Positions 1 through 64,000 of a stretch of DNA of 64,000 nucleotides are shown here, piece by piece. Both the position numbers and the translations under genes were made by a program. The stretch covers positions 506,001-570,000 of the forward strand of contig CAMXCT020003179.1 in assembly GCA_947184155.2 (NCBI GenBank). The letters are read 5' to 3'. The notes under the pieces were generated by a model that did no database searches, was not told the origin of the DNA, and saw only the letters and a list, made by a program, of their open reading frames with translations. Source of the stretch: Cladocopium goreaui (lineage: Eukaryota; Sar; Dinophyceae; Suessiales; Symbiodiniaceae). How positions within the stretch are numbered: position 1 is the stretch's first letter; each line of letters begins with the position of its first letter.

Positions 1-36
1 TGTTACCATATATAGCATACATGGATCCTATGGGTA
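1..36. repeat. Truncated end of TIR element family E
   Basis: The first bases of the window match one end of the two complete family E copies (near 17.5 and 54.4 kb), including the terminal palindromic block CATGGATCCTATGGG. The rest of this copy lies outside the window, so its length and target duplication cannot be judged. Confidence 0.55.
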
Positions 37-169
37 AGGGGTGTACTCCCAAACAGTGATCATTTGATAATTACTCATGAAGGGTTGGCAAGCAACATCC
101 CTAACCTTGGGTGGGTAGTTGGACCACGGCTTATAGACGGCCGTGGGTTTTGGGGGGGTTTGGGGGGGG

Positions 170-1684
170 CTGATAACGTTCTTGGCTGCCCGCCTTACAA
201 GATATTCTCTTGGACTTGCTGCTACGCTATCCACTCTTCTCTTGCACCGTACCCTGGCACACGCTATCAACTTTTTCTTGTAACTTGCAAGACACTCTTG
301 ATTTTCGCATTGTTGTTTCTTGGGGGGGGATTTGGGGGGGTTTTGGGGGGGGGCTGATAACGTTCTTGGCTGCCCGCCTTACAAGATATTCTCTTGGACT
401 TGCTGCTACGCTATCCACTCTTCTCTTGCACCGTACCCTGGCACACGCTATCAACTTCTTCTTGTAACTTGCAAGACACTCTTGATTTTCGCATTGTTGT
501 TTCTTGGGGGGGGTTTTTTTGGGGGGGCTGATAACGTTCTTGGCTGCCCGCCTTACAAGATATTCTCTTGGACTTGCTGCTACGCTATCCACTCTTCTCT
601 TGCACCGTACCCTGGCACACGCTATCAACTTCTTCTTGTAACTTGCAAGACACTCTTGATTTTTGCATTGTTGTTTCTGATAACGTTCTTGGCTGCCCGC
701 CTTACAAGATATTCTCTTGGACTGCACGCTGCTGGCACACGGGTAACTTGCATCGATTTCTTGTTGTTCTTGCTGATAACGTTCTTGGCTGCCCGCCTTA
801 CAAGATATTCTCTTGGACTTGCTGCTACGCTATCCACTCTTCTCTTGCACCGTACCCTGGCACACGCTATCAACTTCTTCTTGTAACTTGCAAGACACTC
901 TTGATTTTTGCATTGTTGTTTCTTGGGGGGGTTTTGGGGGGTTTTGGGGGGGGCTGATAACGTTCTTGGCTGCCCGCCTTACAAGATATTCTCTTGGACT
1001 TGCTGCTACGCTATCCACTCTTCTCTTGCACCGTACCCTGGCACACGCTATCAACTTCTTCTTGTAACTTGCAAGACACTCTTGATTTTTGCATTGTTGT
1101 TTCTTGGGGGGGGTTTTGGGGGGGGCTGATATACGTTCTTGGCTGCCCGCCTTACAAGATATTCTCTTGGACTTGCTGCTACGCTATCCACTCTTCTCTT
1201 GCACCGTACCCTGGCCACGCTATCAACTTCTTCTTGTAACTTGCAAGACACTCTTGATTTTGCATTGTTGTTTCTTGGGGGGGTTTTGGGGGGGGGGCTG
1301 ATATAACGTTCTTGGCTGCCCGCCTTACAAGATATTCTCTTGGACTTGCTGCTACGCTATCCACTCTTCTCTTGCACCGTACCCTGGCACACGCTATCAA
1401 CTTCTTCTTGTAACTTGCAAGACACTCTTGATTTTTGCATTGTTGTTTCTTGGGGGGGTTTTGGGGGGTTTTGGGGGGGGCTGATAACGTTCTTGGCTGC
1501 CCGCCTTACAAGATATTCTCTTGGACTTGCTGCTACGCTATCCACTCTTCTCTTGCACCGTACCCTGGCACACGCTATCAACTTCTTCTTGTAACTTGCA
1601 AGACACTCTTGATTTTCGCATTGTTGTTTCTTGGGGGGGTTTTGGGGGGGGCTGATAACGTTCTTGGCTGCCCGCCTTACAAGT
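170..1684 (+). repeat. Ten-unit G-rich tandem array (about 95-185 bp units)
   Basis: Units start with CTGATAACGTTCTTGG at about 170, 354, 528, 677, 773, 954, 1126, 1298, 1481 and 1652. Each complete unit ends in a G-rich linker such as GGGGGGGTTTTGGGGGGG, and linker length is the main source of variation. The unit at 677 is a short rearranged one and the last is cut off at CTTACAAG. Long frames run through the array on both strands, but they are repeats of the unit and shift with linker length, so I do not call them genes. The G runs could form quadruplexes on the plus strand. Confidence 0.93.
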
Positions 1685-2566
1685 TTCAATGATCCAGCAA
1701 TGGATGTGGCGTCAAACAATTTTGCCGTGTTCTCCCAAAGAATTGATGTCATGCCTTGTCGATCTGCTGAAGAAATATCATGACTTTCAATGACGGCTTC
1801 ATCCACTGAAACAAATAGTTTGACTGCATTGCAAAATGACAAAAAAAAACATATTTTTCCCCATCTAATTACGAGATGAAGCCGCTTTAACTAATGGCAC
1901 GGCTGCGTGAAAGATCCAAAATGGACTGGAATGCTCTGACCACTGTAAATCAGCAGAAAAACAAATGCTCAGCATTGCTGGTGTGCTGAATTCCTCACGG
2001 CCGCCTGTGAGCCGTGTACCTAGTTTAATGCTTTAGTTTTTTTGCTATAGACTATAAATGGAAATAATCAGAACTATTAAACAGCAAAATAGTATTTTTT
2101 GTGGGCTATCCAAGGTTGACCATGACAAGCCCCGAAAAATCCGACTGAAATAGTGGAAATGGTGGAACATTACACTATTTGCTTGGTACTATATAATACT
2201 ATAGGATACTATAGGGTTTTGGAATATTATGGGAACGAAATAGTAATATAGCAACACTGCAAAATGATGGAACATGACTTTTCTAGGTGTTTTTGCAGGC
2301 ACTATATTTATAACTCTCACTCCAATCTGATCTGTATATAATCGATGGGTATCTAAGGAATATCATGAAATATCATAATATATCATCAGAATCTCATTTG
2401 ATGAAGCAGGTTTTAAAGAGACGATGAAGTTGGGAAGGGACTATCATTCCCAGCTGGGATAGCAATCCACCCTCGATGATGTGAAACTGCCGCATAACTG
2501 GAAGTGGTAGATTATTTTTCAATCAGCATCTGATACCATTGCCTTGACAATTTCTTCGGGTTTCAG
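1685..2566. other. Non-coding stretch, nothing recognised
   Basis: AT-rich sequence with many in-frame stops on both strands. It contains short direct repeats of the type ACTATA and ATATCAT around 2180-2390. I see no TIR pair, RNA gene or splice-bounded exon. Confidence 0.5.
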
Positions 2567-2646
2567 GTTTGCCCACCACCCTTTTTTCAAAACGAGGCGC
2601 CGATCGCTGGAAGAAGCCACGGACGCACGAAGTCGCCACGGGGCAG
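2567..2646 (+). CDS. Candidate internal exon, product unknown
   Basis: A GC-rich island follows a good acceptor (TTTCAG at 2561-2566) and could end at a GT donor (GTATGC at 2647). All three frames are open, so phase cannot be set. One frame gives a basic, charged peptide with RRRSLEEATDARSRHG. It lies upstream of the cold-shock exons and could belong to the same gene, but nothing proves it. Confidence 0.3.
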
Positions 2647-3135
2647 TATGCCTCCGGACAAATCAAGACACCGTGGGGACGTCGTGGGGTGCACGCCTGG
2701 ATGTGTAGATTAGTATTGGACTAATATAATATCCATTGTAATAAGGAGTAATTGACTAATATTAGTGGAGATATTATAATACTACTTAATACTACACACT
2801 ACCATTGTCCAGTATTGATATCATTAGTACCAAAATTATAAATGATATTACTGTTAATTGCAATGGATATTAATTATTATTCATATCGGACTAATGTTAA
2901 TGTACTTCCATTTTTAGCAACATAAAAAATACTCGTGCCAACATTGGTGGTTTCACTTTCAGTTCTCTTTCCATTCCTAAGTATTCCTAAGTCACTTTTC
3001 AAAGTAGCCAGATCGTGTTTCACTGACTGATGTTTCTCATTCCCAAGAAGGCAATCTGGCGCAGTTGACTTCGTTGCTATAGCTGTATGTAAACTTAAAA
3101 AGCAACTTTCCAAGTGTTTTGTTGTTGTTTTTTGT

Positions 3136-3163
3136 TCTTCCTTCTTCTTCTTCTTCTTCTTCA
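3136..3163 (+). repeat. TTC trinucleotide run forming a pyrimidine tract
   Basis: A run of TTC units sits directly before the CAATAGCAG acceptor of the first cold-shock exon. It looks like the polypyrimidine tract of that splice site. Confidence 0.6.
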
Positions 3164-3170
3164 ATAGCAG

Positions 3171-4590
3171 ATGATCATGTTTTGTTAGATCACGCGCGCG
3201 TGCGTTTGATGGGAAGAGTGGCTAAAGATGACCCCTCCACAGTCCACAGGACCTACAGCGAACAGAAAGGTTTTGGCTTCATCCGCTCCGATGGCGGGGG
3301 TGTTGTGTGTCATTGGATCATTGGATCGGGTAATGACATGTAATAACATCAAACTACACAAAATTACTATACATGTATATATATATAATGCTTAACAATG
3401 GAACATGAATCTAAAGAATTAGAAGTCAATGCGGGTTAATGTTTCTCATCGTCAGTGTTTGATGAACATGGCTACATTCAGCTGTGAAAATCCGTGTAGC
3501 GTGGGATTCTCTACATGTCTTTGGGCGGGAATTGGAATGCAACATGTTTTTTTTTGCTCGGAGGATCGTGGCACTAAAAAAACAGAACTGCAACTCAAGA
3601 ACAAAACAATGTTTTGGAAGCTGATTTTTCAGGATAGAGAACTGGAGAACTTTGATATTGATTTGGTTCATTTCAAATTCATTATATATTCTATAATTCT
3701 ATATATAAAATTCTGATTTTGGTTCCAAATCATCGGAACCCCTTTTTTTCCAAATCGGCCAGGTCTGGCCGAAGACGTTTTCTTCTTGCGCACCTCGATG
3801 CCCGAGGAGTGCGCCAAACTGGCGCCGCTAACTCCGGTGATTCGAGAGGGATTGGCAAGTCGTCAATGGCTAGATATGAGCACCATAAATAAATACATGA
3901 TAAATACATATATCTGGGTAAATTATAACGACCTCACTGCGACCTCACTGGAAATCATGGCTAGTAAGAGGAATCATCCCAAAATTGCCTTATTTCAGGT
4001 TAGTGAATTATTATCATTTACCCAGATATATGTATATACATATGTATATTTACATATGTATATTCATATGTATATACATAGTTGGAGATGTAGTTGTATT
4101 ATGTTGTGTTCATAGTTGATACACATAAAATTCAATTTGCTTGAATTTTTTAACGACAATAAATGCCTTTCATGGTCACCCTTTGTTTGCCATGGATGCC
4201 AGGGAACGCCGTCCCATTTCTTCACTGGCCCACTGGATGCAACTGGTGAACCTTAGTTCACCTTGCTCCATAATGGTTGAAAGTCAACAGTGGTTATATG
4301 ATCATGCAATTATTACTAACTAATGATCATGATTAACAATGGTCAATGGTGGTTAATCATGATGACTAATTATGATCATTAGTTAAACACCTATTAAACA
4401 CCATTATTAATAGTTAACCTTAGTTAACCCTATTTAGCCATCCTTAATAATGCTTATGGCGAATTTATTGATAATGTTTCTGAGTGGTCATGGTTCCTTG
4501 TATGAGCTGCCGGCTAGGTACCGAGACACCGCTGGCACCGAGCTTGTGGGTTGCACGGTGCGCCTTTCAGCGATGGATGATGCGAAACCA
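3171..4590 (+). CDS. Cold-shock domain protein (three internal exons)
   Basis: Three exons at 3171-3299, 3763-3854 and 4507-4590 join in frame. Exon 1 carries GRVAKDD, then YSEQKGFGFIRSDGG, the beta-2/RNP1-type motif of cold-shock domains. Exon 2 continues with LAEDVFFLRTSMPEE, matching the DVFxH strand. Exon 3 supplies ELVGCTVRLSAMDDAKPV, the last strands of the barrel. Intron 1 is GT-AG (donor at 3300, acceptor AG at 3761-3762). Intron 2 uses a GC donor (GCAAGT at 3855) and AG before 4507. Cold-shock domains bind single-stranded RNA or DNA, and multi-exon proteins of this type are common in dinoflagellates. The usual aromatic pair of RNP1 is kept in KGFGFI. The first and last coding exons are not identified. 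The domain assignment is firm; exon limits are by eye. Confidence 0.72.
3908..4032. mobile_element. TIR element family F, copy 1 (inside cold-shock intron 2)
   Basis: Ends CATATATCTGGGTAAAT and ATTTACCCAGATATATG form an almost perfect inverted pair about 125 bp apart. No coding capacity. The interior contains CCTTATTTCAG near the right end, resembling a splice acceptor. A diverged relative lies at 16163-16310. Confidence 0.7.
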
Positions 4591-5029
4591 GTGGGAAGTG
4601 GGACTTTATGGACATCATGTTGGAATTATATGGAAAATCCGAATTCCTGTTTTTTTTTTAAATCTGGCTGAAATGGGTGTGAATAGGGGGTTGAAGTTTT
4701 AAAGCGAACATAGCAGAATACGGCGTTCATGTGTGTTGCAGCATTGCAGTTCTAGTGATGCAAGGCTGGTGGTGCCCTTGTTGGTAGCTCTCACATGACA
4801 AAAACTAGGTCACGCCGACATTAGCGGCGCTGGACGTTTTGGCAGCTGGCTTGCAGCAACCTCTGTCTCAGTGAAACAGAGCTGGCATGGCTGCCCACAC
4901 ATCTCCTTTACAGTTGCGGCGCCACATCCAGCTGTAAATCCAATCCCACAACGCAGGATTCACCTTTTTGCTGGTTCCATCCTTTGCTGTGATCTCGGAT
5001 GGAACATACTTTTTCAAATCCTGCCATGC
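4591..5029. other. Intergenic or intron, nothing recognised
   Basis: No convincing exon. A GC-rich patch near 4810-4860 (GCCGACATTAGCGGCGC) and a peptide-rich frame from 4871 lack splice borders that would support them. Confidence 0.4.
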
Positions 5030-6018
5030 TCACCCCACCCCAACCCACCCCACCCCAACCCATGCCCCACGTAGCAGCAACGTAGCATCCACGTGGTGTG
5101 CAAGCGCAAATGAACGTTAACATCCCACCCCACCCCAACCCATGCCCCAGGTAGCAGCAACGTAGCATCCACGTGGTGTGCAAGTGCAAATGAACGTTAA
5201 CATCCCACCCCACCCCAACCCATGCCCCAGGTAGCAGCAACGTAGCATCCACGTGGTGTGCAAGTGCAAATGAACGTTAACATCCCACCCCACCCCAACC
5301 CATGCCCCACGTAGCAGCAACGTAGCATCCACGTGTGCAAGCGCAAATGAACGTTAACATCCCACCCCACCCCAACCCATGCCCCACGTAGCAGCAACGT
5401 AGCATCCACGTGGTGTGCAAGTGCAAATGAACGTTAACATCCCACCCACCCCACCCCAACCCATGCCCCACGTAGCAGCAACGTAGCATCCACGTGGTGT
5501 GCAAGTGCAAATGAACGTTAACATCCCACCCCACCCCAACCCATGCCCCACGTAGCAGCAACGTAGCATCCACGTGGTGTGCAAGTGCAAATGAACGTTA
5601 ACATCCCACCCCACCCCAACCCATGCCCCACGTAGCAGCAACGTAGCATCCACGTGGTGTGCAAGTGCAAATGAACGTTAACATCCCACCCCACCCCAAC
5701 CCATGCCCCACGTAGCAGCAACGTAGCATCCACGTGGTGTGCAAGTGCAAATGAACGTTAACATCCCACCCCACCCCAACCCATGCCCCACGTAGCAGCA
5801 ACGTAGCATCCACGTGGTGTGCAAGTGCAAATGAACGTTAACATCCCACCCCACCCCAACCCATGCCCCACGTAGCAGCAACGTAGCATCCACGTGGTGT
5901 GCAAGTGCAAATGAACGTTAACATCCCACCCCACCCCAACCCATGCCCCACGTAGCAGCAACGTAGCATCCACGTGGTGTGCAAGTGCAAATGAACGTTA
6001 ACATCCCACCCCACCCCC
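5030..6018 (+). repeat. 12-unit satellite array, about 80 bp unit
   Basis: CATGCCCC marks the units at 5061, 5141, 5221, 5301, 5378, 5462, 5542, 5622, 5702, 5782, 5862 and 5942. Most units are exactly 80 bp and nearly identical; the first units differ at single bases, one is shortened to 77 bp and one lengthened to 84 bp. Each unit has a C-rich block (CCACCCCACCCCAACC), ACGTAGCAGCAACGTAGCAT, CACGTGGTG and GAACGTTAACAT. Overlapping minus-strand frames repeating every 80 bp are an artefact of the array. Confidence 0.96.
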
Positions 6019-7161
6019 CATCCCACCCCTGGCCGTATATGCTGAAAAGTAGTAAACTCCTCTGATATGCTCAAAAGTAGTAAATTCGTCAGCGCCGCTA
6101 ACGGCGGCGTGAGCGTAAACTAGTTTAAATATAATATTTGGAGATTGAGACTTGTGTCTTCTTGTTTGCCGAGCTTGCAGTTTACTGATTCACACTGAAG
6201 TTGAAGAAATTAAAAACAACCAGCAATTCTTTGCGTACACTTCGCGGGTACCGGGAACACACTTAATTTTCACAGAATTTCACAGCACTGAGCACTTGTA
6301 CATGTTGGCTACATGTCACTGATGCTGTTCATATCAATGAATTTAGATGAATATAGAGAGATGATTTTGTTTCTTTATATATATATATATCTCTCTCTGT
6401 GTTTCTTGTCATCACATGTTTTTGTTTACCTATATCTAGGCTATATAGATGGCCGCAACCGCTAAAGTGGATAGCTACCGTTCAACTCTTGGCCCCGGAC
6501 GCGAAGCTCGGAAAACACCATTTTCTATTTAACAGCTAGGGAACTTTTAGCATTTAACATGGGACGAAGAATTGTGGTTTAATGGGATTTAGCCAACAAA
6601 CATGGTGATGTTAATGGGATGTTGATATATAATGTGGGTAAAACAATGCCATAAACCACCCATTTGGGAATTGTTTATTATACCACCTGTGTGTTTACTG
6701 AGTTTTATCTACTGGGGAAGTAAGACTTCAAAAAGAGACATCTTGCGGAGGCAGGTGATATTTCTACTGGAGACTGGGATTCAGCCACGGAGATGCCAAA
6801 CATTGATATATCATATCACGAATACTACTCATAGGGACCTCTACTGGATATTGATATATCCTATAGCCATGATGCGGAAACCAAGCTTCTAGGAAGCCTA
6901 TCCAGCATTGGGAAAAACCATCTACAAGGTAGATACGCTGATCGTTGATGTGTTTGACACCCCAAGCTGGTACCAGAAAAACACCTTGTCATTTCATAAA
7001 ACCATATAAAACCATATAAAACCTGAATGACATCCATAAAAATCGATTTTCCTGGGGAGAAACCGGAGAAAGCTATCAATTGCCATGGTGTGTTCTTTCC
7101 CCAGCGGCTAATCCTTCCATTTTACCGTCACAAAAGGGGCATCCTGGCCCCCCTTTAGCAG
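6019..7161. other. Non-coding stretch with a possible first exon and a family C element
   Basis: Contains a TA/CT microsatellite at about 6377-6400 and the family C element at 6632. A GC-richer patch at 6450-6515 starts with ATG and reads MAATAKVDSYRSTLGPG before a stop. It could be a first coding exon, but no donor is convincing. Otherwise nothing recognised. Confidence 0.35.
6632..6715 (+). repeat. TIR element family C, one-ended copy
   Basis: Begins with ATGTGGGTAAAACAATGC and continues CATAAACCACCCATTTGGG. The same text occurs reversed at about 47091-47150, and the same terminus occurs at both ends of the 29718-29833 copy. The right end of this copy is lost or diverged. Confidence 0.55.
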
Positions 7162-7202
7162 GTCAACTTTGAGCTGGTGAAGACGGTGGATGGGAGACGT
7201 GG
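7162..7202 (+). CDS. Candidate small exon, possibly cold-shock-like
   Basis: Follows a pyrimidine-rich acceptor (CCCCCCTTTAGCAG) and reads VNFELVKTVDGRRGS. This resembles the last strand of cold-shock domains (VxFEL...DGRxxA), so it may be part of a second such domain downstream of the 3.2-4.6 kb gene. It is too short to be certain, and the donor is unclear. Confidence 0.3.
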
Positions 7203-7245
7203 CAGTCCCATAGTTGTTTTGGATGTTTTGGGATATACATACATA

Positions 7246-7350
7246 TACCCTCCAGTAAATTAACATAGACCCTGCCAGATAGGGGTTGGAAGACTAGTTT
7301 CCACTATAAATTGGTGATTTTCAGGGTCTATGTTAATTTACCAGAGGGTA
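7246..7350. mobile_element. TIR element family B, copy with both ends
   Basis: Left end TACCCTCCAGTAAATTAACA and right end TGTTAATTTACCAGAGGGTA are inverted repeats; the internal arms (ATAGACCCTG and CAGGGTCTAT) extend them. It abuts a family A copy that starts two bases later. Confidence 0.85.
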
Positions 7351-7351
7351 A

Positions 7352-7466
7352 CTGGTTGGTGGTGGTTTGGGAACATGAATTTTATTGACTTTCCATATAT
7401 TGGGAATTTTATCATCCCAACTGACGAACTCATGTTTTTCAGAGGGGTGGGTATACCACCAACCAG
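7352..7466 (+). mobile_element. TIR element family A, complete copy
   Basis: 115 bp element with ends CTGGTTGGTGGT and ACCACCAACCAG. The conserved interior is CATATATTGGGAATTT, ATCATCCCAACTGAC and TTTTTCAGAGGGGTGGGTA. No coding capacity. Frames on both strands through it are incidental. Confidence 0.88.
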
Positions 7467-8276
7467 ATATGATGAGTTCGGCATATTATTCCCGATGGAT
7501 CCAAACAACTCCTGAGAAGGTACAGACACCCCAGTCCCACTTCCTAAGAAGGTACGGCTGGATCCATAGGGATTGTATATACTTATTAATAACAACAACA
7601 ATGCATGTTACATATATCATATATACTGATTTTACATTTACACGCATATGATATATGTAATATATAGTATGTGTTTAAATTGTTTGGCTATTGGTCTGGC
7701 TTTTTTACGGGGATGTTATCTACTCTTACCAGTAAAGTTTGAGTGGTGACCCGACTGGTGCCATCCCCAGGAAATCTCGAGCGCATCAGGTGGTCTTTGT
7801 TCCATAGGCCCCGCTGGGATGACAAAACTCTGGGCGAATGCGCGAATGGCAATACTCGTCCACAAAAAAAGGACCAGAAAACATGTGTGCAAATTATGCT
7901 AATATTTGTGAGGGTCCTTCCTGTCATGAACGAGGGAAGTAGAATTGAAACAGGACACCATCATTTTCCAGGCTGGGAAAAAAACAACATCGCAATATAT
8001 TGCAATATCTTTTGCTAACGAAACATGGCACCAAATTTTCCTTGATGTGTCTCTTAAATGTGTGGGACATCTCATTTTTCATAGGGAAATTTCCCTAAAA
8101 ATTCCAGCGAGTTCAGCTCAGTTTAGCTGCCCCCCTTGGAGGTCACATGAGCGCAGCGCAGCGCAGTGGTGATCTGGTGATATGGTGCATCCTTCATTGG
8201 ATGACAGCATGGAACAGGATGAAAATCCACCATGTTCGCAGTGGGGATCATGATGTCGATGTCTTTTTTTTTTCAG
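7467..8276. other. Non-coding stretch with one weak exon-like patch
   Basis: AT-rich. A frame at about 7768-7880, after the acceptor-like CATCCCCAG, reads NLERIRWSLFHRPRWDDKTL and could be an exon, but I see no matching donor and no family. GCGCA repeats occur near 8150-8166. Confidence 0.35.
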
Positions 8277-8552
8277 GGCATGGATGTCATGGGAAACCCT
8301 TCGTTGTTTGCACAAGAGTTTCAGCACAGAGGGAAAATACATCAAACCCAAGAGAACGTTTGGTGGGAAACAGTCTCAAAATTTAATGTGGACCCCTTTG
8401 TCATGGATCCAATGATTGTATCAACTCGGGCAGGGCATTCACGTGTCGCAGACGCAGCTGTAGACCCACGATTAAGCCCCAGAAATAGGTTTGCAAGATT
8501 GTGTGTGCAAGACATGTACTTTGCTTCCAGCCTATTTGTGGATGGATTGTAG
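8277..8552 (+). CDS. Candidate terminal exon, 91 codons, product unknown
   Basis: An excellent acceptor (nine T then CAG, ending 8276) is followed by a frame open to a stop at 8550-8552. The peptide begins GMDVMGNPSLFAQEFQHRGK and later has RLSPRNRFARLCVQDMYF. I recognise no domain. A minus-strand frame overlaps it but lacks splice borders. It could be the last exon of a gene whose other exons are not visible. It sits between the cold-shock exons and the kinase exons on the same strand. Confidence 0.35.
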   Translation, partial: GMDVMGNPSLFAQEFQHRGKIHQTQENVWWETVSKFNVDPFVMDPMIVSTRAGHSRVADAAVDPRLSPRNRFARLCVQDMYFASSLFVDGL

Positions 8553-9577
8553 CTATACACAAAAGTTACTTACAGTGATGCGTCGTTTTTTGTCATTGAT
8601 AGATATATGTTATAGATCTGTTTGTGCAATATGTCATATCCAGGTTTAGTAAAGATACTTTTTCGCAGACGAGCGGCAGACTAGCACATAGATCAAATAG
8701 ATTTTGTCATTTCACAAGGCGTAGCGTGTCATGACTCGTGCATCTGAAGCTCAAGGAGGAACGTCACCATAAAACCGTCGTAGCAACGCTCTCCTGCGAT
8801 GGGAGGGTTATGAGGGATCAGGAGCTCTCCGAAGGGATGCGACGGAAAAAAGTGGTCGGAGTCTGGAAGAGCTGGAAGATATTGATACAAGATTTGAAGA
8901 TGAAACCGGCACCAAGTATCACTAGGTATCTCTAGGATTATCTAGGTACTAAGTATCACTAAGTGGGGTCCAGAAGATAACTGTTCATGTGCTGGGTATG
9001 GTCAGCATTAGGTTCTAGGATGTTCTAGGGATTTTCTATGGAAAGTTGTGAGTGTAATCCATCAAGGACACAGGAAGGTGATAGTCCCAGAGTTTCTATG
9101 TTTGGAACGGCTTTGTTACTCGTGTTTCTTGCGCATATTAAAGTTTATAGAGTCGGCCCCAAAAAGATAGAGCCGTAATTTAACGCTAGTTTAGTAGCAT
9201 ATTCTTTGCAATCTTTTAGGTTGACATACTCCATCACTTCTTTTCATACCCTAAATTGTGATGATTCATGATGAGGATGTCAATGCCCAGTGCATATCAT
9301 TTGGTTGAAACGATGGTTAATTAGAGAGAATCATCCCAAAGTCACCCAACATCCCAAGGATTGTCATCATTTTCATCATTAAAATTGCAGATTTTGGGTA
9401 GCCCTTTAGGCTGGGGCCATGAATTGCAACCAAGTTCAAGGCACAAATCGCGTTGCGGGGACCCATGGCTTTTTAGTGGGAACACTGCGGGACCCATGGC
9501 TAGAAATGGTCACCATCCCCCACAGGCTCCACAGGAGCTAAATGTGCAGTCTGGCAGTGGTATTCTCTGTTTGGATA
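8553..9577. other. Non-coding stretch, nothing firm
   Basis: A charged frame at 8738-8935 (HLKLKEERHHKTVVATL) and a Pro/Gly-rich one near 9380-9560 are open but have no clear splice sites. CTAGGTA/AAGTATCACTA repeats occur around 8910-8965. Confidence 0.35.
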
Positions 9578-9683
9578 TACCCTCCGGTAAACTGTCACAT
9601 AACTATGGACAATCACCATTTTTCATGGAACAATTCACTATAAATGGTGATGTTCAATAGCTGTGTTAAATTACCAGAGGGTA
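9578..9683. mobile_element. TIR element family B, complete copy
   Basis: Ends TACCCTCCGGTAAACTGTCA and TGTTAAATTACCAGAGGGTA are inverted, 106 bp apart, with an internal inverted pair AATCACCATTT and AAATGGTGATG. It lies about 100 bp upstream of the first kinase exon. Confidence 0.82.
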
Positions 9684-9785
9684 ACCAAGATGTGCCAAGT
9701 GAGATCATTTCCATGTGAAAAGTCCATGTTGTCAAAACCATTTCGGCATCTCCCCCTAGTGGACTCGACCCCGTCGCCGCTTCAG

Positions 9786-12700
9786 GTGTGGAGGGACATG
9801 CCGTACGATGCGAAGAGTGACATGTGGTCTTTAGGCTGTGTGCTGTATGAAATGGCCTGGGGCCTCAGCCTGTGCAAAGTGAAACACAGTGTGGGTCATG
9901 CTGTTCTCACATGTTCTTAGGTCAATGTTTAAAGAGGAAAAACCATGAAAACATGGCTCCCTACTCGTGCCGTTCTTTAAATTTTATTAGATATTTTTTG
10001 TTGGGACTGGGATGTTCGTCGCAGTACCTTCTAGGTCACTGTGTTTCCAGACAGTCGAGGATTTGCTGTTTGGGTTTGGGATATCCAAGTCATTCCAAAC
10101 GGGTAAGCTCGGTTGGGTAGCTTAACCAATTTCTTTTGGGCCGTTCTTTATAGTGTAGCAGTGGAACATATCATGGCATCGGTTCACAGAATTTATCATA
10201 TTCTCATTGTATCATGATTTGAAATATTAGAAATCAGCGAACTGATATCATGATTCTAGTAGTGCTGCAGTCTATATATTCGAATTTATATTGTGCGCTG
10301 AAAGAACTAGCATAGCCGACATTACGTGGCTTTCTGACGTTGGCGCACCCATGGGAGCATGGGCTTGCCCTCTAGGTAGCATTGCGACCACCCTTTCGAG
10401 CAGAAGACATGGAGGGCCTGCTGGGAGTCCAAGACGCCTTTTGTGGGAATTGGGCTGGGGGGGGGGTAACTTTTCCCAGTGGAAGCTGTATTAAAGCGCT
10501 AAGATCTAGATGTTTGGAAAATTCACACGAGATTTTGCTAAATGATACCTGAGCCAGTGTGATCAGGTATCGTCTATAGTTGATTTGTTGGGGTTACAGG
10601 ATTGGAACTCCCTTTGTGTTGCCGGGACGAGAAATAATGTGATTTCCACCTTGGGAGGCGAGCATCAACTTCAGCAACATCTGGGGGTACCGGGATATAT
10701 AAGCAAGGGACGATACATGGAAATTATTTGAAATGTGCAGGGATGCCTATAAGTCTATATTATAATATATATATATATATATATGTACAAAATATAATTG
10801 TAGATCTAAAGGTCCACTACAAAGGCCGCCAGGGTTCCAACATGAGACCCCGCAAAAGTTTTTCCCCACCTGCCAGGTGAGGGTTGTTAGATTTTATCAG
10901 AGCTGTTCTCCTCCTCCTCCGCCTCCTCCTCCATCTCCTCCTCGCAGTCCAGATCCCAGTGGGCACAGCCGGACCTCCACCGCGAGCTCCAGATCCCAGT
11001 GGGCACTGCCGGACCTCCACCGCGAGCTCCAGATCCCAGTGGGCACGAGCTCAAGATCCCAGTGGGCACTGCCGGACCTAAACCGCGACTTCCAGGTTGC
11101 AGTGGGCACTGCCGGACCTCAACCGCGACTTCCAGATCGCAGTGGGCACTGCCGGACCTCAACCGCGACTTCCAGATCGCAGTGGGCACTGCCGGACCTC
11201 AACCGCGACTTCCAGGTCGCAGCGGGCACTGCCAGACCTCAACCGCGAGCTCCAGATCCCAGTGGGCACTGCCGGACCTCAACCGCGAGCTCCAGATCCC
11301 AGTGGGCACTGCCGGACCTCAACCGCGACTTCCAGATCGCAGTGGGCACTGCCGGACCTCAACCGCGACTTCCAGATCGCAGTGGGCACTGCCGGACCTC
11401 AACGGGAAGAATGTCAGAAAAGATGTCAGATAGAATGTCAGAAAATATGCCATATAGAATGCCAGAAAGAATGTCAGATAGAATGTCAGAAGATATGCCA
11501 GACAGAATGTCAGAAGATATGCCAGAAAGAATGTCAGAAGATATGCCAGATAGAATGTCAGAAGATATGCCAGATAAAATGCCATGAGATATGCTGATAG
11601 AATGCCAGAAGATATGCCAGATAGAATGCCAGAAGATATACCAGATAGAATGCCAGAAGATATGCCAGATAGAATGCCAGAAGGTATGCCAAATAGAATG
11701 CCAGATAAAATGTCAGATAGAATGCCAGAAGATATGTCAGATAGAATGCCAGAAGATTTGCCAGTAAGAAAATGTATAAATGTCATGGTGGGGATCACAC
11801 GAAGTAAAGTATTTTTTTTTGGGGGGGGTGGGCGAAAGATTTAGCGAACGATGTTAACATGAGACCCCCACGAAAGATAAACGAGGGGTTCGCGAAAGAT
11901 TCGCAATTTTTTTTTTATTCGCGAAGAATGGCCGTTTGCAGATAAAGGAAGTGCAATATTTTGCGCTTACTGTAGCATCTGTAGTTTGGGGATGGGGTTT
12001 GCGTGGCAGATTTGGCGCGCACATGCCAAAAGAAGGGGCTCGAGCCCTGCTGCATGTTTTCCGGGCCTGCGCAATCGAAGTGATCAAGCGATCAGAGTGA
12101 TCAGAGTTTTCTTGTGTGCTGTGGCGTCTTGAACGCGCAAAACAGATAAACAAAACATCAAAAACAGTTGATACAGTCGGAGCATCCACATTGACAATAG
12201 GAAACCCACACACCAACTTGAGGTACAAAAAAAATGGGATCTGCGGGTAGTTGATTGTAGATATTGTAAGGAGAGCTACCCTACCCAATGTAATCAATAT
12301 AATCAATATATTATGGTGTTTACCATGAAAAGCTCAAGGGAATATCAGGAACCATCATTACCCAAGACATTTTTGACCCATGTTCACTTCTGTGTTTTTC
12401 AGGGTTTCTTGTTTGTTTTGACCTGTGGTTTGCATATGTTTGCATGTTTGGAGCTGAACCTAGGTTCCAAGAAATTTAGCCCGGCAAGTTGTGACACTGT
12501 TGACTTAAAATTGTGTTTGGCTAAATTTTCGGGTCCTAGCCCTAGAGGGACTAGGGCCAGGGGATTTAGCCTGGGAAAAAAAACCCTCATAGAAATTTAG
12601 CGGGCTAAATTCTGGGTCCTACCCCTTGTACGTAGTACAAACCCGGATAAAAAAAATATAAAGAAAGGAGGAAATGCTTTAGGATGTAGGTGGTTTGCAC

Positions 12701-15700
12701 GCCAAATCCTTGATTTGTTTTTTTCGTTTTTTTTTTTGCGGAAGGTTCTCCATGGGGCCCTCTCAGAAGATTGTCGTTTTTGTTTTTGTTTTTCCAAGTT
12801 TTTTTTTAACAGCACCTCCCCTCAAAAAAAAAGTGCAAAGTCTGGAGTGACGAAGGTAGATCATTGGGGAGGTGTGACCATATTATATATATATATACAT
12901 AACCATATCGGTGTGTTTGCGCAAAATATAGGGGCATAGCTATCAAACCAAGACAATTCTTGGCCCCACAGCCACAGCATATCTCCTGGCTGTGCGCCAA
13001 GTAATAGGTACCACAAAGTGGTTCGTGGCCAATATCCACGAATTCCTGCTCACTATGGCCAAGATTTGGCGGATGTCATCGCTGCACTACTGCAGGCCGG
13101 AGATGTGGGTGAGTTCATGTTGATCAGGTCTTCATGGCATAGCCTGATCTCAGCCTGATTTTCAGCCTGCCACTATTCGAGGCCTATGCAAATGGCAGAT
13201 ATATTCAAATAAAAAATTGGGCACTTTCGCCGAAACCCCAGCATTTTTGACCCTCATCTGAAATCCTATGACAAGGATTTCACATGTGGGGGTTTCCTAA
13301 AAATAGGGGTATCTCCACGTATCATCCCATTTTCATGGGATTTTTCATTGTAAACCATCCAGCGATAAAGGGGTACCACCGTGACTATGGTTAAACTGCC
13401 ATGAAACTGCACCGTCGGGACGCCGGGGACCTGGCAGACCTGGCAGGTCCACCCACGGAATAGGCCCAGCGTGGAGCAATTGCTGCAGATGCCACAGATG
13501 ATGCGGCATTCCATTGGCCTTCGAGAGGACGGGACGGGATGAATCATGATGAATCCCAGTCTTCAGAAGTGAAACACAGCCGAAAAGATATCCTTTTTTT
13601 TTGGGAAATCCCCTACATCCAGCATGGTTTCTATTAAGGAGGTGTTTCATGATTTGAATATGGGGGATCGGATTATAGGAGATGTGAATGTGAATCATAA
13701 CTGCTTGGTGGTTTGGAATTTGGAACATGGCTTTTATTTTCCCCAATAGTTGGGATGATGATCCAATCCGACTTTCATAAATTTCAGGGGGGTGGCTCAA
13801 CCACCATCAAGAGAATTGTTTTTTTCTGTAAAAAGATGCCAAAACCTGGTTTCCAGAGGCGACCTACGTCTATGGAAGTTGTTCTTTTGATGAGAAAACA
13901 TCCATGGCCATCCATGGCATCCCAACGATGGGACCCAAAGAGGCTCATACGATGATTTGATTTGGGATCTTCCAGTACCACTCGAATTTCAGAAAGGGAA
14001 AGATGGGCTGTGTACCCTAAAAAATCTAGGAAATCAGGTTCCAGAAAGAAAACAAACATATTGAGTACAGTACAAACTAGATATTTGATTTGATGCTAAA
14101 TATGATCAGCCAATTGTTGAGCACGTGCTTTCGGATTCCGAAGCCATGCCCAACTTGATAAGTCAATCTTCCAATTGGGGGGCAATTGAAGCCAGGAAAC
14201 TCGACCAGCCGGCGACCTGCATTTCTGGCCTGCTTTTGTAAAGCCCGGGGTATCCCGGTTACCACGAAACAAATGCAGAGGCCCTTAGAGGCCCCAAACC
14301 AAGGATATGACTGGTTCGGATTGCTTCAGATCTCGGCCAAAATTTTGGATAAGTGAGCCAAACGCTGCGAATCATGAGGACGGATGTAACCTGATCGCAC
14401 ATGTACATACTTGTTTTTTTTTCCCTTTAAATATGTATATTATATATAATTATATACCATATATATATATGTATATATGTATATATACCACATATACCTG
14501 TATACATCTGTACGCCTGCACATTTGTGTACAAGGTATGTCCCCAAAATTGGATGAACATCTAGTCGCTTGGCCGCCCGCTTGGCCGCCTCGGGATGCCA
14601 GGCTTTCAACGATCAAACTGCCGAAGAACGCGATTGATTTGCCGGGGCTCCTGGTTCCTTCATGGTGCTCCGATGGTGCTTGAAGCATCTTGAAACCCAT
14701 GATTTGCCTGGGAGAAAGATACCTTTTTTTCGTTCAAAAAAAGCAAGACATGACATCATGACAACCATCCTACCAACAGACAGTGTTTATATACACTATA
14801 ATTCACATATTAATGTTTAGTTATATATATATATATATCCCAACTGTGTGTTTACATGACAACCATCCCCCCAACTGTTAATATGTGTTTATCAGTTTTG
14901 GGGCTAAACCTTGCTTTGGCGGGTTGGTTGACACTTGCGTAAGCGCCAAGGAGTGGCTGTTTGCCCAAGCCGCGCTATGCCGGGGCTCCTGGGAGTCCTG
15001 GGAGTGCTGGGATGGCCCGGTGATCGCTGAGACAAATTGGATCATCCCGACCTCGACGACTGTAGGTGATGCTATTGTTCAAACATTTTTGTGGGTGGGT
15101 TATATAATGTTATATATATATAATATTAATTAATATGTATATATATATATATAATTAATATGTATATGCATGTATATATATAATATATTAAGAGATAGGT
15201 CATCCTTTCAGAAACAGATGAGTGAGTGAAGGAATAGCGAAGATGCGGGGGCCAACACAGAAAATGTATGAAAATGTGATAATCCTCGTGGTGACGGGCA
15301 AGATGGGTTGGGGAATAAGCCTCTGATGAAACCATATGAAATCCTAGGATTCTCTTGCCAGCAACCCCTACGGGGCCCTACGGTAACTGTGGAGCAGTAG
15401 ATAGTAGCTGCCTGTCGTTTTAGCGATTTCATCTATCAAAGCAAGGATGCATTGGAACATGCACATAGAATATCACAGAATACAACTGTCGAAAAGCAAT
15501 ATTAAGATAGTCAAGAGAAAAATAGAAGGACAATTTTGTACGTAGCAGTATGCCCTACAACATATTGTCACATATTGGCATGTCATCCCAGCTGCTCGCC
15601 ACCAATCGCTCCACTTGAATCCAGGTACCTTCCGATGAGGTCCTGCTGCACGACCAGGACCTGGGCCCCCACGTGCCGCCGGCAGAGCGGCCGCCCCCGG

Positions 15701-15836
15701 AGCGGCTGCCGGCCTCGGCGCATGCGCACCAAGCGCCGCCGCACGGCAGCGCGCCGGGCAGCGCGCAGGCACCACAAGCGTCGCAGGCGCTTGCGGCGCA
15801 TGCACCGCAGCCGCCACAAATGCCGCGGGGAGTGGG
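9786..15836 (+). CDS. NEK-family Ser/Thr protein kinase, C-lobe and tail (seven exons)
   Basis: Phase-compatible exons: 9786-9854 (VWRDMPYDAKSDMWSLGCV then LYEM, subdomain IX), 10376-10419 (VALRPPFRAEDMEGL), 13008-13104 (YHKVVRGQYPRIPAHYGQDL then ADVIAALLQAGD, subdomains X-XI), 13857-13888 (RRPTSMEVVLL), 14602-14653 (LSTIKLPKNAIDLPGLL), about 14951-15019 (LPKPRYAGAPGSPGSAGMAR) and 15625-15836 (Pro/Ala-rich tail, VPPAERPPPERLP). The order is that of NIMA-related kinases, including the conserved Arg of RRPT and the LP-K-P-x-Y tail after the kinase fold. Introns 1 and 2 have GC donors (9855 and 10420), introns 3 and 5 have GT, and intron 4 needs a GA or other unusual donor. NEK kinases phosphorylate proteins of the cell cycle, centrosome and flagella. 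The N-lobe and the HRD and DFG exons were not found upstream, so this may be partial or broken. The end of the gene is unknown. Confidence 0.78.
10765..10786. repeat. AT dinucleotide microsatellite
   Basis: A pure (AT)n run within kinase intron 2. Confidence 0.8.
10906..10946 (+). repeat. CCTCCT-rich pyrimidine tract
   Basis: A run of CTCCTC units directly before the 40 bp minisatellite in kinase intron 2. Confidence 0.75.
10951..11403 (+). repeat. 40 bp minisatellite in kinase intron 2
   Basis: About eleven units of AGTGGGCACTGCCGGACCTC followed by AACCGCGACTTCCAGATCGC or the variant with CGAGCTCCAGATCCC. Most units are exactly 40 bp; the third is shortened. Because 40 is one more than a multiple of three, the same peptide words appear in turn in all three frames, which explains the long open frames without any need for a gene. 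Confidence 0.94.
11404..11772 (+). repeat. 12/24 bp minisatellite adjoining the 40 bp array
   Basis: Units of AGAATGCCAGAA and GATATGCCAGAT alternate, with earlier units carrying TGTCAG in place of TGCCAG. The unit length is a multiple of three, so a plus-strand frame reads RMPEDMPD repeatedly. It sits within the intron between kinase exons 2 and 3, so I treat it as non-coding repeat. Confidence 0.9.
11773..13007. other. Remainder of kinase intron 2
   Basis: AT-rich sequence with homopolymer runs (T, A, G) near 11810-11830 and 12640-12830. A short direct repeat (AAATTTAGC / CTAAATTTTGGGTCCTA type) lies around 12470-12625. No exon with convincing borders. The acceptor for the next kinase exon is AATAG at 13003-13007. 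Confidence 0.5.
13291..13380 (+). repeat. TIR element family G, diverged copy
   Basis: Starts GGTTTCCTAAAAATAGGGGTA and ends CCATCCAGCGATAAAGGGGTA, matching the better copy at 46086-46185 in order and orientation. Its right terminus is degraded. It lies in kinase intron 3. Confidence 0.5.
13700..13807 (+). mobile_element. TIR element family A, diverged copy
   Basis: Starts CTGCTTGGTGGTTTGGAA and ends in CAACCACCATCAAG, with the interior TTTCAGGGGGGTGG corresponding to the conserved CAG block. It lies about 50 bp upstream of kinase exon 4. Confidence 0.68.
14410..14500. repeat. AT-rich simple sequence
   Basis: ATAT and GTATATAT runs within kinase intron 4, with no other structure. Confidence 0.6.
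15095..15195. repeat. AT-rich simple sequence with ATTAATATGTATAT repeats
   Basis: Two copies of TAATTAATATGTATAT within TA runs, in the intron before the Pro-rich tail exon. Confidence 0.6.
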
Positions 15837-16162
15837 GGGCTTACTTTCCTGGGAGGATGCCTATTATGGACGATTAGACCTTACAAAGCATTATAAGTTG
15901 AAGGTATAGACTATAGTTTCACCAGGTTTGGAAGCAAAGAGTGCACTTTTGTTATCTGTGGGCACTATGAGCAACAAGTATACTGTACCGTATGTCATAG
16001 GTTGGTATGTCTCAAAATTGGGAACATCATGCCAAATTGCAAAGTTCAAGGAGAATGATTGTAATTACTTTGAATGGTGATCATGGTGTGGTGTCCCCGT
16101 GTCACCAATGATCACCAATGCATTTTCTAAAATTACGGAAAAATTGGGTGTTGATGAACGTG

Positions 16163-16310
16163 CATATATTCTGGATGAATTATAATGACGTCAGCGTGTT
16201 GCCAGTGAAAGGGTGGTTGATAAGGGAAATGATCAGCAAATGACCTTATTTCAGCCTTATTTCAGCTAGTGTAATTAATGTTAGTGAGTGATTTACTATA
16301 ATTTAGCAAA
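16163..16310. mobile_element. TIR element family F, diverged copy 2
   Basis: Aligns with the copy at 3908-4032: CATATATTCTGGATGAATTATAATGACGTCAG at the left (shown by its parts CATATATTCTGG and AATTATAATGAC), CCTTATTTCAG in the interior (duplicated here), and TTAGTGAGTGATTTACTATA at the right. The termini are more degraded than in copy 1. Confidence 0.5.
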
Positions 16311-16539
16311 AATGTATTGCCTACTGCGTCCTATTTCAACCTCTCCCTGGCTTCTAAAATGCAAATTGTGGTACCTTCCATGGCGCTCAGGAAGACGTGA
16401 GGCATCGACCTAAAGCAAGTCCACTTTCAGGCCGTGGAGTATCCTTGGAATGCTGAGGGTATTGAAGAACTGAAGAACCCATGGCTTCCATGATCTTCCA
16501 TGATCTTCCTGACATCGAAGGGCTTTGGGTTGTGGCCAA

Positions 16540-16673
16540 CTACAATGTGAGGCCCCCCCAGTGATGTTAGTTGGTTTAGATTCGCCCCAGTAACTATAGC
16601 TATATGTACCATAAACCATAGTTATTGGAGTTATTTGCACCAACTTAGCTATCTTGGGGGCCTCATATTGTAG
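16540..16673 (-). mobile_element. TIR element family D, reverse copy
   Basis: Left end CTACAATGTGAGGCCCCCC and right end GGGGGCCTCATATTGTAG are inverted repeats; the element is 134 bp. Its interior is the reverse complement of the copy near 39990-40120, including TAACTATAG, GTTGGTT and the AAGATAGC block. Confidence 0.85.
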
Positions 16674-17026
16674 GGGATCGACTTTTTGCTTTTTTTGTTT
16701 CTGGTTTCGGGAGGGATCCTCGGATCCGACAAACCCAATACTGCCCAGACCCCCACTTTAAAGACATTTTACTTTGACGACTGGAACCCAGAGAGGTTTC
16801 CATGGCTGATCAATGTTGGGCCTTCTGTGCAATCTTGGTTCTTCCCCCTCCCAGATGAGTGCTGAACACTTTTGAACCGTATAAAGTATAAATTAATATA
16901 AAGCGATACATCGCGGGTAAATTGGTCATTTAAACATATTTAAACACTATAATTTTGATCAATACTAAATCAATTCAAGTTTGGATATTACGACAGTTTT
17001 GCTTTTGTTAAATCATCTTGAATCAG

Positions 17027-17133
17027 GATGGTCAAAGAAGTTGAAGTCGAACTTGCACCACCTTGCCAGATAGTCAGAGCCGACCTCCCCTACCACCTCG
17101 ACCACCTCGCAGTCGCCTTAGATTCCGCTGGTG
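17027..17133 (+). CDS. Candidate exon, product unknown
   Basis: Lies between the acceptor AATCAG (ends 17026) and a canonical donor GTAAAT at 17134. One frame is open throughout and reads MVKEVEVELAPPCQIVRA then DLPYHLDHLAVALDSAG. No family recognised. It lies downstream of the kinase tail on the same strand and might be a later exon of that gene or the start of another. Confidence 0.42.
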
Positions 17134-17385
17134 GTAAATGCATCTAGTTACCCAGATGTTCTTGGACAATTGTTACATCCCCACATGTGCCATAGTCAAA
17201 ACTTGGGTAACTTGTCCATCATCAATCAATTAGGCGTGTTCAAAATGTATCATGTTTTTGTTTATTAACGATAACGAATCCCTAATTTGGTTCAGGGATG
17301 ACCATGAACATCCATAAACCCTCCAGCTTTTCACTATGGCACCCTGGTATTCCCAATGAATTGCTGGACATTTCCATTGAATCAG

Positions 17386-17433
17386 CTCCAGCTCGAGTCG
17401 GGAACTGGAGCGCAAAATGGACCTAGTTTCGAG
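17386..17433 (+). CDS. Candidate 48 nt exon, product unknown
   Basis: Acceptor ATCAG ends at 17385 and a canonical donor GTGAGC begins at 17434. Two frames are possible: LQLESGTGAQNGPSFE or SSSSRELERKMDLVS. The splice sites are better evidence than the peptide. Confidence 0.4.
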
Positions 17434-17498
17434 GTGAGCGCCTTGCGCCCTCCAGCGAGGCAGCGGACACGGCGATGGGTTTGTAACTATAAAAGGTG

Positions 17499-17601
17499 CC
17501 ATAGGATCCATGGTGCTGGTATATATTTCCTAACATAAAGGGGGTATATTGATGGGATCCATGGCACACCATATATAGCAGCACCATGGATCCGTCATGG
17601 G
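17499..17601 (-). mobile_element. TIR element family E, complete copy
   Basis: Ends CCATAGGATCCATGG and CCATGGATCCGTCATGG are inverted; the interior GGGTATATTGATGGGATCCATG matches the reverse complement of the 54402-54499 copy (in parts: TATTGATGGGATCCATG). About 103 bp. Confidence 0.75.
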
Positions 17602-18969
17602 CAATGATGATTGGTTTTGTTTTGATGAGACATGTGTTGGCAAATATTGGGTCGTGACAGTTTGTGTCAAAGTATGTTATCAGTGAACATCAGTGACATG
17701 TGCTTTTGAAGTCATCAATGGCGCTACCATAATTTAGAATGTGACGAGTCCACAGGCAATTTGGGCGACAAAAGTGGTCTATATCCCCGCTGTTTCTTCG
17801 TTTCCCCCCCATTTGTATAAATTTGGTCTGCTTACCGGTTGAGATAAAAAGGGATGTGTTCCCCAGTTAGATCCAGTTAGATTATTCATGGACTTCCCAG
17901 CAGGAAATCGCGCAATGCCAATCACTGTAAATGACCACTACGATCATGCACAATTCACAGGAAGCAACAACTGGCTGTTTGTATGTGTCAACATGATCAT
18001 CCACCACAATCGGCCACAAAGATCATATACATATATACTTGAATCCTCCGATCCTGCATTACTTTAATTACTTCAGCCCCTTAGCAAAAGGCACAACAAA
18101 TCAGCCCCTTGAGTTGATTTCAGGTCTTGAGCGAGATCTCTGCCCCTTGCATTTTTTGGGGGATGGAAATGAAAAGGACAAGGAATTTGCTTTTCAAGCA
18201 CTGAAGGAATGGACTTGGTGAACGATTGGCGGGAGCTTTTTGTATTGGAGGCATGTTGTTTTCCCAATGTTTTTTTCCCCAGTAGCGCACCCTCCAAGGT
18301 GGACATGTCAGCCCATGGTGCCAGATTACAGAACACATTCACAGCTTGAACATGGTTGGACAGTTTTATCTATTTTAAATCCCATGTTTGGCAAACAATC
18401 TTTGTTAAATCAACCCAAAGCTCAGTGCTTTTAAATCGGTCATTGCCGCCTTAGCTTCTTAAACCTATGGACTAGAAGTCTGGCTTTGGTTCTATAGACC
18501 AAAGGGGTGCTGCCTGAAATGTTGCCATAGCCGTACGCGCCCCACGAAATCTTCACTTGAAGACGTGTCCCACACAACTGGATTCAATGAGTAGACATTT
18601 TGCCATGTCTGCTCCAGCATGCTCCAGCTCAAAATAGATATAACCCAAGGCATGTGCTTTTGTCACTAGACCATAAAAGGTAAACTGTCGACCGAACGCT
18701 AAAGCAGCACAAACCAGCCAAAAGGCTGTACGTGCGACAAAACCCTTTGGACACCTAATAAATTTGTCCGGCACCCCAAAAAAGATGAGATGCGCCGAGC
18801 CTTTGCACATTCCCCAAACGGGCATTTGGTAAGTGCCCTTTACAAAATGGCAACCCTTGACACGAAAGACCTCCTAAACGGTGCCCGGGCAATTCTGCCC
18901 CTCAGACGGGTATTTCCGCCCCTTATATTTTAAATTTCCCAATAAACATGTGATCAAACTCACATTGAA
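17602..18969. other. Non-coding stretch, nothing recognised
   Basis: No TIR pair, tandem repeat or splice-bounded exon seen. Frames on both strands near 18.1-18.8 kb are short and lack supporting signals. Confidence 0.45.
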
Positions 18970-19160
18970 GTGGTTCACTTTTGGCGTGTCCCAGGTCAAG
19001 AAATTCATATGAATTTGTTGACTTGTGAGGTGTCCCAAGTACAGAAGAAATTCATGGCTCACCTTTGGGGTGTCCGAAGTAGAGAAATTCATATGAATTT
19101 GTTCACTTGTGGGGTGTCCCAAGTAAAGAAATTCATATGAAATGAAGTGGTTCACTTCTG
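18970..19160. repeat. Imperfect tandem repeat, about 60 bp unit
   Basis: Three to four diverged units carry AAATTCATATGAATTTGTT, CACTTGTGGGGTGTCC and AAGTA-AGAAATTC. They give a repetitive minus-strand frame that I do not call as a gene. Confidence 0.75.
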
Positions 19161-19484
19161 TTGTTTGGCAGCCTGGCCCATAATTTCCTCTAGAAAGTGA
19201 CACTTCAACAATAAATGGCATGGAATTCTGATCAAGAATGGATTTCAGCCCCTGGTCATTTTTTTTGGCCCCTCATGGGGCAAGGGCGTTTTTCTCATCA
19301 GGGTCTGAAATTTTGCACACCTCGGAAGATGGAGGTATATATATATATGATGATGATCATTGATTATCTAAAAGAATAACTAAGAAAAACTAAGAATAGC
19401 TAAGAATAACTAAGAATTACTTGCATAATGGCCAATTCATAGATTATTGACATGTTATAGAGTGATTTTCCATAGCAGACTCTT

Positions 19485-19500
19485 AAGTTACCAGAGGCTA
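19485..19500. repeat. Family B right-end fragment
   Basis: TTAAGTTACCAGAGGCTA resembles the right TIR of family B. A second fragment, TTAAGTTACCAGAGGATA, lies at about 19811-19829. Confidence 0.45.
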
Positions 19501-19523
19501 CTGATTTTCTGGGTCTGTTTTAG

Positions 19524-19632
19524 ACGTCTTCAACTTCGATGACCTGCAGCAGTTCCAATGCGAAGCGAAATCGCGAAGCATCGCCGCGAAGCCAAAGTGC
19601 TTCTTGGAAGCTGAATCCATCCTGTACCCTGT
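19524..19632 (+). CDS. Candidate Ser-rich exon, product unknown
   Basis: Acceptor TTTTAG ends at 19523. A frame reads TSSTSMTCSSSNAKRNREAS then PRSQSASWKL, a Ser/Arg-rich disordered segment. The donor (GTACCC or GTCATT near 19624-19633) is uncertain, and another frame (DVFNFDDLQQFQ) is also open. Confidence 0.38.
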
Positions 19633-21320
19633 CATTTAACAATTTGCGAACTGGAAAATCACCAGGTCAATCACCTTTCACAATTTCCATTAGAACAGGA
19701 ACAATCTATAAAATGGGAACACATATAGACATGCGAATCATGTACTTAAAAAAGGTAGAAGTAGTATATATTGTAAATCGACAATGTTCACCAATTGTCT
19801 CTGGCTATGTTAAGTTACCAGAGGATAGTCAAATTTGGCAATCACTGGGCTTATCAATTGAGCCTAGATGGATGACACACATAGACATAGACATAGACCA
19901 TGGCAAACCGATTTATAATATGGTTGTCAATTTTTCTTGCCATGCTACTTTGTTGGAGATAACCAATTTATAATATGGTTTTTCGAATTTTCGTATTGTT
20001 GCCATGCCATTTGGAGATCCATTCCCTCTATCCCAACGGTGAGACCAGAGACCGAGACCGCACTGCACGGCACGGCGCCTCCATCATGGCGTCATGGGAT
20101 CTATGGGATCTGGTCACTCCGAATGCTGTGGTGTGAAGAAACTCGGCTAGCGTCCTGTGGAAATCCTGTTTACCCTCTGGTTATGACTAACATAGCCATG
20201 GAAAATCCCCAAAATAAATGGAGGTTTCTATCCCATAGATGATGTCCCCGGCTTTCCTCGGGCCAACTCTACTAGAACTATATACAAGAACTCTCAGCTG
20301 GCTCTATGTGGATAGATCAACCCCTGCGCCCCTACGCTGTGATGTCCCTTTTGTCGCTTAGTTATTGCTGGTTAATACCCATAGGGTCGTAGAAGGGGGG
20401 TGATGGTTTAGTCCTCATTTTTTAGGACTTCAATTCATGACTGAATAGATCCAATGTGTTTTGCCGGGATATTGTTAGTGAGGGGGTGCCACGTTCATAA
20501 TTATAGTCTTAGGATGTATTAGGGTGAAAGGAGTAGCTGGGGTATGACGATTCATAGGTCATTCTTAGAGTAATATCTCCCTCGTTGTTTCATTTTTGCC
20601 GATTGGATGGGCGCAAATTTCATGCATTGCTATTTGTTTGCAGGGTATCCAACATCAGGTGTGATAAACATCTCTGACATAATTTGGTTCATGTTTACTA
20701 CTAAATCGCGAAGTAGATTCCATCACTGATGGTAAGCCGACTAACTAGTTCCACCGCTCATATCGGACCGTGGTACGATATGATATTTTTCGCATTCGAA
20801 GTGCATGCCATGTTGATAATTCCAATGGAAAAAATATGCACAGATCAAAGAAGCTTTGAAACGCGTAGTTCCATTGGTGGAAATTTCTCATGTTGTTCCC
20901 ATTCTAATTTCCTCATCAAACGTGGTTTCAAGCCGCCCCCAACTATTAGTTTGTTTGCATGTTATCAATTTTCTGAATCGCAGTAATAAGGGGAAATGAT
21001 GGGAAATGCATACATGTCATTTGTCCCAAAGGAATTGCGTGGTTTCACACATTCCAGCTATCAGGGGTTGAAAGAAACCTTAATTTTTTTTGTGCCGAGC
21101 GTTTGGAAGTCACGTGGCTTTCAGCAATCTTTTCAATGAATAGAACTCGTTTGGTGTGGCAGACATCACCGATTGTAGGTAGACAACTTGAAAGACTAGG
21201 TCAGATACGGCTGGATCAACCATTCGGTGGCCTGCCACTTTGGGACTGACTGGAAACTTGTTTCCCAAGAAACCTTTCAACTCCAACCAGGAACGATCTA
21301 GAACTTGTGTTCCAGCATCC
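19633..21320. other. Non-coding stretch with a family B left-end fragment
   Basis: TTTACCCTCTGGTTATGACT at about 20168 followed by AACATAGCCATGGAAAAT is a family B left half. The rest has no supportable exon. A minus-strand frame at 21110-21376 (includes LELKGFLGNKFPVSPKV) ends in the satellite and matches nothing I know. Confidence 0.4.
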
Positions 21321-22519
21321 AAGACGCAAGTGCCAGGTACGTTAACACCCGCCCACCCCTCACCCCATGGTGACATGACGCAAGTTCCAAGACAACGTGC
21401 TTAGCGTAGCATCATCTTCAAGACGCAAGTGCCAGGTACGTTAACTTAACACACCCGCCCACCCCTCACCCCATGGTGACATGACGCAAGTTCCAAGACA
21501 ACGTGCTTAGCGTAGCATCATCTTCAAGACGCAAGTGCCAGGTACGTTAACTTAACACACCCGCCCACCCCTCACCCCATGGTGACATGACGCAAGTTCC
21601 AAGACAACGTGCTTAGCGTAGCATCATCTTCAAGACGCAAGTGCCAGGTACGTTAACACACCCGCCCACCCCTCACCCCATGGTGACATGACGCAAGTTC
21701 CAAGACAACGTGCTTAGCGTAGCATCATCTTCAAGACGCAAGTGCCAGGTACGTTAACACACCACCCCTCACCCCATGGTGACATGACGCAAGTTCCAAG
21801 ACAACGTGCTTAGCGTAGCATCATCTTCAAGACGCAAGTGCCAGGTACGTTAACACACCCGCCCACCCCTCACCCCATGGTGACATGACGCAAGTTCCAA
21901 GACAACGTGCTTAGCGTAGCATCATCTTCAAGACGCAAGTGCCAGGTACGTTAACACACCCGCCCACCCCTCACCCCATGGTGACATGACGCAAGTTCCA
22001 AGACAACGTGCTTAGCGTAGCATCATCTTCAAGACGCAAGTGCCAGGTACGTTAACACACCCGCCCACCCCTCACCCCATGGTGACATGACGCAAGTTCC
22101 AAGACAACGTGCTTAGCGTAGCATCATCTTCAAGACGCAAGTGCCAGGTACGTTAACTTAACACACCCGCCCACCCCTCACCCCATGGTGACATGACGCA
22201 AGTTCCAAGACAACGTGCTTAGCGTAGCATCATCTTCAAGACGCAAGTGCCAGGTACGTTAACTTAACACACCCGCCCACCCCTCACCCCATGGTGACAT
22301 GACGCAAGTTCCAAGACAACGTGCTTAGCGTAGCATCATCTTCAAGACGCAAGTGCCAGGTACGTTAACACACCCGCCCACCCCTCACCCCATGGTGACA
22401 TGACGCAAGTTCCAAGATAACGTGCTGTAGCGTAGCATCATCTTCAAGACGCAAGTGCCACGAACGTTAACACACCTGCCCACCCCTCACCCCATGGTGA
22501 CATGACGCAAGTTCCAAGC
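21321..22519 (+). repeat. 12-unit satellite array, about 101-106 bp unit
   Basis: Units begin AAGACGCAAGTGCC at 21321, 21420, 21526, 21632, 21733, 21829, 21930, 22031, 22132, 22238, 22344 and 22446. Lengths are mainly 101 or 106 bp; the 5 bp difference is GTTAACACACC versus GTTAACTTAACACACC. Unit order: CAAGTGCCAGGTACGTTAAC, CGCCCACCCCTCACCCCATG, GTGACATGACGCAAGTTCC, ACAACGTGCTTAGCGTAGCA. Only the last two units carry base changes. It shares a core with the 5.0-6.0 kb array. Confidence 0.96.
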
Positions 22520-22828
22520 GAACGAGTCAGCTTCAACAGAAGAAAGCAAAAATGCATTTAAAAAAACAACGGGCTGTTGGGGGCAGTGGTCCAACTACAT
22601 ACACTGGTTCCGACATGTTCCGGCTAGATATGTAAATCAGGTACTAGATATTCTATCGGTGGGATTGATAGTGATTCCAAATAATGGGCTACCTACTACT
22701 TCAATAAAAAAAGCAATAGTGGGAAGGTTATGTTATGGGAATGGAGGTACCATCAGTAGGAGCCCTTGTAAATTCTATGGGTTATAAGTATAAGTAGGAA
22801 AATAGCCATCGGCTAAACTCTCGGAGAT

Positions 22829-22866
22829 GGCGATGGAGAGAGAGAGGGAGAGAGAGAGAGAGAGAA
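22829..22866 (+). repeat. GA dinucleotide microsatellite
   Basis: A GAGAGA run interrupted by GGG, giving a Leu/Ser-rich minus-strand frame that is not a gene. Confidence 0.8.
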
Positions 22867-23028
22867 AGGATGAACCAACAAGAATAGAGCATTGACGGCT
22901 CCCAATATCCGCAAATGATCCCACTAAACTTTAAACCTATGGTTAATCCCTTCCAAAGCCACCCAAGAGCTGATAATCGGTAGATGTCAAGTATTGTCAA
23001 GTTCCCATTTTTTACTAACCATTGACTA

Positions 23029-23226
23029 TAACCATTATCAACCATCATGAACCATCATTAACCATCGCAATAACCATCATTAACTGGTTGGTGGTTTGGA
23101 TCATGTTTTATGTTTCCATATATTGGGAATTTCATCATCCCAACTGACCATTCATCAACCATCATTAACCATCATTAACCATCATTAACCATTACAATAA
23201 CCATTACAATAACCATCATTAACCAC
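23029..23226. repeat. AACCATCATT tandem repeat split by a family A fragment
   Basis: Ten-base units (AACCATCATT, AACCATTACAAT variants) flank 23084-23150, which is the left part of family A: CTGGTTGGTGGTTTGGA through ATCATCCCAACTGACC. The right end of A is missing, and the tandem repeat resumes directly after its CAACTGACC. Confidence 0.75.
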
Positions 23227-23234
23227 TACTGCAG

Positions 23235-23361
23235 CCTGCTGATTTGAGGAAATCCGGGGACTGTGGCGCCATCTCCGGCGCCTTCTCCGGGGCTTCGGCG
23301 CCTTCGGAAGATCGATCCAAGGACTCTAAGGCGCGCGTGGTGCACGAGGCCAGGCATGGCG
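23235..23361 (+). CDS. Candidate exon, product unknown
   Basis: Acceptor CTGCAG ends at 23234 and a GT donor (GTACGG) begins at 23362. The frame is open: PADLRKSGDCGAISGAFSG then ASAPSEDRSKDSKARVVHE. Gly/Ala/Ser-rich and charged, GC-rich against AT-rich flanks. No family recognised. Confidence 0.45.
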
Positions 23362-23769
23362 GTACGGTAGGTCCGGTAGGTACCCGTAAGGGTCCAGTTC
23401 GAAGTGGCTTGTTGGGATCTACAGATGGGTTAAAAATATGGTAAAAATATGTAAAAATATTGGTGTGTGATAGGATTAAAATAGGATTATGATGGAATTT
23501 ATGGGATATGATTGATATGATGTAATAGGATTTAAATAGTTCACCCTCCGGAACATCAAAATTAGCTAGCTGGAGAATCCCCGAATTATGGCTGGAGTCT
23601 TACAGCTGGGAAACTGTTTCAACAGTTCAGAAGAGAGACTCTAAACCAGTTTGTCACTCTTGTATACTGCGTACCGTTCAACTATAAATGGAGGATTTGC
23701 GTACCAGAGGCTATCCATAGTAACAGGGGGGTTATATAATATTATATAACGTGATATATATATATATAT

Positions 23770-23886
23770 GGTTGGTGGTTTCAAACATGTTTTATTTATT
23801 TTTATTTTCCATTTCATATATGGGTTGTCATCCCAACCCCATTGACTATTTGATATTTTTCAGAGAGGATCAATCACCAACCACCA
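23770..23886 (+). mobile_element. TIR element family A, diverged copy
   Basis: Left end GGTTGGTGGTTTCAAACATG, right end ATCACCAACCACCAG, interior TTTTTCAGAGAGGAT. The ORF running through it is incidental. A further degenerate A-like piece lies at about 24056-24135 (TTGGTTGGTAGTG to GAAACCACCATTGATGG). Confidence 0.7.
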
Positions 23887-24313
23887 GCCACTTCTGGAAG
23901 TCAATAAGCACCACCCGCAATTTTTGGATACCCAACCAGAAAACAGTAGGCAATCAGCCAACCAAACATGATGATGAAACCAACTTAAAATATGGGGACA
24001 TCATGATACATCATGAACGTAGAAATATCTTAATTATCATATAACCAATGATGACTTGGTTGGTAGTGTCAATGATATTATGTTCTTATTCCCCAATGAC
24101 GAGCATATGGTTCAAGGGGTTGAAACCACCATTGATGGTGAAGTGTGAGCTAACCTGGGGTCATTTACTGATATAGTCAATATAGTTTCGTCAAACATGG
24201 GGGTTGACCATGTTGAAAGGGACCAACAACAAAGCAAAGATTTGGACGTCATCGTGAAAATATGGAAACCGCCATGGAAACAGTATTATTCGGATTTGTC
24301 TTGGAATTGCGAC

Positions 24314-24505
24314 ACGGACTACTGTAGCAGGGGGTGGGGGCAGGCTACGGAATGAAAGTAATAATATGGCCTACAGTATATTGACATACAAACCATTCCT
24401 GGAAACACAAAACGGACTACTGTAGCAGGGGGTGGGGGCAGGCTACGGAATGAAAGTAATAATATGGCCTATTGACTGACATACCATTCCTGGAAACTCA
24501 AAAAA
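24314..24505 (+). repeat. 98 bp direct duplication
   Basis: ACGGACTACTGTAGCAGGGG starts at 24314 and again at 24412, and the following text (GGCAGGCTACGGAATGAAAG, ATTCCTGGAAAC) is repeated with few changes. Two tandem copies. Confidence 0.9.
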
Positions 24506-24559
24506 AAACTGCAATAAACAGCAGCAGTACTCAACATATATATATATATATTCGGTAAC

Positions 24560-24775
24560 GACATTTAAATATGTGGAGGGCGGGCCAGACCGCGAGGCCC
24601 CAGAGGTAGTATGAAATACTAGTTCGTATATTCAAATGTAGTTACCGTACGTTTAAATGAATTGGACTCCGTATGTTTAAATGGCCGGGCGGGCCAAGGA
24701 AAACCTTCCCGGAGGTAGTCTAAAATACCTGTTCGTATATTTAAAAATCCGTATATTTAAATGTAGTTAATTAAT
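24560..24775 (+). repeat. Imperfect duplication with TTTAAATG motifs
   Basis: Two diverged halves share GGGCGGGCC, GAGGTAGTNTNAAATAC, GTTCGTATAT and TAAATGTAGTTA. Seven TTTAAATG or TTCAAATG-like motifs lie within about 200 bp. Confidence 0.65.
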
Positions 24776-24845
24776 CATCGTTGTTTTCATTGTGACATGT
24801 TGTTTCCATTTTTTCAAGCTTGGTCCTTGCTTCTTCCGCTTCCAG

Positions 24846-24983
24846 CCCGTGTCCCCTCAGGAAGAGGCGAATCCTGCGAGATCGCTGGAGGTTGAGACGC
24901 CGCAGTGCCGTGGAGGAAAATTTCAGGGCTCCCGGCGGTCCCGGGCAGATTTCCCCTGTGATTCTTATGCAGCTGCAATGTTG
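24846..24983 (+). CDS. Candidate exon, 46 codons, product unknown
   Basis: Acceptor CGCTTCCAG ends at 24845, and a canonical donor GTAAAG follows at 24984. Phase 0 is open: PVSPQEEANPARSLEVETPQ then CRGGKFQGSRRSRADFPCDS. No family recognised. The minus strand is also open here but lacks splice sites. Confidence 0.45.
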
Positions 24984-27090
24984 GTAAAGCAATGTCCTTT
25001 TTCCAACCATATGTGGATGGTTTGGAATCCCACCCATAAAAATGGTAAACATGGGGATAGTTTACTACTGCTTTTAGTCATATGAAGTTATATTTGAGGG
25101 GGACGAACATCCACAAATCCCAATTATTTGAAGATTCACCCGATTGCCAGGGTGTTGACCCATAGCAATTTTATGATGCAAGAAATGCCGACAAGATTGA
25201 GTTTGATGACCTTTTGGTGGTCAAAATCATTGTCACAGTAAGTCGCAAATTCAAAAACCTGAAGAAAATAGGCCCTGGCGTTCACCAAAAGAGCCAAAGC
25301 CTGTCATTTGCCACTGAGAAGTCTCCTGGGCCAAGTTTCACCAGCGATTCCCAAAATCTATTGAGGGGATTGCATGGCATCGATCTCCTCCAACTGGTTG
25401 TTGAAAGGCACAGTTGGTCGACACTTGGTCTACCCACTTTGGAGATGTATAGTAATCATATGTAATCCATGGTTTCTTCCCACGTTTTACGCTCATCCCT
25501 TGAATCTACAGTTACCACCCCAGTTGCTCACCAGTTACATCCAGTGGCTGCGTTTCCTAGAAGGACATCAAGGCCTTACATGGACATATGGTAGGTAGCT
25601 CCTATTTGGCTACCTCCAATTTATGTTTGAAACGTCCTTTGAGTTTTCCATTCCAAGAAAATGTATATATAATTATATATACATATGTGTATGTATGTTT
25701 TTTTTATTTAGTTGTACTGCATATATGTACACATATTTGTGTGTATGTGTGTTTGTTTCTTGTTGTCATGAAGTCTCTGCTGTTGTGAAGTTCCCCCCAT
25801 TCTGAATGGCAATGCCCCACATGCTGTTCGAGAAATGTTTTTTTGTTCTAAAGGCCAGTCAAATTTGACCCATGATTGGACAAGTACTGGAACACCCCAA
25901 TGTTTTGATGAACCAAAAAACAATATAAAGATAAAGATAAATATAGAGACAAATATAATATAGAATATAGATATATAGATATATATATATATATCAAATC
26001 ATTTCCCCAAAAAAAAATCAACAAAAAAACATTTTAGAGTTTTCTACATTTTCTACCCACCCTAATACAACACGTAGGGACGACCGTAGATAAAAATCCA
26101 GCAGGTCAACGGAGTCGCCAAGACGTTTGGACCGCCGTGGGAATCCCATTCTTCCCCGGGAGGCCGTGGAAATGGGCTGGGCAGCTGGGCACTCACAGCA
26201 CTTAGGACATCTTAGGACTAGGGCGGATAGGGTCACTAGGATGGTTTAGGGTTTTGTGTGTTTAATGGCCTATGGTGGTAGAGGTTCATCTAGAACTTTG
26301 TCTCAGAATTGCTAGTAACGGGCAGGCTTAGCCTCATTGAAGGACAGTATAGACCTACAAAGGCTGATCCTCGACCGCTGGGTGGCAGGCGAAGGGTAGC
26401 TTAGTACCCCTAAAACCAAACGGCTGGAAGGTCAGAAGAAATTGAGGCCGCGTCCATGGGCTTTGAAATGGATATAACGCCTCCAAAGTCAGTGACAACA
26501 GAAGCAGAAATGAACTTGCTATTTTGGGGTCGCAGGATGTTCTTGCAATGGTGGTCTTGAGGACAGTTGTTTTTGTTTGGGTCAGGCGGCTGAACCTACC
26601 AACTGCCAAGCGGTGAAACCACTATATCTCTCAGGAATTTAATCTATAGGTTCTATATAGATGTGCTTTTCCCTCGGACTTGTTGACTTGTTTGACAGTC
26701 GCAATGGTACTGAGCAGACGTTTCAAACGGTTGCATTGTATGCTTTCACCGGAAATCATCAATGATATTGGTGCCAAAGACATGGTCCCATGTCTAGTTT
26801 GACTGAGTAGGATCCTCCCTAGAACTTCACTGAATGCCTCAAATTTGGTGATGTCAATTTCGATCACTCAACCCCCAGCTCGGTGTTTTTTTTGGTGATC
26901 TATTTCCACTGCAAAGAATCGTTTGTAGGGGGTACATGACCTTAATTGATCAACCAGGTTTTGGTTCAAACAACGGGCCCCCCAAGACCAAATACACCTG
27001 AAAAGAAGCTTGATGGATTGAGTGTACTCCAATATTAAAGGTATTTCATATGCTGGGCGGACGGGAGAACATCATAACAGCACCAAAACA
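24984..27090. other. Non-coding stretch, nothing firm
   Basis: Simple AT repeats at about 25660-25700 and 25925-25995. Minus-strand frames at 26355-26867 (one includes FEAFSEVLGRILLSQTRHG) look like decayed coding sequence, possibly of a transposon, but I cannot assign them. Confidence 0.35.
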
Positions 27091-27092
27091 GA

Positions 27093-27345
27093 GTAAACCT
27101 ATCTATCTACCTACCTACCTAGCTATACATAATTATATATATACTGTATATGCATACATGTTTGTTTGTTTGTTTGTTTGTTTGTTTGTTTGTTTGTTTG
27201 TTTGTTTTGTTTTGTTTTGTTTTGTTTTGTTTTGTTTGTTTGTTTGTTTGTTTGTTTGTTTGTTTGTTTGTGTGTGTGTGTTTGTTTGTGTGTGTGTGTG
27301 TTTGTTTGTTTGTTTGCTTGTTTGTTTGTCTTTCTATCGGTATAT
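27093..27345 (+). repeat. TTTG-type tetranucleotide microsatellite with CTAC leader
   Basis: CTATCTACCTACCTACC is followed by long (TTTG)n, then (TTTTG)n, (TTTG)n and (TG)n blocks, ending near 27340. It gives Phe/Val/Cys/Leu frames in every plus-strand frame; none is a gene. Confidence 0.95.
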
Positions 27346-27953
27346 ATATTTATACATGTATATACAATTATACACGCATTTAATTGTATATATAGCGCTG
27401 GGCAACTTGTTAGAACGTCATTTGGAAGTGGCGAACATGTTCAAAAGTACAACGGTTATAATGTTGTCCGAAATGAATACTTAGAACGTCATTCTATTGG
27501 TATGTGGGATATATATATATATATAAATATACTGTATGCATATACCCATATCAATATGCATATATAGTTATATACATATCATAATCCATACAGATAGCTG
27601 CTGAATCCCAAACTTAGAACGTTAAAACATGTGAAAACGCATAAGCACATCACGCGCATATAATTGTGTATATTATTTATACATATATATATATATACAT
27701 ATATATATATATGTCCCAAAACAAGACTCAACACATATTTATAATATGTCATTATGCCTGGCCCCAGTTGACTCCGGGTGGTGTGACTCACCATGTGACG
27801 CGCCTTGGCCATGGATGCCCATGGATGCCATGGGGAGCCATGGGGAGAGGGGATAAACTGTGCTATGTTCATGTTTTTTTTTCTACCTATGGAGTATGAG
27901 TACGTTAAATATGTTACATGTACCTAATTATGCAATGAAGTCAGTTAAGCAAT

Positions 27954-28071
27954 CTGATTGGTGGTGACTGGAACCATGGAATTTTATGACTTTCCATTCA
28001 GTTGGGAATGGAATAATCATCCCAACTGACGAACTCATATTTTTCAGAGGGGTGGGTATACCACCAACCAG
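27954..28071 (+). mobile_element. TIR element family A, complete copy
   Basis: Left end CTGATTGGTGGTGACTGGAA, right end TATACCACCAACCAG, interior GGGAATGGAATAATCATCCC and TTTTTCAGAGGGGTGGGTA. It differs from the 7352 copy mostly near the left end. Confidence 0.85.
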
Positions 28072-28330
28072 AATAATGTTAAATAGATCTACTTAAGCCA
28101 TCTCATGCCCAATCGTATGAGTATGGTAGGCCAGGTCCTCCGGATGTGAAGTGGTTTGCTAAGCACCTAAGATCGCCGAGGCACGGTTGAAGTTCCATAA
28201 AAAGGGAGCTGGTAACAGAGCTCTCACAGATCTTTTGTTGCTGGAATTCTTCTTTATCGTCCCATCAGGTTCTCACCCTTGTTGGCTAAATTTGGTTTCT
28301 TTGACTTAAATCACAATTTTTGCTGGTAAG

Positions 28331-28453
28331 TACCCTCTGGCAATCAAACGTGGCAATGGAAAATCATTTAATGGCTGATTGATAGATGACTTTCTCACTA
28401 AAACCTCCATTTATAGGGGATTTCCCATTGCTACGTTTGATTACCAAAGGGTA
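28331..28453. mobile_element. TIR element family B, complete copy with long arms
   Basis: Left TACCCTCTGGCAATCAAACG with GTGGCAATGGAAAAT, right ATTTCCCATTGCTACG with TTTGATTACCAAAGGGTA: inverted arms of more than 30 bases. 123 bp. Confidence 0.85.
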
Positions 28454-28639
28454 TCTAGGTGTTTATTGGTGATATCCCCATCTCCTGTTGATGGCATCCC
28501 CATTGTCAGCTGAGGTTCGCAGATGAGGAGGGACAGCCAGTTGAGGACAGTGGGACATCATGGGACACCAAAAATCACGGAGCTTGGTCGACCACAAAAT
28601 CACAGGGCTGGTTGAGAAGAACTGCCATTAAAAATTGCC

Positions 28640-28712
28640 ATGTATAGTGAGTTTTCCCATTAAAAATGGTGATTTTCCATAGTTATGTTACTTTCAATCG
28701 CACAAATTGGTC
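28640..28712. repeat. Family B right-half fragment
   Basis: AAAAATGGTGATTTTCCATA and GTTATGTTACTTTC correspond to the interior and right arm of family B without a clean terminus. Confidence 0.45.
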
Positions 28713-29035
28713 AAACCATCCAATTTTACTCCTTGAATTTCCAACATTATCTTTGAATATTGATCCGCAGTTGTAGGTAAACTCCCCATGGATATCTTGA
28801 TATTAAACCCCTAGAATTGAATTTCTTGGATGAAGGCAAAATGTACAAGCAACCTCCAGGTATTCGATGCCAAAAACGAAGCGTTTCCTCTATACTCTAT
28901 ATGTTCTCTTAAACCGACCCACTGATAACCCGATTCTCAGAATACGTATTTATATATATATAATGTATTTATCTCATGACAATCGCATAAAATTGCCACT
29001 TTATGTTTTTCACAGCTTCATACACATATATACAT

Positions 29036-29345
29036 ACCATACACTACCATACATTACATTACATTACAGTACATTACATTACATTACAGTACAGACAGAC
29101 AGACATACAGACATACACACAGACAGGCAGACAGACATACAGACATACAGACATACAGACATACAGACACAGACACAGAGACATACAGACATACAGACAT
29201 GCAGACATATAGACATACAGACATACAGACATACAGACATACAGCCATACAGGCATCCAGGCATCCAGGCATCCAGGCATCCAGACATCCAGACATCCAG
29301 ACATACAGACATACAGACAAACAGACACACATACATTTACATATA
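29036..29345 (+). repeat. ACATT and ACAT/ACAG microsatellite
   Basis: Pentanucleotide ACATT units (29040-29090) lead into a long (ACAG/ACAT)n block, with CATC variants near 29250-29300. Cys/Val/Leu frames on the minus strand and Thr/Asp/Ile/Gln frames on the plus strand are produced by it. Confidence 0.95.
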
Positions 29346-29587
29346 CGCATATATACACTCATGAATTAATGGTGACCACCAAGCCTATCCTCCTTTCGTG
29401 GGGGGTTCCTATTATATCCTTTGGTCATTGAACGTAGCGAACTGGAACATCACCATTTTCAAGAACGGTAATTCATCATGAACTATGAAAATCACCTTAA
29501 AAAGCGATAAATCATCATGTGATATCATGTGTATCATCTATAAATGGGCCATGTTCAGTCATTTTCATCCATTTTCCAATTCGCAAG

Positions 29588-29683
29588 CTGTTAAAATATG
29601 GCACTCGCACCTCGCAGCAGGAAGTGGTGGAGGTGCTGAAGCGACAAGCTTCCGCCACGGATCGCTTGGCGAACGGCTTCAAG
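29588..29683 (+). CDS. Candidate exon, 32 codons, product unknown
   Basis: An AG at 29586-29587 and a canonical donor GTGAGG at 29684 bound a phase-0 frame: LLKYGTRTSQQEVVEVLK then RQASATDRLANGFK. It looks helical and charged. It could join in phase 0 with the exons at 34119 and 35647. Confidence 0.48.
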
Positions 29684-29717
29684 GTGAGGATGGTGGGAGG
29701 CTGTCTCTGAAAAATGG

Positions 29718-29833
29718 GGGATATGTGGGTAAAACAATGCCACATTTACCATCCAGTCATCACAATTTTAAAATACTTTTTTAGCATTCCCAGTCATGGG
29801 TGGTCAACATTGCATTGTTTTACCCACATTAAT
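29718..29833. mobile_element. TIR element family C, complete copy
   Basis: Left end TATGTGGGTAAAACAATGCC and right end GCATTGTTTTACCCACATTA are inverted repeats about 116 bp apart. The interior has ACCATCCAGTCAT and CCCAGTCATGGGTGG. Confidence 0.82.
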
Positions 29834-30244
29834 AGAAATGTATGATGAGTTTAGGAATACTGCAGTTTTTTCATGGTGTTTCTTAATTTCATGTAACTAT
29901 TCAATAATATATGACATGGTTGGACAAAGTTTGGACACATTGAGGAAAAAAAACGTGGTTAGGAAGGAGTTCGGAGCTTGGAGCTCGGGGTGAGCTACTT
30001 GGACTTTGCAACCATTTGATGAAAACAAAAACAATAAACATATAGAGGGAAGCAAGCAATTTGGAGTATGTTATGATGTTTGGGACCGGACTGAACCACT
30101 AATTCTTGCGGGCTTATTTTAACCAGAATGGGTATAAAATAGGGATATAGCCAACTGGAAATTTATATCCCTATTATATATATATATAATGTCTGAATTG
30201 CAGGCACGTCCTGGGAGTTTTCAAAATAATAGAAAATAGGAAAA

Positions 30245-30267
30245 ATAGGTTGGTTGGTTGGTTGGTT
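30245..30267 (+). repeat. GGTT tetranucleotide run
   Basis: Five TTGG units followed by TTCGAAG. It is not part of a tRNA T-arm that I can complete. Confidence 0.7.
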
Positions 30268-30771
30268 CGAAGTCCAAAGGACAAATTGGGGGCTCCAACA
30301 GGCAGCAACAGCATCCAATCATGGAATAGCAGGGACCCCATCATGGAGTCTGCAGGACCCTTACCTCGGTAAAGGCCCAAACAGCTTCATGCCACCTGCA
30401 CCTGTTTGATTCATTCCTTCCAGAATAACCGCGCTCGCCGAACTAGTTCCTGTGCAAACAAGGCCATCGCATGTAGCCAGGATGGCTTGGATGAATGTCA
30501 AATATGGTTGAACCAAGCTCCTGCGGGAAATAAACGAGACAGGGCCTTCGGACATCGCCAGCACAGGTGTTCACAATGTGAAATTTCAGTTTAGAATACC
30601 TCTTCTAACATAAGATGCATTCCTGGACCCTGGCTTTGGACTTCTTGCCGTTTACGTGCCCAAATGCAACATAATCCCGTCTGAGTTGAATGACGACACT
30701 TTGGCTGATCAGGACATTCCACGGCAAATTGAGCTCCAGACTGTCTTTCAAATGGGTACTTGCTGTTTTCA

Positions 30772-32590
30772 TTAAAGTTTGGCGTACTGCTTGTAGGCCG
30801 CAGTCTCAGCAGCCCTTCTGCTCACCCAAGTGGGCCAGTCAATAATATCTTTGCTGGCAAGAAATTGACGAGAAATGGATGCCCATGAGGGAACAACAGA
30901 AACATGACTTGAACGGAAAAGACGACCAGCAATGGTACCTTTCAATGTCCAAAGTTTTCGCTGCACTGAAGCAATATCAATAGCAATACGGTCGGACGCA
31001 TCAAAAGTCCAACCCAGATCTGCTTGACAACTAGAAGCATTATTCCAAGGCTTTGCGCCAAGAAGCTGCCTTGCCCAGTTCTGGAATGTAGTAGTCAAAA
31101 AACATTGGACCTCTGGGGAAAGCCCCCACAACCAACGCCCAAATCTCAGTGTTGCTTCCACTTTCAACTCAAAGAGGACTGCGACGACAACAGCAGGTGG
31201 AACCCTATAGGAATCCATATACAAGAACACAACAAATTCACCATAGAAGAGCAAGCAGCCACAGTAACCATAGCGTGGTGCATCCATCCCCCAGAATCAG
31301 ACCACCTAAGCCCCAACCACTTGTGAGACGAAACTTGCATCAAAGGAGCAGGGAGGGCTGGAGGACGGCACGGAAAAAACACAGGTTGCGCCAAAAATGT
31401 CGGCGTTTCTGTGCTTCCAGAGAAACCTTGCACGACTGTTTTACTTGACCCCAGACCCCAGATGCAAAGAAGCCTTGACGTCATGCGCCCAGTCGGCCAC
31501 AATAGATAAGACCCGCACAGCCTCACCTCGACTGGAAGCGAGAAACACTGGATCATCAGCGTGAAATAAAACAGGAATTCTACGAGGATCACACAGATCC
31601 AAAGCCCGTGCGCAAGTTGCTCCCAAAGATGGCGACTGCCGCAAAGCAGATGCAGGTGGAAGCGTCTCTTGGTTTGCTACCGTCCCGAACCACAGAATCA
31701 CCACTCAGGGTGATCTGCCAATAATCATTCTTTCAAAAAAGAAGCGAGCAAAGCCAAAGCACCATCCCTAGTACCAGCAGAAACACCAGCCTCGGCTAAA
31801 ATCAAGGCTCTCCAGGCTCTTGGAAAAGCATGAACAAAATCAGCAAAAAAAACATTGAAAGCACGTTTCCAGCATCGGTATTCATCTTGCAAAGTATGCA
31901 AGGTAAATTGGTGAAGCATGACATCGAACCTGTACCCCGTCTGACCAGAGTCAACACAGTTGAACAAAGAACTTCCTATCCGGTGTAAAAGCAATTCCAA
32001 TTGTAACAGACCATGCAGGTCAGCAACAGCAATGTACCGATAAGAAGAGGCGTGGGCAATTGCACCTTTCTTGAAAACAATGGTTAAGAAACGAAATCTC
32101 CATAAAAAACGGACGATAACATAAGGAAGAGGGCCCACATAGGTTTTGCAAATTCGAAGCCACAGACCACCAAGAAGAGTTAGGACATTTCAACAGAAGC
32201 CTGTGGAGCAAAAGGGTGTACAAGCTCTTGAAGTGTTGATTCTTTCTGCAGCTCTGTGCCATTCTGCGTCATCAATCCGTCCATCGAGACACCTTGGCCA
32301 ATGTGAGCCCTCGCACTTTGGACCTGTTTGGCAGCTGCCCTTTCAATACTATCATGGAAAGATTGGTTGACAGAAATTGGACAACTTCCTTGTACCCTAA
32401 GATGATGAACGCAGCCTCGCTGACTGTCCGCCCTTGAAAGAAGGGTACCGTCACACCGTAACAAGCCAGGAGGATCATGAGTAAGAGGTTTGAGCCACTT
32501 GAGACAAGTCTTGACGCAGGACTGGGGCCAGCCACGGTCTCTTTGGTTCCTGAGCAACATGGCCTCAAAGTCATCTTCGTCACTGAAAAC
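30772..32590 (-). pseudogene. Non-LTR (LINE-type) retrotransposon reverse transcriptase, broken
   Basis: Read from 32590 to 30772, pieces of one reverse transcriptase appear in different frames. 32138-31725 has VFKKGAIAHASSYRYIAVAD, the SGQTGYRFDV motif and FADFVHAFPRAWRALIL (the catalytic-Asp motif of the palm). 31704-31441 has FHADDPVFLASS, in place of the usual Y/FADD, followed by SIVADWAHDVKASLHLG. 31287-30772 has WARQLLGAKPWNNASSCQA, typical of the region after the thumb in dinoflagellate and trypanosomatid-like LINEs. Piece 32560-32180 is probably the N-terminal part of the RT region. At least three frame changes and stops at the joints show that it cannot be expressed. No endonuclease or poly-A tail was found. 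It is opposite to the surrounding host exons and probably sits in an intron. Confidence 0.78.
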
Positions 32591-34118
32591 TAGGTTTTGT
32601 TGGGACTGCCTCTTCCGTTACTAGACCTCAAGGTCAGCAAAGAGAAAACTACGAAGAAATGCCAAATGCAATTAGTTCCTTCATGCTTCCTATGACTTCC
32701 CTAATTTTTCCTACTTTTCTCGATGTTTTTGCGATTTGTGACCTTTCCAGAAAAATAGGAAAAAATAGAGGTGGCCAAAGAGATATCGGAAATGTTGCTG
32801 AAAAAATATGGAATCATGAAAAATTGCAAAAACTGCGAGAAAACAATAGGAAAAAATAGGAACAACATAGAGCGTCAAAATCACAGGTTTTTGTCCACCA
32901 TCGTTTTTCCTATTTTTTTGGCGGGAGCCAATCCTATTTTTCCAATTCGTTTCCTAATTTTACTATTTCCTTGATTTCCAAGGGGTGCCTGGAATAGGCA
33001 AACATAACATTATATTCCCATTGGACCCAATATTTTTTAGCCAACTATATAACTTAAAACTATTTAGCCAACTATATCCAATTGGATCCCTGAAAACGGT
33101 GGATTTTAAATTGATAACATTGGGATGTCACGATGAGACATGATGGATTTGCTGTACATGGATCTATCCAGTGAATTCGGTTTGAAAATTGTGGATTTAA
33201 GAATAAATATAAAATGAACATATGAGGGCCTTAATAGATATACAATGGGGTATGTGACCATTGGTTGCCAACATATGTTTTTTTGTTTGATAGTTATAAT
33301 ATTATTGTTAAATAACAAAAAATATTTCAGCAACACAGACCCCGAGAATCATTCCTGTACTGTTGGAGATGGTGCCAAGCAAAAGTGCGGGATTTACAAT
33401 CAACCACCATGGAAACAGGGATGGGGTGTAGAACCACCAAGATGATATTTGAGCGTGTTTGAAAATAATTTTGCTGCAAACCTATATATAAAGTAGTGGA
33501 CTTGGGATACCCTATGTGAAATCATTGAAATCCCCGGCCGTATGTGATGGACAAAGCGCTTGTTGTTTTTCAAATGCCCTTAATCGATTGAATGATGCTG
33601 TGTAAAGACCTGGTGTTATTGTTTGATGAACTTTAGTAGATTGACCGAAAAATATTGGTCCAAACATGGTTCAAACTGATTTTCCAGAACGTTGTAAATC
33701 AGTTTAATCCGTACAGGGCAACCCCCTAAAAAATAAAAAATAAAATGTTTCTGGTGTAGTTTCAACTTAGAATTATTGTTCTATGTGTTTTTCAGGAAAC
33801 CGTTGGTAAGCCAAGAAGGAAGGCAGCATCTTCCGGCATGTTTTCGATTGTTCTGCATGAAGACTGGAGGATTAAAGATGTTCACGTGTTGAAATTTATT
33901 TAGATCCTTCTTCAGCATAAACAACCCGTCGTGTCTTTGGTCTGGTTTTCTTGGGGTAAAATATACTTGAAACAACCATCAAAGTAGCAAAAGTATGCTA
34001 AAGTTCATCTCCAATCGTTCAATCAAATACATGTGTTCTTCCAATGGGCAGGGGTTGGAACAGAGGGGTATCCTGGGTATCCTTTAAAATTTGGCCGCGC
34101 AAGCTAGGCCATTCAAAG
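32591..34118. other. Non-coding stretch with AAAATAGGAAAAA repeats
   Basis: Around 32690-32950, AAAATAGGAAAAAATAG occurs on one side and its complement (CTATTTTTTTGGCG, TTTTTCCTATTTT) on the other, suggesting a decayed inverted element. A direct repeat TTAGCCAACTATAT lies at about 33037 and 33064. An open frame after TTTCAG at about 33330 (SNTDPENHSCTVGDGAKQ) might be an exon but has no clear end. Confidence 0.4.
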
Positions 34119-34208
34119 TTCCTTTGGCTGCGGCAAGATCATGAGCCGCGAAAGTCGGGACAGCCGTGCGTGAGGCGACTCCAGGAACTCTCAGCGGAGT
34201 CCGGGAAG
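34119..34208 (+). CDS. Candidate exon, 30 codons, product unknown
   Basis: AG at 34117-34118 and a GT donor at 34209. Phase 0 is open: FLWLRQDHEPRKSGQPCVRR then LQELSAESGK. Phase fits the exons at 29588-29683 and 35647. No family recognised. Confidence 0.42.
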
Positions 34209-35646
34209 GTTTCATGATGATCACGACGGCGTTAATGTTTGCACACTCCACTAATAGACCCAATAGACTATATATATATATATATTAATACATATCCATA
34301 CTTCATGTAAACCAGAGCCATTTGCATGACTTTGGCCAGTTCAAAGCCAGAAGTGTGGCTTACCCTTTGGAATTCCATCTGAAACCCGTTCAGATATGCG
34401 TAGTTGGACAAACAAGACCACCCAAACGCAGGTCCTGTTTAGACCTACCATATAGGAATCGTCGATACATGGCCAATATTAATTCCTGATATGTCTAAAA
34501 TCATCACATCATGTTCCCAACATTGACTGGAAATGGTCCAGCCAAACATTTGGTTCTTAAGACCACTCATAGGAATTAGAGGACACGGGCGCAGGGCGGG
34601 ACTAGCGTAGCTTTTCTGAGATGATTAATGATTGGCCGGGCAACCAATCCCCCTTACCAGTGGCAGACATGATGATATAACCCAGGTGATTCTTTACAGA
34701 TTCCTTCTCTTTGCATCATCCTAAACAGCCGCAGCAACTCAGTTTGTGTGGTGGATTTGTTCATGTTGGGATCCCATTTAGGTCATTTATTAAAGGCTAT
34801 CGTTGTCATGGCAAAGGGGTCCAATAGGGGTCCAAAAACTGCAAGGCGTTGCCAACCTGAGAGCTGCAGCGATGGCATTGCTGGCATTGCACCCGAAACG
34901 CCCTAGGCGTGGTGATGTGAAGCTTGTAGATAAGGTGGATATGGTGCTGTGAAACCGTGTGAACCCAACCATTTTATTTTTTAGTGATTACTTGTTGATT
35001 GTTTTGTCTTTTAAATGGGGATAGGGATATATATATATATATAATGGGATGTAAAACTCATACAACCAACAAATGTACTGTTTGGAAGTCGGAACGGCCT
35101 CACTGCGACGTTACTGTAGATGATTCTTGAAGCTGTCATAGCTGCAAGCGAACGGTTGTGCTGAGAGTTTGGGCATAGTCTATCAGCTCCATCAAGTCTA
35201 TGATAGTTATTGGATGTTATTCGCTTGGATTATAGCCAAACACTTGGATTTTGTTTTTTTGTTATTATAGGATGGAGTTACCACTCATCCTAAGTACATT
35301 TCAACGTCGGGGATGGGGGCATGTCAGGCTGCTGTCAATTAGAGCTGTTCCAGCCGTTCAGATGCCTGTGGAATACCCACGGCCAGAGCAAGTGGTGCGC
35401 TATAGGAACTTTGCAGCTGAAAGCTCCACTATTTCTTTTGGTGGCGAATGGCTATTGAGCTTCCCCACTTTGCAGAATTACCCACTAATAAATCTAATAA
35501 TCAAACCTGGCTGGCTGGAATTCCTTGCATTGCTCCATATAAAAAAAGTGGATCATTTTCGTGTTGCACATATCATGGAGATTTCCAGCCACATATTGGA
35601 AACGGAGTTTCCCTCACCGTTGCTCAGGAAATCCCAATGATTGCAG
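34209..35646. other. Non-coding stretch, nothing firm
   Basis: A TA run at 34268-34285 and another at 35028-35043. A frame at 35251-35640 is open for 129 codons but has AT-rich composition and no splice support. Confidence 0.4.
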
Positions 35647-35742
35647 GTTGAATCCGCAGTATTGTTGGCCAAATCGGAGACCCATGCAGTTTTCTTAGAA
35701 GCTGTTGCTTCTGTAGCGATCACTTGTGCTATCTCCGATGCG
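35647..35742 (+). CDS. Candidate exon, product unknown
   Basis: Acceptor ATTGCAG ends at 35646. The frame reads VESAVLLAKSETHAVFLEAV then ASVAITCAISDA, and either stops at TAA (35743-35745) or is spliced at GTAAAA (35742). Ala/Val-rich helix. Could be terminal. Confidence 0.45.
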
Positions 35743-36045
35743 TAAAATGCATCAGTCATTGGTAATTATTTAGACTCGGACCAATGCCGGAGTCCGTTGG
35801 ACAAAAAAGGGGCGGCGCTTGGATGCAACAATGCGGCCAGGCAAATCAGTACCGTCATGTTTTTTTTAATGAAAGTTACGGTATAAAACACCGGCAAAAG
35901 ATGACAGTACAGTCGGGGCTATATTTTTCCACTTTTTTCCAACAGAAATAATTAGGATGCCGCCAGAAAGATTGCAGGCAACTTATGAGCTACACAAGAG
36001 ATACAACAACCACTGATTGTACCCATTAATTACTGGTTTCTTGCC

Positions 36046-36153
36046 TCTGGCAATCTAACCCGGAAATGGTCAAAACATAGATGACATTCCCATTGACTCC
36101 CCTGTTTTTGGATGTTTTTGGGGGATTCCATATTGCCGTGCTTGATTAGCGGA
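36046..36153. repeat. Family B decayed copy
   Basis: CCTCTGGCAATCTAACCCGG on the left and GTGCTTGATTAGCGGA on the right, with GATGACATTCCCATTG inside. A recognisable but worn family B element. Confidence 0.45.
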
Positions 36154-36358
36154 CTATAAACAGGTATGGGTCAAAACAATCGGCCCAAAAATGGCCACAG
36201 AGAGAAAGAGAGAATTCCTAAGGCCAGCTGTTTGTAGATCCAATTTGCTGTAATTCCCCCATGTTTCAATTGTGTTTGAAGATGGCATTCCCAATTTTTC
36301 AGCTGTTTTGAAGATGCCGTTTTGGAAATCTGAGAGGAACAGCCGCGACACCTGGCAG

Positions 36359-36460
36359 GTAGCATCTCCTCGCGACCGTGGCGCAGACCGCGACCGTGGC
36401 CCCGGCGTTGCTGGACCTGTGGCCCCAGTGGCTGTGAACGTGGCTCGGACCGCGGGGATG
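36359..36460 (+). CDS. Candidate Arg/Gly/Pro-rich exon, product unknown
   Basis: A GC-rich island after acceptor GGCAG (ends 36358). One frame reads VASPRDRGADRDRGPGVAG then PVAPVAVNVARTAG; another plus frame and a minus-strand frame are also open, so orientation and phase are not secure. It looks like a disordered linker. Confidence 0.33.
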
Positions 36461-37555
36461 CCCTCTGGTAATCCAGGCTTTGGTGGGAACCTGTGAAAAT
36501 AAGTAGTGGATCTTCCATTGTTTGATCACCAGATATATCAATTCGTGGAATTACCATATGAGTAATTACTCATATGCCCACAAACACAAAAATGCTGGCA
36601 ATCCAAGGTTGACAATGTCCAATATGAATCAAACTATTGCAATCCACAGTCCCACAGTGCGCATCCTAGCAACCATTGGGGTGGCATTATAAATCATCCC
36701 TTTTGTAGGTGCATACACAATTTCATGCAAATTCATAAATTTCATAAGCCGCGCATTTTGGATATGTTGTTATTTTGGATCCCATATTTGTCTTTTTAAC
36801 AGCCCCTGAATGGGGCAAATAGTATACGAAGCAATGAGTTTGACGGTTGAGAATGATTGACAAACTCTACGGTGTGGTTGCTTCCACAGCTCTTGGGGTC
36901 ATTCTTGTGGAGCAGTATCAATGAATATCAATGATATCACTTGCATCCCCATTTGAGTTGTTAGTATTTTCGATAGATTGCAGGAAACCCAATAATAACA
37001 ATAACAAATATATAATAATTATTAAGAACAATAAATCACGCATGTGTAGTGGTGTAGTGATGACTTGGGATGTTTTTTCTTGGTTCCGGATTTACCACAA
37101 ACAACTAGTTCTGTCCCACCCTTTGTTACGGTAAACCTGTGTTTGCACGACCTGTGGGACCCAGGGATCCCAGGGATCGAAAACTACCCGGCCTGGTTAT
37201 TTCACAATGTGCCATGAAAAAGTGAAGAAAAGTTGCCCATTTATCATCTGCTTGTAGCTGTTAAAATGATGTAGCGGTTAAAAATGGTGATTTTCTACAG
37301 CTACGTTAGATCACCAGTAAGTTATCATGACAGCCGAATGATCCCATCATATCCCAGCTCCAGTTGTGGCTATGGCCAGCGAATTTGGCAAATCCAATAG
37401 TAAACTTTAGTAAACCATGTAAGATCATGTAAGATCTACATGTTCAAGATTATATCATTGTGATCATACCGATCTTAGGCACCCATAATAATGTATATCT
37501 AAGTCTATATAATTGTATATAGATAGAGATGTGAGAATGATCAATGCGATTCGAG
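36461..37555. other. Non-coding stretch with a family B right-half fragment
   Basis: At 37262-37320 AAAAATGGTGATTTTCTACA and GCTACGTTAGATCACCAGT represent the right half of family B. Otherwise AT-rich without exons. Confidence 0.4.
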
Positions 37556-39024
37556 GTGGATAGCCTTGATGCCTACCTGCAGCAACGAGAGAAGGACGCC
37601 ACACAACGGGGGCGATGGGTAAATTTATTTTGGGGGTAACACCCCCAAGTTATAGTGAAATCACTTTCTACTGTATTAAAATTGCGGCCCCTATGAACAA
37701 CAGAAAGGACTGAGGGTTTTTGAATCCTGGCCTGGCATTATGGGCACATTATATTGCTAAATCATGCTACATTCATTTGTTTTCCAAAATCATGGTGGAC
37801 GATGAGTAAACAAAAGGTCGACCATGGTACGTTTTCCAAAAAAGTAAATTCTGGGCAGATTGTGGGTAGATTCGGGTAGATCAGATCAGATCATGGGAAG
37901 CGCATTTCTCAAAGTTATGGTGCATTATGGGTCCTGATGGGTAGCAAGAATGGTCAGTCAGTGGAAAAAGATTGTAATTGATCAAGTCAATTGTGAAATT
38001 ATTTGTGGGAATTATTATTATCGGTACCGTTTTCTACATGTTGGTCAAGTACTGTAAGAGAAAAATATGGTCAATTGCATGTACATATCTGTCACTGTAC
38101 CTTTGTGTCACGTCCTAATGGGAATGAAAACCGGACGAAAATGGGAGGATGTACATTAATGTGAATATTTGTAAATGATATGATGGTTTTTGGCACAGGG
38201 CCTCAGGGACTCCCTGAAGTTTCTTGCTGCTGACATTCTGAACACAGTAAATTAAATTACATGGAGCAAATGATCAAGTTAAAGCTTGTTTCACATGGTC
38301 CCTCGCCTATCTTGTAGAAGTCCAAACTCCAAACGGCTATCAAGTCTATGAATCAAAACCCTGTTGCCCTTTTGAACGTCAAAACAATTTGCAAATGGAT
38401 GTTGGTTCTCCCCGAAAGAAGGGAATGGTGTGATAAACCCAATATAATCCATCCCACCCCGCGTTTTACCAGAAATGGGTTGGTATTGACCACCAAATAT
38501 GTGGATTTTACCATTTGGTTTACTACATTTACTACATTTACATCCGCAAGCATGGATAGGTAGTTTAAACCTTTAGTTTTTTGTCATAAATGGCAAATAA
38601 CCATAATCAACAATGAGCAAGCATTTTTTGCGGACTACCACAGATTGACCATGTTTATAGGTGTTGATCCATCCCCCAACCCAGGCAACCCAGGCCTCTA
38701 CCAATGTGTTGTGGGAAGTAGCAGAATGTCATGATGTCGCCGCCGTGCTGCACCCCTTGTCATCTGTAAACTTCAGAGCACGATAAATCTCCCAAATCAT
38801 CCATTCCAAATGTTCACAGTTCCTCCGAGTTCATCCATGCAAAAAATCTCTGGGAAACCTGTATGTATATATATATATATTATATATACATACATACTTA
38901 CATACATATATACATACATACTTACATACATATATACATATACATATATACATATATACATATACATATATACATATGCATATACATATACATTTACATA
39001 TGCATTTACATATACATCTACATC

Positions 39025-39055
<31 letters not shown>

Positions 39056-39297
39056 GCACATACATGTACATGTGCATATATATATATATATATATTATAT
39101 CATATACCACCCCCAAAAAATGGGGACATTCACCGGGTGAGGCTGGCGAGGAGAGAGACCGTGGAGACCGTGGAGCCCGGGGGCACGTTGTGTGGGGAGC
39201 CTCAGTGGATTTCAGTGGATCTCGTCGGGAGATCTGGGAGAAATCGAAGGCGGCTGAAGCGCCGAGAATCGAGTTTCAACATGAGAGTGTTTTATAA
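37556..39297 (+). CDS. Hypothetical protein, three phase-compatible exons with stop
   Basis: Exons 37556-37618 ([20 protein letters not shown]), 38199-38246 ([16 protein letters not shown]) and about 39142-39297 ([20 protein letters not shown] to [13 protein letters not shown], stop TAA at 39295-39297) join in phase 0. Donors are GTAAAT and GTAAAT; acceptors are TCGAG, CACAG and GTGAG, so the first and last are weak. The peptide is charged and mainly helical, without a recognised domain. The intron between exons 2 and 3 contains the TACATA microsatellite. Earlier exons are not identified. Alternative frames exist for the last exon. Confidence 0.45.
38861..39098. repeat. TACATA-type microsatellite
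   Basis: Long run of TATATACA, TACATACT and CATATACA units with GCATATACAT variants; open frames in it are artefacts. Confidence 0.95.
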
Positions 39298-39989
39298 CAA
39301 AATATGATGATAAAAATGGCAATATGATAATAAAAATAAAATATGTTTCAAAATGTTATAAAAAACAAGAATGATAATATGTCATTTTTTGAAAACGGTT
39401 TCACAAATGGAGTTTTCTATGTGTTATTAATATGATCGTTTTTTTATAAAAACAAAAATGAAGTTGTCTATGTGTTACTACTATTTATTAATCAAAAACG
39501 GAAGAGTCAACTTTCAAAAACGTAGTCTCAGCCATGAAGTATTCGATCGATTAGATGCTACGAATCAATAGGGTCTGGGTCAATCAACTATCATGGCACA
39601 TATCATACCAATCAATACCGTACCATACCGTACCCAATATTACTGAATATGACCTATTTGGGGATAACTCCATACTCAATTTGGACGTAGCATGTTTCAG
39701 CATTGCGATGAAAATGTCAACCCCGGATTAATCAACCATGGTTTTTTTGGGGCTTCCAGGGTACCATTGTCTTTTTTTGGGGGTCCTCTCTCCAATTAAA
39801 CACCGTTTGGGGTTTATATAGTAATCGAGGATTGACATTAACTTATATAGTTAACTAGGGGTTTGTAACATCAACTATGATGCTTAACCACATGACCTGA
39901 CCATTTTTCAGATTATATTGTCATATATTATCAACAGCCGTGACTGGGGGTTTATGATATATAGTATATTTCTCAAGCATCATTGTTCC
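39298..39989. other. Non-coding stretch, nothing recognised
   Basis: AT-rich with ATAATATG repeats at 39300-39380 and a CCGTACCATACCGTACC repeat near 39618. Confidence 0.45.
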
Positions 39990-40120
39990 TTGCAATGTTA
40001 GGCCCCCAAGATAGCGTTCAGTTGGTTTATAACTCCAATAACTATGGTAAAAATGGTACTTATAACTATAGTTACTGGGGCTTATAAACCAACTAACATC
40101 ACTGGGGGGCACCACTTTGT
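39990..40120 (+). mobile_element. TIR element family D, forward copy
   Basis: Starts TTGCAATGTTAGGCCCCCAA, then GATAGCGTTCAGTTGG. Ends GGGGGGCACCACTTTGTGGG. Interior AACTATAGTTACTGGGGC and CCAACTAACATCACTGG are the reverse complement of the 16540-16673 copy. The right terminus is more diverged. Confidence 0.78.
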
Positions 40121-40165
40121 GGGAACCTTCAACACATCACAGGGATGCGGTTTTCCAACGCTCAG

Positions 40166-40267
40166 GCACGACCGGCGACGCCGAGAGGAGGCCCAGGGGG
40201 CCCCGGGGGCCCCGAGTACCCGGCCCTTGCCTCCATTGGATCCGGCCAGCAGAGGTGGCGCCGGTGG
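40166..40267 (+). CDS. Candidate Pro/Gly-rich exon, product unknown
   Basis: Acceptor GCTCAG ends at 40165 and donor GTGACG begins at 40268. Phase 0 frame of 34 codons: ARPATPRGGPGGPGGPEYPA then LASIGSGQQRWRRW. All three plus frames are open in this GC-rich patch. It immediately follows the family D element. Confidence 0.42.
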
Positions 40268-40572
40268 GTGACGGTCCGGTGTATCATCAGTGGGGGGGGA
40301 CAATTCCCTGGAAATGGAGGTTTTTCAGTCAGAAAGTCCTCCGGAAATGGAGTTTTTGATAGAAAAATCCATGAAAATCATGTATAGATGGATGTTTGAA
40401 TTCAATTGCAACGCTTTATTAGCGGAGGGTATAAACCCCGGTTGAGTAAGGATCCGGATCCCCCAAAATGCTGTAATGTGATGATGATCGGCTACAAAAA
40501 TGCTACCCCCCAAAATAAACAGCCCAGTATTCATCCGGGTTGGCATTACATATAATTACTCCATTGGATCCA

Positions 40573-40628
40573 CTGGTTCATGATCATGATCATGATCATC
40601 ATCATCACCATCATCACCATCACCATCC
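40573..40628. repeat. ATGATC / ATCACC short tandem repeat
   Basis: ATGATC units pass into ATC and ATCACC units. Confidence 0.85.
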
Positions 40629-42212
40629 CAAATGGCCTGAAATGAAGGGCATACCCAATTTTCGTTAGGGTGAAAACATCATTAGTTTTGACCATAAGAC
40701 TAAAGGGATGAACATCAATTTGCCAGCACTTTTGAAAGGATTTCCAGCGAGAAAATTGCGAGGTTGCTGGCCTAAGAAAACACTGCCGGAATCATATAGA
40801 ATCCTAAGAAAGTTGTTTGAAAGATGTTGGCAAATGCATTTTCTGGACTTCATCTTGGTTTTCAAGGGTGCCGTGTCTCAAACTTCGGAGTTTGGGTTCT
40901 GTGCACGTTTTTGGACAACGTTTAGTTGGTTCAGCTAGGTTTTTATTGTTTGTTTGCGAAAATATTTTGGTGCCTTACTCTAGAAGCTCAAGTTCATGGA
41001 ATAAACAACAAAACAACATGATTAAACAACCCCCCAGCGTTACCATGGTGGATGTAGGGGATGAAATCACATATGACTGGGACCATTAACCACCGGTGTA
41101 CAACAATGTCAATGTCTATGAAGATGGATGGGTTCTTTTCACCTTCCAGATTCAGCCTCAAATTTCTGAGCGTTTTCATTCTTCTTTCGAGGATCCCCCA
41201 AACGATGGGCAGAAGCATGTGGAAGCCCACAAAACACCACCAGGCTACCAATGATACCACGAGTACTAAATCCCGAGCTACGTACCTTTTTGCCGCACAT
41301 TGATGAATTGTGCGTGGTTGGAACCTATTCCTACTTTGTAATATTTTGATATATTTTGTATAGTTTTCTTGCATTTTGATTTATTTTGATGGTCATGTGA
41401 GTCATGTCATCACATTTCCCCATATCCCATATCTTCACATCCTGAAGTCACATCCAACATTTCATGACATGTCCTAACATTTCGCCTATATTTTGATGCT
41501 AAGATTCCCAGAAAATTCCAGATATCTGGACTCTGACCCTGCCAGGCGCCAGCCATGCCGGCCACGCGTATGCCGCCCTGCAACTCCCCTCACGCCAGCT
41601 GCAGTTGGGAAACGCAGATGGAGCATGATGGTGGCATATGACTGGATAAACATCCCACTGTAGGCTATTTCAGGGCACCTGGGGGTTTGACTCATAGCTG
41701 CTTTGGACGTATGGAAGAAAGCAAACAATATTTGCAAAATAAATTCTGTTCCAGGATGCCCCAGGACTTCCATGGGTTTCCGTATCCAAAAGCGTTTGCC
41801 GAACTGATGCCGTGGCAAAGAGAGTTTCATTTGAATTCAGTTGAACCAATCGGAGCACACTCCGAGAAAGCATTCACACTACCAAATTTCTGGGACTGGT
41901 CACCCTGACTAATTTTATACTTTTCCGTGGTCGCAAACGTCGTGATTGATCAGAAAGTTCCCAGACATGTTCATCAAGTGTTAGTTTCTCTTTCATGAAT
42001 GGTTGGAAACATGAAAACATATTGATTATTGAAGACAATAATTTTATATTCAAATGTATTCAAACCTGTACGTTGTGAAATGCCCCAAATTTGATCACCT
42101 CATTACTCCCCTGGTATGGTCTTCAGTCCAGATGGGGGGGGGGCAGGTCGGACCAAAAAATCAGCGTTTGTTTCATCCATAGAAATTGGCTCAGATACCG
42201 GCTTGTTTCCAG
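40629..42212. other. Non-coding stretch, nothing firm
   Basis: Open frames at 40708-41089 and 41687-41908 (which includes FHGFPYPKAFAELMPWQRE after CCAGGAC) lack clear borders. The latter could be an exon. A TTTTGATATATTTTG repeat lies near 41340-41390. Confidence 0.35.
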
Positions 42213-42595
42213 CGTTCTGCCGCGCTGCTATGGCTTCAGAGACCATGGCACAGCAGGAGAGCGGAGAACATGTCGTGGCGGCTTGGGGGTTGATGCGCGC
42301 TGGTTCGTCCCCTGCCGCAGTCAGGAAAACACTCATGCGAAAAATGCGAACAAACTGGACGGTGAGATTGATATCCCCATATGTGCCATATGTGTATGGT
42401 TTCACAATCATCCATATAGTGAGTTTGCTGGTCAATCACATGTGTATTTGTTTCTTATGTTTCCCATGACCATGCCTTCGTAGGGAACAAAACCCATCAA
42501 CGCAGGAGCAAGATGCCCTGTTGCCTGACGATGAAGAGTTGTTGCAGTCCAAGATGGAACGAGCTCGCCGATATCAACGAAACTTGTCGACGTAG
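42213..42595 (+). CDS. Hypothetical protein, last two exons with stop
   Basis: Exon 42213-42360 follows acceptor TTTCCAG and reads FCRAAMASETMAQQESGEHV then VAAWGLMRAGSSPAAVRKTL and MRKMRTNWT. The final exon from 42484 (acceptor CGTAG) reads EQNPSTQEQDALLPDDEELL then QSKMERARRYQRNLST and stops at TAG 42593-42595. The frame of the second exon fits only if the first donor is offset from the obvious GTGAGA at 42362: either GG at 42361 or GA at 42364. GA donors occur in dinoflagellates. Acidic then basic helical tail. No domain recognised. Confidence 0.5.
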
Positions 42596-43411
42596 GTTAT
42601 GACAATGGACTGGTTTAAGAGACATGTTGCAGGGTTTCCCATGGAATTGACCATCGAAGGTTTCCCTACAGATTTTCCCTTGAAATCCTGGGACTTGATT
42701 TTTTTTGTTTTTTGGGAAAACATGGGAAAACCCAATTTTTGGACAAAACCATTCCCATGTAGAAACATATTCATGGAGCAGATTGGATGGGTACTGAAGA
42801 TCTGTCCATTTGTTTTTGTAGATTGGACTTGAAGAAATTGTTCATTTGACAACAAAACCAAACCGCGCCGAATCACCATTTCACAATTGAAAATTTTATA
42901 GCTGGGTATCGAAGATCCGTCCATTTGTAGATGGTATACGTATCATTGTTTATCTATTGAATTGTGATTTGGTAATCTTATACATTTTAGAAAAAATCCC
43001 AGTTTGATGCTGGTGATGTCTACTGCAACTGGTGCCTGTTTTGAAATTCCAGACCTTACCACTTTTGAATCCTGGATAATACTCTGAGGTAACCCAGGAA
43101 TGCAAACCATTCACCTCTTGAGCAGTGTTCAAAACCTCTGTTGGTTGATGATAATAATTGACTCCTATACTACCTTGTGTGTTAAACATGTTCATAATCT
43201 ATGGGAATCCCTATTAACCAACCAGTTTATAATGGAATAACGCGGGGTTTATCAGTTTGATGGGCCACCCCAAAAAAATTGAAGAAACCATAGCAAATTT
43301 GCCCGAGAGTCAGTTTGTTTTGCTTGTTTTGTTTTTGTCTCCGGAGAAAGTTCAGAAAAAAAAACGGTCAGATTCCTCCTAAATGCATCAAGAATGATCC
43401 ACTGCTGCAAG
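42596..43411. other. Non-coding stretch, nothing recognised
   Basis: Follows the stop at 42595 and so may hold a 3' UTR and intergenic sequence. AT-rich with no TIR pair seen; a direct repeat GAAGATCTGTCCATTTGT / GAAGATCCGTCCATTTGT lies at about 42797 and 42911. Confidence 0.45.
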
Positions 43412-43557
43412 GTGCGGGTCTAGCGTGCGCGGGAATCTTTGCTGTGTCGTTGCTGCTCACATTTTTGACCAGGGAGGAACCCTCCTTCCGCGGCAAGGAC
43501 CGGCCTGTTGAGCATGAATCCCTGGGAAGTTGGGTTCAGTCAAAAGACCGAGGGTAG
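43412..43557 (+). CDS. Candidate terminal exon with a membrane segment
   Basis: After CTGCTGCAAG the frame reads GAGLACAGIFAVSLLLTFLT, a single hydrophobic membrane-type segment, then REEPSFRGKDRPVEHESLGS and stops at 43555-43557. A short C-terminal tail after one membrane helix would suit a tail-anchored protein, but exons upstream are not identified and the acceptor is weak. Confidence 0.38.
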
Positions 43558-43966
43558 AAAATGATATCGATCTTATGTTACTAGATTTCTCAAAGATATT
43601 CAGTAATATGATATTCAGAGATATTCAGAGTGTATGTGTGTTTTTTGTTTCAAGAATTAGGATCTACTTGTTCTTAAAATCATTTTCCACATGAAATGGC
43701 CATGATCCGGTATCCATAGGTACTCGTACCCGGGATATCCTTTATTAATACACTCAGATACTCCCTTGGATTTCTTGGGATTGGGGACGTGTGTGTGTGT
43801 GTACGTGTGTTTTTGTATCATCAACATGTTTTTCTGTGACCTTTAAACCATGTCACAGAACTCATGTCGACGTGTGGCTGCCATCAACTTTGAGCAGGGA
43901 TCAATACAGAAATATACAGAATCAATTACCAAGTGAAGCACATGATGGTAGACATTGGTAAACAAA

Positions 43967-44035
43967 TACCCTCTGGTAATTTAACATAGCTATCGAAAAT
44001 GGTGATTTATAGATGGAAACGTTTACCAGAGGGTA
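43967..44035. mobile_element. TIR element family B, shortest complete copy
   Basis: Left end TACCCTCTGGTAATTTAACA, right end ACGTTTACCAGAGGGTA, only 69 bp. It lies directly before a possible exon region. Confidence 0.82.
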
Positions 44036-44523
44036 TCATATTTGTGTCCTTTAAAAAAACTCGATGGGACTGACGATGGGACTGACTTCCCTTTGTCCTC
44101 AGAGTCCAACTCTGAGGCCGATGTGTTTCTGATGAGTTTTTGTTGGTCATATCTGATGTTTGCCGCGTTTGATGAAGAAATCCCAGTTTTTAGATGTTGT
44201 TTAGAAGTTTTGTTGGCGATGGGTATACTTCAATCTTGAGTTGTCCAGCACAGACTCTTTCGGAGCTACAGGATATTGGTGATGAGTTCTTTTGGATACG
44301 CGATTTTGTATTTGTTGTGTCGATCTTTGAGGAATTTGAAATGGAACCTCCAGCCTTCAAGTGTTCATATCATTGTTCATCAACCACAATTAAACATCAT
44401 GATAATCATAGACATTTGCAAATGAACATAAATGAACTGATTATTTTATGTTTATCATAAATGTCCAATCATAATCATCCATAGACATTCATTTTTTGAG
44501 GCATTTGTTTGAGACATCTGTAG

Positions 44524-45528
44524 CTCGATCAGGACGATGCCCGGGGCTTCATTCGTTACAGCGATCCGGTGGAGGTTTGGATCATCAAGATGTTGAACAA
44601 TCATCCTTACAAGAACCACGTTTAACTGGGATGTTATGATGTTGAAAATCCTTAAGTCCATGTAAAAAAAATGTTTAAGTCACATGAAGTCACATGAAGT
44701 CACATGAAGTCACCTTAAATCGCTTGAAGAAAAGGATTGGATCAAAGATAGCAATGATTGCCATGGTTGCCATTCATGACCGTCATCTCATTGGGATCCA
44801 TTGGGTGAAACTGCCCGAAAATTCGCTGATGAGCAACTTGACACCACAAGTTTGCTGCTTAAATTCCAGATGTTGATGGTTTTGTATGGTTTTGTATGGT
44901 TTTGTGCCATTGTTTATTGCTCAAGTATAAATCTCCAATGGTGTGTTTTCTATTCAAGGTACCCAACACGAAGAAAAACGTTTGAGTGCTATCGTACTTC
45001 CTTCAGTGGTTTCATACTCTATATATGAATAATATAGATTAATATATATATATAATTATATAATTATATATCCTATACCAAGATATACTAATACATACAT
45101 AATAGGTTTCCTACACACTTAGTGTGTCGATGAGTCATGCTTACGTCATCTTGATGGGGTTTCGAACAACGATTCCACTTTAGCCACAAAACTTCTTGGA
45201 TCCTGGATCAAACCCCGATGTTTGATGCTGGAATCCCATATTTTGACTGGCAACATTCTCACATGAAACTCAAACGCCAATGTTTTGAGGAATAAACATG
45301 CGTACATCACATTACATTACATTACATACATACATATATTACATACGTGTATGTATTATATATATATATATGTATGTACGTATATATACGTGTATGCGTA
45401 TATATATATATATATAGATATCCATTATAGTTGTGAAGGGTTCAATCGCCAATTGTTTTCGCATATTTGCAGGTTGACATCGATCAGGCGACGAAGGAAT
45501 ACTCCACGAGCCTTAGCGGCCAGTTGAG
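44524..45528 (+). CDS. Hypothetical protein, two phase-compatible exons
   Basis: Exon 44524-44574 (acceptor TGTAG, donor GTTTGG) reads LDQDDARGFIRYSDPVE. Exon 45473-45528 (acceptor TTTGCAG, donor GTTTGC) reads VDIDQATKEYSTSLSGQLR. Both start in phase 0 and the join is in frame. No domain recognised. The intron contains an AT-rich microsatellite at 45030-45075 and a CATA microsatellite at 45303-45422. Frames near 44040-44240 (SESNSEADVFLMSF) might be earlier exons. Confidence 0.42.
45303..45422. repeat. ACATT/CATA/TA microsatellite
   Basis: ACATT units pass into ATACATA and TATA runs; ends just before exon 45473. Confidence 0.9.
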
Positions 45529-46085
45529 GTTTGCTGCTAGTTGAACCCGTTGGATTTTCTTAGTCAGTTTTCGCTATGTTCAGATAGAGGATTTGTTTTC
45601 TCAATGAATTGGGTTCTTGATGTGTGTTTTCACGCATGTTTTTTAATTGGGAGAACCTTAGAATGTGAATTCACCCTTTGGAATGACCTGCAAACTCCCA
45701 TGTGGAACCATGGATTTGGGCCATGAAACATCATGAGCCGCGCACCGGGCCAGAAGCAGAAATCCAGCAAATTCAAACCAGTATAACATAATATAACTCA
45801 ATGATGCCCCATGTTTGGATTATGAAAAACTGGATTGCGATAATTTCGAACTACTAGCTACTAGCATAACCAACAACTCTGGAGTTGTTGATATATCATT
45901 TCATATCATTTCCATTGATTTCCCATAGTAGATATTAGATATGATTCCCCATGATAGACTCTTTAGACCAGTCGAACTCAACTGGCCCAAATTGGGATCC
46001 ACCTGGGCTCCGCCCGATGGTGTGATCATGGTTGCACCCAGTGTTGAAGCTACTAAGCATAGAAAGATTCTATGAACAATTTGGT
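45529..46085. other. Non-coding stretch, nothing firm
   Basis: An open frame at 45541-45726 directly follows the exon ending 45528 but is AT-rich and unsupported. Repeated TATCATTTCATATCATTTCC at about 45893. Confidence 0.4.
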
Positions 46086-46185
46086 GGTTTCCATAAATGG
46101 GGGTACCCCTAAATCATCCATTTTAGATTGGGACCTTTCCCTTAACCATCCAGCGATCAAGGGGTACCCCCCATTTATGGAAACC
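46086..46185. mobile_element. TIR element family G, complete copy
   Basis: Ends GGTTTCCATAAATGGGGGTA and TACCCCCCATTTATGGAAACC are almost perfect inverted repeats; each continues with a CCCCT/AGGGG pair. 100 bp. The overlapping open frames on both strands result from the palindromic arms. Confidence 0.85.
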
Positions 46186-46713
46186 TCAGGACCATCCTGT
46201 GGATTATCATCGATTATCACCATGGGGTATCCCGACAATTCCAAACAACCAATCCAAACTGCCACTTAACCACTGAACCACTGGTTGACAGAAAAGATGC
46301 AAAGCTGCTGAAAGTCACTCAGATGTGATGACTTTGACAGTGGTTGATCCTGGGATTTCCAGCAGTGGATATGTAAAATCATGTAAAATCACACGCCAAC
46401 CACCAGTAGTAAGTAACATATGTTCATGTGATGTTTTGTTATTGCTCATTTGGGGGTTATGCTCGTGTATATCCAATTTTGTGTCTTACAATATTTTTGG
46501 ACACACATACACGCGCAATGTACATCCCCTAAATCTAAATGGAACCTAAGAAGGTATATCGCAAAGATGACTTTGGTGATGGACATTGCCTAATTGTTGT
46601 GTTCTACGTTGAATTTCAAGAGTGTAATGCACAAAAAAGATATTGGATATCCCGTCAAATCAGGCTTAGTCATCATTTTCCCATGAAATTGCTATGCATC
46701 CCACATCCCACAG

Positions 46714-49456
46714 CTGAGGTATTCCTATGATGCCCAGCCCTCGGGGAACCTCTTCTATTCACCCCATGCAGCCACGAGCAACGTGGCACCGGCCACTTAC
46801 GGAGTCCCAAGCGCAGCAAGCATCTCGAGCACAGTGACTCGTTTGGATTGGATGATTGGACACGGTCAGGATTTCTTTGTCGATGTGAACTATTTAAGGT
46901 GAATGGGTTAATGGCATGTGTATAACATTATATATATAGCATTATATAAAACTATACACCCAGTGGTAATTTGACATAGCTATTGAAAATAACCAGTTAT
47001 AATCATTTATAGTTGATTTACCCACAAAATGGTGATAGAATACGGTGGTATAAACCATCACCCAATTTCACCATAAATCACCATTTTTATAGGTGGTATA
47101 AACTAACCATTCCCAAACTGGGTGGTTTATGGCATGGTTTTACCACTAATTACCCCTGTGGGATGATGTAAAGTGAAACCATGAATATTACTTGGGATAA
47201 TTATAAATGGTGAATAAATGTTAAAGTGTGATTATTAATGGTGATGAATGATCATTGATGATTGATGAAAAGTGATGAAATACTGTGATAAACCCAATGC
47301 TATAGTCACCATCCTATAACGGTTTATGAAATTGGGAGCCCTAGCAATGAAATTGGGAGTGAAATGACCCCCAAATAGAATGATGTTTGTGGGATGGTTT
47401 GGAGTATAACGTAAGCCGCAGAAGCCGAGGAAACCGTGTGGCACCAGGATTTGAGTTCCATGATAGTACTACCCTTTGGTAAACGTTTACCAAAAACCTA
47501 TGGAAAGATCCACTATTTTTAATGGGTCAATCCACTATTTCGGCGGGGCCATTTTCAATAGTTAGTTGTATGTTTATCAGAGGGTACTTCATATTTCCAG
47601 GTTTCACACTTTTAGGCATTGTGGTTGTTGGTTAATCATCAAGAACAGGAATGGTTAATCATCAATCTATGTGTAATGGGATTGATATTGATATACTAAG
47701 TACGTTTGGATTCCATGAACTGGGATTGATGACCATAAACTATATAATTATATATAATTATCATTTGTTGACAATGACACATATAGAGATATAGATGGAT
47801 ATCGCATTATACCTATTAAGTACATTCAATTCATTTATGTCTCATTATGTGTTGAAAAATGGTGACCTTCGGCTGTCATGCTTGATTGCCAGAGAGTAAA
47901 TGCCTACTACGATAAGCGGCCTGTTGTTTTTTGTGACATCAGGATGGTGGCCGATTCAAGCAGATTGCCACACTTGCGCACTGTTTAGCCTTTCAAAAAA
48001 GCATACCATCAGTGCAAGGCTTTTCCACGGTCAAGTCTAAGGCCAGTCTAGGGCAATGGAAATCCCTAAATTGAGGATTGTCCATTGGTGAGATGGACTG
48101 AGGGGTGCTGCTAGATAGGGATGTTTCCCCGTACCCCAAAATCCCAAAACAGAGTCGTTGTTCACTGTGCACATAGCCCACTGCCGAGGTTTCGAAGAGG
48201 GTCAGAAATACCTTAAATTGTACATTTATATATATACACATATATCTCTAGGATATTGGTTCTAATTTGTTCCTTCTATAGGTTCATTTTTTGGTGAATA
48301 CAAATTGTATACTTGTGAGATATGACTACATCAACCCGTGACTCCTGAAGTGTTTGTCTACTTTTTTGACATAGTGGGTCAGAGGTTGGCCATGAAAGCT
48401 TTGGGTGTGCTCAACATTGCAGGCCCAATGTGTTTTTTTGTGTGTTATTCAATTTTTAATAAATTGCCCAATGCACTGCAGTTTGGCAGAATGTTGGGGT
48501 CAAGATACCCTCGTCGTCAAAGCTCACCGGTGCCCAGGCGGCGAGTTCAAAACGATGCATCCTTTGCAACCCGTGTGGTCCTTAGAAGGGGATCGAGGCT
48601 GAAGATGGTGGTATCTTGATGTATATTGGGTCTATGAGACGGTACCCTCCGGTATTTTAACATAGCCATTGAAAATGGCCCAGTCGAAATAGTGGATTTA
48701 CCCAGCTATAAAATGGTGGATCTTTCCATAGTTATGTGACAGTTTACCAGAGGGTATACCAAACCTTATGGTGATATGTTAAAGTATTCTCATATATATA
48801 TATACATAATGGTGGAATATGGTGAAAACATATTGAGTATTGAGTATATTGGTATACCACACTTTAGCAAACACATAATTTAAATGAGGGACATGATGAA
48901 CAAAAAAAATATATGAATATGATGATCATCATGGGGATGATGGTGACTATGAAGATGACGACAAAAAGGATGGTCAAAGGAAGTTTGGAGCTTTCGCAAT
49001 GCCCTCTGCAAATTTCAGTCAAACCTCAAACAAATGCTTCAAAAACGTTCTCCCCGTGGTAATTTGCGCCTTTTCTTTTGGAATTCCCTAGATAAATGTT
49101 GCTTTTCTTTTGGCCATAGTTGGACAGATAGACTATATAGACAAAATAGAATAAGCAACTCGAAATAGCTCCAGAAGTTGACTCTTACTAACTTCTGGCT
49201 ATCTAAGATTAGCCTAATGTATCAGAATGTAAGGCTATAGGCTATATCTCTTAAACTAACCTTATGGCTATGTCTCTTATTAGCATTTATTAGCCTAATA
49301 TACCTTAACTTTTCACTTGTTTTTTCCCTATCACCGGGCGCCAGGAATCAATGCACCTTGGACTACAGCGGCAAGGGCGCATGGACCTCATGCCCAGCCT
49401 CGCAGAAATACTTCTCCGAGGCACATTGCAAATGTGTGACGTGGCTGCACCCAACG
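46714..49456 (+). CDS. Hypothetical Tyr/Ser- and Cys-rich protein, two exons
   Basis: Exon 46714-46898 follows acceptor CCACAG and ends at canonical donor GTGAAT. Its 61 codons are open: LRYSYDAQPSGNLFYSPHAA, TSNVAPATYGVPSAASISST, VTRLDWMIGHGQDFFVDVNY. It ends in phase 2 and joins in frame with 49345-49456 (acceptor CGCCAG, donor GTGTTC): NQCTLDYSGKGAWTSCPASQ, KYFSEAHCKCVTWLHP. The second exon holds four Cys (C, C, CxC) and three Trp or Tyr, suggesting a small disulphide-rich or metal-binding module. I recognise neither half. A second open frame exists in exon 2 (LQRQGRMDLMPSLAEILLRG), but it does not fit the phase. The intron is full of TIR element copies. Confidence 0.52.
46963..47150 (-). 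repeat. Mixed family B fragment and family C reverse copy
   Basis: 46966-47010 has GTGGTAATTTGACATAGC and TATTGAAAAT (family B left arm). 47030-47150 has GATTTACCCACAAAATGG, then AGGTGGTATAAACTAACC and CTGGGTGGTTTATGGCATGG with TTTTACCAC, the reverse complement of the family C copy at 6632. Confidence 0.6.
47470..47586. mobile_element. TIR element family B, complete copy
   Basis: Left TACCCTTTGGTAAACGTTTA, right ATGTTTATCAGAGGGTA, 117 bp, with the internal TCCACTATTT twice. Confidence 0.72.
47870..47900. repeat. Family B right-end fragment
   Basis: TGTCATGCTTGATTGCCAGA followed by GAGTA matches the right TIR of the long-armed type of family B (compare 28331-28453). Confidence 0.4.
48338..48620 (+). 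CDS. Possible exon region, unassigned
   Basis: A GC-richer patch after CACTGCAG (about 48481) is open in several frames, one reading FGRMLGSRYPRRQSSPVPRR, another WQNVGVKIPSSSKLTGAQAA up to a stop. No phase link to the neighbouring exons can be shown. Confidence 0.25.
48643..48756. mobile_element. TIR element family B, complete copy
   Basis: Left TACCCTCCGGTATTTTAACA with TAGCCATTGAAAAT; right CATAGTTATGTGACAG with TTTACCAGAGGGTA. 114 bp. Confidence 0.85.
48757..49344. other. Intron sequence, nothing recognised
   Basis: AT-rich with ATGATGAT repeats near 48915-48950 and TTATTAGCCTAAT repeats near 49200-49310. Confidence 0.45.
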
Positions 49457-50075
49457 GTGTTCGGTTTGGGAGGCTTCCAACTGGATTGGATGTTTAGTAC
49501 AAATAAACATTTAGCACATAAGATAGTTATATAGATAATATATATATATACTATAATTATGTGTATCTATATAATTATATAGACACATTAATTATGTGTA
49601 TATATATGTATATATATAAACCAACTGAATTGGATATAGTTCGATATTTCGTATAACTGATTTGTTTGCTATATAAAGTGGACTATTTAGTAATGAAAAT
49701 TGCAGGGTATCGAGGCTTGGCCAGAGGTACATTGAATCCCTCCGGAAGATGAAATATGGTGGATTGGATGCAATCCTGCACCAGCTAATAGGTGTTAAAC
49801 ATCCCATTGTTTATAGGTTTTCAACCATCCGGTTGGTGATGCGGGATTTCTTCCATCCACCGTAGGTTAGGGGTTACCAGGGTCACCGAAATTCTGAAAA
49901 ACTCAAATGTGATTGTCCTATCCACAAGTATTTTTCCATTGCTAGATTTTATTTACACGCAGAAAAAACAATGTTGCGCCCAACAAAATGAGAAATCAGA
50001 CGCATTTGCACGCCAAACACATTTTTTGACCTGTAGTAATATGACTTCATATGGCCATGGAAAATTACGAATTTG
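49457..50075. other. Non-coding stretch, nothing recognised
   Basis: TA and ATTATGTGTATA repeats at 49530-49615, otherwise plain sequence. Confidence 0.45.
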
Positions 50076-50304
50076 TACCCTCTGGTAATTTAACATAGCT
50101 ATCGAAAATTACAAATTTAGTTCGTTGATTTACCTATGAAAGATTGTGATTTTCCAGTTCGCAAACTGTAAACTGGTTGGTGGTGTGGAACATTTTTTAT
50201 TTTTCCATATATTGGGAATGTCATCATCCCAAGTGACAAACTCCATCATTTTTCAGAGGGGTTTTGCTCAAAACCACCAACCAGTAAATGTTTACCAGAA
50301 GGTA
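50076..50304. mobile_element. TIR element family B interrupted by a family A copy
   Basis: Left end TACCCTCTGGTAATTTAACA at 50076 and right end AAATGTTTACCAGAAGGTA at 50304 form a family B element whose right arm is separated from the rest by a complete family A copy (50173-50284). A nested insertion: A is younger than this B copy. Confidence 0.8.
50173..50284 (+). mobile_element. TIR element family A, complete copy nested in B
   Basis: Ends CTGGTTGGTGGTGTGGAACA and AAAACCACCAACCAG; interior CATATATTGGGAATGTCATC and CATTTTTCAGAGGGGTTTTG. The flanking TAAA/TAAA bases (GTAAA left, TAAA right) may be a target duplication. Confidence 0.88.
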
Positions 50305-53179
50305 AATGATTTCCCTTGGAAATGGCCATTGAAGCCATGGCAAACTGGCAAGAATCAGCAGTCACATGGAACTCCGGAGGTCCCCGGCGCTGAGGTCAGC
50401 AGTTGCTCTGATCCCTCCGGTCATGTGCCGACCTGCAGCAGCCTGACATATCGATGGGATCATGGGGTCATGAGTCATAAGTCATCAGCAATAGGGAGTT
50501 TTTATTGTGATCTTTGTTCATATTTTATCATTTTTTTATGGATCTGTTGGAGAATGTACTAATTAATATTGTATTTGGATATGTTTGAAAATGGGATATA
50601 CTCCCAAATGGCCGATTTTTAGGTGAGAAAATGATGAACCAGCCGATGCCATGTCCAAGGAAACACTCCCTATCTGAACCTGAGGGGTACCCTATCGGAC
50701 CAAGCCATGCTTGAGCCATCAAATCCCGGAGCTGGATGCAGTTCAATCCATTGATGAAAGGGACCGGTAGACAATAGGGATATTGCTACTGTAGGGCCGT
50801 AGTGCCCCTACGCCTTAGGCTGCAGGTCAGGCAGAGATGTTTTTCTTTGATAATTTCCAGCTGTTCAATTTTCCTCTTGGGGGATTGCCATCATTCCCAC
50901 CGTGGAGGTTACTATGGTAGTACAACCCGGTTTGCTCAACCCGGTTTGCTGAAGGGTACTGGTTCTGTTGCAGTGCTCACTGAGATTTGTGCGAGAACTG
51001 CTACACCAAAGCATGCCTGATTGACGGTGGCTCGAACGCAGATGTTAATACATGGTGGGCGTTTGGAGAGTAGTCATGTTCCCAGCATTCGACAGCCGTG
51101 TGGCTGATTTCGGTTCATTGATCCGCCCCAATGATTGAGGTTGTTTATTAACCCTTAGAATCGTGGTTCTTGGTGATTCACAATATTAAGGATGTTGAGA
51201 TGTATTGGTTTACTAGATTATGAACAGTTGTGAACCATTATGAACCCCACATGTGGTCAACCCTCATGGTAGATATTCAGAACCCTTCTTTGTTGGTGGT
51301 TAATACTCCCTCATGTTATTCGTTGACCTTTTGGGATACATTTATAATCACACGTACGTGTATATATATAATAGTGTATAATTATATATATATATATATA
51401 CATATTGCATGTAGTATATGTGTATATGAATATATATATATATGATTATGTATTTGATCATCAATTTTGGATGGTTGATAATTTTGACACCACCATTCTG
51501 AAACTTTTTGTTGTCTTGAGAAAACAGCTCACAGAACTAGGTCGCTATTTGCAGTGCGGGTACCTTGGTTGCAACGGAAACGCGGTGCTGGATCCTATCT
51601 GGCCTTGAGATTAACGTGCCGAATCTTGACGTGTGCAGTGTATGCCAAAGGTTAGCAGTAAGTAGATGCTGGTCGAGCATATTACTACTACATCACTACA
51701 TGCTATGTGTTTTTCAGATCAGAGTTACAGAGTAGCAGTTTGTCAACTCCAGGAGATAGATAAAATCAAGCAACTGAGTAGTGGCACACATGCAAAAGTT
51801 CAAGGGCCCAGATGACTCGTCCAAGTTCACTATGGGCCCATCAAGGATGAACAATGCAGTAGCATAACAGCCTGGAGAGTTGCACCGGACCAAGGGCGGC
51901 TACACCCTACTGGGAGCCAAACAAGAAGCAGCTGAGATGCAGGGTTCATTGTTTTTTGTGTGTTTTTTGCTAAACATAAAATGCTGTTTATATCTTACTG
52001 TAAATAGTTTACATTGAAGGTCTGAACTGACGGGTTCTTGCTTGATGGTTCTTGCACATTTCTCTAAAACTACTATTTCCGAAAAGGGTGCGTTCGGTTT
52101 GGAAATCGTGGAAAAAGTCGTGAGCATTGACAGCGCACTCAAATTGGGGGATGACATCCATTTCGAATCACCACCGCAGGGAATCAGTCGAACCATGAAT
52201 GAATGATCATTGGTGAAGATAGATCAAAGCATTCGAAGCAGGATTCATATGTGGAAGAAAGGGAGAGAAATCAGGAAGAAATTAGAAATAAAATCAAAGC
52301 GGATCACCCCAAGTGATAATTACTGATTGTTATCTTTCTTTCGGACCAGGTCTTGCTCAACTACTTGGAAGAACATCCCCATTGACCGTCAAAGGGGTTC
52401 GAAAGGAGTCTCCCTACACGGGGTCAAATTCTGCTGTGGAATCACTTACTGATTTTCGCTGTGATGCTACTCTCTCAGTGATGAGACAACCAACGTGATG
52501 AAGCCCATACCATCCCATACCCATAAGCGTTAGTTTCAAAACAGCTGTTTGTTGAATGTTTAAGTGCTAGTAAATGTGAAATGATTTCAACAACTGAAGT
52601 CATCCATAAGGTTAGTTGTGCGTCAAAGGGGCTGTATTTGTCGTTATTCATGTGCCATTTGCTTAAGTTGATGATATTCCCATGTGAAGTGGGTTATAAC
52701 CCTGGTTACAAGTACAGCAGGCAAAGAGAGGCAATATTTTCAGTTAAAAACGGGTTGAACCAGCCCACTTACTGCAGTGAACCAAGTACGCAAACATCAA
52801 ACACCTCATCGATACACGTCTAAGGTTCATTTTGTTGTCGTTAAACCCATCAAACAATAACAGTTTCTATTACAAAACACAATGTATTATGATGTGTAAT
52901 TCCTACAATCATCTCTTATAATAGTCATTGTATTGATTCATCCAATAGTTGTGATATATTATTTATAGTTGTTTTTTTCTCTATTTAGCATATGATAGTT
53001 GTGATATTATGTTTAATTGTACGTCAAACTATTGTGATATATTGCAGACATTGACATATTTAGCTAATATGTTAATTATGTTCAACTATCTATTTAGATC
53101 TACTAATATAACTATTTAACTATAGTCTTTCTTAAATGCATATTTATCAAACAGAAAGCGCCTGTTTTTTTACCCCTAG
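50305..53179. other. Long stretch with weak exon-like pieces only
   Basis: Pieces that might be exons: 50345-50450 (HGTPEVPGAEVSSCSDPSG), 51715-51760 after TTTTTCAG, and 52350-52385 after GACCAG (VLLNYLEEHPH then stop). A minus-strand frame at 51900-52196 is open but unassigned. ATAT runs at 51360-51445. Nothing firm. Confidence 0.35.
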
Positions 53180-53245
53180 GACCTGTGCCAGCTTGTGCCA
53201 ACCTCCTCCGGGACCTTCGCCGTCGCCGTGCGCCGATCATGTTTG
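53180..53245 (+). CDS. Candidate small Pro/Cys-rich exon
   Basis: Acceptor TACCCCTAG ends at 53179 after a T-rich tract; donor GTGCAT begins at 53246. All three frames are open (TCASLCQPPPGPSPSPCADH, DLCQLVPTSSGTFAVAVRRS, or PVPACANLLRDLRRRRAPIM), so only the location is supported. Confidence 0.35.
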
Positions 53246-53289
53246 GTGCATTTTTGTGCCTGGGATTGGGGGGGTTGAACATGGTTTAG

Positions 53290-53605
53290 CCAAAAAACAA
53301 ATGTAAATATATAATAATATAATATATATATATATATAATATACATATTATAGATTATTATAATAGATTATATAGATTTTATAGATTATATAGATTATAC
53401 ATATTATATAGACTGTATAGATTATACAGGTTATATAGATTATATAGATTGTATAGATTATATAGATTGTATAGATTATATAGATTATATAGATTATATA
53501 GGTTATGTGTATGATTATATAGGTTGTGTGTATGATTATACAGGTTGTGTGTATGACTATATAGATTATATTGATTATATTGATTATATTGATTATGTGT
53601 ATGAT
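53290..53605. repeat. 9 bp tandem repeat (TATAGATTA)
   Basis: Starts with AT runs, then TATAGATTA/TATAGATTG units for about 170 bp, then GTGTATGATTATATAGGTT and TATATTGAT variants. The unit length of nine keeps a minus-strand frame open (Tyr-Asn-Leu repeats), which is not a gene. Confidence 0.94.
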
Positions 53606-54006
53606 TATGCAGGATTATGTAGATTTGATACGCTGTGCGCAGCAATTTGACCACCGGAAATTGGCAGTAAGGCAACAAAGATGGGGATTTGACTTCGAAA
53701 GACTGGGAGTTGAACCAACATGCACAAGAACTATAACGTACAAAATCGGAGTTCCTCATGCATATACAAATCTACGAAGGAAAACAGGATTTCACTAACA
53801 TAAATTCAGGTTCAGCATACTTAACATCGATACATCGGATTTAAGCAGGATTTAATCAACAATGAATAGAATCAGGAGCTTGTAGACCAAGGTTATGGGG
53901 ATGAAAACCCTCTCCAAAGGGGTTTTATCCCCGATGGATGGATAATATATGGTTAATAATTAATATGTATTAATATGTTATAAGTCAACCATAGATGGCC
54001 ATGTTC

Positions 54007-54034
54007 AGTAACAAACTGTTAAGTTAACCAGAGG
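54007..54034. repeat. Family B right-end fragment
   Basis: ACTGTTAAGTTAACCAGAGG is a worn right TIR of family B. Confidence 0.4.
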
Positions 54035-54197
54035 CTAGTTCTTGTTGGCGGAAGTGAATCGATTCACCCTTCGGGATAAGCTGAGGCGATGTTAGTATCC
54101 TGGTTGCGTGGCAAAATGGACCAACATAAGACAGAATAGTTATATAATATTATACTGATAGTATATAATTGGCAAAATCATCTATCAATTGGATATT

Positions 54198-54290
54198 TGG
54201 TTGGTGGTTTAGAACTTTTTTTCCATATAATTATTGGGAATAATCATCCCAACTGACTAATATGTTTCAGAGGGGTAACTTATTATAGGG
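54198..54290 (+). mobile_element. TIR element family A, right end lost
   Basis: Starts TTGGTTGGTGGTTTAGAACT, keeps ATAATCATCCCAACTGACTA and TGTTTCAGAGGGGTAAC, then diverges before the right terminus. Confidence 0.7.
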
Positions 54291-54401
54291 GGTACCAGTT
54301 CCAACAATATATATTTATCGCTATGTTGGGGTGACCCATCGCAATTGGTAGTCAGGGTTGAATACATTAGTCCGGTGATATGAATTACCATGGCCCTAGA
54401 T

Positions 54402-54499
54402 ACCCATAGGATCCATGTATGCTATATATATGGTAACATGGATCCCATCAATATACCCCAAATGTTAGCATGCATACCAGCACCATGGATCCTATGGGA
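54402..54499 (+). mobile_element. TIR element family E, complete copy
   Basis: Ends ACCCATAGGATCCATG and CATGGATCCTATGGGAT are perfect inverted repeats around a BamHI-type GGATCC. The interior has ATCCCATCAATATACCCC. 98 bp. Confidence 0.82.
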
Positions 54500-54535
54500 T
54501 ATACAACAGGTGCATAAAACATCATAAAACTCTAG

Positions 54536-55785
54536 GTGAACTTCCACGGATCGGAGTTGTTCGACCTTGACTTCACGCAGTTTCGACGCCAGGTACAGCC
54601 AGAGGTATCCCACACCCATGCCGAGTCTCGCAGAGATTTGGGACGTTTTGAAGTCACGGTGTTGGGATGTTGGCAGCATTTGTTGATCTTACGAATTGGA
54701 GATGCCTCAATATCTATGAAATCATACTATAATTATCTATAAGTATTCAGAACGGCATTCCATTTAAGAACGGCAGTCCATAAAGATTACAGAAACATTA
54801 CAAAAACATTCATTGACAAGCCATGTTTTTCACGTGAAGGCGCTGGGCTACCAAGGTTTTACTGTACATTGGGGCCGTCTTGATAGAAAAAACCTTTGGT
54901 AAATGTTTACAGTTTGCTATTGAAAATCACTTTATGTTTATTACTGGTTGGTGGTTTGGAACAGTTTTTATTTTCCATTTCATATATGGGATGTCATCCT
55001 TCCCATTGGCTAATATTTTTCAGAGGGGTAGGTATACCATCAACCACATGAGGTAAATCAACTATAATCAACTTTTCAGGGTGTGCAATCCCGATCTGAT
55101 TCCCAACATTATCCCAGCACTGCAGTGGTTATTATGTTTCCCAAAGCCTCCCGCGCAATGGGCAGAGCATGTTTGTAGATTCCCATAATTGTTCTACTGA
55201 CCATTGTGGACTACAATCCCGCGGTAGATTATATTGTAGAATATGATATAGATATATATGTTACATATAATTACACACATAATTGACATACTGGGTTTGT
55301 TATATACATACATATACATATACATATATATATATACATAATTAACATACTGGGTTTAAAAACATGTTTGGACGACCACTAACTATCAAAATGTGTGGAT
55401 TGACAAGAGATTATGTTGATTTTTACCATGTTTGTTGTTGCTAATCCAAAAATGTTGATACTCCAAAATATATGGGGATGGGTCAAAACCTTGTACCCCT
55501 AGTGAACCCCAAAATAGTTGGTAAATGGATGTTCATCCCATTAAAAATGGTATGTATAGGTATTGACCCATACCCATATGTTCATGGATTACCCTAGCCT
55601 TTTTAGCCTCCCATCTCTTTCTGAATCTCAGGGTGCCTTCGCCCGCCCTGGCCCCGACGCCTTCCCCTACGGCTGTGGCTCCGGCGCCGTCGACTGAAGC
55701 CAAGTGCAGCACGGACAGATGGGACGCGGTGGCGCTTCGTGGTGCACAACAAATAGTTGCTGGAACCCAAGGAACAAGGAAATGA
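54536..55785 (+). CDS. Hypothetical protein, two exons with stop
   Basis: Exon 54536-54592 (acceptor CTCTAG, canonical donor GTACAG) reads VNFHGSELFDLDFTQFRRQ. The next exon begins at 55632 after CTCAG. If spliced in phase 0 it reads GAFARPGPDAFPYGCGSGAV then stops at 55695-55697. In another frame it reads PSPALAPTPSPTAVAPAPS, then TEAKCSTDRWDAVALRGAQQ, and stops at 55783-55785. The phase favours the first, while length and composition favour the second. No domain recognised. The intron contains a family A copy nested in family B remnants. Confidence 0.45.
54890..55056 (+). mobile_element. Family A copy (54944-55046) inside a worn family B
   Basis: Family B left arm remnants (CCTTTGGTAAATGTTTACAG, GCTATTGAAAAT) precede CTGGTTGGTGGTTTGGAACA at 54944. 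The A copy keeps TATTTTTCAGAGGGGTAGG and ends ACCATCAACCA at about 55046, followed by GAGGTAAATCAAC. A second case of A inserted in B. Confidence 0.75.
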
Positions 55786-55801
55786 ACTTCGGCTATGTCA
55801 T

Positions 55802-56105
55802 TTAAATATATTGTATATATATATAATATATATTATATATGCATAGAAATACCATATAACTATGTATCAAATGATGTATATAATATATGAAGGACATATA
55901 GATATAGTGTAATATATATATTGTATATATATAGTGTGTGTGTGTATATCTATTGTATATATATATATATTGTATATATATATATATATTGTATATATAT
56001 ATATATTGTATATATATATATTGTATATAGATATATTGTATATAGATGTACATAGTATGTATGTAGTGTATATATATATACACTCATTTATATATTATAT
56101 GCTGT
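55802..56105. repeat. TATA/TATTGTATATA microsatellite
   Basis: ATATATATTGTATATA units of about 20 bases with TGTGTG and TAGTGTA variants; Tyr/Ile frames on both strands are artefacts. Confidence 0.94.
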
Positions 56106-57290
56106 ATATGTACGTAGGCAAGGGATCTAGGAGGTGTTTGCTAATGTGACTTGTCTCAGCAGAAATGACGGTAAGGCGAGATCGTCAATGGTTTATATTT
56201 TGCCCAGAGGTATGGCAGTGGATAGCAGTGGGGCCAAGCCTAATATTGTTTTGATGGTGAAATAGGTGTGACTCAATACTCGTAGAAAAAGCAATCTCAA
56301 TATGACAAACATTAAGTTAATATTTAAAGCTGACACCATGGGCTATAGGATTGACCCAGCAACCAAATAGCCGCTAGCCACTGATCCGTGCTATCATAGA
56401 GCTCATATCTTCGAATCTGGCTCAAAGCTGGTTTGTATAGACAGAGTCAGTTTGGTCTCCGAAACAATTCATTTGAGCCACGTTCAAAACCCAGTAGTTC
56501 ATTTTTGGTGAGGGAATGACAATAAGGACCTCGCGTAAGCAAAACCCTGGTCTGCGTCAGCCCGCATAAGCAGCGCACAAGCTGCCGCATAAGCATTCTC
56601 TTATCGCCTCCACAAAGACAAGACCTTTTGGCCACGGCTCATTTGTGCAGATTCTTTGTAAGTACATAAGCCCTGACCTGCAGACAAGAATGAGTCTGTC
56701 CTATTGTGCTAAAACAGTATGTGTGTATGGATCAGAAAACTAGATTGCCATGTCTCCCTTACGTCTCCCTTTCATGCCAAATTTATCTAGGATGCTGAAT
56801 GAGTTCAATTCTTTTCAATACACGTACTATAGAACATACCATTTCACATTTCGTTATTGTATATATGCGTATGCGTTGTATGATATTTACATATGTCCAA
56901 ACCATGCGCATGTAGATTAGCATTTTAGATTTGCATTTCCAAATACGTCCTCAAGAGGGACGACTAACCCCCTGAATCATGCCCCAGTCATGGAAGCGAA
57001 GGTACGGCCAAGGATATGTTCGTATATGTAAAGAACGTAGCCATTATACACTCATGAAATGGTATACCATGGTATACCCATATACATGGTAACCCCGAAA
57101 AAGAAAGAAAAGGTCAACGTTGTCACTTTTCAAACAGGATTGTACTATAAATACTATCTCAATTTGCGGTTAGACTATATATAGACTATTATAATCTATT
57201 ATAGTGCGAATAGAGTGTAGGCTACGGATCACTGTATATATGCATAATCATACACTCTAGGATCCATCGTCAAAGGGGCACTCCGACATT
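56106..57290. other. Possible LTR or leader region of the copia-like element
   Basis: No exon seen. The left LTR of the downstream retrotransposon should lie here, but the partner LTR is outside the window and no tRNA primer-binding site is obvious. TATA-like ACTATAAATACTATCTC lies at about 57146, and repeated ACTATTATAATCTATTATAG lies near 57185. The composition (SSR-free from 56110) differs from the AT microsatellite before it. Confidence 0.4.
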
Positions 57291-57307
57291 GGCCTCTTTG
57301 GCTCAAG
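57291..57307 (+). other. Relict dinoflagellate spliced-leader (DinoSL) sequence
   Basis: GGCCTCTTTGGCTCAAG matches the last 17 bases of the conserved DinoSL (AGCCATTTTGGCTCAAG) at 14 positions, including an unbroken 11-base TTTGGCTCAAG at the 3' end. It lies 185 bp before the polyprotein start codon, on the same strand. Such relicts arise when a trans-spliced mRNA is copied back into the genome. The match is partial, so this is an inference. Confidence 0.55.
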
Positions 57308-57439
57308 ACATACTGCAGCTACAGGGAAAATGAGAGCCATGCGGAAGCTGCCGCCCTCGTGAGGTCGTCATTGCAACTGCAAACATCAACATCAATTACT
57401 GGAATATAATCGGGAAGGCAATCCCCGATTCGCAGGTTA

Positions 57440-57480
57440 TCAGCCGTAGGACTCCTACGGAGCCTACGAGCGGGTAGCCG
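57440..57480. other. Short hairpin before the polyprotein start
   Basis: CCGTAGGACTCCTACGG folds as a seven-base perfect stem with a three-base loop, followed by a GC-rich repeat of CTACGAGCGGGTAGCCGCGG. It lies within 50 bp of the start codon and may structure the leader. Confidence 0.5.
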
Positions 57481-57492
57481 CGGGCCTTACAG

Positions 57493-60400
57493 ATGACTGA
57501 ACAGGATAGCAGCGATAATGCATTTTCTTTCTCTGGACATGCCGTTGCACCAGCTGCCGGCACGCAGTCAAATTCTTCACAGAGTATCGACACTGGTGGA
57601 AGCGATGCCTCAGAACTGAGAACAAGCCTACCCAGGCGACCTCTGGTTGCTCCTAGAGGGAGACAAATTTCGACAATGCAAGCAATTGAAGATAGGGACA
57701 GCACACCTGGAAAGAGAAGATCATCTGCACGACAATTGTCGCCTCCGATGACTCCAAGGACCAAGGCAAAGACTACGTCGTCGAATCCGCCTTCACCGAT
57801 TCAGGACGCTACTCCATCAGGGACAGGATCTTATCAACAAGTGAACGCCCCATCAAGTGGTAGCGACATCTTCACTGCCTATCAGAGTGAATTAGCTGAG
57901 TACAAAACATCACTGGAAAGGGCCACTGAAGAAGAATCCGTACTTCAGGCAAGATTGAGCGAGACGACAGCATATGCCTATCAACAATTTAATTTCCTGG
58001 AAAGCACCACTCATCAAGAGATGATGTCGATGACCCAACAACTCCAGATGCTGAACTTCGAGTTACAGGCTGCACAACAAGAAGACGAAGGTGCGACCTA
58101 CAGGATCGAAGAGTTGGAAAGGTATCAGACTATGTCGAATGAAGCTGCATCTCATTTGGAATTCAAATATTCACGACTACGTTCGGAATTCGATGAACAA
58201 ATGGGACAAGCAAACGCAATTGTGGTACATGTGGGAACTGACGCGAATGCTCACATTAATCAACTCAGACTGGAACTGGAGAACGCAGAGATGAATGCCA
58301 AGCAAGAAGCTCTAGCAGTCGGCTATGCTAATGACCAAACATGTGCTTTGCAGATCGAGATGCTCGAGGTTGCCAATCAGAACCAGACGATGAAGCACAC
58401 CATGGCCATGAATGTCAGGCGACTGGAAACTGAGTTAGATGCTGCTGACATGAAGAGGGACGAGATCATGAAGGAGTTCCGTAGTAACATAAGATATGAA
58501 CATGACCGTTATGCAGAATGTGAACATCACTTAGCTTTGGAAGAATCTCAGCTTCGATTACAGGTGATCCACAGTGAGAACTTACAATCTCGACTAGCGA
58601 TTTCTGAGAACAGGGTTTCTGAAGAATCTCTAGCTGAATCAGGTGGCATGCGGGACATGAGGATCATGGGACTACGTTCTGAACTACACATGAAACAAAG
58701 TCTTTTAGATCGAATGCAACAGCAACTGACTGAATCGAAGAATCAGTATCATGAACTTTCCTGTCAACAAGCCAGAAGATCTTCACCAAGCAGATCACCG
58801 CATGGAGGACCTCTATACGAGATGTACATGCAAGCCGTGCGTGAACGTGACAGCTTGAAAGAATCCAAGGCCGAAGTTGACAAGTTGTACATGCAGAATA
58901 GATCTGAACTCATTGATACTGAGGACCTGCTCAAAGTATTCCAGCGAAACTTTGATGAAACTGGTAAGAAATATCAAGATGCTCTGAACAAGATCGATCA
59001 CATGAGCAACAATCCGAATGTGACGAGTACCTTGTTTGACAGTTTGCACAATGAACTCAATGACAGGGATACAGCTATTGCTCGCCTTCATACTGAACTT
59101 GAAGCTCAAAAGGACTCTCTTGAGCGTGCTCACAGGGATGCAGGTAAGTCCATCAAGATGTTGAACGACAGAAGACTCGTGATCAAAGGTGCGACTGACT
59201 ATTCCATTCCTGAAAGCCATTTGACCGAGATGCATCAATTGGCCAATGAGCGTTACGCTGAGGTAGAAGAAATGTCGAGCACCATTGCTGCCCTGAAGTT
59301 GGAAAACCAAGCTCATTCTTCTTCATCAATGAATAGACCGACTACATTACATGGGTACCCCAGTAATGCCATGCCTCGGAATGAATGTGAAGAGAAGTGT
59401 GCCAAACTGAAAGCAGAGTTGGACGAGATGAAGCAAGAGAGGAACGCTGAAGTTCGAAATCTTCAGGATGAGTTGAAGAAGATGGAAGATCGTAAAGATT
59501 ACTATAAGAACAATTTCTCTCAAGCTGAAGATCGTGCCAATGATGAAGAGCAAGAATACCGAGCAGAAGCTGAAGCCTTCGAGAAGCTCAGGAACGAGTA
59601 CAACGCAAATGTCAAGGAGTTGGAGAACCTTGAAAGGGATAGATCCAAGTCATCTGTATCTCTAAGAGAAGCCGAAAAGATCAGCCTCCAACCCTGGCCT
59701 AAGACCACTGAACTTTCATCCTGGAAGGGAAGTGTCGTTCATGAAGTTTGCGTTGCAAGTGGAGATCGAAACTATGAAGATTGGAAAGCGTGGTTAGCTC
59801 CGTGTCTTGCAGATCAACCTGACTTGGAGGCGCTGGCCAAAGCTCCTGATGTGAGATTCCAATCCATTGATGCCAAGCTCTCCAATGCCTTGAGGAAAGT
59901 CATTGACAATGCTGGGGACAAGTCCATGCAAGTGAAGTATGACATGTCCATGAAGAACCAATTGTATGGGAGGAGTGGGGACTTCATCAAGGGACGAGAA
60001 CTATTTGCAATGATATTGATTAGCTTCAAGTCACCTGACCACACTGAAGTTCTCTACAATGCCCATCATTTGTATATGTTCAACTACTATGGAGATGACC
60101 AACTTGAGGCCTTCTACAACAAGTGGCTTGACATCGTATACAATATGAAACATGATGATCTGCCTTCCAACAATTCCCTGCGTGACACGTTGTTCCGGAA
60201 GATTGAACATTCAAAGCTTATGGCCTTCGATATCAACCGATACAAAACCTTTGATGAAGGGCATCCTGAGAAGACCTATGCTTACCTAACTGGTATGATC
60301 AAGGGATACATAGCACGAGGGAAGCAAGAACGACTGTTGAAAGATAGAGAACGTGCAGTGAAACTGTCATTGTCCTCTAACAAGACGACACCTGCCTTAG

Positions 60401-63400
60401 AAGATGCAGACAAGCCTGCCGCTCCCGTCAAGACCAAGAAGGAGAATGAAGCGGCCGCATCGTCTACAGGTGATCCTCCCAAACGTCCTAAGGCGAAAGC
60501 GAAGAGTGAAGCTGCATCGGTACTTCCTACACCTTCTCCGAAATCCCATGCCGACAAGAACAACAAGAAAGGCAAAGGTGGGAAGGGAAGATCATCTTCA
60601 CCCGTTGACAAGAAGAAGATTTTCTGTAACTACTTCTTCAATAAAGGAGGATGCAACAAAGGTGACAAATGTCTTTACAGTCATTCTCAGAAGGTCTATG
60701 ATGCCAAGATGAAAGGTAAGAAAGGCAGAAGCGGAAGTAGAGATTCATCAAGAGGGAAAGGTAGAGGAAGTTCATCTTCAGCTGGACCCAAAAAGAAGGT
60801 ATGTTGGAATTGGCAAGAAGGTACCTGCAAGTTCGGAAACAAATGTAAATTCCTACATGCAGATAAATCGCCCTCAGCATCCTCAGAGAGAACCAGCAAG
60901 AAGACACCAAAGAAGAAGGCGACTCCCATTACCATTGATTCCTTCTTTGATAGCGACAATGAAGATTCTATGGATTATACCTCACCGAGGATAGCCAGTG
61001 CAAAGAAGTCTTCTGATGATCGCAGGATCTCATTTGATATGGAACCTGAGGTGCACGAGATCGCCATTGAGGACTACCAGGAGGGACTACCCAAACGTAT
61101 GTATCGTGACCCCAACAAGCAATATGTTTTCTGGAAAGTCGATGATTTGACCGACGATCAGTCCAAGTCCGACAACACCCTCGGTTCAGTCCGAGCACGG
61201 GCCAAGGCTATCATCATGGACAGATGTGGACTCCATCGTTTTGTTGATGAAGTTAGAATCATTATTGGCCCCAAGTTCGACATGTTGATCAAACTGGACA
61301 ATGATCGTGATGACTTGACTTTTACTGAAGAGCTTGTTGAACACGAAGTTGGAAACTCCCTCATGAAGTCCAAGAACATAATGTGCATTTCACTACCAGT
61401 GCAAGCCAAAGATCGTAGATTCATCCTGGATTCTGGCAGCGGGCATGATCTGATTTCTGCAAGGAAAGCCGAAAGGATGAACTTGAAGCAGCGAACTTGT
61501 GATCCTATCATGTTCCACACAGCCAACGGTTCAACTGCTACTCAGACAGAAGCAGAGATTGACCTGGGAACCTTTGATGTGACCTCTCATGCCTATGTAC
61601 TGGACGACACTCCGTCCGTGATGTCTCTTGGGAAACGATGCATGGAAGAAGGATATTCCTTTGTATGGCCATCTGGTCAAATGCCTTTCATGATTACGAA
61701 GAATGGAGAACGCATCGATTTGACAATCCATGACAACATCCCCTACGTTGATCTTGGAACTTACGAATGCACTCCTCATGAATGTCATCATGCTTCAAAG
61801 ATCCATGACCTATTGATACATCCTCAAATCGGAGTCAATGATTTCAACGACATTGATGATGTTGGTCAACCCTCACGAAGAGTACATCTCGATGGAGAAA
61901 GTGGTCTTGAGACATCAAATGAGGATCACAACTGTTCCCGATATGTCAAGAAGCTCAAGGTGAAGAAGAAGAAAAGAGCAATGAACCGGCAGAAACATTC
62001 AGCAACCCCAGGAGAAGAAGAAGAAGAACCACCTGAGGGCGGCGAGTACGATCCAGGAACTCCGATTGACGAGCCTCCTGGAGACGAGACTGACTTTGAA
62101 GATGATGGACATGGTGCTCCTGAAGATGCCGCCGAAGGTGATGAAGATGACATCGAGATCGATGTTGTTGAAGGTGAATCTAGGGTTGCCAAAAGAGGAA
62201 CACCCAAGAGAGAAGCTAATAGCTTGAATCACAAGTTGACCCACAGATACAAGAATCCATATTGCGATTCATGCATTCGAGCAAAGATGAAGCATTTCAA
62301 GACTCGTCGTGGTGCATACAAAAGGGAACTCAAGAAGTTTGGCGACCTCATTACCTTTGATGCGGTGGACACATCCAAAGTCCATGATGACGTATTGGTC
62401 CTCGAGAAGGAAGTGTTGGTTGTCAGAGACTGTTATACAGGAATCATTGGTGCTTATCCATCTGATCGAATGACCAAAGACGATGTAGTTAGAGCAGTGA
62501 AACAGTTCATCGGCGCCAAGAAGGTCAGACAGGCCTACTCTGATCATGCTCCTCAATTCATTGAAGCCATGAATGAGATGAAGATACCAATTGATCATTC
62601 GTTGCCTGGAAGACCTCAAACCAACTCGATTGCCGAGAGGACGAACCAATTTATTCTCACAGCTACTTCTACATGCCTTTTGGAAGCTGGATTACCACCA
62701 TGTTTCTGGAGAACAGCAATCCTTTGCGTATGTCATCTACTCAACGTAGAACCCAACGATGATGATTTGAGCGCTTGGTGCAAACTCCATGGATCTGAAT
62801 TTGCTGGCAAACTCATTCCCTATGGTGCTCGTGTGAACTACAAGCCTCCGAAGACCAGAGAAGCAGGACAACTTCATAAGTTCGGGCCTGACTCTATTCC
62901 AGGAGTGTTTGCAGGTTATCACATTGGTCCAGGGATGCATTGGTCAAGACAATACAAAGTATGGCCTCTGAGTGAATTCGTACATCAAAATCTTGGTGAT
63001 GATGCTAGCAAACCTGAACATCGTCTTCTCAAACCTCATTTGACTGAAAAGGTCGAGATGGTCACTCCATTGACATTTCCATGCAAGCAGGAATATGAAA
63101 GGGTGAACACCACATTGGAAGGGATGAAAGAAAGAGAAATCCTCGATGGCGATCCCTCCAAAGTGCCTCATGGAGATGACGAAGAACATGACCATGATGA
63201 AGATGATGATGAGCTTGATGACGGAGACGACGGTGGACCTGGACCAAGTGGTGGAAAAGTCTCAAAGAAGCCTCTTGATGACCCTGAGGATATCTTCGAC
63301 AAAGACAAAGATCCAGAAGAGATGACTCTCCAGGAATTGATCGATGCCCAACCAGACCATTGGAAGAAGGGCAAGGCTGGAGATGGGAAGGTATACCTCA

Positions 63401-64000
63401 ATGACGATGGTGAGAAGGTCAAGTTGAACGTCAAGGGTTACCCATACAAGATTGGAGATGACGGTCGACGAATGTTCAGAACGTCGTTACGTCCCAAAGG
63501 GACCTATTCTCCTGAAGAATGGCGCAAACTCTCCCAATCTGATCGGAACACCATCCTCAAAGCCGAGAAGAAGAAGTTGGAGAAGAAAGAGGCCGATGAC
63601 AAAGCCAAAAGATTGGTCGAGGAAAAGAAGAAGAAGGCAACGAAGAAGGAGAAGAAAGATTCAAAGAAAGACAAGGACGAGCCAAAGTCCAAGGATGATG
63701 AAGGTGGTGATGAAAGTAAGAAGGATGACTCTCATTCAAAGTCAAAGAAATCCGATGCAGGTGTTGGTGAAGTTGTGAAGAACAAAATTACCTTACCTAT
63801 CACATGTACAAGTACTTATCTTGATTTATACGACATAGTCGATGATGACGATGTACATGGAAGACGATATATTGATTGTCGAAAAGTGAAGAGGAATGCT
63901 GATGCAAGTCCATGTTCCGATGCTTCTACTGACGTCCCGGATGACGAGGAATATCTCACTGAATGGGATGAATGGTCGGAGGTCGAGAAAGGACGTGGCC
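57493..64000 (+). CDS. Copia-like retrotransposon polyprotein, open at the window end
   Basis: One frame from ATG 57493 runs through the window edge (at least 2169 codons, no stop). Residues about 1-130 are Ser/Pro-rich. About 135-730 is a very long Gln/Glu/Leu-rich coiled coil. About 735-960 is a Gag-like helical region (LSSWKGSVVHEVCVASGDRN onward). Two CCCH zinc fingers follow: C1045-x8-C-x5-C-x3-H1064 and C1104-x7-C-x5-C-x3-H1122. The aspartic protease motif is ILDSGSGHDLIS (catalytic D1313). An acidic linker precedes an integrase H-x3-H-x6-C-x2-C (H1580, H1584, C1591, C1594) and the catalytic triad D1623 (TFDAVDT), D1684 (YSDHAPQF) and E1715 (NSIAERTNQ). A Lys/Glu-rich linker (about 2017-2090) follows. 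Protease then integrase, with no reverse transcriptase between them, is the copia (Pseudoviridae-type) order; reverse transcriptase and RNase H should lie beyond 64000. The intact frame suggests recent insertion. Confidence 0.9.
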   Translation, partial: MTEQDSSDNAFSFSGHAVAPAAGTQSNSSQSIDTGGSDASELRTSLPRRPLVAPRGRQISTMQAIEDRDSTPGKRRSSARQLSPPMTPRTKAKTTSSNPPSPIQDATPSGTGSYQQVNAPSSGSDIFTAYQSELAEYKTSLERATEEESVLQARLSETTAYAYQQFNFLESTTHQEMMSMTQQLQMLNFELQAAQQEDEGATYRIEELERYQTMSNEAASHLEFKYSRLRSEFDEQMGQANAIVVHVGTDANAHINQLRLELENAEMNAKQEALAVGYANDQTCALQIEMLEVANQNQTMKHTMAMNVRRLETELDAADMKRDEIMKEFRSNIRYEHDRYAECEHHLALEESQLRLQVIHSENLQSRLAISENRVSEESLAESGGMRDMRIMGLRSELHMKQSLLDRMQQQLTESKNQYHELSCQQARRSSPSRSPHGGPLYEMYMQAVRERDSLKESKAEVDKLYMQNRSELIDTEDLLKVFQRNFDETGKKYQDALNKIDHMSNNPNVTSTLFDSLHNELNDRDTAIARLHTELEAQKDSLERAHRDAGKSIKMLNDRRLVIKGATDYSIPESHLTEMHQLANERYAEVEEMSSTIAALKLENQAHSSSSMNRPTTLHGYPSNAMPRNECEEKCAKLKAELDEMKQERNAEVRNLQDELKKMEDRKDYYKNNFSQAEDRANDEEQEYRAEAEAFEKLRNEYNANVKELENLERDRSKSSVSLREAEKISLQPWPKTTELSSWKGSVVHEVCVASGDRNYEDWKAWLAPCLADQPDLEALAKAPDVRFQSIDAKLSNALRKVIDNAGDKSMQVKYDMSMKNQLYGRSGDFIKGRELFAMILISFKSPDHTEVLYNAHHLYMFNYYGDDQLEAFYNKWLDIVYNMKHDDLPSNNSLRDTLFRKIEHSKLMAFDINRYKTFDEGHPEKTYAYLTGMIKGYIARGKQERLLKDRERAVKLSLSSNKTTPALEDADKPAAPVKTKKENEAAASSTGDPPKRPKAKAKSEAASVLPTPSPKSHADKNNKKGKGGKGRSSSPVDKKKIFCNYFFNKGGCNKGDKCLYSHSQKVYDAKMKGKKGRSGSRDSSRGKGRGSSSSAGPKKKVCWNWQEGTCKFGNKCKFLHADKSPSASSERTSKKTPKKKATPITIDSFFDSDNEDSMDYTSPRIASAKKSSDDRRISFDMEPEVHEIAIEDYQEGLPKRMYRDPNKQYVFWKVDDLTDDQSKSDNTLGSVRARAKAIIMDRCGLHRFVDEVRIIIGPKFDMLIKLDNDRDDLTFTEELVEHEVGNSLMKSKNIMCISLPVQAKDRRFILDSGSGHDLISARKAERMNLKQRTCDPIMFHTANGSTATQTEAEIDLGTFDVTSHAYVLDDTPSVMSLGKRCMEEGYSFVWPSGQMPFMITKNGERIDLTIHDNIPYVDLGTYECTPHECHHASKIHDLLIHPQIGVNDFNDIDDVGQPSRRVHLDGESGLETSNEDHNCSRYVKKLKVKKKKRAMNRQKHSATPGEEEEEPPEGGEYDPGTPIDEPPGDETDFEDDGHGAPEDAAEGDEDDIEIDVVEGESRVAKRGTPKREANSLNHKLTHRYKNPYCDSCIRAKMKHFKTRRGAYKRELKKFGDLITFDAVDTSKVHDDVLVLEKEVLVVRDCYTGIIGAYPSDRMTKDDVVRAVKQFIGAKKVRQAYSDHAPQFIEAMNEMKIPIDHSLPGRPQTNSIAERTNQFILTATSTCLLEAGLPPCFWRTAILCVCHLLNVEPNDDDLSAWCKLHGSEFAGKLIPYGARVNYKPPKTREAGQLHKFGPDSIPGVFAGYHIGPGMHWSRQYKVWPLSEFVHQNLGDDASKPEHRLLKPHLTEKVEMVTPLTFPCKQEYERVNTTLEGMKEREILDGDPSKVPHGDDEEHDHDEDDDELDDGDDGGPGPSGGKVSKKPLDDPEDIFDKDKDPEEMTLQELIDAQPDHWKKGKAGDGKVYLNDDGEKVKLNVKGYPYKIGDDGRRMFRTSLRPKGTYSPEEWRKLSQSDRNTILKAEKKKLEKKEADDKAKRLVEEKKKKATKKEKKDSKKDKDEPKSKDDEGGDESKKDDSHSKSKKSDAGVGEVVKNKITLPITCTSTYLDLYDIVDDDDVHGRRYIDCRKVKRNADASPCSDASTDVPDDEEYLTEWDEWSEVEKGRG

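Follow-up and report, generated by a model that had tools for sequence, protein, structure and literature searches.

The window, a stretch of 64,000 nucleotides of the Cladocopium goreaui genome (GCA_947184155.2, contig CAMXCT020003179.1, positions 506,001 to 570,000), contains eight copies and one fragment of a short inverted-repeat element, here called family A, every one of them on the plus strand in a profile search (Table 1). The original prediction of repeated copies with common ends is confirmed by motif counts that tolerate up to two mismatches, in which the terminal motif CTGGTTGGTGGT has 23 matches in the window against 5.63 expected (top of 100 shuffles, 12) and the inner motif TTTTTCAGAGGGG has 10 against 2.23 (top of 100 shuffles, 8), and by the profile, which recovered all eight copies named earlier, all on plus. 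Six window copies were the profile seeds, their own matches being given by construction, and the re-estimated profile adds the fragment (60084–60131 of c3179, minus 36000). Most of the predicted coordinates hold, with two starts corrected to 13701 and 23769. The ends are less uniform than had been described: the copies at 23084 and 54198 are without a right end, and the right terminal inverted repeat (TIR) is exact only at 7352, 27954 and 50173. The single strand shared by all window copies had gone unmentioned. When the sequences flanking the copy at 50173 are joined, they match seven places resembling a second repeat family, family B, across the join; the joined flanks of the copy at 54944 match one such place (70.9% over 79 b). 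A search of the window against Rfam gave no match at gathering score, and genes sought there by open reading frame length or GC gave only noise.

Table 1. Family A copies and associated features in the window
Feature	Position	Strand	Evidence
Family A, full length, both TIRs exact	7352..7466	+	motif match and profile
TTTTTCAGAGGGG block inside copy 7352 (pyrimidine run; neither exon case uses it as acceptor)	7435..7447	+	motif match
Family A, full length, degraded TIRs	13701..13811	+	motif match and profile
Family A, left part only, runs into tandem repeat	23084..23153	+	profile
Family A, full length, degraded ends	23769..23887	+	profile
Family A fragment, weak, 17.5 bits	24084..24131	+	re-estimated profile
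Family A, full length, right TIR exact	27954..28071	+	motif match and profile
Approximate family B element, split by family A copy at 50173	50093..50308	.	joined flanks
Family A, full length, both TIRs exact, TAAA target duplication, within family B element	50173..50284	+	motif match, profile, flank comparison
Family A, right end missing	54198..54279	+	profile
Family A, full length	54944..55047	+	profile

A DNA transposon of the TIR kind, presumably non-autonomous, family A measures about 91–124 bp and has a 12-bp TIR, CTGGTTGGTGGT, with a 4-bp target duplication in copies where one is visible. This TIR has 39,893 and 39,747 exact matches on the two strands of the genome (total 79,640) against 128 and 138 (total 266) for the reversed control, and the inner 13-mer TTTTTCAGAGGGG has 13,822 and 13,856 (total 27,678) against 21 and 18 (total 39). 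Ten TIR pairs are unchanged in 13–15 of 15 aligned copies. Among 25 full copies from the contig sequence examined, target duplications of at least four letters flank seven (four letters in five copies, five in one and seven in one), with 0.54 expected when unrelated flanks are paired, and in the remaining 18 the duplication is shorter; the four letters to the left of the copies are diverse. Four copies were folded, and each has a better fold than any of its 200 shuffles (z -3.05 to -5.73); RNA structure is not claimed as the driver because only one of 16 consensus pairs is altered on both sides. In a conservation count over 27 full copies, that is, these 25 and the two exon cases described below, YTGAC is among the best-kept inner blocks (T in 25, G in 27, A in 24 and C in 24), which leaves the suggestion of a branch point in the element interior plausible.

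Introners have been suggested to supply a large share of new introns. In a sample of 15 gaps between adjacent exon matches of HSP70 and kinesin genes, two gaps consist, by reading frame and homology, of exactly a family A element and its 4-bp target duplication; the gaps were picked for shortness, so that two of 15 is not a rate. In the kinesin gene on contig C3546, AACAAGA is followed by GTTT and the element (52.6 bits, E 6.7e-17 with the family A profile) and then by GTTTGAGTGCC, with a perfect GTTT duplication. Removal at the terminal CAG restores N-K-S-L-S-A, and use of the inner CAG as acceptor leads to a TAG stop. In the HSP70 gene on contig C6140, CAG is followed by GCAA and a diverged element (14.1 bits, against 6.9 for the best of 2000 two-letter-block shuffles) and then by GCCACCATT, the duplication, GCAA/GCCA, matching in three of four letters. 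Here removal at the terminal CAG restores S-S-S-T-Q-A-T-I-E-I-D, and with the inner AG as acceptor the product would be 17 nt longer and out of frame. The two introns have GT-AG and GC-AG ends. Elsewhere in the sample, gap L032 is related to one of the exact introns but degraded, nine kinesin gaps have no match to the family A profile, gaps L033–L035 contain no family A on reading the sequence, and gap L042, which reads open through, is probably no intron. Family A is also absent from the HSP70 genes on contigs C7 and C693 and from 11.2 kb of kinesin introns (L046–L047). The proposal that family A can act as an intron is thus supported at two loci, where splicing itself is predicted from frame and homology, but not in the acceptor that it named.

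That acceptor was the inner TTTTTCAG, which after YTGAC resembles a textbook 3' splice site and was said to be present in every copy that reaches it. This is so for seven of seven window copies but not in the wider set, where the spot reads CAG in 20 of the 27 full copies, TAG in one and CAAG in six, the CAAG subfamily alone having 8,083 exact motif copies. In a comparison with neighbouring bases that had been set beforehand, the inner G is kept in 21 of 27 copies and the preceding TTTCA in 26–27. By frame, the acceptor in both exon cases is the CAG that closes the right TIR, and use of the inner site would break both proteins. That the inner motif is an acceptor and conserved for that reason is therefore most improbable, and it was rejected on the frame at the kinesin and HSP70 loci and on the weaker conservation of the G.

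The anatomy of the exon cases, as read from frame and homology in two genes, suggests how such introns could arise. Family A would land in an exon in sense orientation at G[T/C/A]NN and duplicate its target, and the left duplicate, with GT or GC, would become the 5' splice site. The element would supply the branch-point-like YTGAC, the pyrimidine run TTTTTC and, as acceptor, the terminal CAG of its right TIR, while the right duplicate would contribute the G of AG/G, and splicing would restore the coding sequence exactly. The donors in the two exon cases are GT and GC, with no GA seen there.

This anatomy is close to that of introner family 1 of Symbiodinium microadriaticum (Gozashti et al. 2022, PMC9860276), which in the accessible portion of that paper has TIRs, a 4-bp target duplication, its own 3' splice site and a 5' site derived from the duplication, with one example of 115 bp by its published coordinates, within the family A size range. 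The kinesin intron has this anatomy exactly and the HSP70 intron has it with one changed duplication letter; the likeness is one of described anatomy, and one-strand copies away from exon junctions are not described in that portion. Dinoflagellate introner families that, like family A, create introns are attributed to Roy et al. 2023 in an excerpt of PMC11453091, and that study may already cover family A or its strand pattern. In Amoebophrya (Farhat et al. 2021, PMC7789003, in excerpt) introner elements carry inverted repeats and 3–5-nt direct repeats at the ends of the introns, which can thereby fold into a hairpin, but those ends are mostly non-canonical, in contrast to the GT-AG and GC-AG ends found here.

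The copies of family A keep one strand over long distances. Among the matches listed on contigs C2 and C3, 4 of 98 neighbour pairs change strand (P 1.2e-23 under random independent strands), and a hand count for a second subfamily motif gave changes in 3 of 83 pairs among the matches listed on 17 contigs, its strand agreeing with that of the first motif on C2 and C3. With the profile, 29 of 30 copies in the contig sequence examined have the coherent strand, and one same-strand block on C2 extends for ~1.1 Mb, resembling the one-way gene blocks of dinoflagellates. Family B of the same genome, which is MITE-like with TACCCTCTGGTAAAC ends (22,501 exact copies of its inner 17-mer), resembles family A in length (about 110 bp), TIRs and very high copy number; unlike family A, to which it is unrelated, it has neighbouring copies in either orientation, with strand changes in 58 of 95 neighbour pairs among the matches listed (C2 and C3 account for 76 of its 100 listed sites). 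The strand counts of both families concern the first 100 matches listed, on the first contigs only, and the genome-wide strand totals are even for both. The listed family A copies are thus strand-coherent over tens of kilobases to ~1 Mb and the comparison family is not. That family A is an introner whose copies are strand-coherent we regard as highly probable, leaving the cause aside.

The coherent strand probably coincides with the sense strand of gene blocks that run one way, although the evidence from gene direction is sparse and mixed; such blocks have been described for dinoflagellates (PMC9412976; also PMC11453091, in excerpt). All three family A insertions in introns of an HSP70 gene on C2112 (two full copies, about 140–440 b inside, and one fragment) are sense. 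Between 400 and 433 kb of C2, five of five coding-like segments lie on the strand of the family A copies (shuffle mean 0.5), and on C1391 a copy and an HSP70 exon 92 kb apart share a strand. On C3, at 490–510 kb, all eight copies are minus; three of four weak coding-like segments are plus and the strongest is minus. Where gene and copy are far apart, isolated comparisons give opposite strands, on C18 at 166 kb and more, on C13 at 260 kb and on C5871 at 496 kb; an intervening strand switch is possible in these cases. In the published annotation only 34.7% of ten-gene windows have uniform orientation (PMC9412976); annotated genes are less coherent than family A, which counts against the gene-block reading.

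For the cause of the locked strand we tentatively prefer strand-aware insertion, unproven as it is: family A integration may sense which way transcription, or replication co-directional with it, proceeds. Against this, it is not obvious how a transposase could sense the strand when the ends on which it acts are nearly identical. The main rival, a distinct possibility though short of probable, is selection, by which insertion would be random and harmful antisense copies in transcribed blocks would be lost. The branch-point and pyrimidine block is in usable order only in sense orientation, and transposon genes that run against the block direction are without expression in this species (PMC9412976), so direction matters somehow; yet both orientations of family B, which is comparable in size and TIR design, are tolerated on the same contigs, and the copies in the C2112 introns are sense though nothing there should demand it. 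Rather unlikely is an orientation imposed by the replication fork and not by transcription, which would suit blocks as long as that on C2 and has a bacterial precedent for orientation-specific transposition in the TnsE pathway of Tn7, but most of the few comparisons with genes close to copies agree with transcription.

Sense orientation would be trivial if most copies were true introns of unrecognised genes, in which dinoflagellates are rich. Much of the genome is covered by genes and introns (PMC9412976), and the kinesin and HSP70 introns are in frame, but we find this explanation hard to credit. G follows AG in 96.1% of acceptors of this species (PMC9412976), and it is the next base after the element in only three of 25 full copies; two full copies lie well inside introns of the conserved HSP70 gene on C2112; and most copies examined do not look bounded by exon junctions. 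In the window, where no exon was established, the absence of a following G in all six full-length copies and the position of the copy at 50173 within a family B repeat likewise count against introns. If copies spread as RNA that reverse-splices into transcripts, sense orientation in introns would be automatic, but this route predicts a GT or GC tetramer of the element's own on the left and is very unlikely, given the diversity of the left tetramers and the excess of target duplications over chance.

An abundant introner, apparently mostly off exon junctions, thus runs one way in long blocks where a similar family that shares its contigs points both ways, and this difference makes strand choice at insertion testable against later sorting. 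If strand-aware insertion is correct, nearly every insertion, whether in exon, intron or spacer, would be in spliceable orientation, and the transposon would limit the damage it does by sensing target polarity. Should the locked strand be the sense strand, family A copies would densely mark the direction of transcription in genomes where annotated orientation is noisy.

An ankyrin motif tried as a map of gene strand gave 701 matches, on contigs barely shared with family A among the matches listed, and a family A 37-mer gave 14 matches, too few for mapping. Of ten candidate exons searched against Pfam, three matched at all with E no greater than 1, and none of these reached the cut-offs (best, EF-hand, 0.0059). 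In a contig stretch of 112 kb a codon model trained on HSP70 exons found 61 segments, 45 on plus and 16 on minus, against 2–11 in shuffles; it was not used for the window because a retroelement and tandem repeats inflate the segment count. One of the five coding-like segments at 400–433 kb of C2 has a sub-threshold EF-hand match. The spliced-leader 21-mer has 172 exact matches in the genome, as for a dinoflagellate.

Family A, a short element with terminal inverted repeats (TIRs), is on the evidence of two gene sequences an introner. The original prediction that its copies can act as introns finds support in what appear to be exact introns of a kinesin gene (contig C3546) and an HSP70 gene (C6140), which came from 5 HSP70 and 10 kinesin gaps, short and contiguous in the protein, chosen from lists of 81 and 104 exon matches, respectively. 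The kinesin intron consists of GTTT and a family A element, after which GTTT is repeated downstream, and predicted excision of GT...CAG would give back INKSLSALGNVINAL; the HSP70 intron consists of GCAA and a diverged family A element, followed by GCCA, and predicted excision of GC...CAG would give back SSSTQATIEIDS. An HSP70 paralogue on C1780 has the site and left end seen in C6140 (a likeness of only 4.7 bits), then a different sequence resembling family B; these two elements represent one event, and C1780 is no third case. No family A element was seen in the remaining 12 of the 15 gaps. Splice donors in this species are given as GT (36.6%), GC (43.6%) and GA (19.8%), and acceptors as AGG (96.1%), in PMC9412976; a G[T/C/A]NN target duplication would furnish these donor types and the acceptor G, one per side. 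Introners of such a design are already known, the design stated for introner family 1 of S. microadriaticum in PMC9860276 being that of family A.

All eight copies originally listed in the window are present, each on the + strand, and a weak fragment makes a ninth. The TIR and TTTTTCAG motifs exceed chance both in the window and genome-wide (1,165,616,438 b, 6202 contigs), and scaling the genome counts by exact matches in this single window (7 TIR or 4 inner motifs per 9 copies) yields, as a crude extrapolation, roughly 60,000-100,000 copies. Across 27 full copies (25 from available sequence plus the kinesin and HSP70 exon cases), CTGGTTGGTGGTTTGGAACA, YTGAC, TTTTTCA and ACCACCAACCAG are conserved, and the part between them differs from copy to copy, in length as well as in sequence. 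The inner position proposed as the acceptor reads CAG in 20 copies, TAG in one and CAAG in six; the motif of the CAAG subfamily has 8,083 exact genome copies vs 24 for its control. Target duplications of at least 4 letters accompany 7 of 25 full copies (0.54 expected). When the flanks of six window copies were joined, the copy at 50173 gave matches spanning the junction to seven family-B-like places, the copy at 54944 gave a single match (70.9%), and the remaining four gave no match.

The majority of examined copies do not look like introns. An HSP70 gene on C2112 has 14 exon-like segments, every one on the + strand, and its introns contain one fragment and two full copies, the latter ~140-440 b away from the splice sites as we read them. 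A G directly follows 3 of 25 full copies, and none of the window's six.

Among the sites listed, family A copies are locked to one strand over long blocks. Strands were tallied for the first 100 exact TTTTTCAGAGGGG sites listed, on the first contigs only. Among these matches, C2 has three plus sites at 422-457 kb, then minus sites between 616 kb and 1.714 Mb, interrupted by a single plus at 1,472,643, and a further plus site at 1,862,007, and C3 is minus in 50 of 50. Among the matches listed for a second subfamily, the C2 switch is identical, C3 is entirely minus, and a hand count gives 3 strand changes in 83 neighbour pairs on 17 contigs; the strands of family B, a MITE-like repeat, alternate (58 changes in 95 neighbour pairs among the matches listed). 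In the sequence stretches examined, 29 of 30 family A copies agree with their block, the sole exception being truncated. The lone plus site inside the long minus block (G000:C2:1472643) lies ~100 b from a family B site and is perhaps a small inversion.

Whether the locked strand is the sense strand receives a mixed answer. Family A is sense in all three cases in the C2112 HSP70 gene, coding-like segments at 400-433 kb of C2 lie on the family A strand (5/5), and on C1391 a gene and a copy 92 kb apart share one strand; the kinesin and HSP70 exon cases are sense by necessity. The one-way gene blocks published for dinoflagellates (PMC9412976 and PMC11453091) also speak for a sense strand. On the other side, weak coding-like segments at 490-510 kb of C3 are three plus and one minus, vs minus family A copies, and gene-copy comparisons at 166-496 kb on C18, C13 and C5871 fall on the against or unclear side. 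As the putative cause of the lock we favour strand-aware insertion, because sense copies within introns have no obvious gain and because family B shows that repeats of equal size are tolerated in either orientation; selection is a serious rival, and replication direction comes third. The accessible parts of PMC9860276, PMC7789003, PMC10522408, PMC11114475, PMC10666404, PMC11453091, PMC9412976 and PMC12730881 describe no strand lock outside exon junctions; Roy et al. 2023 may treat it.

No gene was established in the window (positions 506001-570000 on a contig of 582,475 b), whose other features are tabulated with those of nearby sequence. The long open frame at its right end has, by eye, zinc-finger-, integrase- and reverse-transcriptase-like stretches of Ty1/copia type. 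The 21-b dinoflagellate spliced leader occurs 172 times in the genome vs 0 for the reversed control. The longest contig, G000:C1 (7,377,000 b), has one exact family A TIR among the matches listed, vs a genome average of ~68 per Mb. HSP70 is matched at three places on it, and the best of these matches runs over the full length without a break. This contig may be of contaminating bacterial origin, as PMC9412976 describes the source culture as xenic.

Repeats and other features (c3179, a 112-kb stretch of the window's contig; window position = c3179 position minus 36000)
Feature	Position	Strand	Remark
Family A, ninth piece	window 24084-24131		weak fragment
Left-end-like stretch, short, extra	L029 (examined stretch) ~8294-8313		E 0.028; ~100 b ahead of family A copy
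Family B	c3179 2334-2443, 3650-3767, 3964-4074 and others (L009-L020); also L025-L026	both	~110 bp; ends TACCCTCTGGTAAAC / GTTTACCAGAGGGTA
Short inverted-repeat family	c3179 8307-8405, 17613-17717, 29207-29313, 35939-36036		TACCCATAGGATCCATG ends
Another short inverted-repeat family	c3179 8876-8999, 52554-52670		ACAATGTGAGGCCCCC ends
Long tandem array	window 145-1650		unit ~174-181 b
Long tandem array	window 5044-6017		unit ~80 b
Long tandem array	window 21320-22518		unit ~101 b
Open frame, retroelement type	window 57478-64000	+	2690 codons including contig past window
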